Assembly: GCA_026120035.1 (NCBI GenBank)
Contig: JALRME010000042.1
Location: 1 to 64,000, forward strand
Length of the DNA: 64,000 nt
Origin: Coleophoma eucalyptorum
Lineage: Eukaryota; Ascomycota; Leotiomycetes; Helotiales; Dermateaceae
Direction of reading: 5' to 3'
Under the pieces are notes generated by a model that saw nothing but the letters and a program-made list of their open reading frames with translations, was not told where the DNA came from and searched no databases. Positions 1 through 64,000 of this stretch are shown in pieces. A program made the position numbers and the translations under genes. Position 1 is the stretch's first letter, and every line of letters begins with the position of its first letter.

Positions 1-167
1 TTAATTCCATTTCTCTAATCTGCAAAATCTACAACGATGGTGTTCAAGTTTTCCTGAGAGAATATAAAGGCATATTTTTGAGCTGAACGAAGCTTATATA
101 ACGTCTCTAACCATTTCCTCAAGTATTCATCCGTTGCAGCGGCGTGCACGTTGGACATCTGAATTGC

Positions 168-407
168 TAACGTCCGTCCCTGCGTGGCGAAAAACCCGGT
201 GTGCCGAAAACGACCAATAAGATCGCAAAAATCGCGAATTTTTCTCCATAATATCTCCCTTTAAACCAACCATAACAAAAAGTTTTTATATTTAAAGTTA
301 TTAATGGGTTTATTACGTTATTCCTATTAATATAGCGATTTGTGAATTTTGAAATTCGTCAAATTTTTCGGCACACCGGGTTTTTCGCCACGCAGGGACG
401 GACGTTA
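168..407. mobile_element. MITE with about 42-bp perfect terminal inverted repeats
   Basis: The segment at 168-210 is the exact reverse complement of the one at 365-407. The ends begin TAACGTCCGTCC on each strand. The 150-bp interior is A+T-rich and has no ORF. If the outermost TA is taken as the target-site duplication, the ends fit the Tc1/mariner/pogo pattern, which is an inference. Without coding capacity it would be a non-autonomous MITE of about 240 bp. Confidence 0.8.
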
Positions 408-1449
408 CATTATGCAATTTTGCGGCACCAAACGGACCCATTTTCCCGATTTCCCAAATCTTATTTTGTACTCAATGAGCCCGGCTGAATGACTTTCTTA
501 TACTCGATTTATATGTCCGATGGGTTTCTTATTCATTATAAAATGAAGCCCATCCGAGCTCCCAAGAGCAATCCATAAATTTTGTCAGGGGTCAAATAAG
601 CATACTACTACAACTTGTGTTTTAGGTAATTTAATTGCAATCTACTTTCGACAAATGGACGGATATTCTTAGAAGCCAACAACCAAAATAAATTAACCCG
701 ATTTTGGTTCCTATACATCAAATCAAATACTCCTCCCCTATCGATGGCGACACGGCTTTGTTTCCATTTGAACTTGGGGCGGCGTCTCGCTTGGCCATGA
801 GAGTGTTTTTGCCGGGAAAGCTGGAAGCTCGACGCTCGTATGCCAGGGGCCTTTTGGAGACTGAGACACGTCCGCAGGCTGACAGCAACATATGTAATAG
901 TAATGGTAGTGATGGACTTCAAGAACAGTGCTCTGGGGTTCCAAAATAGCGCTCTGGGGTTCCGATATAGCGTTACCAGAGAGGAAGTGCTTTTGGACAC
1001 AGCTGGAGCAAACTCCGGGTCGAGGTTCTTTGCCTGGGGTAAGCGGATGTCGGGAATGATATGAAAGAGAACGTGGTCTCTGGCAAGCAGAACATATATG
1101 CTGGCGTTGCATTTTCTAATTTCTAATTTCTAATACATCAGCCAAAATCCATAATTCTGTGGTAGTTCTAGGACTCACCTTTGCAAATGCTGCCTGTTTT
1201 TGCTTCCTTCCTCAATGAAAAAAATGATAAGTTTCCAACTAACTGCTTATTACGTCCCGTCTTATAACAGAACATTTTACAGGATTGTGCTCGTCCAAAT
1301 TAGAGGCACTTAAAATATTATTTAAGACGGGCCTAATTTGGGATTCCTATTTAAGCGCTAGCTCCACTTGTCTACATTTCCTATAAAACCGCCCAATCCT
1401 CACGGCGGATGCAGAACAATTCTACCAACTTCCTCCTCCTCTAGTGTCA
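408..1449. other. Intergenic stretch before the patatin gene
   Basis: Overlapping short ORFs occur on both strands here, but none shows a family signature or a convincing splice pattern. A 13-bp motif (GCTCTGGGGTTCC) is directly repeated at about 929 and 950. Pyrimidine-rich sequence precedes the ATG at 1450. Confidence 0.4.
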
Positions 1450-4400
1450 ATGAGGACTTGTAGGCATACCCAGTGGCTTGGCTTTGTCGCTCAAGATAAC
1501 GAGATCACGCTTACACGATCGAATCGTGCCCAGATCTTGCTTGAAGGTCTCTCCGAAACACAAAGTCCAAGCTTGTGTGTTCTTGTGGGGAATGTAGCTA
1601 AATTGTCAGCTCTAGCGGCGCTAGCCTCGCCTAGGATTGACAAGAAGCGGGCTGGGAAACGCCATCATGGAGAGATCCATTTACATATCGAGGCTGGAAG
1701 CTCGTTTAGCGAACGGCCCGTGCTTTTTGCTGACGGAGACTTTGCCTTAACAGATACATATAAAGCTGTGTTGACAAGTGACTGCCACGAGATCACTAGA
1801 TTCGGTCTGCCACGATTGAGGGATGCGGTACCAGCGCCGTATGCCCACCACACCGCCGACGGGCTTTACAACGCTCTAAGGCCGTTCACAGATGTTTTCT
1901 GCCTCTTTGCTACTGACTTGGGCGGGGTGGAGCGAATTGCCAAAACTCTCGGCGGATGGATGGAAATAGACCATATTGCAACAACAGTGCCCAGTGCTCC
2001 TAACCCCCACCTTCTTATTGTCACTGATTCACCCAACTTAAATGCTTCCGAAGATACAGAGCGATTTCGCGAGCTGCTCCGACACGAAACAAGTCGGGAG
2101 GCTACAGACTTCTTTGCTTCCATCGAGATCGTAAATCTACTGCCATCGAGAGACGTCTCAAGTGAAGCACGTCACCGCAAGCTCAAGGAGTGTCTCCTGC
2201 ATGCCTCAGACCAAGTCAGAGCCCGTCGAGTGGAGATGCGGATGCTTTTTTCAGCCCAACATTTCAGTGTTCTTCTTGATGAGGCGATATCCCATTTTGG
2301 AAGAAGCATTAACGAGCCTTTCAGCTTTCTTCAGGCAGCCCGACGCTCCAATCCGCCACCTGAAGATCTAAGCTATCATCTAGGAAATTTATTGACCAAG
2401 GTCCAAGGACCTAACGATCTTCGAAATTTTGCAGTGCCTCTCATTGCGTCAAGTCTCCTTCTCGATAGCTATCCGCCGGATATGCACTGTAAGTCCACAC
2501 TCATTAGACCAGCGCTAGCTAATGGCAAGAAAGTGTTCAACCCATCAGATGTCTTTCATACTCTGTATAGCGAGCCCTGCTACGATGCATGCAAGAGAAA
2601 TATCTTGGCCCAACAAGAGTCGATGCCTATGATAACTCTGTCAGGCTTGGTCAGTATGATTGAACAGGAATACGTTGCTGCATTCACAACCCTTACTCGA
2701 AGGACAATAAATACCTCGGTCGACATTCACCGCCAGGTTTTACTTCGATTAGATGCAGAGTGGCTATCTATTCTGTCCGAGGATACTTGCTTTGTCTGTC
2801 TGCGGAGAAGGCCTCAGTATACTATGCCTTGTAGTCACTGTATTTGCGAGAACTGTGTCAGAGTATTTGGGAGACGTAGTAAGGATAACCCGTGGGTGTT
2901 TGAGATTGACTCTTGCTTTTTCTGTGGTGCCGAAACGTCTGGGATCGATGTGAAGGTGCTTCCTAGGACTGCGGGAACCCGGATCGTAACATTTGATGGT
3001 GGTGGGGTGCGCGGCTTAGCAACTCTACAGTACATGCAACTTCTGCAAGAGAGAATAGGGCTACCTATTTCAATTCAGGAACACTTTGATGTAGCATACG
3101 GGACAAGTTCTGGTAAACAATCTCGCTCGTGATAAGATTGAAACAGCTAATAGTGCTAGGGGGCATAATCGTTCTCGCTTTATTCGTCAATGGCTGGTCT
3201 GTTGGGAAATGTATTGAAAGCTTCGAACGCCTGGCCAAGCTTGCGTTCCAGCCAAGGCACTCCTCATGCATACCCATACTCTCGCCGCTTGTTAACCTTA
3301 TAGTATCCTACTTTGCGGACGGGCGATATCCGGCGGAAAATCTCGAGGCTGCCTTGAAGGAGGCTTTTGGTGACGACCGAAGTATTCTCGACTGTTCTGA
3401 GGCTACCGCAACCGGTACCAAGATTGGTCTTCCAGTAACCACAATTCGCGACACATCAACCTGTGTATTTACTAACTACAACGGAATTGGTCATCGGCCA
3501 CAGGGATGCGGTAATATCATCCCCAACTCATCTCTGCATTGCTCATGTTATTAGGCTACCATGTTTTGCGACCACATAATGGGCTAGGCCAAGTTCCATT
3601 ATGGAAGATGTAGGTGACCTGTGACCGGTAGTTCCGAACACGTTATTAACAGAGAGCAGTGCCAGGTGTGGCTCCGCTGCGCCTTCGTAGGTCATCCCCA
3701 CTCTATGGTACTATCCACTCACGTAGTACAGTTACTTCAAGCCGAAGCATATCGATGGCCTGGGAACATTTCAAGATGGAGGGCTCCGACAGAATGATCC
3801 ATGCAATCTGGCTTTACAGGAGGCGGCTGCAATCTACCCCCCAGGGGATAGACCGAGTCTAGTCCTCTCACTAGGCACTGGGGCAGCAATGCTAGATGAT
3901 CCACCCAGGATGTCTCCCACGCGTGGACTCTTCCACGACGGATTTATACCCCGGTTAATCCGTGCGTTCAAGTCCTCACTAGGCAGCCTCGAGAGCCATA
4001 AATTCAGAAGCCATATCTTCAGCAGTCGTCAAGGCTCTGAGTCCAAGAGCCAGTACTTCCGATTCGATATCGCCTTCAACGGGCCGGAACCTAGTCTAGA
4101 TGACGTAACGCAGATGGATCGGCTTAGAGCGGCTGCACGATCCACGGTCGAGGGATCACGAGAGCTCGATAGACTAGCTAGGTGCCTTGTCAGTAGTCTC
4201 TTTGTCTTCGAACTCGAATCGATACCCCAGAAGGAAAACAACCTATATTCCTGTATAGGCTCTATCACTTGTCGTCTGAGCAGTAACTCAGCAGCTCTTA
4301 CTGTTCTGCTTGACCAACTAACAAGGAGCTCGGCCAAGCTTTTGTGCCAGGATCAAGTGATAATGGAGTTTAAGCGTGCTACCCTTCCCGTAGGCGAAGG

Positions 4401-4653
4401 TCGACTTCATCTTAAAGTTCGTCTCCCCGTTGTTAGTCTCGATGCTCAGTTCTCCATCCAACTTCAGGAAGGCTCGTTGAAAGCATGCAACATCAGCGGT
4501 TCTCCTTTTACAATTCGATCGCTTGTAGCAGCTCAAGAATTAGATGCATACTTTGGAACAGCAGATCATGTGAAACGCAAAAGGGCACAGTGTACTACAT
4601 TTTCTTCTCGAAAAAAGGCAAAGGCTACGGCTAGAGGTTATAGGATAGACTAG
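1450..4653 (+). CDS. RING-finger patatin-like phospholipase (PLP)
   Basis: Reading across four introns (3113-3159, 3511-3554, 3610-3656, 3687-3731) gives 1006 residues. A Cys/His-rich RING-like finger (CFVC, CSHCICENC, CFFC) lies at about 440-485. The patatin domain follows: DGGGVRGL anion hole near 516, GTSSG nucleophile (Ser about 553, split by intron 1) and QDGGL catalytic Asp after intron 4. The SLGTG motif also remains. Patatins hydrolyse acyl lipids and this one keeps its catalytic dyad. The tail ends in a basic, Lys/Arg-rich segment that may act as a nuclear signal. A start at ATG 1450 was preferred to the upstream in-frame GTG. Patatin-like genes are frequent Starship cargo and participate in fungal allorecognition in some systems; that role is inferred here. 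A diverged C-terminal remnant of a paralogue lies at 32640-32880. Confidence 0.85.
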
Positions 4654-4938
4654 AATTGGCGTTCTCCCAATGTCAATCGGAAGGCGGTCAGAGGTTGTCC
4701 TTTACTCCACTTTGTAAGTTAGCTTAGTATGACAATTCTAAATGCGATGGAGCTTTTTAGGGGAAGGGTTCTTATCACTCGCCTCCACAATCTTAGAATC
4801 TGAGTGAGCGATGATAATAATCTCCTTTAACTTACACATTCTGATATTTGCTCGATAGTGATCCACACGACTCACACGTAAGTTATCATGTCACCTGTCC
4901 TTAACCAATCAAGGGTGATATAGAAGCGCTCCATATGT

Positions 4939-6589
4939 CTAGCTTGAGGTATCATCATTGCTACGCTTCCTACTGAATAAGACTGTGGATGTCTTAGCCT
5001 CCGACAAAGAAGAGAAGCAGGTGTCTGCTAGAATTAAGTCTACTGTCAAGCGTTTGGCAGGGTCCCATATTAACATCTGTCCCAATAGAAATTCGACAGT
5101 TCCCGAGGGATAACTTTGCAAGTCTGATAGAGTGGTTTTATACTCGCTCTGTGAATCACGGACATTTTGCCATTTCAACCGTCCTTCTGTAACAAAAAGA
5201 CCAAGTCCAAAGATGCCGCATGCCCACACGTCGACAGCAGGACCGTATTTCGATGTCTCCATTTCGGGGGCTAGGTAGGGAATAGTCCCTATAGTACCCG
5301 GCTTTGGGTCGCATGATTGAGCTTTGATAGTATGGCCATAGTCTAGGATGACGGTGGTAATCTGTTCGTGTGAGCAGCTGACGATACCTAGATTACTCGG
5401 CTTAATATCCCGGTGTATAAAACCTGCAGAGTGAAGAGCTTGGACACCTAGAAGGATCTGACAGAAAGCTGACAATCGGACTGGTTTAGGAGGTACATGC
5501 TCTCCGAAAGTTGTTCGAGCAAACGGGGTGTACAAGATTACGACTCTCTCGGGTCTAGCAGTGAAGTGATAACGTTCATCTTCTTCATCCGTGGGGCCTC
5601 CAAACCACCGATCTCCACGCTCATAGTGGACGCCTTCATAGTGGAGGATATGTGGCTGAATGGCAAAGTTCAGCACCAGTAGCTTAAAGCATGAATTTCA
5701 GACTCACATGATCTGGCAGAGCTCTGAGTAATTCAACCTCTTGTGCAATTGCACGATGGGAATCACGAGTTCGTAGGAGAAACTTGGCAGCACCAGCAAT
5801 GCCCGTCTGGGTGTGTTTTGCGGCGCTAACAGTACTATACGTTCCCTTACCGACCGTTCCTCTCACTATCCAATCCCCAAGCCTAGTATCCCAGGGTGAC
5901 GGGCTCGCTGCAATGTCCGGTGCTGGTGGAGCGGAATTAAAGTAGTTACGAACAAATCCACGGAGGCTCCGCTGATACTCTTCTGCATCTCCTGGGGCGA
6001 AAGTAAGAGAATAGCACAGCTGCCCAAAGTATACTCGGGTTTTTTCTTGAGTAATAACCCGCTGGCCATCAGTAAAATTTTCATCCTCGAATTTGACTAC
6101 AGGGAGTCGATCACTGACAGTTTTGAGTATGAGGTTGCCGTTCTTGTCAAAGTAAATCCGGACGTGTCTTCCAGCGACTTCGTACTTTGTTTTAGGTAGC
6201 GCCAACTGAATATCAACACCACCATTTGGCTTGGTACTTTTACTTCCCCATCGACCGACCCCTAAAAACCATCCTAGAGCCGGAATATACGGGAGATTCT
6301 CAAAGGAAAACTTGTAGTATATTGTCATCGCTGCCAGTGTAGCATCAGTCTCAGCATCGGCGCCGGACGCTTCTACATTAGACTCCGTCTCACTAGGATT
6401 ATTCTCGGTCGCTTCGTCTATAATACTAATTCCTTGTCGCTTTTGGGTTTCTGAGTTGCTAGCTTCCAAAAACATGAAACTTGCAGCATGATAATAAACA
6501 TCTTTCTTCGCATAAACATCTAGAAAAGCACGCTTGGCTTTTTCATTTTCTGGCGTCAAGCGAGCAAAGGATTTGTTGACAGAAGACAT
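4939..6589 (-). CDS. FHA-like domain plus Ser/Thr protein kinase
   Basis: Two exons (5708-6589 and 4939-5655) joined over a 52-bp phase-0 intron encode 532 residues. The N-terminal half (about 120-210) resembles a forkhead-associated domain (a GRH motif followed by beta-strand-like segments). The kinase has a glycine loop (GKGTYSTV), an AAK lysine, an HRDIKPSN catalytic loop and an APE motif. The metal-binding triad is DYG instead of DFG, which is unusual but not necessarily inactivating. Combining an FHA-like domain with a kinase recalls Rad53/Cds1-type checkpoint kinases, but similarity outside the kinase is too weak to name it. Its 3' end converges on the patatin gene, 285 bp away. Confidence 0.8.
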
Positions 6590-6931
6590 TTCATAACAAT
6601 GAAGATGGTTACAGATAAATACGGAATGAAAGTACCTTGATATATGTCGGGGAATCGATCATCTTATGCTTTTCATCTTGACATCTTCACAAACTTGCTA
6701 TGGGTTGGCGCGAGTTTCAGCGGAAGCCAAAGCGGTTATTTGATTGGCTACAATGTAACGTGACTTGGAGATAAGCGCTGAGTACTGTAAAACTGGCAGG
6801 CTGGCTAGTAAGCGCCTGAGAAGCTCGGTCATGTCATGGATTCGCGACACGTTCCACTCCTAACTACAATTCTTATCGCGACCTTGCACTGTCTTTACAG
6901 ATAACTCAACTCATGTCTTTACCTCCTAGAA
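6590..6931. promoter_or_regulatory. Divergent intergenic region
   Basis: This 340-bp gap separates the starts of the minus-strand kinase and the plus-strand basic protein, so it must hold both promoters. No individual motif could be assigned. Confidence 0.4.
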
Positions 6932-7435
6932 ATGTTGCAACCTTCGATATCTCCTGTGTCTACGCCCACTGAGGGGACGTTTCCTGAGCTCGGCTTTGGA
7001 TTCGAGATGGAGCAGACCTTGGAAAGGATAGTGGAGGATAAGACATCCAAAGAAGAGGCCCGGTTTCGCAAATACAAGCCCTTGGGGATGAGCAAAGACG
7101 ATGCTAGGCGACAAACTCCCGACGAATTCCGCGAAGAATATTTTCAGTTCCTACAGAGGGAAGTACAGGATGTACATACACCTACACCTTCGCCCTCACC
7201 AGATCCCGAACCGAAGCGGACTACTCTGTCTCGAAGAGCTCGTGCAAGGTGTGCAAGGAGGAAGGTTGAACGAAATATCACAAATGCAGAGCATAGGGCA
7301 GCACCGAAGGCTAGAAAGCGCGGTTCGAAGGGCTTGGCGCAGCCTAATCATGGGTTACCATCAACTCATCATATGAAAACAAGACATCATACTCGATACA
7401 ATTTAAGGAAAATCGTACGAACACAGGCAATGTGA
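6932..7435 (+). CDS. Hypothetical basic protein
   Basis: A single uninterrupted ORF of 167 residues. The first half is acidic and helical (EFREEYFQFLQREVQDV). A Pro-Thr-Ser linker (TPTPSPSPDPEP) leads into a very basic C-terminal half (RRARARCARRKVER and KARKRGSKG) that would suit nuclear localisation or nucleic-acid binding. I do not recognise the family. It diverges from the FHA-kinase gene and may share its promoter region. Confidence 0.5.
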   Translation: MLQPSISPVSTPTEGTFPELGFGFEMEQTLERIVEDKTSKEEARFRKYKPLGMSKDDARRQTPDEFREEYFQFLQREVQDVHTPTPSPSPDPEPKRTTLSRRARARCARRKVERNITNAEHRAAPKARKRGSKGLAQPNHGLPSTHHMKTRHHTRYNLRKIVRTQAM

Positions 7436-8451
7436 TAAAGCAATTATGTTATCGCTCTGTCTAACTTCGCCTGGAACAAGACACCATGACCTTTCCCACC
7501 TATTTCCGATTAGCCCCGAGACCCTGATGTTCATAGCACGTATATCCAAGCATACTAGGGCAGTGATACTAGCAGTCCTATACCTTAGGACAGGTTTCGT
7601 CTACATTACGATCCTTGCGCAGACATCATCTAGGAAGGTGCTAAACGCATCCCCTGCGATCCATTTCAGGACGGGTGCAAGAGCCGGAGATTGGCAGAGG
7701 TACATTCACGACCTACTTATACCAGCCAATAATGTGTAATTCACCGGCTCATTCGGAGGCTTAGAGCAGGCTGGCTTAGCATTGCATGAGGGACACTCAT
7801 CCTGATCGAAAGAGTTCTTCTCTGCTTAGGAATATCCTGTTTTGATATCCTTTGTGGTCAATAGTTGTGGAAGAGCCTTTCTCTACTCTGGAAGCAGATG
7901 ACTGTTGGTCATGTGGCTGGTTCTATATTTCTTGCAGTGTACCATGCGAGTTCACACTTTTGTGATTACGACAGCCTGTGGTTCCTCCATAGCTGGAATT
8001 ATTATGACAAATAAATATCCGCTAGGGTATTGTTATTATTCACTGGTCTGCCTTTGCACTGCATCTCCCGAAATCGCATCTGGGCAGTCACGTTTGTTCA
8101 ACCAACTAATCGCTTTTGTCCTTATGCATGCTCTAAGAAAATCCATCCAACCAATAACATGAGAATCAAATAAACAGAGCTTATCGGTAGAGTATCAAGA
8201 AGCACAAAAGTGTTAAGATAAGGCTGCGCTGATGATTGGCTCACATATCAGAAATGGTCACCTGCCCATGTACTGCTGCCTTGTCACGTTGTACAAGATT
8301 TCTATCGCCGCTAAGATCCGCCGTATGCTGATTGTATATCTTACATCAAAGTTGACCAGATTTCTTCTCAAAAAAACATTCGGAGATGTGAGTGTTAGTA
8401 CTACAAGAATTGGTCAAAGCTTACGGATATACTTTCAGGGAAATCAGCTCT
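7436..8451. other. Intergenic stretch, no supported gene
   Basis: Short plus-strand ORFs (7446-7739, 7905-8162, 8232-8471) lack family motifs. The last may contain an upstream exon of the next feature, because a good donor (GTGAGT, about 8387) and an acceptor (TTTCAG, about 8440) precede it. Confidence 0.35.
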
Positions 8452-8961
8452 ATGCTATGTCAACCGAATAAAGAGATACCAACCTCCGCGCATGCAGAAG
8501 CATCAGCACTTCAAGAAAAAGGTCCTTTGGTCCTTCTTACGCCTATCTGCCACTCATCCAGTCAGGATAATACAGATCCGTTCGAGCCACTTGGACGTAA
8601 GCTAGCTACTCGATATAATCGCGTCCGCCAGGTGCCTTATTGGCAAGGAGTTGGATTTACATCTACCCATCTCGGATTCATCTCTCGAGGGGCTACTATC
8701 GTGTTGTGTCTAATAGTTACACTGCAATATCCTCTAGAAGTTGATGTTATTTTGCAGATGCTCCTCTGTATCGGGGGAAAGCCATGTGTCATCGTGTTAT
8801 GTACTACTCAGGATGATTCAAATTGGACTTTCGACATGGTTAGGCAGATTGTGAACGATTCGGAATTACTTTATCCAATTATAGAAATCGTGGACTATTC
8901 AGCACATGTACTAGGAGACATAGCAGCTGTTATACTCGATAGGGTGTATCAGGCTGACTAA
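8452..8961 (+). pseudogene. Orphan C-terminal domain resembling NagZ-type GH3 enzymes
   Basis: The frame open from about 8440 to 8961 encodes roughly 170 residues. The order of elements (PLVLLTP strand, FEPLGR helix, THLGFISRG, IVLCLI strand, GGKPCVIVLC strand, IVDYSAHVLGDIAAVIL) resembles the C-terminal Rossmann-like domain of fungal or bacterial GH3 beta-N-acetylglucosaminidases. There, an AxVVIV...GKPVVVV...YDYTPPALEALAEVL pattern closes the protein. No catalytic GH3 barrel is present upstream. I therefore read it as a detached domain or gene fragment, though a small real gene with an upstream exon is possible. The family assignment is from memory and is tentative. Confidence 0.4.
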
Positions 8962-9379
8962 ATTAGCCCACCAACGGGGATTTGGGCTTCTATAAGGTCT
9001 GAGAAAACCTCGGCGAAATGTGATCTCAATTATCCGCAATCGACTCGTCTCAGGGACTTCCGCTAAAGAGTTGATCAGACCGCAATGGATCCTGTTGAAA
9101 TGGAGGGCACGCTCCAACCTACCAAGGACAAATTCAAGACGTCCAGCTCGCCACGCTTCAACGATCTCGCTCTCGCTTGTCTCACCAATGACATAAGGAT
9201 ACTACTAAGCGCCTGTATGGTGATCGATTTGGACATTCGACGTGGTGGGTAGGGTGAGGCTGAGCGTAGCCGCGGGGAGGAACGTCTTGAAAGTTCAGTA
9301 TGATCAACTCTCCTGCTGCACCTTGTGGTGGAAATTTACGTGCTATAAACACTCCTTAACCACAGGAGCCGATATAACA
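8962..9379. promoter_or_regulatory. Upstream region of the TPR-NLR gene
   Basis: No credible ORF. It contains the presumed promoter and 5' leader of the NLR starting at 9380. An in-frame GTG at 9242 extends the ORF but is not a credible fungal start. Confidence 0.4.
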
Positions 9380-12300
9380 ATGGCATACACACCAGATACA
9401 GTCAAACTTAGCGGCCTGAACATCTGGTCAAGCGAGGCTACGACTGGCCCGGCACCCGTTGTCGAGTGAGCTAAGCTGCCTCTGAAATCAAACTCCGCTG
9501 ACCCCACTTAGCATTATCGCGGTCCAAGGGCTAGGCGCTCATCCATATTACACGTGGGTGAAGAAGACACGATGTTCAGCCCCGAACGAAACGAAGTTCA
9601 AGGACAGGGTGAAATTTTGGAGAAATAAGAAATCGCGAGACGGCGAAGGAGACTGCGGAGAGGACAGGGTAGAAGAGTGTATGTGGCTGCGAGACTTGCT
9701 TGTGCCTTTGTTTGGGGGTGCACGGATCGCTAGCTACAGCTACAAATCAGATTGGAGAGATCGTGAGGTCAAGACTAGTCTGAGGGAGTGTACTGAGCAG
9801 TTCTTGAATATTTTATGCCAGCATAGACAACATGCAAGCGTAGGTATTCGGCGGACAAATTGACGGCTTATCATGGTTGCTAATTGGAATAAACAGGAAC
9901 GTCAGAGACTACTTATATTAATTGGACATAGTCTTGGAGGTCTCGTTATCCAGCAGGTATACACTTGTCTAGGTATTAGTAGACATACATTACAACATCA
10001 CTAATTTGGTAGGCGCTTGTGGATGCCGTTCACCAGCAGGCGTTCACCGACCTACGCCTTTCTATAGCAGGTGTTATCTTTCTCGGTGCCCCTTTCCTGG
10101 GTAGCAACCTAGCCAGTGTCGGAACGCGGCTGGCTCAGCTCACAGATCGTGACTCGACAATATTGAAGTTGTTAGAGAAGGATAATCAAATTCTCCACGC
10201 ACTATCGAGGGATTTTTGGGGCAGTTATAACAAGTGGGATCTTGTATGCTTTTATGAGAAGAGAGAGGTAGATTATGGGTTTTTAAAAGCGAAGGTTAGT
10301 CGATTTACCTCTGCGAGAAACCCGTTAATTTACTTTTTAGATTGTGGGTTCGCAGTCAGCTAGCCTGCTTGGAAAGCAGATGTTATTCCTCGATACCGAT
10401 CACTCTGGACTTAATAAGTTTAGTGGAGAGGATGACGAGAACTTTCTTCTAGTTCTACCTGAGATTCGAAGAATGGTTCAAGGTGGACCCTCGATTGTAG
10501 CGGACCGTCATTGTGTCAAAGGTATTACTGCGATCTGGTTGTCTACTAAATCGAGACGGAAACTAACCTGCCCAATCTAGATAGCAGCGCTACGAGCCAT
10601 GGAAATACTCACTGGATGGTGCCCCGTTCTGTGAATGATCTATTCACTGGACGTCGTGAAATTCTACTTCGAATACAGAAGGCTATCCGTTATGATCAGA
10701 AATCACCCCTGAACAAGCAGAAGAGGTTCGTTATTACAGGGATGGGAGGACAAGGCAAGAGCGAGATTTGTTTACAAGTTGCAAGCCAAATACGAGAAGA
10801 GTACGTTTTATATGCCTTCGATATTACCTATATTACTCAGCTAATAATAATCTAGGTTCTGGGGGATCTTCTGGGTCGACGTCAGCCAGGCCTCTACTGC
10901 TAAGAGCGACTTCATCGCTATTGCAAAGCTGCTTGGGCGGCCAGCCGAGAGCGTTCCTGATGCTCTTCAGGCTCTCGCAAGTACGAAGCAAAGATGGCTC
11001 CTTATCCTTGATAACGCCGATGATCCGAACTTTGACTACCAAGTTTACTTTCCATCCGGAGCTCAAGGCACCGTTCTTATGACATCTCACGTATCCGAAT
11101 GCAAGCGATATAGCCCAGAACAATTCGAAGCTCTTGTAGGTCTCGAAGATAAAGATTCTAAAGAACTTCTACTTAAAGCAGCAAATATTCCCGAAGAATC
11201 ATGGCCATCTTACACCGATCAAGCCAAGAAAGTTATCCAGATTCTAGGATCGCATACGCTAGCAATAATCCAAGCTGGAGCATATATTGCGAAAGGTCAC
11301 TGCCAACTCTATGAATACCCTCAGGTCTACCAACGGCAACGAAAACGGCTTTTAAAATTTCGGCCTAAGCAAGCGCAATCAAGGTATTGCGATGTGTACG
11401 CAACCTTCGAAGCATCTGCCGAGGTGCTAGAGCAGTCTACAAGCGAAGCTACAAAGGATGCTCTATCTTTACTTGCGACCTTATCAATGCTAGGTTCTAG
11501 CTTTCTTCCTCTCCAAATATTTCAGAGCGCATGGGATGGTAGCAGAGAAGTCCTCGGTACTAGCCGTGAAGTGATAACTGATGCTATATCTCAAAGTCAC
11601 GTTTCGTAATTACCGGGCTTTTTGATAGTAGAGGGCGACGAATGGGATGCTTTCCGTCTTATTGAGGCTAGCTCTAAACTAGTCTCACTCTCCTTGTTCA
11701 CACGGCACGATATCGACGGATTAATAGGAGTATCGATGCACCTATTGACCCATGCCTGGTCCAAAGACCGTCAAAACCCAGAGCAACAAGAGGTATCTTG
11801 GGTGGTTGCTGGGTGCGTTCTTGCACTTTCTCGATCGAACTCTGTTATGTGGCAGACCCAAGAGAGACGCCTTTTACCGCATATACAGTCTTATTTAGAT
11901 ATCAAGCTTAGAAAAGCACTTTTATTAGGGCCCGGAGCTACAATCATCCCAATTCTTCTTAGGTGCGGCTGGACGTTGCTAGACATGCGACAAGACTGGA
12001 GGCTTAGACAACTCTTAGAAGACATGTTTGCCGGACTCGACATGAACCCCGAAACCCCGTCGAAAGATTCTCTCCGGCTATATGATCTCCAAGCAAGGAG
12101 CTTGTTGAATACTGGAAGGAATAAGGAAGCCGTCGCGCTGCTCGAGCAGGTCGTCCAGATCCGCGAGACAACGCTGGCCGCAGACCACCCACACCGGCTC
12201 GCGTCGCAGCACAACCTCGCTGGAGCGTACCAGGCGAATGGGCAGGTCAAGGAGGCCGTCGCGCTGCTCGAGCAGGTCGTCCAGATCCGCGAGACAACGC

Positions 12301-12746
12301 TGGCCGCAGACCACCCACACCGGCTCGCGTCGCAGCACACCCTCGCTGGAGCGTACGAGGCGAATGGGCAGGTCAAGGAGGCCGTCGCGCTGCTCGAGCA
12401 GGTCGTCCAGATCCAAGAGACAACGCTGGCCGCAGACCACCCAGACCGGCTCGCGTCGCAGCACAACCTCGCTTTTGCGTACGAGGCGAATGGGCAGGTC
12501 AAGGAGGCCGTCGCGCTGCTCGAGCAGGTCGTCCAGATCCAAGAGACAACGCTGGCCACAGACCACCCACACCGGCTCGCGTCGCAGCACACCCTCGCTG
12601 GAGCGTACGAGGCGAATGGGCAGGTCAAGGAGGCCGTCGCGCTGCTCGAGCAGGTCGTCCAGATCCGCGAGACAACGCTGGCCGCAGACCACCCAGACCG
12701 ACTCAAGTCGCAGCACGCCCTCGCTTACTTTTTACGACAGATCTAA
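9380..12746 (+). pseudogene. NLR: SERAC1-like hydrolase + NB-ARC + TPR, with one premature stop
   Basis: Seven exons (9380-9465, 9512-9839, 9897-9956, 10013-10294, 10341-10521, 10581-10800, 10856-12746) join in frame into 1016 codons, with a single TAA at 11607-11609. The N-terminus is an alpha/beta-hydrolase (DUF676/SERAC1 type: VQGLGAHPYYTW, nucleophile elbow GHSLGG). An NB-ARC ATPase follows (P-loop GMGGQGKSE, Walker B LLILDNADD) and the C-terminus has five 42-residue TPRs. The stop falls between the NB-ARC/winged-helix part and the TPR array; the context (SHVS, stop, LPGFL) suggests a CAA-to-TAA change. No GT-AG intron of usable size removes it. Truncation would leave about 728 residues without the TPRs; readthrough gives 1015. 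Fungal NLRs of this type act in non-self recognition. Confidence 0.85.
12126..12740 (+). repeat. Five near-identical 126-bp TPR-coding repeats
   Basis: Tandem units of exactly 126 bp (42 residues, consensus start EAVALLEQVVQI) begin near 12126, 12252, 12378, 12504 and 12630. They are G+C-rich and differ at only a few codons: IRE/IQE, DHPH/DHPD, HN/HT, AG/AF, YQ/YE. The last copy is truncated and diverges at its end. This is the 'high internal conservation' repeat pattern known for fungal NLRs, where units are homogenised and shuffled. Confidence 0.95.
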
Positions 12747-13427
12747 TTTGAAATCTTACTACCGTCAACCTACCTGCTTTATAAAGACTTCTATAGGTTT
12801 TGATACTTATTCCTCTATATTTCATATTATTTTAATAGCTTTGATAGAGAGGGGCTTGGGGGAGATGAACCTTATATATAAATCAAGCGATTTCTAGAAT
12901 ATTTTAGAAGCTTCGCTTTACTCGTCTTGCTATCATTCCGGCACGTGATTGTTTCAAGTGTACAGCTATATGTATGTATAGTCAAGCCTTTCAGTACCTC
13001 TACTAGTCTCTCTTCAAATATCGACAATGACCCATCGAATAATCTAGGAATTCTCTAGTGTATATAATTTACCACTTCTATTCGGGTCATCACAATCTAC
13101 TTTTACTACATATTTCTGAATGGCATCTTCATTCCGTAGTTGGGCAATACATGCCAGGTCTGGTCAAAATGTCACTTCTTGAAAAAATGCCCTAGATGCG
13201 GATAGTATGAATTCTTAATCTGACAGTACGTGATTTCTAATAATAAAGTAAGAAACCTATCACTTGGCTATCTGGCTATCTGGCTATAGGTCCTTGGTCA
13301 CTTCGTAAATTTATCTTTGATTGAATTTTTGATGCGTAAGCATATGCATTGAGACTGCCAAATCTGGTGCTACTATGGCGGCGGTAGACTAATTTGACTG
13401 CACTGAGATAACAGTCTAGCAAGATCT
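12747..13427. other. Intergenic, A+T-rich
   Basis: Between the converging ends of the TPR-NLR and the coiled-coil gene I see no ORF with support. A short CTATCTGG repeat sits at about 13266-13284. Confidence 0.4.
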
Positions 13428-14291
13428 CTACTCTCTTCTGATCCGTTTTCCACTCTCGTCTGCACCGGGTTCGGTCCTATCCTCACTAGCTGCTCTAAGG
13501 GTTGCTCTAGAGGTTGCTCTAGAGGTGACGCTAGAGGTAGGACTCCTACCCCTCTTCCTGCTCGAGCCTTCCATACCCAGTTCGGTATCCTTACCACGCA
13601 TGGAATCAAGCTCCTCCTGGAGCCTTTTATTGTCGCTCATTAGTATCTGCTTAGAACACTCAAGTCGAATTGCTATTGCCTCTTTATTTCTGCATTCCTC
13701 TATCCAAGTAAGCAAGGAACAATGTGTATACATAACGGATGGACTTACTGTTTAGCTCCCCGATCTCTTGTATTAGCCGCTCGATATGTTGGACTGCACC
13801 CAAATAATTTATGTGCAAGCCTCTCAATGTTATAATTTCCCCTTCGAAACGTGGTAAGTGGTCATAGTACATCCAAGGGCATAAGGCCTACCTTGCATCC
13901 CTTCCTGGTTTATTTCTTGCTGCTTCGTGTGTTCTGTGGACAATGTAAGCACAGTTCCTAAGCACGGGGTTCGGCAGCCATTAGCGTTGAAGGACTACTT
14001 ACCCACGATACCATCCACCATAAGAAGTAGAAGGCCAAGGCTCTCACTATTTAGAGTTAGGGTTTTGATTTCTAGCATTCTCCAAAACATCGCTCTCAAT
14101 GCTAAATCTGTCAGTCGCTGTAGGTGGAATTTAGATATGTATAGACCTTGTAGCTGCCTGACATGTACGCTCTGACCAAGATAAGATAGAGAATTCTAAT
14201 TACTTGTCAGCTCAGACAGGCTAATATTACGTATATAAAAACATACTAGCTCAGCGTAGAGGTCGAATTCCTCGGTAGTAAGTGAGGCCAT
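13428..14291 (-). CDS. Small coiled-coil protein
   Basis: Five exons join in frame: 14247-14291, 14003-14171, 13892-13933, 13749-13841, 13428-13699. They give 206 residues starting MASLTTEEFDLYAEL. Almost the whole chain is helical and heptad-like (RLIQEIGELN, NKRLQEELDSMRG). It ends in a basic Arg/Ser/Thr tail containing the short repeat TSRATSRATLRA and a KRIRRE terminus. I do not recognise the family. It heads an array of small coiled-coil genes (13.4-25.4 kb) next to two MADS-like genes, which suggests a nuclear or DNA-associated role by inference only. Confidence 0.65.
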
Positions 14292-15261
14292 GATGCTGAT
14301 GGAGTTTCAATTGCGTGGATCGAGAGAATAAAAGGTTGGAAGGGAGATGAAGGAGTAAGAAGATGATAAAAGAAGAGTTGCAGTACGAAATTGCTGCTTC
14401 TTATATCATCATATTGTCCAGGGGGCATCTACTTTTCCCTGAGGTCTCGAATCTTCCTCCCTGGATCTTTCTCCTTTCCCCACTTCTATATTTATTAACA
14501 GGCAGGCTTGGATCAGCTGAAGCCCTAAAAGAGTCTTCAAAATAAAAACTTTGTCGCTTGCGCCTAATTATAGTGCTATTTAGCTCCATAACTATCAAGG
14601 GTTGGCTGCAATATATGCGGATAAGTCTTCAGCCAGGCACTCTGGCTCCGAGAGATTGAACCTCCGTGGCCATTCACCTTCCAATTAAGGATGCAGTGCG
14701 CAACGATGGAAGGGGTAGCAGTTCTTTAGCTCCTACATGCAGAATCAAGCTGATAAATTATCCTGGAGGTGAGAACTTAATAATTTCCAATATGCGGCGG
14801 ACATCTTTCTCCCCAGCCCCGGACCATGCCCAAAAAGGTCATCCATTAAGTCCTAGCCTCACATAGAAGACAGATGGATTAAATATCATCTTAATTTCAC
14901 CTTATGGCGTGCCAAGTGTGATAACAGTGATTCGATCACTCAGTCCGTAGGGTAGTTCATTAGGTGGATCAGCTTTGGATTTATGTGGATTTGTTATCTT
15001 CTTATATACTAGTTGAGTTTGTTGTAATTAAGTCACTTCCTCGAAGGACTATAGGATGCCTTGATATCCATCAATCTGACACGAAAGCCATACCCACCGG
15101 ATTGTATCGCCAGAGCTTCTCCCCTTCTCTAGCTAAAAGCAACTCTTCTCTCGCCATTTTAGTAAGGCAAACAAAGCTATCACAGTCCATCCTCCCGCAA
15201 TGAGCTCGATCTATAAACTCCTCATAACCAAAAATTGCTGGATCCTGTATAAATATTCTAT
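14292..15261. other. Intergenic, no supported gene
   Basis: Short ORFs on both strands show no motif and no coherent splicing. The region probably holds the promoter of the minus-strand coiled-coil gene and the 3' flank of the 2EXR gene. Confidence 0.35.
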
Positions 15262-15774
15262 CTATATAGTTAGTAAGAGACTTGTATAGGTAGTAAGGGG
15301 AGCGTACCCATCACCCTTTCTATAGCCTTCCCAAAGAGTGATCCTGATTTCAGAGAACATCCTACATGCAAACCTGACGAGTATCTCTAGCATGATACCT
15401 TTTGAATCATCTTGGCATGAATCACACTTTGTATAGACTTTGAACCCGAAAAATGTTTCGAGTCTTGGGATTGTTTCTGAGTCGCTGTTAGAGCGCTTGA
15501 TGATTGAGGATTTCAAGCTGGCGCAGTCTTCGATAATGGACGATGGTATGTGTTTAAGAAGCTTTAAACGGTGTAAATAGTGCGAGCCAGTCTGGCTATA
15601 TGGCAAATCCTTATAAGGAGCAAATTTATTGAGTTTATCGGCGATGTGTATCACGTTCCAGGGATGGTCTTGAATCCGTGCTCGTACCGCAAGCTTCCAG
15701 ATCATAATTTGTATTTCCAAAGGAAAGTCCTTAAATCTTGGAAAGATAACTGCAAAATTGTCCATATTCGCCAA
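15262..15774 (-). CDS. 2EXR-domain protein
   Basis: A single ORF of 170 residues. The beginning (FPRFKDFPLEIQIMIWKLAV) matches the 2EXR signature: an aromatic residue, then LP-E-R/Q-xxIW. This domain is widespread and of unknown function in ascomycetes. The protein is shorter than the usual 250-400 residues, so a downstream exon may have been missed or the gene is truncated. A conserved-looking Cys pair (CDSC) lies mid-protein. Confidence 0.65.
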   Translation of the reverse strand: MANMDNFAVIFPRFKDFPLEIQIMIWKLAVRARIQDHPWNVIHIADKLNKFAPYKDLPYSQTGSHYLHRLKLLKHIPSSIIEDCASLKSSIIKRSNSDSETIPRLETFFGFKVYTKCDSCQDDSKGIMLEILVRFACRMFSEIRITLWEGYRKGDGYAPLTTYTSLLLTI

Positions 15775-16466
15775 GTCGGAATGTAGAGGGTAGTAAGTAG
15801 GTATAGGAAAAGGAACAGATCTAGAGGTGAAGACGCGCGCTTATGTAGACTTATTCTGGATAATGCTAGCAGCGAGAGACTGTACTAGGAATTGAGGCAT
15901 GCAAGCTTGAGTAGATCAAGAAGGTGCCGAGGCAGCCATAGCGTTGCTTGAGTGGCCGTGTTCAGCAAGGCAGACAGCCACGATGGGCACATATCCCTAA
16001 GAATTAGTGTGGCAAAGTCAGGGCCGTCCGGCATAATATAAGACCAATAAGCTAAGAATCCCCTGGTTCATGGATGTTCTTTAATCCATTGCATCGACGT
16101 GCATAGAAACCATTACTTCAGCTAATTGAATAAGTATATTGGATACTTGTGCTCCACCACTTAGGTTCGACCAGAGATGCAGCACCAAGTAATTGGCCGG
16201 GATGCACTCCATTAAGATGAGGCTTTCTGCAAAGAATCAATAATTCTCTTCCTTTATATTAGGAGACCCGTATTCGATTCCCACCCATAGACAAGGAAGG
16301 ATGCATGTTCTGCTTTGACCACTTACAAATACAAGCTATTATTGCCTGATAAAATATGTAATGGGTACTTAAGCTTCGCACTGCCCTACGAAAGACCTCA
16401 AAGTTCCTTTCCAGTGAATTTAAGTCAGAACCCTCTACCTTGCAAGTCACCACACAGAATATCCCA
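15775..16466. other. Intergenic between divergent genes
   Basis: Presumed divergent promoter space for the 2EXR gene (minus) and the hypothetical gene at 16467 (plus). No feature is assignable. Confidence 0.35.
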
Positions 16467-17246
16467 ATGGAGTTTGGTTGTATTGGAGATTCTCAGGACC
16501 TTAACCCTCGAGAATTTCGCTTCTCACAGATGGATGCGGCTATCAATGCGTCGTGGGATGAAGAAGCCGATCATGTCTCAAAGACACCGACGCATATAAC
16601 TGGCTCGTTTGTATGACTTTTTCTGACAAGATGGATATTCGTAGACTTATTATTCATACAAGGATACCGCTCCAGGATTAACAAGCGGAGGCATTGAGAG
16701 TTTACAGAGAGATCCTGCCGTACTTTTATCCAGCTCATACGCTCCAAGTATTTACACGTATATCTGACTATTTTCTAGAGCCTAGAAACCTCTACTAGCA
16801 CCCTTTCAAGCCATAAGATAATCCATATAAGAGCTAGTGAACTCAGTCTCCGAGAGCTTGTCGAAGGTATAAAATACCAGCTCTTGCAACTCGACATGGA
16901 ATACCCAGTCCTGGCCATTTTCCGGCTTAGGGGCAATAACTGGGAACTTTTAGCTTCAAATGATTGTGTGGAATATATTACAACCGTGGATGTTATCTAT
17001 AACTGTACATGTTATGAAGACGGTGGATATCTTCCAAGCGGTTTTTCTACTCGTACGCGGATACTAAACAAATACTTTCCAAGCAGTATCCCAGCACGGT
17101 TCTATTCTTCAATCTATGCTTCGATCAATTATTCGAAAACCAAAAGAATCAGAGATGCTATGGCTCGTAGGCCGCTGGAAATGATGGTAGGACAACATTA
17201 TTTTCAGCGAAAATGGACAGGTTTTAAGCGAGCGCAGATACTTTAA
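16467..17246 (+). CDS. Hypothetical protein, three exons
   Basis: Exons 16467-16610, 16663-16719 and 16779-17246 join in phase to 222 residues starting MEFGCIGDSQDLNP. The N-terminal third is acidic and Ser/Thr-rich and probably disordered. The C-terminal part looks folded, with mixed aromatic strands (YPVLAIFRLRGNNWELLAS). I recognise no family. The second intron is the least certain, since it was chosen because it alone preserves the frame. Confidence 0.5.
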
Positions 17247-17476
17247 GCGAGCTGTCAAATGGAAAATCTAGCACATAACATATCTTATTCCTTTTTCTAC
17301 AGTCTACTCCTTCTCTGAATATCCTCTTCGATTTCTTTAATTGTTACATAAACACCACTTTCTGGACACTACGCAATTTGGTTATGCCAATGAGAGTATA
17401 AAGCACAATAGGAAATGAGCAAAATCTAATCCACAGGTGTCCAAATAGGAACAGAAATGAAAAATTCCCCTAACCC

Positions 17477-18268
17477 CTAACGATGGATTTCGGTAGAATC
17501 TTTTACTGTCTGTTCTTCTTGTATGTTGAGAGCGTTGAATTGGCTTTCGTGCTCTCTTTTAATTCTGCTCAGTAGCCATGTATCATAAATCAAGTATAGA
17601 GATAACATGATAAAAGTTGAGCTTCCTGTAACTGAAGCCGTTACAATGGCGATAACTGACCAGGAGCTAGCGCGTGCAGTATAGATATTAATCAAGGTTG
17701 TTAACAGCCCAGCGATAGAATTGGTAAACGTCGGCCTGCCAGCTTGAATACAGGGTAGACGGTATTTTGAAGTTAGGGAACTTACAAGATTATTTGGTTG
17801 ATCAGCCAAATATAATTCTGTTTCCGTTTACACCAAACCCAGCAGATTCCCACAGCACCAAAGCAACATAATATCCCAGCAACCCAAAGAAGGGGCACGT
17901 TCTGAGCGGCCTTCAATATCTCTTTTCCTGCCTTGCTAGTGCTTGCAAGACCGCGAGAGTTGCGGATAGAAGTAAATGTTCCAGGTAATACAAGGAATCC
18001 AGCTAGCAGAAGCCCTGCAGAAAGTGTCATTCGCATACCGCTTTCTGAAAATATAGAACTTACAAGTTGATATTTTAGCAAGTAGATCATAAATCCATGG
18101 ACCTTGATTGACATCAAGAAGCATTTGAATATACCTTGTTGTGGCTGGCTTAGAATTTTCCTCATCATCAATACGTATTGCTCTGTGCCTTTGGCGCCGA
18201 GGTCGAGAAGGAGGAGGTTTTTGAAGTCGAAATGGATACGGAGAACCCGGACGCGCTTGGGATTCCAT
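17477..18268 (-). CDS. Four-helix fungal membrane protein
   Basis: Three exons (18064-18268, 17786-18014, 17477-17735) join in frame to 230 residues. A Pro/Arg-rich cytosolic N-terminus precedes four hydrophobic segments: WLLLAGFLVLPGTF, the stretch starting VPLLWVAGILCCFG, SIAGLLTTLINIYTA and VTGSSTFIMLSLYLIY. The LAGFLVLPGTFTS signature and the YIWLINQIILP segment match a widespread but uncharacterised ascomycete membrane family. The C-terminus is charged. Confidence 0.7.
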
Positions 18269-18521
18269 TTTATTATGATGAATACTTGATGGCGAAGCAA
18301 TATTCTGGTGGGTTTAGGTTGCTTTATAGCTCAACGTTTACACTAAATAAGACATCATAATTAAGCTATCAACAATATAGTAGGAAGAGGCTAGACTTTT
18401 TTAGTATTTCGGATCAGGGAAAGAGAATAAGAGCTAAAGCCTTAATTAGGACTGGCTTTATCAGGCGCTTAAACAAGACTCGTCACTAAGCCCAGGTCTA
18501 CGGCCTTCTCACCGATTTCTT

Positions 18522-19179
18522 TCCATAGAGGGTGAATAGCCTGGGCTTGTATAAACAGGCTTGCTGGTGGGTAGATATCTGTTAGCCCAGGGTATTCTTG
18601 CAGGCTTGCTCGCGGGTGGCCTGGGCTAACAGATGTACGTTACCCACCAGCCCATCCACAAGCCCAGGGTTAAGCTGCGAGCCCAGGCTTATTCGCCGCG
18701 AGCCCAGGCCATCCACCCAGGGTTAAGCTGCGAGCCCAGGCTTATTCGCCGCGAGCCCGTATTCACGAGCCCAGGCCATCCACGAGCCTAGGCTACCCAC
18801 GAGCCCAGGCTACCCACAGGCCCAGGTCAACCACAAGCCCAGGTCACCCACAAGCCCAGGTCACCCACAAGCCCAGGTCACTCACAAGCCCAGGTCACTC
18901 ACAAGCCCAGGTCATCCACAAGCCCAGGCTACCCACACAAGCCCAATTAAGCTGCGAGCCCAGGCATATTCGCCGCGAGCCCCAATCCACGAGCCCAGGC
19001 CACCAACAAGCCCAGGCCATCCACGAGCCCCTGGACTTACTTATGTGGTGGAATCCATTGGGCTCGTGATAGAAAATCCTGCCCATCCACGAGCCCAGGC
19101 ACCCACGAGCCTGGGCTAACAGATATCTACCCACCAGCAAGCCTGTTTATACAAGCCCAGGCTATTCACCCTCTATGGA
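18522..19179. mobile_element. 658-bp element: perfect 70-bp inverted repeats around a minisatellite
   Basis: Positions 18522-18591 and 19110-19179 are perfect reverse complements over 70 bp. The 518-bp interior is packed with variants of AAGCCCAGG / CCCACGAGCC-type units and has no coding potential. Taking TA as the duplicated target would place the ends at the TAGAGGGTGAATAGCC motif. The perfect arms imply recent origin or ongoing correction, unlike the decayed repeats at 41-52 kb. I know of no described family of this form. Confidence 0.85.
18790..18960. repeat. 17-bp G+C-rich minisatellite
   Basis: The regular core (about 18828-18940) is a run of at least five 17-bp units, CAGGTCACCCACAAGCC, with single-base variants (ACTC, ATCC). 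Looser copies spread through the rest of the element, including GCGAGCCCAGG and TTCGCCGCGAGCC blocks. Confidence 0.9.
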
Positions 19180-19522
19180 GAGACATCGTGCCCAGGTTTC
19201 TAGCATCGGCTTCCCTCACACTCTCTTCTAACTAGCATATCGGGTACGCACTACTACCTTACTGTATCCTCTGGACCTTGGTAATTAGCTACTACATTTG
19301 TTCAAGAGAACTTTATCGATTCCTACACGGTAGTGCGATGTATTCTTAGCTGAACTCCGGCCCTTGTGAACCTGAGAGAAGAGCCGCTGCAATCTATGCA
19401 CTTTCAATTTCATTCAATCAACCTCGTATACATCAAATTAGACAATAAATCCTTGAATTTGCTAAATACTGACACAAAAAAATCTAGAACAAGCAACGCC
19501 AACCCTACCCTACGAACTATGT
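19180..19522. other. Intergenic
   Basis: A 340-bp stretch between the inverted-repeat element and the 3' end of the gene at 19523. Nothing is recognised. Confidence 0.35.
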
Positions 19523-21550
19523 CTACCAATCGGTGAAAGTGTGAACGTGGATTGCAAATTCAGCCATCCGCGGTACAAGCTCGGCTGTACGCTTAACTTG
19601 TGCACAAATGGTCGTTTTCATATCGCCAAATCCCTCCTCATCACCCCTTGATACCACCGAGTTTTTGATTGGCAAAGCATCTTTGAAACAAAAGACAAGC
19701 TCACTAGGCCCTTGGGCAGCCGGAAACTTAGTCTGCTGCGCAAACCACGAAAAAAACTCCGATGCCGTGACATCCAACACTTCTGTGCTATATCGTTCGC
19801 TATATTGATTGTTTCCTGCTTGGATCCTGACTGCAAGCGGCACTTGTGAAACAGAAAGAGCATTTTTACTTGCAACGACACGTTGTCCGAAGTGTGATGG
19901 TACTGATGAAACAACGCGTTCTGGCGATTGGGTGAGGGTTCCTAGTCCGTCTTTGACCAGTGTGGTTGACGAATAAGATCTCGTAGCATCATCTAGGAGA
20001 GCATAACCGGTGCTAGAAGATATCAGGATTCTGAAAAGTGAACCTTGAGGACGATGGACGAGGTGGTTCTGGAGGCAGTCAAAAGTTATTTGCTGCAATT
20101 TCTGGAATTTTTCGACATCCCCCCGATATATTATGAACGGTGCGTATCGTTGGGGAATATCTAGCAGCTCAATTCGTAGGGCTACAAGTCGTCGAGTTTT
20201 GGTTTCGTGAGAATACCAGTCAAAGAACCAAGGAAGCTCATTTGAAAGAAAATACTCGACTGAGGTATAGAATTGCCGTTGTTCCCATAGTCCAGTTGGT
20301 GAGATGATTATCCTACTAATGCCTTTGATTTGTTCCCAAATTTCTTTCCCCTTTGGCTTCACGCAGCGGGGATAATCGAAAGTCCCCTGCTCGACTCCAG
20401 AAGGATGACGGGGAATGGATCCTGGCAGAGGGCTTGCTTCTGGCCTTGAGGAGCTTCCGCTAGACGCGTCATGGTCTGCAGCCTGTACGACTGACTCGGG
20501 CCTCTCCAGCCGGGTCGCTGCCTGAGTCCTTGTCACAGCAAAAAAACCTACCGTTGGGAGTGATGGAGTAGGATTTCTGTCAGATACTGACTCTGTTTCC
20601 ACGGTTTTCGCCCGCCTGTTGGTGTGTGTGATATCTGGTTGACTGGTGATTATCTCTGTTTCTGGTGTAGACTCCCCCTCTACGCACACACACTTGTTAG
20701 CCTAGCACGTTCTAATAGATATTTTTAGTATACCTACCTATATTGATGTCGGCTGAGGGGGTGGGGTTCAATAAATTATCAATTGTTGGGTCTATAAGAC
20801 CTCTACATTGCTTCTTTGTAATCTTCTTGGTGAGCCCTTCGGGATGATGCTTAAGAACAAGTTAGCAACAGTCGCTGACGATATAATTTTTAAACCCGAC
20901 CTTTGGCACGCTAGAGCGTACCACTGGAGCAGCTACCTCTTCGAAGAGAGAGTGCCCTTCGTATTTGACATGCTCCAAGAATCTGCGAAACTCTAATGTC
21001 TTTCCCAGCACCTTTAATTTCCTGTTAAATTTCAACATGCCCTCATTCTTCCACATAAATCCCGTATTATTAACGATATTTGTACATTTTTCAACTAGCA
21101 TCGTGGTAATATCTGGCTCTGCTGGTAGTCCAGAATGTTGTTGAACTAGTGCGATAAGTTTGTTGAATGCCGCAAGTCGTTCCGCCATAGCCCGGCTCTT
21201 AGTACAAGACCGAACTTCATAAAGATTATGCTTATGCATATAATTAAAAAGGTTACGCATCACTGGATGCGGCCATGTAGCTTCCTTTTTACATTCATTA
21301 GCCCGTTGCACATAGTAAAACTGCCATAACTCACCGGAAAAAGGGTTTCATGAGTGATGCTCTTGAAACTTTCTAAGTCGTCTTGATCTAGAGAAAGCGA
21401 TGAAATGTGCTTCAGGTAGGTGGCTTCCATACTTGAATTTTTACTTAACAAGGCTGTACAAAGCTCTTTGTACGCTGGTGGGATGAGCTTTATATATAGA
21501 AGAAAGGTTTGCCATCTAGAGGCGGCTTTCAATATTCTGCTCAGATCCAA
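19523..21550 (-). CDS. Hypothetical large accessory protein, start unresolved
   Basis: Exons read on the minus strand: an exon ending at 21335, 20922-21284, 20738-20849 and 19523-20679; the last three junctions keep the frame. The product has more than 600 residues. A helical, charged N-terminal half precedes a low-complexity Ser/Pro/Thr linker (start of the last exon, about 90 residues) and a folded-looking C-terminal part with many aromatic residues (PWFFDWYSHE, SEFFSWFAQQ). The first exon stays open up to 21550 but has no early ATG, so another 5' exon is likely. The family is unknown to me. Confidence 0.55.
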
Positions 21551-21979
21551 CTGCTCCTAGTCTTGCCACATTTCGAAGAGCCGTGAGCATAAGGTGGACT
21601 AGCCGTAAACCCTGGTCACTGTATATTTCCGCACCGTGATGTCTCCTTGGACAAGAACGCCTATTTAGGCTTTCAATGGCAGCAGCTTATTTTGGATCCA
21701 ACATTCGTGATGATCCTATATAGAGAGATATGCAGTATGATGCAGGGATCGAATATGGCATATTTTAAGATCCACCGGTACATCCTAACATATTCACTTG
21801 TGGGCCTCCATGGATGTACGTGGCGATTAGATTACACGGAGCATAATTTGAGATACCAATGCTGGCTGATCACCTAATTAGCCTGTCCTAGTGAATATGT
21901 CTTCGCAGATCCCAATTGCAAAGATATCTACCTTCCGTACATCCACTGGTCTTGGGCTTCTCAGCTATTCTGTGTAAAA
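21551..21979. other. Intergenic
   Basis: It may contain the missing first exon of the minus-strand gene ending at 19523. Otherwise no supported feature. Confidence 0.3.
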
Positions 21980-22342
21980 ATGGATGTAACAACCCTAGAC
22001 AAAGATCCTACTTCATTTCCGACCCTAAGTCCACGTCCTTGCTCAAGCGTGTATAGCGATGATAGTTTTCCCTTAGAATCGCTTCTCTGTGTAATCGACA
22101 AATCTTTAAAAACTGCAGAGTCCGAGAGCATCGACCAGTTTGCTCGAGAGAATGCACTTCTCAAGGCAAACTTGATGTTATATCGAAGGCTAGGGCATAG
22201 CTTTATGGCATTTCTGGAGGAGATACTAGAGCTGGCACTTCTTATAGAGAACTCATTAGAAGACTTTCAATCAAAGAAGGCGGCGTATGAGGATTGTTGG
22301 GTCACCACTAGCAAGGCTATAGAGACGGCTGGGAGAATTTAA
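21980..22342 (+). CDS. Small coiled-coil protein
   Basis: Intronless ORF of 120 residues. The first 40 residues are Ser/Pro/Asp-rich; the rest is a long amphipathic helix (QFARENALLKANLMLYRRL, then FLEEILELALLIENSLEDF) ending with a Trp. The order REN-x-L...Y...AL...W resembles the protein encoded at 25002-25367, so the two may be paralogues. Function unknown. Confidence 0.55.
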   Translation: MDVTTLDKDPTSFPTLSPRPCSSVYSDDSFPLESLLCVIDKSLKTAESESIDQFARENALLKANLMLYRRLGHSFMAFLEEILELALLIENSLEDFQSKKAAYEDCWVTTSKAIETAGRI

Positions 22343-22449
22343 TCTGGAAATTGTATTGTATACTAGGACGATAAGCTCGACCTCAAGGACAGAAAGCTGC
22401 TCCTCTCAAAATCCAACTCTGTCTTAGCAGCGGCTTATCACTCTGTTTT

Positions 22450-23119
22450 TGATCTTGCTGTTGGGCAGAAGAATTCCCTCAAAGATTGCAATCCCCTTCT
22501 GTATCCCTATCCTCGATAGTGAATCGTTTGTGGCACCATTCTGACAGGGCTTGGACTTGTTTTGCGGTTTCGATCATGCACCTTTGATCTATGTTAAAAT
22601 GCCTCTGCGACAGCTAGCGGAAGTAGACCATTACCTGGAAAGTTGGTTTACTCTAAATATCGTTAACCATAAAACATAGCTTTGGAGTTTGCAGCTTACT
22701 TACCGCAGTTCGAGCTCTTTGTTTTGCTTACGCAAAAGGGTAATCTCATTCTCCTGCTCATCTCTAGGAGTATCTGCCCAAGCATTCTCGGATCTGTCAT
22801 TGCCAGTTTGTAGAGGGGTTGTGTAATACTTGAATGGGCTCCCTAATGACAGGCCTTCGTATGGCTGGTTAGATTGATCCGGTGCTTGCAACGAGTTGCT
22901 GATATAGATGTCGGCTATCGTATTGCTCTGAACCTCCATTCGCGCTTCAGAATTACCTGGTGTTTGATCGATGACGCTATTGTCGACACTCCATCCCATG
23001 GCGCGGCACAATTCTTCCATATCTTTCTCGTCCATGGCTGCATTGTTGTCTTCCCAACGTTGAGAAACTGCGTAGGGTGCTGGATCATTCATAATGCGTG
23101 AGCCATAAAGGGTGTCCAA
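22450..23119 (-). CDS. Hypothetical acidic protein with a short coiled coil
   Basis: The first exon runs from the ATG at 23119 to a donor (GTAAGT) at about 22702 and encodes 139 residues. They are mainly disordered and acidic and end in a leucine-zipper-like stretch (ENEITLLRKQNKELELR). Downstream sequence on the same strand (about 22450-22580) can encode IETAKQVQALSEWCHKRF, a plausible last exon, but I could not settle the small exons between. Function unknown. It belongs to the same gene array as its neighbours. Confidence 0.45.
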
Positions 23120-23775
23120 TATAGGTAGGCTTGGGTCTTGAATAGTTTATAGGACATTCTCAATTGTGGTGGTATCAAGGGACATACAGTTCGCTAATAT
23201 CCGCTAGAGTAGAATTGTTAGGAGCATGTAATTGTGAAGTTACTCTCTACCACAAAAGCTGTGGGGTATTTCAGACCAATAAATTACGGCCGGAGATTCT
23301 TCGCATAATAAAGTGGAGTTGTGGATCACAAGAAGCAAACGCTTGATTAGTACAGCCAAGATAGGCTTTGTGGAGAACTGTAACCAAGTCATCGAGCAGC
23401 ACTGAGAGCTTCTTAATACGCAGCGCGGGTTCGGCGCCGCGGCAGTGCGGCGCTGTACAACAACATGATTCTGTACTCGTAGTGAATTGTTCCTAGCAGG
23501 AATATCTTGCCAAAATTGGGTACTGTAAGCCATCCACATGAGGCAGATTCAAAGGGTGCAATTTTGTTGGACTGAATACCTGATCTGTAAGGGCTAGACT
23601 ATTGTCCTTCCAAAATGGGCTACGCGTCTTATTTAAGAGGGATGTGCAAGTGCTCCTTCCCTTTTCCTATATTGCCGTACTAATACTTCGACGACCATTG
23701 TTAGGACCACCTGTTGGAGCTTATAAATCTTATAGCATAACAGTAATCCTATTGTTCTCCGAGTATCATTCGAAA

Positions 23776-24446
23776 ATGACAGCACCTACTCAGAAACAGC
23801 ACACTAGAGTGGTCTCTGATGGGGTATGTGGCTACAATGACAAAGGTTGACTGCGGCTAATCAATCAATTGGAAAGCGAGTTGAGCCGGTCTTTACTCCT
23901 CCCTTCCATCCCCTCTATTTGAACGATGAAGAGTTGTTGCAGGAAATTCGGGCTCAGAAGATGTCAACACACCAACAGATTATATTTCTCGAGGGAAAGG
24001 TTGGAGCTGCTCACCGCGAATGTGAGGACACAAGAGAATTGCTATACAGCAGCGACATGGCTCGGAATGATCTAGCTTTATCGTTAACGTCGCTTCGCCG
24101 ACAGCTGCGGCACGAGCAATATACCCATCAGCAATATAGACAAAAAGTAGAGGTCGTCCTCGAACAGAATCAGCAAGACATGAACTTGATGTCCCAGAAA
24201 CTTTCAGCCTATGAGCAGACAGTTGGGCCCCGACCAGAGCCAGCCAAAGAACATCGCTATGCACAATCTCCTTGGCTTGAAATTGCGCCGACTCTACCTC
24301 CAACAGTGTGCACTCCTGGGTCGGAAGCATCGATTCGGTATGTGGGCAAGCTACCCCAAATCGAAACGATCCAGAATGAACATATTGTGCCAGCACAGGA
24401 AAAGCAGGGAAAGCAGGCCAACGGATCCAGATTTTTTCAGGCATAA
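23776..24446 (+). CDS. Coiled-coil protein
   Basis: Exons 23776-23823 and 23877-24446 join in phase across a 53-bp intron and give 205 residues from MTAPTQKQ. The middle is a long coiled coil (EIRAQKMSTHQQIIFLEGK through VVLEQNQQDMNLMSQKLSAY), followed by a Pro-rich tail. No recognisable domain. Confidence 0.6.
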
Positions 24447-25001
24447 GGGATATGCGGATGCAAACGGGATTACAATCACAAACGAATGCGAACAGTAACT
24501 TAGCTCAAAAGTTAATAAACTATTAAAACAATTGAGTTAATTGATGATTATTACATTGCATAAAAATGTCACGAGGTATAGATACCATAGATCAAAAATA
24601 ATGAAGATATAATAATGAACGATCGTATTCAAGTAGATAGATACCGGAACAAAGCTAGGCACGATCACCTTGCATGCGTAAACACCTGGTCCTAGCAATT
24701 AGGTTCAAGTGACCGGCATGTGGTGACCAGGATGTAGTGACTAGGATAATGTGACAGGATAATGTGACCAGGGTGGTCGCAAGCTAAGTAGGTAGCATGG
24801 TTTGAGCAGACTGCCGAGAATCTTGCCATAATAGAGCAAAACAACTTGCGATTTCTTTATTGAAAACAAGGATCAAGGATTTTATCTACCACCATCTTCC
24901 ATACATACTCATTTAGGATTCTGACCGGCTTCCCTCCCCTAGCGTGTTCGCAATAGTATCTATCTTATGATTTGCACCCCGCCATTCTATCGGCTACTGC
25001 G
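24447..25001. other. Intergenic with short degenerate repeats
   Basis: At 24711-24776 there is a run of degenerate GTGACCAGGAT / GTGACTAGGATAAT units. The rest is A+T-rich without ORFs. Confidence 0.45.
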
Positions 25002-25367
25002 CTAAGTGTCTTCAACAGCATCATACCAGTCTTTCTCTACCTCTATCTGGATATCGTTGAATTTCACCAATGCTTCCCGTAGTGCCTCTAGCACATATTG
25101 GGAGTCGTCTCTTAAGGATGCCATTGCATGCTGCATCTGCTGGTGATATCTGATCTCGAGCCTGAGTCGTCCATTTTCTCTGGTTAACTCTTCAATTCGG
25201 TTCGCATAGGTCTGGGATGTTGCTCGCTTAGCAGCTACTAGTTTCTCCGGAGTCGCGTCTATCGCCGCCGTTGTGCCACTAATACGAAGATCCAGATCAC
25301 TCGGAACATTCGGCTTGTCTGACAAAGGTGATCCAATACTAGTCGACCGCTGGCTAAACCTTGGCAT
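25002..25367 (-). CDS. Small coiled-coil protein
   Basis: Intronless ORF of 121 residues starting MPRFSQRS. A Ser/Pro-rich head is followed by a heptad-rich helix (IEELTRENGRLRLEIRYHQQ) and an acidic tail (KDWYDAVEDT). The pattern parallels the 21980-22342 product. Function unknown. Confidence 0.55.
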   Translation of the reverse strand: MPRFSQRSTSIGSPLSDKPNVPSDLDLRISGTTAAIDATPEKLVAAKRATSQTYANRIEELTRENGRLRLEIRYHQQMQHAMASLRDDSQYVLEALREALVKFNDIQIEVEKDWYDAVEDT

Positions 25368-25870
25368 ATCGCACTTTCAAGTACCGTGATCGGCTTGACA
25401 GAAAATATGGGGGTACTTGCACAAGACTTAAGTATCAAGGACGTTGTATTAGACAAGAAAAAAGTCCAATATCCAGTCAGTTTTATGGTCGCCTTTCGAC
25501 GTCTAAACAAGACTCTTGGCCGCTGGTTTGACTCTTCTCCTAAAATCTGTACTCCAACCACGGCCACTTTAGTTACCGTTGTCCCCTGGCATGCCCACTC
25601 TACTATTTTGGCTGTGTCAATAATCGTTTCCACTTCGTCCCTTGTCACATAACCTGATTCACTAATTAGTATCTACTGTGTAACTGTTCAGGGTTCTAAG
25701 GGAAATTCGTGAATTAAGAGTTCCACATGATGAGCCATGCTTTTGCCGGATAGTTCAACAAGGTATCTTAGCTTGCTACATGGGTCCCTGCGTCTAGGAT
25801 ATCCTTCTGTGTTATCCCCCACAAGCGAAGTGATCCGCAAGCCATAACGGTCGAGAGAATCACGGGCCAT
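25259..25870 (-). CDS. Possible small gene, weakly supported
   Basis: Two minus-strand ORFs (25870 to 25688 and 25648 to 25259) could be exons of one gene, with a short intron near 25650-25690. The first encodes MARDSLDRYGLRITSLVGDN. The second part overlaps the start of the coiled-coil gene in another frame, so at least its 3' end is probably not coding. Confidence 0.25.
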
Positions 25871-26010
25871 TTTAGGAACAGTACTCGTATTAGCTATCGC
25901 CCACTCTATAGTGAGATCTACTGAACCTTACTGATCCAATGTGTAGAATGGCTGACGAGCGCAAATAGGCATGTAACCAATAACCTCCACTTCCACCCGA
26001 CTTAATCAAG

Positions 26011-26768
26011 ATGTACTTCCTAAATAACCCTTATAATTGGAGCCAGTCCCCTATAGACATAAATTGGGCCAATGCACCCCACCAATCCTTGGATGATCTG
26101 GTTCAAGCAACGTTGACCATCAGCATGCACTACGCTAGTAAAGCCTCCTTTGTCAAGAGAAGAGACGGGTTGATAAAGAAACTAGAACAGCTACGACGGT
26201 TGACCAATGTAGAAGTGGCTTTAACCATTATCAATCGCGACACACACGTCTACGACACCTATAGCTCCATCTCCAATGGTCTCTGGACTCAGTTTCTTGA
26301 ACACATAGTAAGAATTCTTCCTTCGTTCTATTCCCACATACTTACCGACACATTTAGAAAGATCAATTTCCTGACTTCCAGCACATACAGCGGCAGCCGG
26401 ACGACTTTACTACCGACGAGGAGCAAGTTCCTTCGCAGAGTAAAGCACCCCGGAAGAAAATTCGCAATATTCGGCTTAAAAACAGCAGCCCTCAGAAAAA
26501 GCTTAAGCGAAGGCTCTGGGCGAAAAATTCAAAACGCCAAAGTATGGAAACGGCATATGCAGCTCTAGGTCCTCCACCACAACTACCAGGCATCATCAGG
26601 GGTCTTGCTTTACAGAATCCTGATAGCCAGTATGCATTGATAGATTTCGAGAAATCCTACCAACTTCCACCCCAACCAACTTTAGCAGCAACTACAGGCG
26701 GTACAAATCTATCACAGCCACCGTATTTGGACCTAAACAGCGCATCCTTGGATCCATACAGTTTATAA
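26011..26768 (+). CDS. Degenerate MADS-box-like nuclear protein A
   Basis: Exons 26011-26307 and 26382-26768 join in phase 0 to 227 residues. Residues about 48-95 follow the MADS pattern: FVKRRDGLIKKLEQL, then TNVEVALTII and TYSS. The canonical RQVTF start and the invariant residues of the first helix are incomplete. After the intron comes a strongly basic stretch (KAPRKKIRN, KKLKRRLWAKNSKR) that fits a nuclear signal, then a Pro/Gln-rich tail. It is likely DNA-associated; this is an inference. A second gene of similar layout is at 29560-30059, with its intron at the equivalent place. Confidence 0.65.
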
Positions 26769-27073
26769 GCAGAGTGGAGTATGCTAGGGATAGGGCATAG
26801 ACTTGTTATCTTTCTTGTTTCATTGGCTTGGTTTCTTCGGGCTTCTTCGTACGGTCAAAATTGTTTTGAGTCGGTAGCGCAAGTTTAAGGCTGCAGTACC
26901 TTTTTGGCTTTTGGGCTTTAAAAAATCTTATTTAGGCGCTCTTAAACCTGCGAAAGCTATTTCAGCTTGCCTAGTTAGCATTTTTCCAACACACATATTT
27001 TAACCGATAGACTGTACAAACTTCAATTTCACACACCTTTTCTCTTCAAATCTATTCACTTGTAAAGGCAAAA
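26769..27073. promoter_or_regulatory. Upstream region of the GH18-like gene
   Basis: A 305-bp gap before the signal-peptide ATG at 27074. No element could be assigned. Confidence 0.35.
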
Positions 27074-29286
27074 ATGAAAAACTTGCACGCCTTTCTTCTG
27101 TTGCTGTATGTCTACCTGTGTCTTGCGTATAATAGCACGAATGCGAAATTTCGTGTAATAGCATATTTTACAAATTGGTCTGCATGCCAAGCTATACATT
27201 GCTACGATCGGTTTTTCTAAGAGCAGCAGGTCTATCTATAATAAACAGTATCATCCTCAATATCTTCCCGCGAGTAAGCTTACCCACGTTTTTTATGCGT
27301 TCGCAAATATCCAGCCGGAGACTGGAGAAGTGTAAGCAGAGGTCCTACATAACTTATAAACTACTAAGACTGCTAGGAAGACACTTGTCTAATACCTGGG
27401 CCGACACTCTCGCGCGCTTTCACGGTGGGATCAACACAACAGATACTGGTGGTAACTTATACGGTTGTCTGCAAGAAATCTATTTACTGAAGCAAAAGAA
27501 TCGAAACTTGCAAAGCGTTCTATCTATTGGAGGGTCAACATATTCGCCTAACTTTGTCCAACCTGCTGCATACTCTGCTGGCCGTGAGCGGCTTGCCACA
27601 TCCGCTGTGTCACTAGTGCAGAATCTAGGTCTCGATGGTCTGGAGATTAGCTGGCTATACCCTCGGAATTCTGAAGAGGCGGAGCATCTTGTACTTCTCC
27701 TGCAAGAGCTGAGACTTCAGCTTGACCTTTACGGGAACTCACTTCAACCGCCTCATCACTTTCTTCTAACAGTAGCTACAGCAGCAGGGTCACGCTTCTA
27801 CCGGATAATGCGGATATCTGATATGGACAAGTATCTAGATTTTTGGAACCTGAACTCCATGGACTACACTGGGCCCTGGAGCTCGGTCTCTGGATCCCAG
27901 GCGAACCTCTTTCCGTCTGCCATATGCCCCGAAAGTTCTCCTTTCAACACAAAGACCGCTGTTGAATATTACATATCTATGGGTGTCAAGGCTGACCGTA
28001 TCGTTATTGGTATCCCAGCATATGGCAGATCTTTCAATAATACTTCTGGACCTGGAGAACCATTCAACGGAACTGGTTCGATTGGAACTAGTAATCCCGA
28101 TATATATGATTTTAAGGATCTACCACTTCTAGGGGCGCAAGAATTTTCAGATGCTACAGCAGTATCGAGTTATAGCTACGATATAGTGAAGAAGCAATTG
28201 ATCAGTTATGATACACTCTCAGTTGCTAAGACGAAAGCGGATTGGATCCGGAAAATAGGTCTAGGCGGAACATTCTGTTGGGAAAGTAGTACCGACGGTA
28301 AGGGAAACACGAGTATTATCCAACAACTCTCAAATACGCTTGGACTCGAGGATGGACGGGATCTCCAAAAAATCCCTAATCAGCTCTCGTATCCTTATTC
28401 TAAATATATAAATGTTCGAGATGGAGTGCTACCTAAAGTTGTAGCTTCATCTTATACACTGCTTAATGAAACTTGTTCTATTGAGCAGTCCGCTAGCAGT
28501 ACAGGCTCTTCTTTGGTTTCAAGGTTAGCACCTCTCTTGATTTTTGTTTTATAGTGTTAATCTTTATATTTTAGACCTATTTTGGTATCAATAACAACTA
28601 CCACCGATATAATGTCACTGCCACAAGCAAATTGGACCAAGGCAACGCATTCCGTATCCCTATCCTTATCAGGTCAACAGATTTTCATGTCATCTAGCTT
28701 TATAACTTCAACGAATTCGTCATTAATATTTGCAACAGAGACGCAATTGCCCCATACATCAAGCGCATTATCTGGTCTATATAATAACACTTACATCTTC
28801 AATTTAAGTTCGGGAGAAACCGCTAGTTCAAAGATAACATCACCTTCGACAATATTACCTTCGACAACGTCAACTTCGACAACAACGTCAACTTCGACAA
28901 CAACGTCAACTTCGACAATAACGTCAACTTCGACAACATCGTCAACTTCAACTTCGACAACTTCGACGTCTTCGACAACACCAACACCGACAACGTTAAC
29001 TAGCTCCTCAGTATCAACATCATCTCAACTTGCTGATTGCACCAAGGGGGTTAGTTCATGCTCTAAATATAGGCTACTGAAATGTGATGTTGGCCCATGT
29101 TACTGTGGTATAGATTCTTCTAAGCAACCAACTTGCTTCAAGAATACAGTATGCAAGGACTTAATAAAGTGTTCGTCGAATAACGACTGTACTAGTGATG
29201 AAGCTTGTCAAGTATCGACCTGCTGTAAGAAAAGCCGCTGCGTTCCAACTGCACAAGGTTGTTCGAGCGCTAAGCATATACATTAG
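27074..29286 (+). CDS. Secreted GH18 chitinase-like protein lacking catalytic residues
   Basis: Four exons (27074-27177, 27230-27331, 27381-28523, 28575-29286) join in frame to 686 residues. A signal peptide ([14 protein letters not shown]) leads into a class V chitinase fold: [41 protein letters not shown]. The catalytic motif DGxDxDxE reads DGLEISWL (Asp154, Glu157, Ser159, Leu161), so the acid/base Glu and two Asp are replaced. YxFWNL and IPAYGRSF substrate-cleft motifs remain. A Ser/Thr stalk (about 28840-29020, TSTSTT repeats) and a Cys-rich tail ([21 protein letters not shown]) follow. It is probably a non-hydrolytic, chitin- or glycan-binding secreted protein. Confidence 0.85.
28838..29015 (+). 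repeat. Ser/Thr-coding microsatellite-like tract
   Basis: An imperfect tandem array of ACGTCAACTTCGACAACA-type units encodes the TST-rich stalk between the GH18-like domain and the Cys-rich tail. It is likely heavily O-glycosylated and length-variable. Confidence 0.85.
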
Positions 29287-29549
29287 GTAGAGGTATGTGT
29301 ATAGCTTAGTTGCTAATCCTAGATTAGACATACCACGGTGGTCTAGTAATATAAGATGTTAATATTTACAAGTGCTAAAGCATGAGGGGCTAGTATTGGA
29401 ATAAAAAGACACCTTAATTAGCATTCCGCGGAAAGGTTAATTTGGTGAGAAGTTGGTATTGCCTAAATAGTGATTTTTCAATCTCTTTATAATCCAATGC
29501 AATGTTTGGCAGTTTCAACTGGTCCAAAACGATCTCTTGTCATTCAGTA

Positions 29550-29680
29550 ACGCAACAAGATGACTGACAAAGATTGCGGATTACGCAAGAGAGAGAGCGA
29601 AAGGCTAATTCAGCAACGCAGCAAGATGAGTGACAAGGATCGCGAATTACGAAAGAGAGAGAGCGAAAGATTAAGGCGAC
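29550..29680 (+). repeat. Tandem duplication covering the start codon
   Basis: Two copies of about 66 bp, each beginning ACGCAACAAGATGACTGAC or ACGCAGCAAGATGAGTGAC, follow each other directly. They duplicate the translation start and the first 22 codons of MADS-like gene B. Confidence 0.85.
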
Positions 29681-30059
29681 GGCAGCATACCATTTTCAAA
29701 AAGGCATACGAGCTTGGAAAGGACTACGATGTTGACATTGCTGTGACCATTCGTAAGCACGGCCGGTACTACATATTTCGGTCCTTGGATCAAGAATCCT
29801 GGCCACCTTCATTTCATGAAATCGTAGGTCCTGGATGTCTCTACCGATTTCCCTGTACTGACTCGGATTGGATTAGCAAAGGAACTCCTTTGTTGCTACA
29901 AACCATGTTCCTCATGACATCCAAGCGACAGTCCACAAATTGAATCGCAATCACCTCGGTCCTACTACTACTACTCATGGTCAGGTAATGCAAACTGTAT
30001 TCGAGCAGAACTCTCTAGTAAAACCCGAAGACACCCGGAATCATGTTACCACCTCGTAG
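29560..30059 (+). CDS. Degenerate MADS-box-like protein B
   Basis: Exons 29560-29823 and 29877-30059 (53-bp intron, phase 0) encode 148 residues. A very basic N-terminus precedes a MADS-like core: RRRQHTIFKKAYELGKDYD, then VDIAVTIRKHGRYYIF. The intron lies just after WPPSFHEI, the same relative place as in gene A (after FLEHI). The first about 50 residues contain two copies of an about 22-residue unit (MTDKDCGLRKRESERL and MSDKDRELRKRESERL), so either Met could start translation. It is likely DNA-associated by inference. Confidence 0.65.
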
Positions 30060-30930
30060 TGGCAGTTTCTCCGGGGACTAAGGACAGGATCTTGAGCTAT
30101 TCTTCTTTCTTTGGTGGATTTTGAGTGGTAGTGGATAGAACTGTGTTAGCTACCAAAAGTCTTTGGACTGGACCATGCAATTAGAGCCCACAAATGGTTC
30201 TACTGCGGTGTTTTATCTCGGCAAATTCAACTTGCGATAATGAAGCCTTTTGCTAGAGGGGGCTTGATAGACTTCTAGTATATGACAATATAAGTCCAGT
30301 TAAATTAGCTCGTATACTCGTTTCTGCTACAGCTGGGGAAGACAACACCTTTGCTTTGCTTCTACTTCCGGTGGACTAGTTGCTGATCCTTTGGAACCGG
30401 GGAAGCTGCCGCCATCACATTCATTTCAAAGGAAGATCACCTTCTGGCCAGAGAACTCGAATCACTGGCCTGAATGGAGCCCGGATATCGGATGTAGGGT
30501 TTATGTACCCCGGAGGGAAATGAACATGGTTTATAGACCCTGTCATTACGTGGATCATAAGATCTTCGTGTGCGCACATGCGGTAATATGACTGTGGGGG
30601 CCATTCTAGCGGCAATTATCCTGGAATATCAGCTATAGCTGCAGTCGGATCAAAGCGGCCAGAATGACGAGGTCGAATCTCCACTCTAATATGAAAGTGG
30701 AGCACAGTCCAAGCATAGCACATGCAGAAGATTTTCGAGATCCAACATGCAGTATCAATCTTTATCTCCCTAGATATGATAGAAGTGCCTGACGGGCGGC
30801 GTTTGCATGTCGTACATGTATGATGGCTGTGTTTCAACGATTTTCAGTCTTTTTAATATCAAGTCTTGCACCTCTACTACAAGTCATACATGAATTGTCC
30901 ACTCAGTACTTCTATCCCATTATTTACACA
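30060..30930. other. Intergenic, no supported gene
   Basis: Several short ORFs overlap on both strands (30391-30837) without family features. It lies between two plus-strand genes, so it should include the promoter of the rhodopsin-like gene. Confidence 0.35.
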
Positions 30931-32203
30931 ATGAGTTATGACCTAACTCCGCGCGCACGAGACCCTCTTATTTTAATCACTATCTTTGCCTTTATTGCAG
31001 TAATAACTACAATCTTAAGGCTTCGTACAAGGAAATTGATAGCTTTCTGCTTGGAAATCGATGATTATCTTATGCTGTTCGCATTAGTACGTCACCAAAT
31101 TTCCTGTCAGAAGTATCTCTATCTGATACTGCATAGTTCTTCTTGTTGGTCTCGATCGGCATTCAATTCACATGTATGAATACCGCGTCATTTTTGTAAT
31201 AATAGTCTGCTAATTATTAAGGTGTGGTTTTTGGAGGTGTAGGCCATTATCTAGAGGATGTTGACCCGGCTGATGTTATTAAAACATTAAAGGTTCTGTT
31301 TTGGTCTGCATCTCGCACGGTCACTGCTAATGGTTCCAAGCTTATCCTTCCTTTCGAAATGCTCTATGGAGTAACACTCTGCTTGATCAAAATCTCAATC
31401 ATAACATCCTACCTTCGGATTTTCAGCATACGCAGCTTTCGAATATGCTCATGGATTACTATTTGCATTATTATAACTTGGGCTCTTGTATTCGTACTCG
31501 AGATATTTCTTATTTGTCGCCCAATAGCTTTCAATTGGGATTCCCATGCCAATGATGGCATCTGTGGCGAGCACACTACTGTCTATGTGGTGGCAGGCTG
31601 GCTCAATATAGTAGTGGACTTCATGATAGTAGGATTACCTATACCATCCATCCTACGTTTGCAACAACTTAGCTTGAAGAAGAAGATACAGTTGCTTGTT
31701 ATGTTTTCTCGTGGTCTCTTGTTCGTTCCGTTCCCTACCACGTTGTTCAATACTAACTAATACCTTGTAGTATCACAGTGGTTTCTGTTCTTCGTTTAAG
31801 ATCTCTTCAGGTCATTTCATTTACCGATCCAACTTTTACCTTACCAATGGTGCTATTTTGGACAACGCTTGAGCCCTGTCTATGCATTATCAATGGGAAT
31901 ATCCCTATGATACGGGTTTACATTCGAGCCACATTCCCAGCTATATCTAGCTCCTCAAGAGATAAGATAGCAGCGAGTACTGAACGGAACCACGTGCATT
32001 ATACGATTACGACAAGGGGGGTTACCTTCGATATGCTAAGCATTATTACTAGTAGGGATAGCAACGTCTATAGTATAGGGAGCCAGAAACACTTAATTAG
32101 CGAGAGTGAGAGAACCTCGATTACAAATAGTAGAATAGCTAGTGCTGAGGATTCTTTAGACAGGAGGTGCTCTTGTGCTGTTCAGAAATTTATTCATAGA
32201 TAG
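30931..32203 (+). CDS. Fungal rhodopsin-domain (SAT4/PTH11-like) membrane protein
   Basis: Exons 30931-31086, 31137-31173, 31222-31720 and 31771-32203 join in frame to 374 residues. Seven hydrophobic segments can be picked out, starting ILITIFAFIAVITTIL. The family-typical stretches are CLEIDDYLML after helix 1, GGVGHYLEDV, SYLRIF, ICGEHTTVYVVAGWLNIVVD, and VLRLRSLQ followed by LFWTTLEPCLCIINGNIPMI. These identify the large ascomycete 'rhodopsin domain-containing' family, which is plasma-membrane located and has mostly unknown ligands. No CFEM domain precedes it. The C-terminal tail is Ser/Thr-rich and cytosolic. Confidence 0.85.
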
Positions 32204-32639
32204 GTGTGCAAACTTGATTCTTCAATCGCCTTGTTAACAGGTGATGGATCTACAAGTACGTTGCAAAGTATTCAGAGCAGGCATAAGTTATACACTAAAA
32301 CTAACCAGGAATACAGGCTTCATGCAACAATCCCTGTAATAATGCCTGCAGGGGCAAACGCTCGCGACAGTTCTTATTTAAGCTGTCGGTTTAGACTTCA
32401 CGCATTCTATAAGTGGGTCACGCATGTCTAATCGAGGCCCGCTTTCACGCATCGGAAGTTGGGCATGTGACTAGCAGCGTAAACAACCGTACGCACGTGC
32501 AACGTCCGTGAGTGAATAGGTTCACATCAAGCACTACTGAGAAAGCGAATGCCCTCAGCAAATATTGCAGAACTCTCCGAGCCAACTTGAACTTGACGGG
32601 CCGGTGTTTGAATTGTCTACTCAATATTAAATGAGACCA
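32204..32639. other. Intergenic
   Basis: No supported gene. Short ORFs only. Confidence 0.35.
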
Positions 32640-32880
32640 CTACTCTATATTATCATCTTGATAAAAATGTTTTCTTGCAAGGCCAACTGCTTTGTAAGCC
32701 GGTGAAAGATAGTACTTTCCTTGATGAGAACGGACACTTTCGCCTTAGAGTCTGTATTAGTAGCCTCAGCGAGACCTCCCAGATATCTATCCAGCTTCAA
32801 GAGGGTTCTGCTCAGCCGTGCAATATCAGCGGGCCACCATTCTCCATTCCCTCGCTTCTCATTTCAAGACACTAGAGCTG
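32640..32880 (+). pseudogene. Relic of a patatin-like gene C-terminus
   Basis: The translation of about 32670-32875 includes SIQLQEGS, CNISG and PFSIPSL. This parallels the last 80 residues of the RING-patatin protein (SIQLQEGS, CNISG, PFTIRSL at about 4450-4530). The upstream patatin domain is missing. The DNA is clearly diverged (roughly 70% by eye), so it is an old paralogue fragment and not a recent copy of the 1450-4653 gene. Confidence 0.75.
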
Positions 32881-33313
32881 AAGCAAGTTATCGATGCTAC
32901 AGTTACTTGCAAAAGCTGTTTCACCCCTTGACTCACTACATCAATTTAAGGTGCAATTGTTAGATGGATGTGGCTGTGTCGCAGTAAATATCGGCTTACG
33001 GAAGATTCGCTAACTGTTAGAGACCATTCCAGGCTGCCAGCAAGATGCTGGTGGTCTTGAGAAAAAAAGCTCCACTTTCGAAGGGAAAGCCAGGAATGAT
33101 TCATCTAGATTGCATATAGTACTTCGTATGTCAATGCCTGCAAAAAGAGCACCGCAGTAGTTAGAAAGCAACAGCTTATCACATTACCAGGTATGACATC
33201 ACACTAGCTACTGTAGAATATTCTGGAAATTCTCATCCAACGATATAATCACACCCGCTCCCACGTCCTTCTAATAACAAAGTTATTAAAAGAAAGAGTA
33301 AGTTAGAGATTAT
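32881..33313. other. Intergenic
   Basis: The 3' flank of the WD40-NLR gene. No feature recognised. Confidence 0.35.
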
Positions 33314-36300
33314 TCAAATGAAAGGGCTTGTATCAAACCTGAAGACGTACACCTGGCCAGAGTAGCAGCCTACCGCGATACAGCTCGCATGAATACTATG
33401 ACAAATTGGCCGGTAGCTTGGGGGAAGCCACATAATATCATTACCATTGCATCGTATCCAGCTTTCATCTCTACTAACTGAAAGAATTGTGGATGACCAT
33501 AGAGAATATAGACTAGAGCTGGTAGTATGCTGATGGCCCTCGGGCCTCTGCAGCGGCGTGCCTGCTGCTGCGTCCCAGAGCCGCACCGTGCCGTCGCCGG
33601 ATCCCGACGCCAGCTGCTTGCCGTCGGGGCTGAAGGCCACCAATGAGACCGTATCCTCATGGCCCTCGAGCGTCTGCAGCGGCGTGCCTGCTGCTGCGTC
33701 CCAGAGCCGCACCGTGCAGTCCATGGATCCCGACGCCAGCTGCTTGCCGTCGGGGCTGAAGGCCACCAATGAGACCGCACTCTTATGGCCCTCGAGCGTC
33801 TGCAGCGGCGTGCCTGCTGCTGCGTCCCAGAGCCGCACCGTGCAGTCGAAGGATCCCGACGCCAGCTGCTTGCCGTCGGGGCTGAAGGCCACCGACCAGA
33901 CCGGATACTTATGGCCCTCGAGCGTCTGCAGCGGCGTGCCTGCTGCTGCGTCCCAGAGCCGCACCGTGCCGTCGCCGGATCCCGACGCCAGCTGCTTGCC
34001 GTCGGGGCTGAAGGCCACCGACCAGACCGTATCCTTATGGCCCTCGAGCGTCTGCAGCGGCGTGCCTGCTGCTGCGTCCCAGAGCCGCACCGTGCCGTCG
34101 TCGGATCCCGACGCCAGCTGCTTGCCGTCGGGGCTGAAGGCCACCAATGAGACCGCACTCTTATGGCCCTCGAGCATTTGCAGCGGCGTGCCTGCTGCTG
34201 CGTCCCAGAGCCGCACCGTGCAGTCCATGGATCCCGACGCCAGCTGCTTGCCGTCGGGGCTGAAGGCCACCAATGAGACCGCACTCTTATGGCCCTCGAG
34301 CGTTTGCAGCAGGGGGCTCCAGTTTCTGGGAACCCGTGGAAGTTGGCGAATCCAGGGCGGAATGTCCCGCACAAACATTTGTCGAACAACGCTTTCTTCT
34401 GGAGCGAATATCAGGCTCGAAGTGTAGATTTGCAGTGGCGCCTGTTCAACTGCAGAACGAGACTGCCGGAGGGTTCGAAGTGCGTCGTGCAGCAGAGTGG
34501 TACAGGACGCCACCTTGCTAGGTTCGTGTCTCCTTGCTCTTGCTATTGTTCGTTCTAAGACTTGTTCTAAGACTTGTAATGCTCTCATTCCTACGTCGAC
34601 CTGCCCTAAAAGACTCAGTGCCTCAAACCAGTGGAGAAGATGAGAGCGAAGAAAATGATCGATGACACCTCCGTCTACGAAATAGGCTGGAAGGACTAGG
34701 CTACAGGCAGTATCATTGGCATAGCGGCAGAGATGGTCAGCCCAGAAGCAACAAGCATAATCAATCTTCCTAAGTTCATTACTAATGGTAGCCGACCGTG
34801 CCAGTGCCCCAGGAGCCTTTAATTTGCAGATGTCTTTCTTCAAAACCCTTGCCATCACACCCAGTGATAGCTTTGCAGCATTGTCATGTTCTCCAGGGAT
34901 TCCGGTTGGAAACAGCTCCTTGGCCGCGTCAGAAACGAGATAGTCCTTCGCCGACTGATGAACAAAATAGACACGGTTTTGTCGTATGATAAGAAATGAG
35001 CCGCATCGGTCAATCAACTCTATAGCGTCATTGATAGTAGGAACTTCGGCTATGACTAGTAGTTCTTCTAGTGATAATGGCCGGAAAGCTATACTCATTG
35101 AACGAAGTAGTTGTAAACAGGAGCTTTTGTCCTCTTCATCGACACTATTGATCTCTTTCAGCATCCTGGCATAAAGAGGCTGCAAGCCCTTGGGTAACTG
35201 CTTAAGAGTGTCGAGTGCTCTTCCACTTCTGGCCCTAGAGAGGCTTTTGCAGGCCAAAGCGACCCACAAAAAGGTTGAATCTGCTCGAGCACTGAGGACC
35301 TTTTCGACTTTATCCTGGAAACTGGATTCGTAACCCTTTCTTGTAGCAAGCTCCTGGACCTTGCGCTGGATAAAAATACGAACAGCATGAGCGATGTGCG
35401 CTTCATTAAGCTCTAAGCTGAGCATTTGACTATGTAGCTTTAGGATATCCGTAATTCCGATATAATTGCGGCTGGAGAGGAGCCATTTAACTGGGGAGGT
35501 CTTGGCGTACTGTGATATGAGATTGAGTAACTGATCCCTCTCTTCGCTAGCACTGCACTCGTCCAGCGCATCAATGACCAGGACCGTCTTCGGACTGCGC
35601 TCCAACAAGTGCTTTAGGATGTCGAAGAGCGCAAATACAGCGTTGGACCCATCAAGCTGGTGCTTGTGCGTCTTATAGCTCGAACAAAATGTCTCGCCGA
35701 GTTGTGGTTGATTCATCACGAATTTCCAGATTAGCCCACGAAGAATGGAAGCGGCATTGTTGAGTTGAAGGTCAGTATTCTGACAAAAGAAGAATGTGAT
35801 AGTCCAGCCTTTGCTTTCCCGCCGTCTCGAAAGTTCACGGATCAACGCTATAATCAGCATCGTCTTGCCCTTTCCGGGATCACCGTGAATCCAAAGAAGT
35901 GGCTGAGTATTATTGCATAGCCAGTCTTGAAGCTGTTGGTTCTCGAGGACCCAGGCGTAACAATCTCGGAGCAAAGCGTCTTTGGATTTCTCAATTCTTT
36001 CCATGTCAAGGGCAGGGTTTGTGGCATGCAGCTGATCGAGGTAGGTCTGCGTAGCCTCGTCGATTTGATGACTCTAGACATATCAGTTCTGCTCAACTAG
36101 AAGTTCGATTATGACTTACACGGTGCTCCGACTGCGATAACATATCCTTGATGCGATGCAACGCCTGACTATATGCTGGCGAGCTCTCGTGCTCGAACTT
36201 GATAATTGCTGAGTGATCCTCAGAAACTGGATGCTTGCTCTCTATTTCATCAGGTAATCCTAGCGTAGCACTTTCCATATGCGTAGCTATCACGGGAGAT

Positions 36301-37521
36301 CCAATGCGTGCAAATGACCCGTCATCCTTCTGTACAATGATGAGTTTGGGAGCTTTAAGGCATCAGTACCATCACTTACTTGAACCAGCCGGCTTGTAAG
36401 GGTGGTCTCATAGAAGCTCGCAATTTGACAATCTTGCTTAATGATATTGACAAAGCTGTCAAGACTCTGGCGCCAGTGGGATTCGTCGGTAACCTGATTA
36501 AGCCGGGTCTGCGATGTATTAGGGAACGTTACCACATTTAACATGTCTTCGACATCCATTCCACGATGTGGAACGGCAAAAAAGAGGAGTCCCCGGGTCG
36601 CCTTCAGTATGCTAGAGCCTTCTTGTTGATCTTTGACTAGAAACTGTATACATGAGCAACTATAGTCTTGAGAGACTTAAGAGGGGGGAGCGTACACTCT
36701 TTAGGATATTACCGCCAAAGCTATGAGCTACGAAGATGAGGGGGCGATCTGGGTCCTGTAGCAGTTAGCATAAATAATAGGATGCACTAAGCCAAGCCTA
36801 GCAATATCCATCAACTGACCTTATTTCGCGCGAGTCTTAAGGCGTTTATAAAGGCACGAGCGTAATCCAGTACATGACCGGTGTCAATCCCGGTGAGTGC
36901 AGATCTGTGTCCATATATCATGACTCTTGCATGTGGGAGGTCGTGTTGTAGGAAATGCCTCGGCCACATACGTTTCTGCCCAGACTTGGCCGCCCATGAG
37001 CCGTAAGCGTGGCTTCCAATGCCTGAGATGAAGACGATACTAAGAGGTCAGCATGATCACTAGGAACATGTAGGTCGCCTTACTCGGCATTCGGTTCTCC
37101 TTGGATGGGATAGATTTGGGTGAGGTCAAGAAACTCGTTATCGAAAGCGAGTTCCCGATTCTTAGACTGCGGAACTAAGCATGTCTTGCGCGGTCTTTCC
37201 AGCTCGGAGAGAAAGGATGGGAGGAATAGGAAATCGACAAGAGCAACATAGGTGTCTGCGCTGGTACAGGACGGTACGATCGTGAGGTCGTTGATGCAAT
37301 CGATGCCATCGGGCGAATGCATCTTGACGACGCCGATGACACACTCCTTAGCTTGCTCGGCATCGTTGGCTCGAATACTGCTGACGCGAACAGTGAAAGG
37401 CTTTCTCGTTTTTATCATAGAATCTGTCGTTCCAGGTCCGTTAGTACGAAGTCGCGAGCAGGAGTTACCACATACCATTATGCAGCGATGAGTTCAGCTC
37501 ATGCAACTCTAAGAGACTCAT
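33314..37521 (-). CDS. NLR: SERAC1-like hydrolase + NACHT + WD40 (HET-E/D architecture)
   Basis: Seven exons (37476-37521, 37084-37423, 36820-37039, 36696-36755, 36380-36643, 36120-36329, 33314-36073) join without a stop to 1299 residues. The N-terminal alpha/beta-hydrolase shows FISGIGSHAYGSW, then the nucleophile elbow AHSFGG and LLFFAVPHRG. The NACHT ATPase has P-loop HGDPGKGKT and Walker B LVIDALDEC. Six 42-residue WD40 repeats and a decayed seventh close the protein. This is the STAND layout of fungal heterokaryon-incompatibility receptors, here with a hydrolase in the effector position in place of a HET domain. It appears intact. It is cytosolic by type and is predicted to oligomerise when the WD40 part senses a non-self ligand. 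Confidence 0.9.
33548..34318 (-). repeat. Six near-identical 126-bp WD40-coding repeats
   Basis: Units of 126 bp encode EGHKxxVxxVAFSPDGKQLA...TVRLWDAAAGTPLQ. Differences cluster at the EGHK-SA/DT/YP-V-SL/WS positions and at the M/D/G/F-D-C/G positions. The framework codons are almost invariant. This is what is known for HET-E/HET-D-type repeats under concerted evolution and diversifying selection on the ligand face. The array is far more G+C-rich than its surroundings. Confidence 0.95.
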
Positions 37522-38540
37522 GGTGGAAGATCTGCGCGCAAATAGCTCGAGGTTGAGACGGCAGCATTGACGTGAGGATGCCCCATAAGAGATGCCAGAG
37601 CCTTGTTCCTATGCGCACACAGCAGCTCCATGGTGTAAAGGGCTACTCCAAGCGCCTTCGCGGCTGAAACGCAGGCACTTGTCATCAGGCATTGGGATTG
37701 AACTGTGGGGCTGTCGCGTAGATTCGAGAGACTAGTAGATGGCTTCAGGTAACCCAGCTTACTGAGTGCTTGGGACAAGAAGATTGATAGTAGAGAAAGA
37801 TAAGGCAAGCTCATCGTCAACTTGCCGATGAGTCCCCGCTAGGACAGTATCAAGCTTCAATCACGTGCAGTCATGGATTCTACCCCACTCTTCTTCAAAA
37901 TGACTGCTCAAACAAACTTGAGCAGGCATTACGATGTCGAGGTCCTCAGTCATATACCGTGGTATAAGATGTGGAGACGATTAAGATAGAAATATAAACC
38001 TAGAGTTTGAAACCCAGTTTACAAGGCTAAATGCAACCGTGATAGATTGATTGCTCTTTGGTGCAAGACACTATGGTATTCTGTATATTATTTTCGTACA
38101 TCTCCTCCACACCTTTCTTTCTTCGACTCCCAAGTATCATTTCATCTTCTTTCAGATCTGAGATTTACTCTACAGTGGTAACTTACCTTGATGGAATTGC
38201 AACGGTATACCCTTTCTGAACTGGGAAGGCGTCAATTCATTGCCGCGCTCGTCTGTACATGATCCTTAGTAGAGTGTAATATTGAGCAAAGCGGTTAAGG
38301 TAGTTCGATTCAGTCCTTCAAAATACTAAAGAATATAACAAAAGCACAAATTACTAGGAGCCTCAAATAAATGATTTCTATTATGGTGATCTAGGAAATA
38401 GGCTGTCTAGTTTTTGCAAAAGATTCCGTAGGTGTTCAACCTGTATAATTGCCTGGATCCAATATGTACGTCTCGGCGGATCGGACCAAAACAGTCCTGG
38501 TCTGAGCTCGCGGCCGGCCTTGGTCTTGCTTCCGTATAAT
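37522..38540. other. Intergenic between NLR and recombinase
   Basis: The NLR promoter and 5' leader should lie here. Minus-strand ORFs at 37518-37820 and 38407-38637 carry no recognisable domain; the second lies out of frame with the recombinase end. Confidence 0.4.
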
Positions 38541-40982
38541 TCAAGGTGCTTGGAGTTTTAGACCGTGTTTTCTTGCAGCGTGGTTGATAAAGTGAATCGT
38601 ACTTCCTAGGATGTCTAAACAACCGTGATATGGGCATGCTAAGGGTTCATCTGAGGTTCGGTAAGCAAGATGACGTTTAATGATATGTCTCTGAAGACTA
38701 TCAATGCGTCCATATTCATGCGTCCGCTTTTTGAGACCTGCTTCTTCATCACAGCCACAGAACGGGCAACGCATATTGCAATCCGGCTCTTGGATAACTT
38801 GCGCCTTTATTTCCTTTGATATCAATCCTCGAGAGCGTAGGATGCGAGGCTCTTGCGGACTGTCGTGACACTGTATTTTCTTTTTCTTGAACTGGTGAGC
38901 GCTTTCTTGTCGCTCACAAAGCCGAGCGAGCGCGCTAATAAGCCTTATACGGACCGCAAGGAATTCAGTCTCATCCAGACCTTCAAGGGATTGAAATAAC
39001 AAATCGACAACTTCTGTACGTTCTTCAATCTCGTACTTGATTGCTGAAGGTGTGAGCACCTCAGAAGGTACAATTCCCTGCAGCTGCTGATTTACCTCGA
39101 TTATATCGGTAGATTTATGAAACTCTTCAATGGCTTTCCGAAGTCGGGCTTCATATAGTTTGTTTCGTAGGCTGCCAATCTTGCGAAGAAATCTGTCGTG
39201 CCTTTCCCATAGATCCGTTCCTTCCGCCTCCTTTAGTGTCTGGAACCCGTGTTCCTTGATCAACTGTCTGCAAGAATCCCGTTTGTGGCAAAGATTTGTA
39301 AGCTGCGGGTCCTTACGAACCTCGAGCTTTTGTGCTTCAGTCAGTTCAACTGGTGCTTTGTCATGCCGAACTAAACGCCCTACTGCCCGAACTATGGCAT
39401 CCCTTCTAGTATGGCCAAGGTAGATAGCTTGACAGTCTCGGTCTATGAATGCTGGCATGTAGTATCGATCGTATGTGGACCTTGATCGGTGGCTCATAAT
39501 CTGGTTGCATTCTGATGGAGTAAGTTCTTCTAGAATATTGGATCAGCAGTGGAAGCACCATTCCAAGAACTGCACAAACCTGTCAAGTTTTTGCCAGAAC
39601 CTCTTCTGATATCATAAAATTCGAGATTTTTCTCGTACCGACAGGTACGGCCGAGGCGTACGAAGTAGCGCCTATACTTCGAATATTGGATGGATTTGGT
39701 ATCAGAGATACGTACCCCACGGTCAGTGTGCTCAATATCACGAAAGACGGGACGCTCGGCCCAGATTTCGTCCCAATGAAGACGAAGACGATCCTGCCCT
39801 GGTGGAATTACAAGACTATATATCTCCTCTGGGCAAGTGAGATTGTTCTTGAAGGCCTTGTCGGCAAAAGCTAGAGATAGAATATATAGGACGACACTGC
39901 ATGAGAGATTATCCTCTTCATCATAAAATGTAAATATCTTACTAGTGACATCCACCGGTCAATTTCATTCTAGATTCTAGTGGTGTAATAAACTTACTTC
40001 CTTGACTTTCCACCAGATCTCTTGGTGTTCCTCAAGTTCAATTTCATAGTAATAGTAGGGTACTGTGCCTTTGTAGATGCCGGGAAGAGCTGGAACTCGA
40101 TATCTTTGTACAAAAGTGGTTTCTCTCCAATGATCGCTCCAGGCCGTGAAGCTGTACAGCCAGCGATCACTAGTAGGGGGGATAATTGTACGCGGAGCCG
40201 TTCATGAGGGAACTTCTGTGTATCTCGAACCCAGTGCCCATTCTGGAGCACACAGAGGTCTTCAACATATAGAGCATGTTTTTCCTTCTCAGAGTTGTCG
40301 AGTTTAAATTCTGAAGTTATCTCGGGAATGAACTGCTTTGGGTTAGTAAATCTACGATAATAAGACAAACCCCTACATTATTTAGGTCATACAATACTAT
40401 ATCATTCATGTAGCGATGTGCCTTTCGTGAATATAGCATACTAAGAGCTTTCCAGTAGGTTAGGATACTCGATTCCTTTTTCACTCTAGAGTTCCTCACA
40501 CGCCAGAAGAGATATGCTTTGAATATTGTAATCTCGCAGGCAACCAGAGTATCATCTGCATCTACATCTGCATTCATTATACCGCAGAATCTTAGAGATT
40601 GTTAGTAAACAGTGGTGGTTTCTGACCAGATCGAGGCTTACTCCTTCCACTTCCTTTCCTCTCTCTCTATCATCTCAAGGGATTTGGTAGCAAGGTTTGA
40701 AAGTGTAGGTCCGGCTTTCTCAAATTCTGAAATATTCTCTCGAATTGCGTCCCCCTCTAGATCAATAAAAGATTCGCTATTGGAGTCCAAATCTGAGTGG
40801 TAATTATCATACTCGTCATTGCTGTCAATCGTATTCCGTGTCGGCCTCTGCAGACCAGTTGCACTAGTTTGAGAGGGTATTTTCAACCGCGATACAGAAC
40901 CTATGATATTGGCCTGCATCTGTGCCTCTCGAAGGCCTTTTCGTTGCCTGTGCCGACGTGGCTGGCTTGAAGGTATACGCAT
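38541..40982 (-). CDS. DUF3435 tyrosine recombinase, Starship captain candidate
   Basis: Five exons (40642-40982, 40377-40590, 39998-40332, 39580-39941, 38541-39529) join in phase to an uninterrupted 746 residues. A disordered N-terminus precedes a DNA-binding helical part (ILTYWKALSMLYSRKAHRYM). The DUF3435 catalytic part follows: Arg in AGCTASRPGAII, the DIRRGSG region, and MSHRSRSTYDRYYMP with the presumed nucleophilic Tyr. The tail has a zinc finger (CPFCGC, HIIKRH, then CPYHGC and HAARKHG). DUF3435 recombinases are the captains that excise and integrate Starship elements, usually as the first gene at the 5' end. On this strand the element's 5' boundary would lie to the right and its cargo to the left. 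Confidence 0.88.
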
Positions 40983-41369
40983 TGGTACTTAAAGTTCTGT
41001 AAGATGGTTGAGATCACTGTTAAAAAAAGAACTTGTGATATTTGGATGAACAAGACTAGCAAGGTAAGCGTTAATGGGGAGTAGAGGCACCTGTTCTTAT
41101 AGTACGGTATCACTGGCATCAACCTTAGTGCAAGGTACTGTAGTACTACCCTATTCTAGAGCTATACATTTTAGGAGTCAATTAGAGAGATAGAAAAGGT
41201 TAGGCAGAGCAAGGGTACCTTGTAAGTTTGCTTGTGGATCAATATAATGTCTGTTAAAGCAGCAGGATCACGTGCCAAAATGCATGGTTTTAGAAGTTAG
41301 CCGAGTGGAAAAGTTGCTTAAAACAGCGGGAGGTAACCTCCTGTTTCAGGCATTGAATTCACCTAGAAG
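40983..41369. promoter_or_regulatory. Region upstream of the recombinase; candidate 5' element boundary
   Basis: If the captain reading is right, the 5' terminus lies in or just right of this interval. An imperfect palindrome (GGGAGGTAACCTCC, about 41328-41341) stands out. I cannot identify the target-site duplication without the other end or an empty site. Confidence 0.4.
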
Positions 41370-42465
41370 TAGGTAATAGTAGAAATCTAAAGTCAAAATT
41401 AAGAGTTAGAGTCTAAAGTTGAAATTAATACTCAAAATCTAAGAGATACCTCCCCTCCTTTTGCTACCCCTATATACTAGGCAAAACCCCTATACTAAGC
41501 GAAAAACCAGTGGTTAAACCAGTGGTTAACCAGTGGGTGGTTTTTCAGATTTTCAAAAAACCAGCCCATATGGGTAGAAACCAGTGGGTGGTTTACAAAT
41601 TGAAAAACCAGCCCATGGGTACCCAGTGCGCAGCCTAGTTAGCAGCGCGAAGAGGAAAACAGCACTTGTGTACACTACCTGCTCAGTATACTACTGTACT
41701 TTATATAAAAAGCTGTTGTTTTTACCGTATACTATGTAGTTCTATATGAAACTTGAAATTAATTACTTTCGAAACAGTATAATAATTAATAATAATTACT
41801 TGGTTTCTTTTTTACAGTGTTAATATAAGTAAAGATAAGAAAGATTTAAAATTAAGGGTTAAATATGTGTTTATTTATGGATTAGTATGTAATTCAATCT
41901 ATAATAGCTTAAATTGGTAAGAATTACACTGGAAGTTGCTATTGTTGAGCACGCGTTCGTCCAAACATAGGTTGATGCTACCTACTTATGTATTCGGTAG
42001 GTATGTACAGTATTGCCTAGGTATATCGTAGGTAGGGGTAAGTAGCCTATGCAATCGACAAGGCAAAATAATATGAATATTTCTTCTATACATACCTACC
42101 TATGTAGTACGTATTAGTAATATAAGGAACATTGGTCAAGTAGGAAACAATAAGATAACAATAACCAGCATTTTTTTTTAATTTTTTGAGCTTACCTCAT
42201 TTCTTAGAAAATAAAGTCTAATATATAAGTAAGACTTTGAGCTAATCTAAGACTAATCACATGCCCCTTTTCTTTCAACAATTTATATAACCTATTTTAA
42301 TAAATTTCAATCACGTTTAGTTCAGATCTAAGTTGGCTTTAAATCTAATTCAAATCGGGCTTAAGACTTAAGTCGGGTTCAATCTCTAAGTCTGTAGTAG
42401 GGCTCTAAATTATTTTTCAAGATCAAGCCTTGATTAAGCAGACCCTATCGTTACCTACTACGGTC
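41370..42465. repeat. A+T-rich decayed repeat island
   Basis: No ORFs. At 41490-41635 a motif built from CCAGTGGTTAACCAGTGGG and CCAGCCCATATGGG recurs in both orientations. The AAAGTCAAAATTAAGAG-type stretch (41385-41440) recurs at 51640-51690, and 42010-42120 resembles 50580-50690. The low complexity and TA richness suggest a transposon decayed by RIP or similar. Confidence 0.7.
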
Positions 42466-42732
42466 CTTTTTGTATCTTTCGTACGAGACCTATAGGGGTT
42501 TGGATCAATATAAGGTTATTGTGCTCCCAAATACTAGTACCTCTGTCCTGCCTTTGATTCGCTTGTGTCAGGCATCCTTGGAGGGGTCCTCTGCTGTCCT
42601 TATAGCTAGGGCTAGGTAAGAGGGCTGCTGTAAGGACACAGGTTTGATCAAAAGCAGGATAGAGGTGTTTGGGAGCACAATAACCTTATATTGATCTGAA
42701 TCCTATATTTCACGTACGAAGGACACAAAAAG
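42466..42732. mobile_element. Fold-back element with about 95-bp imperfect inverted arms
   Basis: The arm at 42466-42570 (TTCGTACGAGACC then GGTTATTGTGCTCCCAAA) is reverse-complementary to 42637-42732, separated by about 65 bp. The arms differ at several positions, so it is not recent. Neither arm codes. A single arm copy lies at 50450-50550. Confidence 0.75.
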
Positions 42733-43401
42733 ATCAGAAGAAGCAGAAGAAAGAGACCATTTTCTGTGCCATATCCTCTTTATATGCTTCCTGGGTCCGA
42801 AACCCCTCCGACTCTAGTCATAGTCGCTTATGCTGGCGATTGGATCACGTGACATACATACTGGACAATCAAATTATGACCTCTGGGTAGATCAGGTTCT
42901 CACACCTTGCTGTACAGCTGGCCTGATGGCGAGCTGGGTACCCTAGATAAGCTGGCCACCTAGCTTAAGGAGGACGTTATGCTACGACAAGTGAAGGTGT
43001 CCGGGAACCAGCCAGAGAAGTGTCGACGCGAGGGGGGCAGCTGCCTCCGTAGAGTAGCTACAGCAGGAACAGGCAGACGCGACGGCCCTAGCGGAGGCGT
43101 AGGCGCTAGCCGCGACGTTGGAGGTTCCCCTGGCTTAGGTCAACGAGTTGCTTACGGATGACCGTAAGGGCTATATCCTACCCAAGCGAGGCTAGCGGAT
43201 TACGGCGTCATTACGCCGGCCCTCGATAAGCATAATGTCATGTACAGGTAAGGTAAGCCTTACATTACCTTACGACCGGCACTCGAAAATGAATCCTTCT
43301 TAATTACAAAAATATATTATTTCAAGAGGGCGACCATTATTTCATTCCTCCTTTCTTTTGTCTTCGGCTTTTAGTCTCGGGGTTCATTTCTTGGGATCAA
43401 G
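42733..43401. other. Repeat flank and promoter space
   Basis: The first 130 bp (to about 42860) match 50325-50450 in reverse complement, including GGTCCGAAACCCCTCCGACT. Then comes G+C-rich sequence with a short ORF (42979-43161) that has no motif, followed by the leader of the next gene. Confidence 0.5.
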
Positions 43402-43969
43402 ATGTATAGACCTTCCATTTTGTCGACGGCGACCTTTCTAGGTGTCGCCATCACCCAGGCTGTTTCGCTAAAACTGGGTGATAAGACAATCCGGGAATTT
43501 CGATATTGCCCACCTACCAAAGGTTCCGTGGGACAGGTACGTCCAAACCTGCTAAAATTCCTGCCTATCGGGGGATATCCAGTGACACTTTGAAATCTGG
43601 CTACAGATGCAGGCATGTGTTGCCAGTGCAGCAGATAATTTAATAGGCGCTAGCTCTGTTAGAGTATCATATGGCATCGATAAAGGAGAGACCATTACAG
43701 TGCAGATGGATTGCAAAAATGTCCGACTTCGACAGGATCCAATTATTACGATTCTTTCGACATTTTTTAATGACGGCCAAAACTCTGGAGATGGCCCTGT
43801 TACATCATCACTTGACACTCAAAACATCGGTGGATGTGGAGAGTCCGGTCTAAGGCCATGGACTGTAGTTGTGAACGAGACTATTAGTGCTGACATGATT
43901 ATTGAGGTATGTGCATTTTTCAAGTCTCTGGACGCCTGGACTGATGGCTGGATCAAAGTCCTGGTCTAG
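43402..43969 (+). CDS. Signal-peptide N-terminal exons, probably 5' part of the next gene
   Basis: Exon 43402-43536 encodes a signal peptide (ILSTATFLGVAITQAVS). After an intron (43537-43606) a second exon continues with an extracellular-looking stretch containing two Cys (MDCKNV, GGCGESG). Read alone it stops at 43969 (165 residues). A consensus donor (GTATGT, 43907) and an acceptor (43958) would instead splice it in phase 0 into the hydroxylase-dehydrogenase ORF, giving 615 residues. I find the joined model slightly more likely, because the intron is typical in size and phase. The domain is unknown to me. Confidence 0.5.
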
Positions 43970-45371
43970 ATACTCAGGCTCGAATGGACTCGCAAGCTCG
44001 CCAGGAAGTGACGACATATATCATGCATTGGGTTCTCGTCCAGAGTCATCAAGCTCTCTCCCAAAGTTTATCCCAAAGCTGCTCTGCAATATTCCTTTTG
44101 GATTAAATTATCAGCCATATTGTCAGACCACGCTCGAGTATCTCTGGATGCCACTAGGCGGGCTTGAGGCAATCTTTCCTTACCAGTTTTCGCAGTATTG
44201 TTTCCTTTGCTGGTGGCTGGGAACTTTCGTATTTGATGTTATTCACTGGCTTTTGCATGTGTTTCACAACTCAAAGTACAAAGTTCTTCGCCAAATTGGT
44301 CAAATCCATATGGTTCATCACTATTACTTCAACCGCAACCTTCAGTTCAATGAACGGTATGCTTGGCACAATACTTGGGTCGAAATTCCAATTGAAGGCC
44401 TTTGCTTGTTCACTGGGAGTTGCATAGTCTGGTACACCTGTGCATACTACGGCCTCACCGATGTTCCAGGAGGATTCACCGGAGATATCTTCCGCAAAAT
44501 TGTTTTTACTCAAGTTACCAAGACCATGTACGTAATGTACTACGAAGGCAAAGACGCTAATCATGTCCACTGGAAAGTGGTACCCAAAGACCCGGGTTTC
44601 TGGTCAGTCGGCCCTGAGTACCATAGCCTTCACCATATTGAACCGGATGCGTACTACAGCTCAGTGCACCGTGTCTTTGACCAGTTGATTGGAGCCAGCA
44701 ATTCACTTAGAGGAAAACGTATCCTTATGACGGGCGCTAGTGGCTCCTACGGCCAAGCTCTGATCAAGCAACTGAAAGGAGAGAAGATCCGCAGTATAGA
44801 AGTTCTTAGATACGGTGTTGACTGGACTCATGATGACTTTAGCGGCGCAATCACAAAGATGGCTGATATTGATGTGTTCATTCTGGCGCACGGGACAAAG
44901 GGACAAGACGCCATGCAGGCTAATTGCCATTCAGCTATTCAACTTATCGAATTATTTAAGAGCCACCGCACTTTCCAATTCAAGGGCAAGGGTAGGACTG
45001 GAATCTCTCAGATGTTGCCTGAAGTATGGTACACCGGATCTGAGATAGAAATCGGGTCATCGTTTGGTGAGCCCGAGATGTTGCGCTACTCTGCGTCGAA
45101 GCGGGCGTTTGCACCTTATGCTCGCGCCTACTATGATGACCCGTCTTTCATTTACCGACACATTGTCCCTGCTGGCTTCACATCGAGAATGGGAGCCGGT
45201 ATGGTATCTGCTGATTGGGCAGCAGCAGTCACTATGATTTTCATCCGTCGCGGTGCCCGCTATGTTCCTGTGACATATACAGGCATGGCGTACGCAAATT
45301 ACTTTAAGTTTTTATATTATACCAAACCTATTAAGATCAGGGACAAGGAGGCAATTAAGTTCATCGAATAG
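43944..45371 (+). CDS. Fatty-acid-hydroxylase-superfamily plus short-chain dehydrogenase
   Basis: From the ATG at 43944 it encodes 475 residues without a break. The N-terminal half has the di-iron His clusters of the sterol-desaturase/fatty-acid hydroxylase superfamily (HWLLHVFH, HMVHH, HSLHH) between hydrophobic helices. The C-terminal half is a Rossmann SDR: TGASGSYG cofactor loop, catalytic YSASK. Such a fusion could oxygenate a lipid or sterol-like substrate and then oxidise or reduce the product at the ER membrane, which is an inference. It may have additional N-terminal exons (43402-43906) instead of this start. It neighbours an MFS transporter, which is suggestive of a small metabolic unit. 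Confidence 0.8.
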   Translation: MAGSKSWSRYSGSNGLASSPGSDDIYHALGSRPESSSSLPKFIPKLLCNIPFGLNYQPYCQTTLEYLWMPLGGLEAIFPYQFSQYCFLCWWLGTFVFDVIHWLLHVFHNSKYKVLRQIGQIHMVHHYYFNRNLQFNERYAWHNTWVEIPIEGLCLFTGSCIVWYTCAYYGLTDVPGGFTGDIFRKIVFTQVTKTMYVMYYEGKDANHVHWKVVPKDPGFWSVGPEYHSLHHIEPDAYYSSVHRVFDQLIGASNSLRGKRILMTGASGSYGQALIKQLKGEKIRSIEVLRYGVDWTHDDFSGAITKMADIDVFILAHGTKGQDAMQANCHSAIQLIELFKSHRTFQFKGKGRTGISQMLPEVWYTGSEIEIGSSFGEPEMLRYSASKRAFAPYARAYYDDPSFIYRHIVPAGFTSRMGAGMVSADWAAAVTMIFIRRGARYVPVTYTGMAYANYFKFLYYTKPIKIRDKEAIKFIE

Positions 45372-46164
45372 GGTTGAAATGAAGTGGAAGGGGAGTTCTC
45401 TTTTATTCTCTGGCATAGTTAACTCTTTGTATGTATATAATATAACAGGAATATTAGTATGCATAGGTAAAGAAGGCCTTTTCTTATTAGAAGAGTACAC
45501 TTTCATAAAAAAGTAAAAATAAAATATAAATTTTATGTTAAATAGCCCAGTACAAGTATCGCACTTGTTTCAGCTGATTACAAAACAGCTAAATGATGTC
45601 CTAGATATATTTCCAATACGTGCTTCCACTAAGTTAAGAGTTACTCTGGACATCTACTCTAAATAAAAAGCAACTACGGCAATGCCACAGCGTAATCATG
45701 CTCCCGTGTTCAATACTTACTAAGGATTAAATTATAAATCCACTGAGTAGGCAACATGCCAGAAAATTCTTTATTTCCAACTGTGGTATGCCAAGAATCT
45801 GCGTTTCATGCTTGAGTAACTGAGTACTGTATGTATGCCCGAAAGTATATTCATATATAGAAGCCAACCCCCATACAGAAATGATTAAACTGTTGCTCGG
45901 CACGGTACCAAAGCAGCGATACTCCAGGGTAAGCCCCACACTGATTTCGATTCACAAAATCTAAATGAACTTGAATTAGCCGGTGGCTAGAGATCGAGTG
46001 ATAGGCTGGTCTTTTCACTTGCTCAAGGGTCTGGTACCACGACTAGAAGTTTTTTCCGTTCAAGGATCTATTTAAATTGGTAGCAGTAACAAGCAACTCT
46101 TCCTACCGGCTAGTGGGTACTTACGAATGATATTATGGAGTTATGGAGTTATGGAGCCTTGGAG
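45372..46164. other. Intergenic
   Basis: Between the converging hydroxylase-SDR gene and the cupin relic. A+T-rich, no supported gene. Confidence 0.4.
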
Positions 46165-47045
46165 TTACAAGAAGAATCTGGCACCACATGTGGCTAGTCT
46201 CCTATTCAGGTGGAGCATGACAGGAGCGAAGTGATAGGTATGACGCTTCAACGCATTACAACTTCCATCTGACATCAAGGAATCAAAGGTCGATTTCTCT
46301 TGGGGGATCCAACCCAGAGCGCGGAGCCTATCTGCTCGACACCGCGCATTTTGTCCAATGTCTGCAGGTGACCACTCTCCAAAGAGATAGCTGTATAGAT
46401 CAGAAGAAAGTTCCTTCGGGATAGCATCCTTTATTTTACCGGCCTTCTGAAGCGTTTTCCCAATGTCTTCGGCAAGTTTTTCCCATGAATATTCATTTCC
46501 ATTTTCAATAATCGATACTTGCGGAATCCGAATGCTATGTAAATCCTCAGTTGCAACATAATCGCTCTCCACTTTCAGCGGTGTCTTTTGTGCCGTTGGA
46601 AAGAAGGTACTTGGTGCACTGTATTCGTACACAGCTGTAAAAGTTTCGTTCCAGACGAGTATGCTGTTTCAGAGGCCTAGTTTCTGGAATTCGAGGCCAG
46701 GTGGACGTCCATGCGGTGTAAGCATGGAGGGTTCCGGGTGCAATAACCTCAAGCGTCTTTGGTGGGATAACGTAGAGCTCGCATGCTAGTTCTACAACTC
46801 CAACACCACCACTGACGAATGTCTTCTCCGTTACATATGTTCTCTGGCCTTCATGCAAGCTGGTACTTAGATGAACGTGGCGTGGCATTCGAATTGTGGT
46901 GTTGAAAGGCAAAATGCCCTGCGGGCCACAGAAACATGACAAACCGTTGTCACCTCAATTGCCAGCGCTATACACGTATAGTTTTCCAGGGATATTCAAG
47001 TCAGCAGCAAAAGCATCACTACTTAACGGTGGCTCCTTCTCCATG
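46165..47045 (-). pseudogene. Broken cupin gene fused to an epimerase C-terminus
   Basis: Minus-strand translation shows a fungal cupin: EPPLSSDAFAADLNIPG, FNTTIRMPRHVHLS, ELYVIPPKTLEVIAPGT, then ETFTAVYEYSAPSTFFPTAQ and LHSIRIPQVS. It is interrupted by an in-frame TGA (about 46953, after YVYSAGN), a frameshift near 46690 and another TGA near 46674. Immediately after the cupin, in the same frame, comes IIENGNEYSWEKLAEDIGK and RADRLRALGW. That is the C-terminal part of an NAD-dependent epimerase without its Rossmann half. The gene is therefore both chimeric and degraded. Introns could remove the first stop but not the frameshift. Confidence 0.65.
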
Positions 47046-47179
47046 TGCCAGAAGGAGTACCGTCGGCGAGAGCAAAGCCATATTCGAGTTGGGTGGGTAG
47101 TCATGAGTGTAGTATTGAGAAGGAGGATTCTGCAAGAGAACCTAACTTCAGTTGTTAGCCAGACTTCAAGAAAGGACAA

Positions 47180-48410
47180 CCGGAGGTATTTATTTACTAA
47201 GCGACTAGCAAAGGGACAACAGCCTGGAACTGCACTTTTGCTGGTTGCTATGTATTCAAGACCCCGGTGATGCTTGCTATGGAAGAGAGAGGTGTGTGGA
47301 GTAAGATGTTTATATAGATCCCCTCTCAGCTAACAAGCGCGGGTGGTAGCATTTTAGCAAGCGATGGGTATCTGACAGCCTCCGAAAGATGCGATACAAT
47401 CGATGAGTGGTGGGCGATTTAAAATATGCAGCAAGGTTTGTACACCATTCGGAAACCCTTTGATCCATCCGTGCCGTAGCGGGTCAAGCCGACGACATCA
47501 ACCAGCAGCTACGGCCTCATCTGTGAACGATGACTAGATTAATCATTTTTGTATTGTGCTTGAACTGTGCTTGCGGGGGCTTTGAGGGCATTTTGTGTCC
47601 AGAGCGGCGTCACTAATCAGAGGATGCAGCGAATGGGAGCTTCGCTGTGGCTATGGCCAAACCATGAAGATCTTAACACTGATCGGGACACCGTGGACAG
47701 GGTGCTTTAGCAAACCTGACCAGAACAAAGGTTGACAAATAATTTATTAGAATTCTAGTTCTTTATGGGTTGTTAATGTCTGACTGCATAGAATGTAACC
47801 TCCAATATACAAGTATGCATCTTGATCCTCCTTTAGTATACGTAGCATGCATTGCCTCAACACACTTGATGGATGCTTTGAGGCCATGTCACCATGAGTT
47901 CCATAGTCAAAACAAATGAAGTGTCCAGAAGTAAATATGAAAGAGCAAATCCCACCCTTGTGGATCAGATAAGATATGATATGATGTGATTGAACTGAAT
48001 CCTTCGTGTGAGAGGTTTTATTCTGTGGGCCAGAAGTGGGCCATGTTATGTTATCACTTGGCATAGCGCTTGGCAGGTTATCTGATCAGATTCAGGATCC
48101 TCGTCCAGAAAATTTTAAAATTCTATATGACTTACGGCTTCACCAGGTCGTATTCGGTGCTTAGTATCGCCAGCCCAGGAAATTATCCATTGCTATTACT
48201 TGGCAATGGCCTACTTTGGTAGATTCTGCTATGAGGTGGTAGGGTTAGGAGGCTTGGCAGGCTCGTCAGACACCATGTCGGATGGGGAGGTATAATGTCA
48301 GACTTGCCTTGAAAATACTCAGAGTAGCATATAAGGTCAGAGACCAGCTCATTTCTTCGAAACTGTAAGCCGATGAGCCCTGTGCTCAGAACATCGATCC
48401 TTTTCTCAAG
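47180..48410. other. Intergenic upstream of the MFS gene
   Basis: One minus-strand ORF of 105 codons (47747-48064) shows no domain. It contains the presumed promoter of the transporter. Confidence 0.4.
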
Positions 48411-49979
48411 ATGAATCCAACACCACTTTCTGAGAAAATACCAGCCTCTGTCACAACAATAATAGAGACGGATTCCAAAAACGGGGTCTCTGATCTGGCT
48501 ATCGATACTGAGGTTCCGTCACAAGAAAGAAACAACGAAGAATCCGGACTTAAAATACCATGGAAATATAAAGCCATTGCTCTCTTCTGTGTTGTTTCTT
48601 TTCCCATAGGCACAAACTGGACCAACGCAGCCCTTGGTCCGCTGAAGAACACCCTCAGAAACGAAATGGGCATCACTAACACCCAGTTCGGTGTCATCAC
48701 GTCCTCGGACTCCGTCGTCAATTCTATCTGGCCCATCATTGGTGGCATACTCCTGGATTGGTTTGGACCAAACTTCATTACATTAGCTTGCACCTCTACT
48801 ATTTTCATTGGCTCTATCATCTCCGCTCTCGGCACCAACTTCGATGCGTGGCGGCTGCTGACTGGGGGCCAGATCCTGATGGGTTTCGGAATTGCCCTTC
48901 TTGATTCTGCTCAGCAGAAGTTCTTCTACCATTGGTTCGGTGCTGACGGCCTTGCTTTTGCGTTTGGGCTCGAAAATGCAATTGCCGGCACCACAAGCCT
49001 TGTTTCCGGCATGACAGCAATTCCTATTCGTGATGGCACGGGGTGGTATGGTTGGTCATTTTGGATACCCGTTATATTCTGCGCTCTTTCTGTTGCTATC
49101 AGCGTGCTCTATATCTTGTTTGAGCGCCTTGTGGTCCCCACGAAGTACCACTTCACATCAGGACGAGCATCTGCGTTGAGAGACTCCGAACAATTAGTCA
49201 AAAAAAAGCTCTCCTGGGCTACCTTGTTTATCCTCCCTTGGGCTTTCTGGATGCTCCCTATAACCCAAGTACTTCAGTCAGGTGCTGCTGGCGGTTTCAG
49301 CACGAGCTCGGCAGACATAATCCGCTCCAGAGGGTACACCGAAGCAGTGGCTGGATACTTGTCAACCTCACAGAAGATCCTGCCCATCGTACTGTCTCCA
49401 ATTATCGGTGGTCTGGTCGATATATATGGGCACCGAATCCACCTCATTATTCTAGCACCACTTCTCTGGATCACGGCTTGCTCACTTCTAGGATTCTCGG
49501 ACGTACATCCGCTTGTTGCGTTGGTCTTCTCCAGTCTCGCTGGCTGTATAAATGCGATGCCCCTTCAGATTTGCATCCCCCTTCTCCTCCGAGATCAGAA
49601 CAAAATTGGCACCGCGTTTGGCGTTTGGCGAGCCTTTAACAACTCCGGGTCAACTATTATAGATATTGCTTTTGGTGTTCTACAGGATAATACTGAAGAT
49701 GGTGGATACTCTAAGGTTTTGAAGCTAGCAATTGGTCTCAAAGCTTGGGCTTTCGGGCTAGGTGTAATGTATCTGTTTGTTGATTATAAGTATCTTGGGA
49801 AGGGAATGACAATGACCAGGAAGGCAAGATTAGCAAGAGAGTCAGCTATTATTAATCCAGCTACAGATCCACTGACAAAAAGAGGTGTAAAGCGGTGGGT
49901 AACAACAGTTGGACTTATAGTACTAGTAGCAATGTTGGTTGTAGCTTGGGTATTATTTTTTACCTATTTGGCTGTTTAG
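48411..49979 (+). CDS. MFS transporter, MFSD1-like
   Basis: An intronless 522-residue ORF with a charged 45-residue N-terminus and twelve hydrophobic segments. The first is IALFCVVSFPIGTNW and the last LIVLVAMLVVAWVLFF. Family landmarks are the NEMGITNTQFG loop, DWFGPNFI after TM2 and the GLVDIYGHR motif in the second half, matching the MFSD1 branch of the major facilitator superfamily. Vertebrate MFSD1 exports dipeptides from lysosomes; the substrate of this fungal relative is unknown. It seems intact, in contrast to the neighbouring cupin relic. Confidence 0.88.
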   Translation: MNPTPLSEKIPASVTTIIETDSKNGVSDLAIDTEVPSQERNNEESGLKIPWKYKAIALFCVVSFPIGTNWTNAALGPLKNTLRNEMGITNTQFGVITSSDSVVNSIWPIIGGILLDWFGPNFITLACTSTIFIGSIISALGTNFDAWRLLTGGQILMGFGIALLDSAQQKFFYHWFGADGLAFAFGLENAIAGTTSLVSGMTAIPIRDGTGWYGWSFWIPVIFCALSVAISVLYILFERLVVPTKYHFTSGRASALRDSEQLVKKKLSWATLFILPWAFWMLPITQVLQSGAAGGFSTSSADIIRSRGYTEAVAGYLSTSQKILPIVLSPIIGGLVDIYGHRIHLIILAPLLWITACSLLGFSDVHPLVALVFSSLAGCINAMPLQICIPLLLRDQNKIGTAFGVWRAFNNSGSTIIDIAFGVLQDNTEDGGYSKVLKLAIGLKAWAFGLGVMYLFVDYKYLGKGMTMTRKARLARESAIINPATDPLTKRGVKRWVTTVGLIVLVAMLVVAWVLFFTYLAV

Positions 49980-52860
49980 TTTATGTTTTGGTTAACGTAT
50001 TACTCAGATTAGGTAGCATTTTTAAAGGTTAAGGTTTAATTTGTAGTTAAATGTTAATCTTTAATTTAGAAACTTCTCTACCTTTATAATTACCAAGTCG
50101 AGCTCGAATCTGGAATGTTGGAAATTACATACTCGGAACGAAGAGTAATGGCTATAACAATAGAAACGTACTTCTTCTCTTTACTCTGTACCTGGTACAT
50201 TTTCTAGTTAATATAGGTGAAATAAGCCATACAGCCTAGTTCTGCCGGATTGTTTTTTTAGCTAAGGCTTTTCCTGTAAGAACCTGACATGCTCAGAATA
50301 GACGATTAAGAATCCAGATAGATGTCATGTGACCCAAGACAGTATGCGTAAGCGAGTATGAGCAGAGTCGGAGGGGTTTCGGACCCAGTAAGCATATAAG
50401 AGGGACATGTCATGGAAATTGGTTTCTTTCTCCTCTTCTCTTCTTATATTTTTTGTGTCCTTCGTACGAGACCTATAGAATATGGTCAATATAAGCTTAT
50501 TGTGCTCCCAAACACCTCTATCCTGCCATTGATCAAACCTGTGTCTTTACATTTCCAGCTTTCATTTCTCAATACCTTAATTTGCCTACTTACTTAAGTA
50601 TATTTTAGGTAAGCGTAGCCTAATCGACAAGGTAAGAATAATACGAATATTTATTCTATACGTATAAGGGTGGTACGTATTTGTAATCTAAAGGTGGGAT
50701 GGTCTTAAAGCAGGAGGGGTTATACTCACTCAATTATATAATCCTCGTATGGTGGTTCTAAAGCACAGCGTTCTGAAGAACGGCTTAGTCCTAAAGGCAA
50801 GTACGTTACTAGGCACTAGTATGTACTTTAGTTAGGTTCTCTTGCATTTTAATTCTCGATTCCGACTTTGGATTCCAACTCTCGATGTCGACTTGAATTC
50901 AATGTTTCGATTTTTAATTCTGACTTTAATTTTTAATTTACCTAGTACTTTACTTGGTCTTTTTTTTTAGGCCTACCTTACTTACATGCCTTACTATAAT
51001 TGCTTTAATCAAGTTTGATTCTGATTAGAATTAGAGTTATAAATTCAAGTTCGGACCCAAAACCCAATATAGGTATTTATTTTAAAGTAGCTTAATCTGA
51101 CTTAAGTAGCCTTGATCTTAATTCAAATTGACTCAGTTATAATTTAAGCTATTATAAATCTAAGTCTACACTAAATCTATCACAAAAACTAGATTTCAGC
51201 TTAAATTTAAACTTAATGATTAAACCTTAATTTAAAAATATTTATATCGTTACCTAAAATTAATATATATAGTATATATATTAACGCTATTATAAAGACG
51301 ACTTGATTTCTAGACGATATAAGAAAAAGAATATAGAGAAAGGCCTCTTAGAGACTAGTTATGTAGTATGATTAAGATAATAGGTATATTATACCTATTT
51401 ATAGTATTTTAAGGCTATAATTTAAGTTTTAAGTCCAGTTTAAATCTTTCAAATCTAGCCTAAGCCTAAAACTGGATGAACGCGGTAGGTAGTTCGAGTT
51501 TACCACGGTATATAGTATCTAGTTAGGTTTCGGCTGGGTTAAGTAAGGCTTGGGTTAGCTTAGAGTTGACATTGACTTAGACTTAGTATAAGGAACCTTA
51601 TATAAGTGTAGCTTGGAACGGCTAGGTACTAGTTAAAATTAAGGTCGAAATCTAAAGTCGAAATCCAAAGTCGACATCAAGAGTTGGAGTCCAAGAGACC
51701 TTCCCCCTCCACCCCCTTTGGAATTGCCTTTGGAACCGTTTTAAAAATAGCGCACTTTCCATTATTAAGGTATACTATATATTATTGTTAGTTACATATG
51801 CAACTAAGCACAGTATTACTAATACCCCCTATGTAGTTATATGGTCTAGGCTGTTGTCCTAGTGGTTAACCAGTACTAATGTAGCTTAGAAATTTTGAAA
51901 AACCACCTACTGTTCTGGTACACCGTATATATCAACGATATTGAAAAAATAACTTACTAGTAATTTATAGACGACTTAAGAAAGGTAATTTATAGAAATG
52001 CGTCTTATACTTACTTCTAACTACTTATATAGTACTATATATATAGTATAGTACATATCTATCTAACTAATATTATAATATCTATGTATAATATGTTTAA
52101 ACCTTATAATCTAGACTAACTTTAAGTCGAGTTCAGGTCTAGCCTAAGTCTAAAATTCGATCCACGTAGTAAGGTATGTGCTTAGTTAGAGTTTCCCACG
52201 CCATATAGTATCAATTTACGCTTATATTAAACTTTATATTTTATGGTGGTAATGTACTTAGTAGGTGGTTGGTCAGATTTTCCAAAAACCAAACTACATA
52301 GGTAAAAATCAGTCAGTACCTAAAGTACCTTACTGTATATTTAGATAGAGGGAAGCTACTAGTAGCATCTATTAGAAACTCTAAGTGAGACGAACGACTG
52401 GAGAGTAAGCGAAGGCGACGGACGTTGTTGGGCAAGTTGAAGGGTGTCCATAGTAATGAATTCTAATATGGCCTCTCTCAATGCTTGTATAGGAAGGAGA
52501 GAAAAGAGATGCTTATTACCTTAGGTAGCTTCATTTATGGTTCGGGCCGTGCATAGTCAGTACATACTACTTACTACATTTATACTAGTATATGCCGGGT
52601 AGCTGAGCGACCTACAGTATAGAGGTGGAGGTAGGGACGGTAAATATGGGGCGGACTAGAAGACAAGCTGAAGGGCGTGAATATGACAAAGACATGCGGC
52701 ACGACAAGCGTTGCCGGTGACTTGTAAGTCAGCATCATACCCATGCATCGCCGGTGTGTCTCTAGTGTAAATCGCCAAGAGCCGCCCTCATTCTCCTTTG
52801 TCTTATTGTATTCTTCTCGTCTTCGCCATTATCAGACAAGCACCTTGCCTATTATCAGAT
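49980..52860. repeat. A+T-rich repeat island, right copy
   Basis: About 2.9 kb without genes. The block 50325-50550 is homologous in inverted orientation to 42637-42860. The block 50580-50690 is a direct relative of 42010-42120. A decayed inverted pair (about 50840-50940 versus 51630-51710, GTCGAAATC-type units) and copies of the AGTGGTTAACCAGT motif (about 51860, 52255) are also present. It reads as nested, RIP-like decayed transposons. Confidence 0.7.
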
Positions 52861-52981
52861 ATGTCGGAAAGAGGTAGTTCTCTCCAATATCACAGGAGTA
52901 TTGGGACGACATCTCGAAGTGTGGTGCGTCTTAAACCTCGTGCCCAGGAGACTACAGGTGACTAACCGATGCCAGTCCGAG

Positions 52982-55291
52982 ATGAGCTTCGATTGCGACT
53001 ACACTCCCGAGTTTAGTCTGGGCATGAGGCCGGAAACAAAGCAGCTTTACCGACCTGATGATCGATCTGTTTGGGACGAGTGGAATCCAGGTGATATTTG
53101 CACCGATGTTGAGGCCGGCTCCTATGCCCAGGAGTGCGCTCTTATCGTTCGTCGGGAGCCACATCCGAGCAACAATAACCAAGCTGCGCTGCACTCCATT
53201 ACTGTCCAAAGCCCTTTGATCAAGAAGGTGCTTGACGGCACCTTTGAGGGATTCGAGGGTCTCAACACCCAACTCAAGCAGCTGACCTTCAAGGCTCCTT
53301 TCCATCCCTTCTACTATCGGTGGCACCGCTTCGAGAAGCTCCGCCAGGACGAGCAGGACCAAGTCACCAAGAATCACCTGGATTTGTTATATAGCATTCT
53401 TAGTAAAGAAGTTCTGCCACACATTGAGGCCATGGAGGATTTCACTAGAAACAAGGTAATCAGCTTCGACTATTTGTGGACCATCTTTACCCCCGGCATG
53501 GAAGTGTATACCAAGCTTGATGGCCAGGACCGCATCGTGTTGCTGAAAGACAGTAGGTACGGAGGTAATATGAGCGGCGAGTTCTTTTCCTTGGAGTGTC
53601 GATATATTGATTGCGATGGGCTGAGGTTTGGTTACGTCGCAACATCACTCGAAATCAACTCATTTGATGGCGTGAGAAAGCTCGTCGATCTCGATGCATT
53701 TCCCAGCCATCTTCATTCCGATGTCGAGAACCTTGTAGACCGGCTGCACGCGCGCGGTTGCAAGCTCGAGAAACTTAATGGGTTCCATCATATGTCATAT
53801 TCAGGGTTTTACACTGCCAGGTCCTCCAGGCAGGTTCGGAAACGCCATGTATGTGATGGACTGCATGCTGCTGTTCGCAGAATACTGACTAGGGTTTTCC
53901 ATATAGGTAGAAAGTGGCCGCATCATCATTGACCCGCATACTTTTAACACTTACGGTATGCCGGGGCCTAATCTTGAGTCAATGGAGTCTGGTTCGCCTA
54001 CGGATTTGGCTGATGACAACTTATTCTGCGGAACCAACAATGTGATTTACAAGGCAACTAACCAAGCCTTTCGAGAATACCAAAAGGCATTGGAAAAGTA
54101 TGAGAAGCATCAGAAAAGCAAATTTTCAGTCCGCCGTAAGCCAACTTCCCATTTATTTACACCCGCTAAAACAGTGATTAACTTTAGTACCAGCCAAAAG
54201 TTTAAGTCCTAAACAACGCTTACTCTGTACTCCGATTATTCGAGGCTATTGTCTTACATCCAAATCCTGGGGTACGAGCTCAAGGCGATTAAGATACCAA
54301 ATCTTTTGCTAAAGTGTTTATTTATTCACTAGCCGAGTTCGATGTTGAGAATATTAGCCCGATACGTTGGAGTGAACATGCATTCGCCAGGCTCGTTCTC
54401 CCTCATGGTCATAAGGACATCATCCGTGCCTTTGTTCAAGAGCAACTCTCTCGCGATGATGGGTTCGATGATATTATTTCTGGAAAAGGTACAATAACAT
54501 TCCCCCCCCCCCCAAAATTATTGGACGAGAAGTAAATTTCTAATGGTCTAAGTATAGGTCTAGGCTTTATTATGTTGCTTAGCGGAGAGCCTGGTGTTGG
54601 AAAAACACTCACGGCCGAATCTGGTTAGCCTACATTGCCCAAGTTATCTAATTGCACCTTGTTGAATTGCGCCTAGTTGCCGAGGAGATGCATCAACCGC
54701 TGTACTCGATAAATGCAGGTGAGCTTGGGGAAACAGCAGCTGAGGTCGAAGACTCCCTTGAACTAGTCCTGGAGCTTACCAGCAAGTGGAGTACCATTTT
54801 GCTCCTTGACGAATGCGATATGTTCCTTGAGGCCCGCACGACAGCTGACCTAAGGCGCAACCGCCTCATATCTAGTGAGTTATTTTCCGCTCCCTGCTAT
54901 AAAATGCTTCTGGCCCAGCTAAGCTTATTTTTCACCTTGCTCAGTCTTCCTGAAGAAGCTCGAATATTATCGAGGTGTAATGTTCCTCACTACTAACCGT
55001 ATTACTGACTTCGACGCTGCCTTTGAGTCACGGATCCATCTAACAATCCACTACCCAGCCCTAGACACCGCGAGTAGGCTCCACATATGGAAGACTTTTG
55101 TCATGATAGGGAATTCAGAGAGTCGGCTGAGCGATGGAGACTTTGAAACTCTGGCAAAGAACGAGATCAATGGAAGGCAGATAAAGAATATTATCAAGAC
55201 GGGTCGTTTGCTTTCGAAACAGCAGAAAGTTCCATTGGCTATGGAACATATTGAGATGGTGTTAAAAGTCAAGAAGGGAGACTTTCGTTGA
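52982..55291 (+). CDS. AAA ATPase with DUF7025-type N-terminus
   Basis: Seven exons (52982-53848, 53907-54135, 54188-54271, 54333-54488, 54558-54623, 54677-54874, 54945-55291) join in frame to 648 residues. The N-terminal region (TPEFSLGMRPETKQLY, then APFHPFYYRW) is typical of large ascomycete AAA proteins with DUF7025. The ATPase core has Walker A GEPGVGKT, Walker B LLLDECD and the FLTTNRITDFDAAFESRIH sensor/arginine region. A different upstream start (ATG 52861) is possible but needs an unusually short intron. One intron contains a pure run of 13 C residues (about 54503). Function unknown; such ATPases are presumed to remodel proteins. Confidence 0.85.
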
Positions 55292-56603
55292 TGGTGTGCG
55301 ACATACAGAGCATTCTGAAAACTTCACAAGGTCGATCTGGTTTAAATTAGAGAAAGATTGACCACCATTTACAGCAATAGAAATAGACAACTCTTGCTCA
55401 CGTCTTAAAAATCCCTCTCCCCTGATTGAGTAGATGGCTATTTACCTTTTACCAATTGCTTTCAAATCAGATTGTCCACTTCCATTATGGTGAAAACCAA
55501 AATTTACTCGCCCACGATTGAACTTCCCTGCTAAACAAGCGATGGTAGTTGATCTGGACGTTCCTTATATTTACGCCAGCAAGCAGAAGGTGTTACCGAA
55601 TATCTGAATTCCATGGCTGATAACATGTTCATGTTTGTCAAGAATACCACAGACCGAAGCAGTGCTATCAAAATGGAAAAAAAAACCAGCAAAGAGTGGT
55701 GAAAATACTAGTAAAACCTTTTTGGTAACAATTGACAGTCCTATGAGCTGTACAGTAGGCATCACGTAAACTGTGATGCTAGGTGACAGGGGTGGTGGAC
55801 TTTGTGCTGGCGGCTGGAACTTGGTTGTCCTGGTCTCCATCCAATGTTCTTCTCGAAAGGGTGAAGATGTCTACCAACAGTGTAATCTGACTTGGTAGTC
55901 ATTTGAGTAAGCATACTTTGTCGTGTAGAAGATACTCAATGTGCACGTATGGCAACTTTGGTCAGATCTCAAGGCACATATATGCTACTTGCACAAGAAT
56001 GACCACCAGTCAATTTCCATTTCCACCTTGAATCCCAGAAGCTATTGCTATAATTTAAGTGATGGGCTTCTAGGCATGTGACTAAATGTTAACATAAGCA
56101 CCAGCTTTAGAAACCTTTAACCTCATTTACATACTTTATAGCTTCTTCGATTTTTATGTCAAGCAACTGCTGCCTTGAGCATAGCCACACAGCTGGACCT
56201 GTGAAACAGTCGATAATGGCATTCGGTATTCAGCCCCTGTTCAATCCTAGACTTAGTTTTGCGCCATTTCTTACTCCCTGCTTATTCCTAGAGCCAGTTT
56301 TGGATCTATTCCTACTTCCTGTTCGCTCTTGGTGTCGATTTGAGATCCCTTAAAACCACGTGATTGATGATAATAAGAGGGGCATGATGTTAGCGTATAT
56401 ATATCCACATCACCCCCAAGCCCGTGGCGTTTTGCGCCGAGAGCCCGGAATTATCGAATAGAACTTTTATCGCTCATGTTGCTCGCAAAATAGAAACAAT
56501 CTTGTTGAAAGTTCTCCATAGCGACGATTCGGATTCGGATTTTAAGGACGATTCTATTTTTTCAAGCTACTGTCTTTTCTCGCAAATTGCGAATGCACTT
56601 ACA
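55292..56603. other. Intergenic upstream of the PKC-like gene
   Basis: No supported gene. The open frame from 56424 into the kinase lacks an ATG and carries an acidic stretch (DSDSDFKDD) that may be a leftover of a longer N-terminus or an untranslated leader. Confidence 0.4.
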
Positions 56604-57800
56604 ATGGAATCATCTTCATCCGTTATATTGCAAGCTGGGGTTGGTTTAGATGATTTCAATTTCATATCTACAATAGGCAGAGGCAATGCTGCGAAAGTTA
56701 TGCTAGCGGAAAGTAAGCTCTCGAAGAAGCTATATGCAGTCAAGATCCTTAAGAAGGAGTTTCTGATCGAAAATAACGAAACAGAGACTGTAAAGATAGA
56801 AAGACGTGTTCTTGATCTTGCAACTGAAGAAACCCATCCTTTCATTGTCCGCTTATTTGGAACGTTTCAAACCCAAACAAGAATTTATTTTATTACAGAG
56901 TATGTTCCTGGCGGAGACTTGATGTGGCACATACAAAAAGGACCATTTACTCCAGAACGGGCACAGTGAATTAACCCTTTCGCATGTTTCGAATATGTTA
57001 GCTAAGAAGAACAGGTTTTACGCTGCCGAGCTGTGCCTCGTGCTGAAGTTCCTTCATACAAAGGGGATTCTCTACCGAGATATGAAGCTGGACAATATCA
57101 TGTTAGCCCTGGATGGCCATATCAGAGTTATAGACTTTGGACTCTGTGCCGAAGGAATATGGTATGGCACCACCACAAATACATTCTGTGGGAATTCTGA
57201 ATTTATGGCACCAGAGGTACTAGTATTCCTTCTTGTTTTGGTAATTAATAATCTAGCTTCTAACATATTTTAGATCCTCCTAGATAAGAGTTACTCCTAC
57301 GCGGTTGATTGGTGGGCATTTGGGGTTCTTATTTACCAGATGTATTTTCAACAGTCACCTTTTCACGGCGAGGACGAAGACGAGATTTACGACGCTATTC
57401 TTGCCTGCGAGCCGTTGTACCCTGCAAATTCTCCACAGAATACAGTTGATATATGCCAAAAGTTGTTAACAAGGGAGCCAGAGCAAAGGCTCGGGTCTGG
57501 ACTTACAGATTCTCAGGAAATAATGGCGCATCCATACTTTAATGGAATCAACTGGGATAATCTATATCACAAGAGAGTGCCGACACCATACAAGCCTGTG
57601 GTCTCTAGTGAAAAGGACACATCGAATTTTGACACAGAACCCACTAGCATCACTCCGGAATCAATACTAGCACAAATTGGTGAGTACTGTCCACTCGCTG
57701 AATTTTATAGACGCATACTAACGTTTCAACCATTATTGACCTTTCACATGACATGCAAGATCAGTTTAGAGATTTTTCAAGCTACTCTCGAAACATCTAG
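56604..57800 (+). CDS. Short protein-kinase-C-like AGC kinase
   Basis: Exons 56604-56965, 57015-57216, 57274-57679 and 57760-57800 join to about 336 residues. The sequence tracks the catalytic domain of fungal Pkc1: [81 protein letters not shown]. The glycine loop lacks the usual aromatic residue (GNAAK for GNFGK). Most notably, the C1, C2 and HR1 regulatory domains that make Pkc1 about 1100 residues long are absent. The hydrophobic-motif end ([10 protein letters not shown]) is degenerate. It looks like a retrogene-less, truncated paralogue whose activity is uncertain. Confidence 0.8.
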
Positions 57801-58307
57801 ACATTGACCTCTAGTCTCCTTGAATAGTACTCTCTACTTGGTAGCGGTTGCGTAATATTCCTAGGCAGTGGTTAGAATATATATCTAAGTTCTTAACATT
57901 GATCCTGTGGCTGCGGGGGCTGTTAACACTGATATTACAACGCAACTCCCATAAATACTAAGCGGGATTCTCTATTCAAACCTTGCATTGAGTTCAGGGA
58001 GTTAGAGGGAGTTGCCAGCCCTTTAAAGAATGTGAAAATTACTTGGATTTCTAGGTTTATGATATCTCATTGAAGCCTTCACTGGCTATGCTAGGGGACA
58101 GTGACGGATTAAAAGAAATGGTTTGCAAGCAAGGGTTTGAATGCGCTATAGGTAATCTGCAATCAATGACCCTGCATAATCAAGACCGGATGGTTTCGCC
58201 AATGATACCAACTTTCAGAGTATTCGAGTGCTATGAAGTGATGCCAAGCTGGTGAGGTAAGTCTAGTGGGCCCCCGTGAATCAAGGATTTTGTTTTCGTA
58301 TCACACC
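57801..58307. other. Intergenic between converging genes
   Basis: The kinase and HET genes converge here. One plus-strand ORF (58070-58255) has no support. Confidence 0.4.
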
Positions 58308-60488
58308 TCATATCAGTCGAAAAGTTTTCAGCTCTATGCCACGTTGCTCTAAGGCTTCCGGTAATATCCTGGGATCCGAATTCATGACGGTGCCGGTAAT
58401 TTTGTTTTTGAAATCTGAGAATTCGTCCGGATCATTCGCCGTGCGCCGTCTTAGAATCTGCTGCCATTGAAGTGGTAACGGGCCAAGGCGAGGGTCTTCA
58501 GTTAATATTTCGCCTGTGATAGAATTATGGAAGTGAGGAATTGTATAGCCATCAACTATGCGGTACTGCATGCCCCATGGATGAGGTATAGGACCAAGCA
58601 GACCTTCTCCTTCCATAAGGCCACATACATAACAAGGCCCAACGACCAGATATCTCTCGGAACTGGTTGGACGCAAGAGTATTGGGAAACGACAGCCTAA
58701 TATAATACAGATTCGGTCATCTTTATTAATGAATGTAAGTATTTTGGCACCGTAGCCTTGACGGTAAAACTCACTTGGTCTCGCTTGTTGCGTAGTTAAT
58801 CCGATGAAACCCTCGAAAGTGGTTACGAATGACTTATCCATGATTGCTTCGAGTTCGAGGTGTTCTAATGGAGTTTTACTCCAATTTTTGGAAGCCTGGG
58901 AAAATTTCCAGTATTCATCCCTGGCTTCTTGTAGATTGGGGACTCTCGTATTGGGTCGTTTTTCTTTCAAGTTCCCGAGATGTAGAAGACTGACGTAAGC
59001 ATCAAGCACTGTCTCTTCCGAAAAAACATATTTCTCGAGAAGGTTTTCGGGCTCCCACTCAAGAATGGTGTTCATCACATTGTCAATCGTACCGTATGCC
59101 CCTTGACTGACAGAATTTATTGTGGCGCACTCTTTGCCAACGACTTCCAAAATATCTGGAGCCACATATTGAGCAGCCGCAGCAGAAATACGTGCTGCTG
59201 TACTATATGCATATCTCGAGAATTTGGGGCTATTGAGGGACCAGTTGGGTAACCATGTTGGCCAACCATCATTACTTCCTTCAAGCGTACAATATGCAAG
59301 CTGACTCACACGACCCGTAAATAAGAGATCGGTAAGGAAAGCACTTTTGTACACTTGTGTTACTGTTGATGAGTATTGCGGTTGGATTCCTTGAATGAAT
59401 GAGGGTGGTGCTAAGCTCATCATGCCGTATACTTTATCCCGATGATCAGAGCAATTCAGATATCTCCCTCCTTCAAGCAGACTCCCTAAGGTTGTCTGAG
59501 TCTTCAAAACTCGTGCAATTTGGTAAACCTGGGACATTATAGTGCGTAGCTGCTTAGGAACTTCTCTGTTGTAGTATAGAATTAAGATTGCCTTCCGTAA
59601 ATCATTCCAGGGAATTGACTCTTTTCCGCAGTAAACCACCGCCTTCCTATTCGCAAGCTGGACTTCTTGGACTATCCAAACGCGACTGAACCAAGGACGT
59701 TGGAAGAATACAGTCAAAGCCGTCCATATAGCATCGTTGTAAGGCAAGAAATATGTTGCTTTGAACCATTCGGGTTCCTCGGCATTCGGGTTATCGACGG
59801 CACAAGAGTCTATTGTATACTCAACTTGGTTGGCAGAGTACTGTAGAACAGGTAAGGCTATCTTGCTCTGAGTATCTTCAGGTCCAAGCCACACAATGAC
59901 TGACGTAGATAGAGTGTAGATCTGTCCCATACGCCTTACCTGGGTATTTCTCTCTTGCAGATCCTGCTGATTGATGCAAATGGCATCTATCCAAAGTGTT
60001 CGAGCTTTATCTGGCAATCGAAGGTATTTCAAAGCACAAGCTAAACCCTGCCCAATTTTAAGTGTATCATAGTACTCGACTGAGCTACGGGTGCTTGCTA
60101 CACGCGCAGTTATCGGATTTTCTATTGAACCCCAAGTATATGACAGAGCCTCATATTTAAGCCCGTTTTTTGAATCTCGACGCTCCGGTAAATCGTAAAG
60201 TTCGCTGTCGAAATTTGGATCTACGTGGCTCCAAGAACTCTTCAAGTAGTCATGTACAAATACGTACCTGCCGTCTAGAGTTTCATCGGCGGTCCATCCG
60301 TCTGGTAATGTTCTTCGCAAATCCCCCACGGATAGTCGTTTAGAGAGATCTTCATTATAGCTTGGTTGGCACAAGGGCTCATGGATGATGCTAAAGTAAA
60401 TTTCGTCATCGAACTTTCCAGGTAGTAAAACCACAACGCGGATCTCTTCTCTGTCCTCTCGAAGTTTACTATACTGATATGGCTGCAT
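58308..60488 (-). CDS. HET-domain protein with an N-terminal WW-like domain
   Basis: An intronless 726-residue ORF. Residues about 60-95 (LPDGWTADETLDGRYVFVHD, then SSWSHVDP) match a WW domain with its two Trp and closing Pro. The HET domain follows with all three conserved blocks: YEALSYTWGS, LWIDAICINQQD, and FFQRPWFSRVWIVQEV. A long C-terminal region includes the GYTIPHFHNSITGE stretch. HET domains trigger cell death in heterokaryon incompatibility. The WW part presumably binds a Pro-rich partner, although here it may instead help recognition. It lies outside the predicted Starship. Confidence 0.9.
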   Translation of the reverse strand: MQPYQYSKLREDREEIRVVVLLPGKFDDEIYFSIIHEPLCQPSYNEDLSKRLSVGDLRRTLPDGWTADETLDGRYVFVHDYLKSSWSHVDPNFDSELYDLPERRDSKNGLKYEALSYTWGSIENPITARVASTRSSVEYYDTLKIGQGLACALKYLRLPDKARTLWIDAICINQQDLQERNTQVRRMGQIYTLSTSVIVWLGPEDTQSKIALPVLQYSANQVEYTIDSCAVDNPNAEEPEWFKATYFLPYNDAIWTALTVFFQRPWFSRVWIVQEVQLANRKAVVYCGKESIPWNDLRKAILILYYNREVPKQLRTIMSQVYQIARVLKTQTTLGSLLEGGRYLNCSDHRDKVYGMMSLAPPSFIQGIQPQYSSTVTQVYKSAFLTDLLFTGRVSQLAYCTLEGSNDGWPTWLPNWSLNSPKFSRYAYSTAARISAAAAQYVAPDILEVVGKECATINSVSQGAYGTIDNVMNTILEWEPENLLEKYVFSEETVLDAYVSLLHLGNLKEKRPNTRVPNLQEARDEYWKFSQASKNWSKTPLEHLELEAIMDKSFVTTFEGFIGLTTQQARPSEFYRQGYGAKILTFINKDDRICIILGCRFPILLRPTSSERYLVVGPCYVCGLMEGEGLLGPIPHPWGMQYRIVDGYTIPHFHNSITGEILTEDPRLGPLPLQWQQILRRRTANDPDEFSDFKNKITGTVMNSDPRILPEALEQRGIELKTFRLI

Positions 60489-61604
60489 CTTGGGTCCGAG
60501 AGTTCAAGCTGTACAAGATGAGGCTCTGTGAAGAATATTGAAAATTTGGGCGTTGATATGGTCGTGAGGGAATGGCGATGAGGCCAGGAGCGACTTTTCG
60601 CAGAAAGTAGTACCTAGGAAGGCTGTACTATGGCTGCGCAGTAGACTAAATGGGTGGGAAAGATACTGCATTGACGAGGGTATTCCATATTACATAAGTG
60701 GGTGTTATACTCGTAGCCTAAGGTATACCTCACACTGCCCCTCCCTTACAAACGACTTTCCTGTTCTCCGCTTCACGGATACTGTAGTGGCCAGGGGTCA
60801 AGAGCGAGATCACATGATGAAGATTTATATCCTCAGTTGACCGAATAGAAATAGGGAGATGATAGATTAAACTACGAACCATTCGTAACACGACGTAGAA
60901 CATATATTATCTTATTCTGGGATACAGTAATTTCCTAAGCTGACAACCGCTTAATACCATGAGATAAGAGTTTGCAACTCTTATTACCCTTATTAGAGAT
61001 CTTTGACAAAATTACCTTCAGAGTCTAGCCCTACCCAGCCAAGAGAAGAACACTATGTATGAATATGGACTGTAGCGTAGGACCTAATACCTATTTATTC
61101 CATTTTTCTATCTCTCTTCTTCATACACGAATCTAAGTGCTACATCTATAGATTATTCTAAAAATCGAATTGGATGTTTATCTTGAAATCACGTTAGTCT
61201 CCTAGTACCTTATTATTACCATCCAACCATCAATTGGCCCCAAAACTGTTAAACCAGATGGTGATGGTGACGATGGTTGAATTTACTTGAATGCGCACAC
61301 AAGTCAGGGCGACTTCGGGAGTAAGATATTGATGCCTTAGGCATACAAAGCCGTTACGATCGCTTGGGCACGAAACAAGTTTAATTCCCCGCTGTGACGC
61401 AACCCCAGCCTGAAAATAGAAGCCGAGCTTCATGGCACTGGTGGCATGGTGGGGAAGTAATCGTCACTGTGAGTTCATCTTGAGATTCTATCTCTTGCTG
61501 CTGATGTTTTCAACCATAGTTGAGCCTATTTGCATACCCTTTGCATTTCGACCAGATGCGTGCAGTGTATTTCAAGTACACGCCCTCGTACGACACATCT
61601 AACT
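60489..61604. promoter_or_regulatory. Divergent intergenic region, 1.1 kb
   Basis: Separates the HET gene (minus) from the Mug190-like gene (plus). A short palindrome (AAGAGTTTGCAACTCTT, about 60966-60982) is present. No ORF with support. Confidence 0.4.
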
Positions 61605-64000
61605 ATGTCCTCGTCTACAACTGACTTTGAAGGAGAAACGGCCCGGCGGCCTGGCAAGGCACCATACTCTTACAACCACCCTGTCCCTAACGTCCATAAA
61701 TTTCGCGAGCATCAGGACCGTCTCAAAGAGCAACATCAGCAGGCCGAGAACACACAACATACGGAAGAAGACGACTCGAGAACGAAGAGAGCGTTTGATG
61801 CGGTGAAATCAATAATCAAAAATGAGGACAGGTCGGATATGCAAGGCGACCCTTACCCAACAGCGAATCGCAATGCAGAACGTGAGCGCAATGAGCAATC
61901 AGGGGAGTACGATTCTGAAATACCCGATATCCCTCTCGTAGATGGAATCGGAGTTGGCGGTCAATCTATAAAGCAAAGTAGCGGCAATGGATCCACAAGC
62001 GATGGCAAGGACACTAAGAAGGACACTAAGAAGGAGCGACAAGAACCTTCTGCAGTGGAAAAGGCTGCTGGCCAACTAGATCCCAAGCAGAAGCGGAAAG
62101 AGATGAAGCATAACAAGCGCGACAACGGAGGTCGTGAAGTGGTAGATCCGGTAACTCATCTACCACTGGTTATTCGAGATTCGACGACGAAAGATTTGAG
62201 ACGAGCCCCGGAGAATGAACCTAGCCCGGATCAGAAAACAAGAAAGGACACGAGGCTCAGTGGTGCATCCAAATCATCAAGTCAACTCGATCTGGAGAAG
62301 GATGAGATCCAGGAAGACTATGACGGAATGCAAAAGATGTTTCCTCCTCCAGCATTCGATGATGCAAAGGAAGAACTAAACAGAGCTTACCAAACAGCTC
62401 TTACCCTAGGCCTGGTTGTGATTATCATCCTTGCAACATTTATTGTCCTTCTGTTGCTCGTGGTAATGCAGGGAGCATGGTGGGGTAATAGTACCGGTGG
62501 ATTGTCCAAGAGAAACTACACCGCCCCTACCATAGCTGTTACGCTTGTATCAGGTGTTGGCTTTTTCATAATATTTGGCCTCCGGGGCTGGCTTGGCAAG
62601 AAAATTGACAGTATCTGGGAGGATGAAGTGTGGGATGCTGCAAGATTAGCGGAAGAGCAATCTCAAAAGACCAATGTGCGATTACCTGAGTCTGTCGCTT
62701 GGATGAATAGCCTACTTGCTGCGGTGTGGCCTCTGATTAACCCAGACTTGTTCACTTCGATCGTGGACATGCTCGAGGATGTCATGCAGGCTAGTCTGCC
62801 AAAAGTTGTTCGTATGGTTAGCGTGGATGATGTCGGCCAGGGAAGCGAGGCTATTCGAATTCTTGGCATTCGCTGGCTACCTACTGGTGCCGCTGATCGA
62901 TCTGTTGATTCAGAAGGTCATATGAAGTCCACCAGTAACAAAGAAGCAAATGACCGCGGTGCGCGGGGCGAAGGTGAGCAAGAGGATAATGAGGAGAAAA
63001 TCAAAAATGAAGATGAACCTCGGTCTTCTACGAAAGAGCAAGAACAGAAGAAGCAGAAGGAAGAAGAGCAAGAAGCCATACGCGAAGGCATGGAAGCAGA
63101 GCAAGGAGACTTTGTCAATATGGAGCTCGCATTTGCATACCGAGCTCGGTCATCGGGCAAGTCAATCAAGTCAAAGGCCAAGAATGCCCATCTATATCTC
63201 AAGTTCTACCTTCCAGGTGGTATTTTCGTACCTGTCTGGGTCGAGCTCCGTGGGATCATTGGCACAATGCGACTCCGCCTCCAGCTCACCCCAGATCCTC
63301 CCTTCTTCAGTCTTTGCACGTTGACGTTCATTGGCCAGCCAAAGGCTGATATGTCATGTGTTCCATTATCGAAACATCTTCCAAATATTATGGACGTACC
63401 TCTCATCTCTTCATTCGTTCAAACTTCGATCGATGCTGCTCTTGCTGAATATGTTGCGCCCAAGAGCTTGACTCTTGATCTCAAAGATATGCTTGTAGGC
63501 GATGACTTTAAAAAGGACACTAGCAGCCAGGGTGTTATCCTAATATTCATCAAGGAGGCCAAAGGCTTTAAGGAAGGGGATGGGGGCTTTGGTCCTAAGA
63601 AAGGCTCAAGCGATTCATATGTTACCTGTTCGTGGGGTAAATTTGGTAAGACCATATCGTCTACGAGAATCATCATCGAGGATCAGCATCCAAGGTGGGA
63701 TGAGTGGACATATATGCTAGTATCACCGGTGGAGCTTAATGCTGAAGAGAAGCTGCGGTTACAGCTATGGGACTCAGACAAATATACAGCAGATGATGAT
63801 TTGGGACGAGTGGAAGTTGATTTGAGGGAGCTGATACATAGTCCGAAAACGAGGAACTGTATGTGTGACAGAGAGGATCGGTTCATGGGGCAAGATACCG
63901 GCGAAAAAATGCCCGGTACTCTCTCATGGTCTGTCGGCTATTTCACTAAAACCAAAATTACCGAGTACCAACTGGCGAAGCAAAATGAGGATGAAATAAA
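61605..64000 (+). CDS. Mug190-like SMP/C2 membrane-contact protein (5' part)
   Basis: The frame stays open from the ATG at 61605 to the window end (798 codons, incomplete). A long charged N-terminus (VVDPVTHLPLVIRDST is a family landmark) precedes two close hydrophobic segments (starting LVVIIILATFIVLLLLV and TIAVTLVSGVGFFIIFGL). An SMP-like lipid-transfer domain then runs from about residue 350 to 640 with a Lys/Glu-rich insertion, and a C2 domain (VILIFIKEAKGFKEG, DSYVTCSWG, LQLWDSD) follows. This fits the fungal Mug190/tricalbin type that tethers ER to plasma membrane and moves lipids. It looks like ordinary core gene content. Confidence 0.85.
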   Translation, partial: MSSSTTDFEGETARRPGKAPYSYNHPVPNVHKFREHQDRLKEQHQQAENTQHTEEDDSRTKRAFDAVKSIIKNEDRSDMQGDPYPTANRNAERERNEQSGEYDSEIPDIPLVDGIGVGGQSIKQSSGNGSTSDGKDTKKDTKKERQEPSAVEKAAGQLDPKQKRKEMKHNKRDNGGREVVDPVTHLPLVIRDSTTKDLRRAPENEPSPDQKTRKDTRLSGASKSSSQLDLEKDEIQEDYDGMQKMFPPPAFDDAKEELNRAYQTALTLGLVVIIILATFIVLLLLVVMQGAWWGNSTGGLSKRNYTAPTIAVTLVSGVGFFIIFGLRGWLGKKIDSIWEDEVWDAARLAEEQSQKTNVRLPESVAWMNSLLAAVWPLINPDLFTSIVDMLEDVMQASLPKVVRMVSVDDVGQGSEAIRILGIRWLPTGAADRSVDSEGHMKSTSNKEANDRGARGEGEQEDNEEKIKNEDEPRSSTKEQEQKKQKEEEQEAIREGMEAEQGDFVNMELAFAYRARSSGKSIKSKAKNAHLYLKFYLPGGIFVPVWVELRGIIGTMRLRLQLTPDPPFFSLCTLTFIGQPKADMSCVPLSKHLPNIMDVPLISSFVQTSIDAALAEYVAPKSLTLDLKDMLVGDDFKKDTSSQGVILIFIKEAKGFKEGDGGFGPKKGSSDSYVTCSWGKFGKTISSTRIIIEDQHPRWDEWTYMLVSPVELNAEEKLRLQLWDSDKYTADDDLGRVEVDLRELIHSPKTRNCMCDREDRFMGQDTGEKMPGTLSWSVGYFTKTKITEYQLAKQNEDEI

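Follow-up and report, generated by a model that had tools for sequence, protein, structure and literature searches.

The closest described systems are the Starships, a superfamily of giant transposons in Pezizomycotina whose captain is a DUF3435 recombinase. In the Starship Sanctuary of Bipolaris sorokiniana, the captain is described as lying about 350 bp from the element's edge (PMC12506042). Among the Starships of Aspergillus fumigatus, for which a size filter of at least 15 kb was used, flanking direct repeats of 2-12 bp are reported in 19 of 20 elements and terminal inverted repeats in 18 of 20 (PMC12153272). The locus described here lies in the window, that is, the whole stretch of 64,000 nucleotides analysed from the helotialean fungus Coleophoma eucalyptorum, which begins at base 1 of contig C38. 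It very probably holds a Starship-type giant transposon with its 5' end at 41382, which reaches at least 23.2 kb on its left side and most likely continues beyond position 1 (>41 kb). A Starship-type element is supported by a boundary that is common to four loci with different flanks, together with a copy on contig C61 of the adjoining 18 kb that is devoid of the captain. The left two-thirds of the window had been taken in the original prediction as the interior of a Starship; the captain end at about 41.4 kb and the cargo further in bear this out in part, but a patatin relic proposed as part of that interior was not recovered.

The captain and the end beside it

38541..40982, minus strand: captain, DUF3435 tyrosine recombinase (five-exon stop-free model with a PF11917 match)
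41027..41382: captain-proximal end of the element, common to C61, C19 and C9; C13 has the terminal 23-mer with 3 mismatches
41329..41341: palindrome GGAGGT-A-ACCTCC near the end, intact in the window and C61, altered in C19 and C9
41361..41374: inverted repeat ACCTA-GAAG-TAGGT, the same in all four ends
41374..41382: terminal 9 bp, TAATAGTAG, compared with uninterrupted copies of R1
41383..41638: target, the right part of the dispersed repeat R1, 97.7% identity to a copy on C50

The DUF3435 gene that had been read as intact on the minus strand was found as a model of five exons (40982-40642, 40590-40377, 40335-39998, 39941-39580 and 39529-38541) with a product of 747 aa. The last exon matches PF11917 with E 1.2e-30 in the Pfam scan, and the TAA within the match at 39991-40266 is located inside intron 3 of the model. 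The catalytic residues R249, K290, Y407, R410, H432 and Y442 are kept in an alignment that takes in 27 of the 60 homologues identified, such that R249, K290, R410 and Y442 are identical in 28/28 aligned rows, Y407 in 27/28 and H432 in 23/28. The C-terminal part is C2H2-like, with weak zinc-finger similarity; when the last exon was compared by sequence with solved structures, the best match was a zinc finger (E 0.0039) and no recombinase was among the five matches up to E 1. On a tree of 33 rows with unlabelled homologues, the captain forms a long branch in no well-supported clade. Judged from its sequence, the captain of the window is intact-looking, being stop-free, with plausible introns and the catalytic residues present. 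Its ATG at 40982 lies 400 bp inside the boundary at 41382 and transcription runs away from the edge, that is, the captain sits at the edge and reads inward.

C61, C19 and C9 are other loci in the same 45 Mb genome. The terminal sequence breaks off at the same base in the four loci, with differing flanks, and the entry point of the element, earlier placed at about 41.0-41.4 kb, could be refined to 41382; one and the same end is thus seen at four loci, from the captain-proximal side only. The terminal 23-mer with up to 3 mismatches occurs at 5 places genome-wide, compared with 0 for the reversed control. Conservation peaks at the terminus: the last 24 bp are identical to the window at 24/24 positions in C61, 23/24 in C19 and 22/24 in C9, and in the blocks 61-300 bp inside the end the identity per 60 positions is 42-48, 35-49 and 22-43, respectively. 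In C61, the 63 terminal bases are identical to those of the window, and the adjoining DNA is about 77% identical. The inverted repeat at 41361..41374 is a candidate captain-binding site.

The junction in the uninterrupted R1 copies reads TAAGAGAAG in 10 of 15 and near variants in the other 5. In all 15 copies read with the junction motif, the repeat continues through the motif, with GAGAAG ahead of it. The junction 9 bp of R1 are the same as the terminal 9 bp of the element at 7 of 9 positions in 10 of the 15 copies, a match reached by only 1 of the 692 9-mers of one R1 copy. The left half of R1 ends ...CTAAGAGAAG. No match to the left part of the C50 copy occurs anywhere in window 1-41373, which is what a far end beyond the contig would produce. 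As a point against the element, the genome-wide matches listed contain no R1 half that terminates at the junction. Uninterrupted R1 copies in the same genome can be used as a proxy for the empty site.

Related copies and the extent of the element

23227..38262: cargo segment common to C61 (C61:6431-21345, main blocks with 86-96% identity, with gaps)
1..15323: left module, collinear with C91:264-18196 (81-91% in blocks >0.8 kb)

The copy on C61 is collinear with window 23227-41382 up to the same end (15.3 kb on C61 against 18.2 kb of the window, 81-96% identity by block), such that the shared stretch carries cargo and is at least 15 kb in either locus; window 38263-41026, and with it the captain gene, is absent from C61. 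All or most of the captain is gone from the sister copies C61, C9 and C19, which are probably captain-deleted derelicts. A more distant relative on C83 retains the captain, the GH18 gene, the ORF next to it and a MADS-like ORF, several of them with stops, and its captain has a premature stop. From the window to C61, there are 372 C-to-T plus G-to-A differences and 261 T-to-C plus A-to-G differences in 14294 compared sites, and CpA is favoured, a RIP signal that is mild and not decisive. Further left, the left module has second copies on C91 and C52. The C91 copy differs from the window by several insertions or deletions of kb size; it is devoid of 8015-9123 and of the 168-407 insert and carries about 3.9 kb extra near 4.7-4.9 kb. 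For window 15.9-23.2 kb, matches elsewhere are limited to four, each of about 90-125 bp.

Neither the far end nor a flanking direct repeat nor inverted-repeat ends were located: none of the 10-mers from the terminal 30 bp turns up again at a position plausible for a left end, be it in the window or in C61:1-62000. Stray matches of terminal 10-mers occur at window 5445, 40049 and 62484, C61:5378 and 13047, C83:1352 and C19:6530, and a rough estimate of the chance expectation is 2-3 per 64 kb. The far end is probably outside the assembled sequence. Telomere repeat arrays were absent from the outermost 400 bp at each of 11 contig ends inspected. Position 23227 was considered as the left end and rejected, R1 being absent and no flank motif being held in common. 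The right flank of the C61 insertion is 93-94% like C72; this contig was rejected as a clean empty site for that insertion, the likeness starting 83 bp beyond the junction. The right flank of C9 is single-copy.

The collinearity with C61 breaks off at 23227, where no element end can be recognised, so the DNA of window 1-23.2 kb may belong to a separate unit. The mobile unit would then be 23227-41382 only (about 18.2 kb), and the DNA to its left unrelated accessory DNA or a neighbouring element, which is consistent with a collinearity that starts exactly at 23227/6431 with unrelated DNA to the left of both, and with second copies of the left module sitting on other contigs. We find this unlikely, however, because a simple insertion in R1 requires the left half of R1 as the left flank at 23227, where it does not occur, and because the DNA directly next to 23227 and to C61:6431 is unlike the captain end and differs between the two loci. 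Moreover, C91 followed by C61 would correspond to a single, longer second copy divided between two contigs, a putative link. From the missing left half of R1 and the C91 copy of much of 1-15.3 kb, we favour an element of more than 41 kb, in which the least certain part is that window 1-15.9 kb would belong to the same element as the captain end.

It is possible, if somewhat doubtful, that the window copy is an immobile remnant, which has lost its far end or had it rearranged, and whose intact-looking captain is a relic. The far end is indeed not in hand, the three sister copies are devoid of all or most of the captain, and the captain of C83 is interrupted; however, the captain of the window is free of stops, with plausible introns and its catalytic residues in place, and the assembly simply stops at position 1. 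Solo DUF3435 genes are described as commoner than captains that sit in elements (PMC12134995), and C61, C52, C72 and C48, which are among the contigs with sequence in common with the region, bear DUF3723, but we regard as very improbable that the recombinase is a solo gene in an accessory repeat-rich compartment whose shared stretches are segmental duplications with no transposition. Four copies that stop at one base with different flanks, a terminus where conservation peaks and an inverted-repeat motif argue against it, as a shared end of this kind is not a property of segmental duplications, and the end sits within a repeat that is uninterrupted elsewhere. A Starship-type element, most likely reaching beyond position 1, is the explanation that we retain.

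Cargo genes and possible mobilisation

33317..36073, minus strand: NACHT (NPHP3_N)-WD40 NLR (Pfam); upstream frames continue to about 37.05 kb
31221..32200, plus strand: fungal rhodopsin-domain protein, in two frames (Pfam)
29551-29940, plus strand: second MADS fragment, slightly below the cut-off (Pfam)
28561..29283, plus strand: ORF adjoining the GH18 gene, without a Pfam family; on C61 too and partly on C83
27136..28551, plus strand: GH18 chitinase, with a diverged relative on C83
25984..26565, plus strand: SRF/MADS-box DNA-binding fragment (Pfam)
9486..12743, plus strand: NB-ARC-TPR NLR, its N-terminal part with IIAVQGLGAHPYYTW
4942..6658, minus strand: protein kinase over two frames, the first above the Pfam cut-off and the second below
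about 1387..4650, plus strand: patatin-like phospholipase, probably multi-exon, with a weak RING-like stretch ahead

The Pfam scan covered 49 different frames out of 577 stop-to-stop frames of at least 45 aa, and genes that are small or split may therefore have escaped it. Both NLRs of the original prediction were located, the NACHT-WD40 gene and, at about 9.5-12.7 kb, a gene with a strong TPR match and an NB-ARC match of 20.7 bits, under the cut-off of 23.5. The patatin-like gene was also located; its Pfam score (19 bits) is under the cut-off of 27.7, but DGGGVRG lies at 2995, followed by GTSSG, and a later frame carries DGG. For the patatin relic, the search of six frames gave a single DGGGxRG site, and C38 has no match among the 14 PF01734 matches listed for the genome (E<=1e-3, best candidates scored). 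DUF3723 had been reported as not seen, in agreement with its absence from C38 among 18 matches in the genome. Of the accessory families that are common but not obligatory in Starships (NLR, patatin-like, DUF3723, ferric reductase), two NLRs and one patatin-like gene were observed; the kinase, GH18, rhodopsin-like gene and MADS fragments add to the cargo listed earlier.

In the proposed mechanism, the captain, as a tyrosine recombinase, would bind the palindromic terminal motifs, excise the element and reinsert it at a short site like the element's own end (TAAGAGAAG-like in R1), and the NLRs, patatin-like enzyme, chitinase, kinase, MADS fragments and rhodopsin-like protein would travel along. 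A more speculative proposal, to which we give little weight, is that the captain-less copies of C61 and C19 are non-autonomous Starships that the intact-looking captain of the window keeps mobile in trans. It is suggested by the fact that C61 has lost its captain yet keeps its 63 terminal bases identical beside DNA of about 77% identity, and by ends that have the inverted-repeat signal in common. If so, selection would preserve the ends and not the captain. As one genome has both a copy with a captain and captain-less copies whose ends are conserved, the trans-mobilisation of Starships becomes directly testable. The locus adds a helotialean Starship with an intact-looking captain, plus captain-less relatives. 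With a single genome as the source, it places one end, together with a likely target motif, at close to single-base precision, and it shows NLR-type receptors, a patatin-like gene and a chitinase near one such Starship end.

Comparison with known Starships

The locus resembles the Starship superfamily in its inward-reading captain 400 bp from one edge, its NLR and patatin-like cargo, its insertion in a repeat and its captain-less sister copies, and differs in that a single end is known here and C38 is without a DUF3723 match. Compared by description, Sanctuary has a similar captain-edge distance (about 350 bp) and is reported as one element in several haplotypes, but spans 170-196 kb and has a known 6 bp direct repeat (PMC12506042). 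A GH18 gene is also described in the cargo of Gnosis h1, of the Prometheus family of A. fumigatus, which is a weak likeness on its own (PMC12153272). C61, C9 and C19, without all or most of the captain, are like the derelict, captain-less Starships described in PMC12134995; unlike these, the C61 copy shares its genome with a sister whose captain is intact-looking and keeps 63 identical terminal bases.

The captain-side terminus and its target repeat

When window 38400-41500 was searched against the genome, three other contigs (C61, C19 and C9) matched up to position 41382 and none beyond, and the multi-copy repeat R1 matched from about 41374 rightward. The three termini read ...CACCTAGAAGTAGGTAATAGTAG or close variants and then run into different flanks. 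Allowing up to 3 mismatches, a 23-mer pattern of the end has 5 occurrences genome-wide vs 0 for its reversed control. Two inverted repeats lie near this end, at 41329-41341 and 41361-41374.

Table. Identity to the window, counted from the captain-side end (C61; C19; C9)
Last 24 bp: 24/24; 23/24; 22/24
Next 36 bp: 36/36; 33/36; 21/36
61-120 bp: 48/60; 45/60; 43/60
121-180 bp: 46/60; 49/60; 31/60

R1 is dispersed in at least 153 match pieces, and its other copies continue through the junction as ...AAAATCTAAGAGAAG joined to AAATCTAAAGTC..., where the window has ...GGTAATAGTAG joined to AAATCTAAAGTC. Since R1 is uninterrupted at the junction in those copies, we place the element end within R1 and take the intact copies as stand-ins for empty sites. 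We read 15 copies with the junction motif (16 rows, one locus twice); in 10 the motif is preceded by TAAGAGAAG, equal to the element's TAATAGTAG at 7/9 positions, and the remaining ones agree with its terminal 9 bp at 6/9 (four copies) or 5/9 (one copy). For comparison, 7/9 agreement with these 9 bp was found for 1 of the 692 9-mers in a 700-bp R1 copy and for 118 of 63,992 in the window. For one R1 copy, the left half was sought in window 1-41373 and had no match; a simple insertion would therefore put the far end past the contig start. The window covers bases 1-64000 of contig C38 (286,766 bp, in a genome of 45.26 Mb and 101 contigs), which starts at window position 1 and holds no sequence further left. 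Elsewhere, the start of C20 and the ends of C46 and C83 have one terminal sequence in common, which places some of the assembly breaks within a repeat that contigs share and not at telomeres.

The sequence from 41383 rightward, which we take as host or older accessory DNA, holds R1 along with further repeats, a weak match to FA-hydroxylase/epimerase and an MFS gene, followed by DUF7025, HET and MUG190. Dispersed repeats in inverted orientation (42466-42865 and 50313-50551) flank the weak match and the MFS gene, and are also present at the C81 start and on C46, C9 and C19. Among 120 listed of 910 proteins, those nearest to the MUG190-like gene (61524-63998, plus strand) come from Hymenoscyphus and Hyaloscypha (71% and 70% identity, each over 96%; one Hyaloscypha protein, 75% over 67%). 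The host is thus probably an ascomycete of the Helotiales, one with no proteins of its own in the database.

The captain gene

A profile search of the genome for DUF3435 (PF11917) gave 15 exon matches, which are spread over 8 contigs and score best in the window. The captain model there is split into five exons by short, plausible introns, and its 747 codons include no stop. The best 9 of 60 homologues, from Botrytis, Trichoglossum, Pseudogymnoascus, Cadophora, Hyphodiscus and Geoglossum, show 45-50% identity over 83-99% of the captain. Captains use an active site of the R-Y-R-Y type; in an alignment with 27 of the 60 homologues (28 rows), R249, K290, R410 and Y442 are invariant, Y407 is kept in 27 rows and H432 in 23. 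In a tree of 33 rows, whose homologues bear no captain-family labels, the window captain sits on a long branch and groups, without strong support, with homologues from what we take to be mostly Leotiomycetes and Geoglossomycetes.

Additional DUF3435 matches occur on C81, C46, C64, C90 and C19, some of them in long frames, such as one of 417 aa (C81) and one of 582 aa with one stop within the match (C46). DUF3723, which a profile search of the genome's contigs did not find on C38, matches on C72, C46, C52, C61 and C48. Given both distributions, further Starship-like elements in this genome are likely.

Cargo, second copies and relatives

The Pfam scan covered 49 of the 577 frames of at least 45 aa and returned the following cargo:

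1387-4650, patatin-like gene (domain below cut-off; motifs present)
4942-6658, kinase
9.5-12.7 kb, NB-ARC (below cut-off) with TPR
15265-15840, 2EXR fragment
27136-28551, GH18
31221-32200, rhodopsin-like
33317-36073, NACHT-WD40
MADS fragments

The top GH18 homologue (56%) is from Cadophora, with further good matches in Pseudogymnoascus and Botrytis (120 listed of 227). Near-identical 126-bp repeats, at 12123-12725 and 33533-34310, lie within the TPR and WD40 parts, respectively, of the two NLR receptors, the WD40 array having 6.2 units in the window vs 2.0 in C61; such arrays are a sign of fast-evolving recognition receptors.

C61:6431-21695 is collinear with window 23227-41382, at 94% (23227-28565), 96% (28682-33634), 89% (34057-37507), 86% (37503-37952), 91% (38184-38262) and 81% (41027-41382) identity. 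Its final 63 bases are identical to the window, the rest of the terminal alignment being about 77% (229/298), and it lacks 38263-41026, the entire captain gene. Several of its cargo frames carry stops; both rhodopsin frames and the main frame of the NLR are free of them. On C9 a 184-bp piece of the captain remains and 40224-41239 is missing, and the element match on C19 is limited to about 300 bp. C91 (22,590 bp) is collinear, with insertions and deletions, with window 1-15.3 kb, at 91% (406-4655 and 9124-12725), 84% (4952-8014) and 81% (13032-14483); C52 matches 13976-15873. C91 followed by C61 could, at a guess, be a single second copy split over two contigs. A 39-kb contig, C83, carries a captain that has diverged and contains a premature stop, a GH18 frame (57%, with stops, in inverted orientation), a copy of the ORF neighbouring GH18 (73% over 81 aa, one stop) and a MADS-like ORF (36% over 66 aa).

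Two small elements were also seen. A 240-bp MITE (168-407) with perfect 43-bp inverted repeats is absent at the same point of C91; among the matches listed, full-length relatives are on C72 (two), C52 and C48, and partial or TIR pieces on C52, C65, C84, C78, C72 and C91. At 18513-19188, 79-bp inverted arms (97%) surround a 17-bp minisatellite array.

Comparison with known Starships

The original prediction was of a Starship interior running off the left of the window. We judge it very likely that the element is of the Starship type and reaches at least 23.2 kb, and rather probable that it passes position 1. What deserves follow-up here is the group of captain-less copies, whose ends are conserved. 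The likeness to Starships, with their features as given in PMC12153272, PMC12134995, PMC9594970 and PMC12506042, lies in the captain with its position and orientation, in an end that is sharp and reused, in the insertion within a repeat, and in cargo common to copies. The captain ATG lies 400 bp from the element edge, compared with about 350 bp between captain and edge in Starship Sanctuary (PMC12506042), and the element is an additional example of this already known kind.
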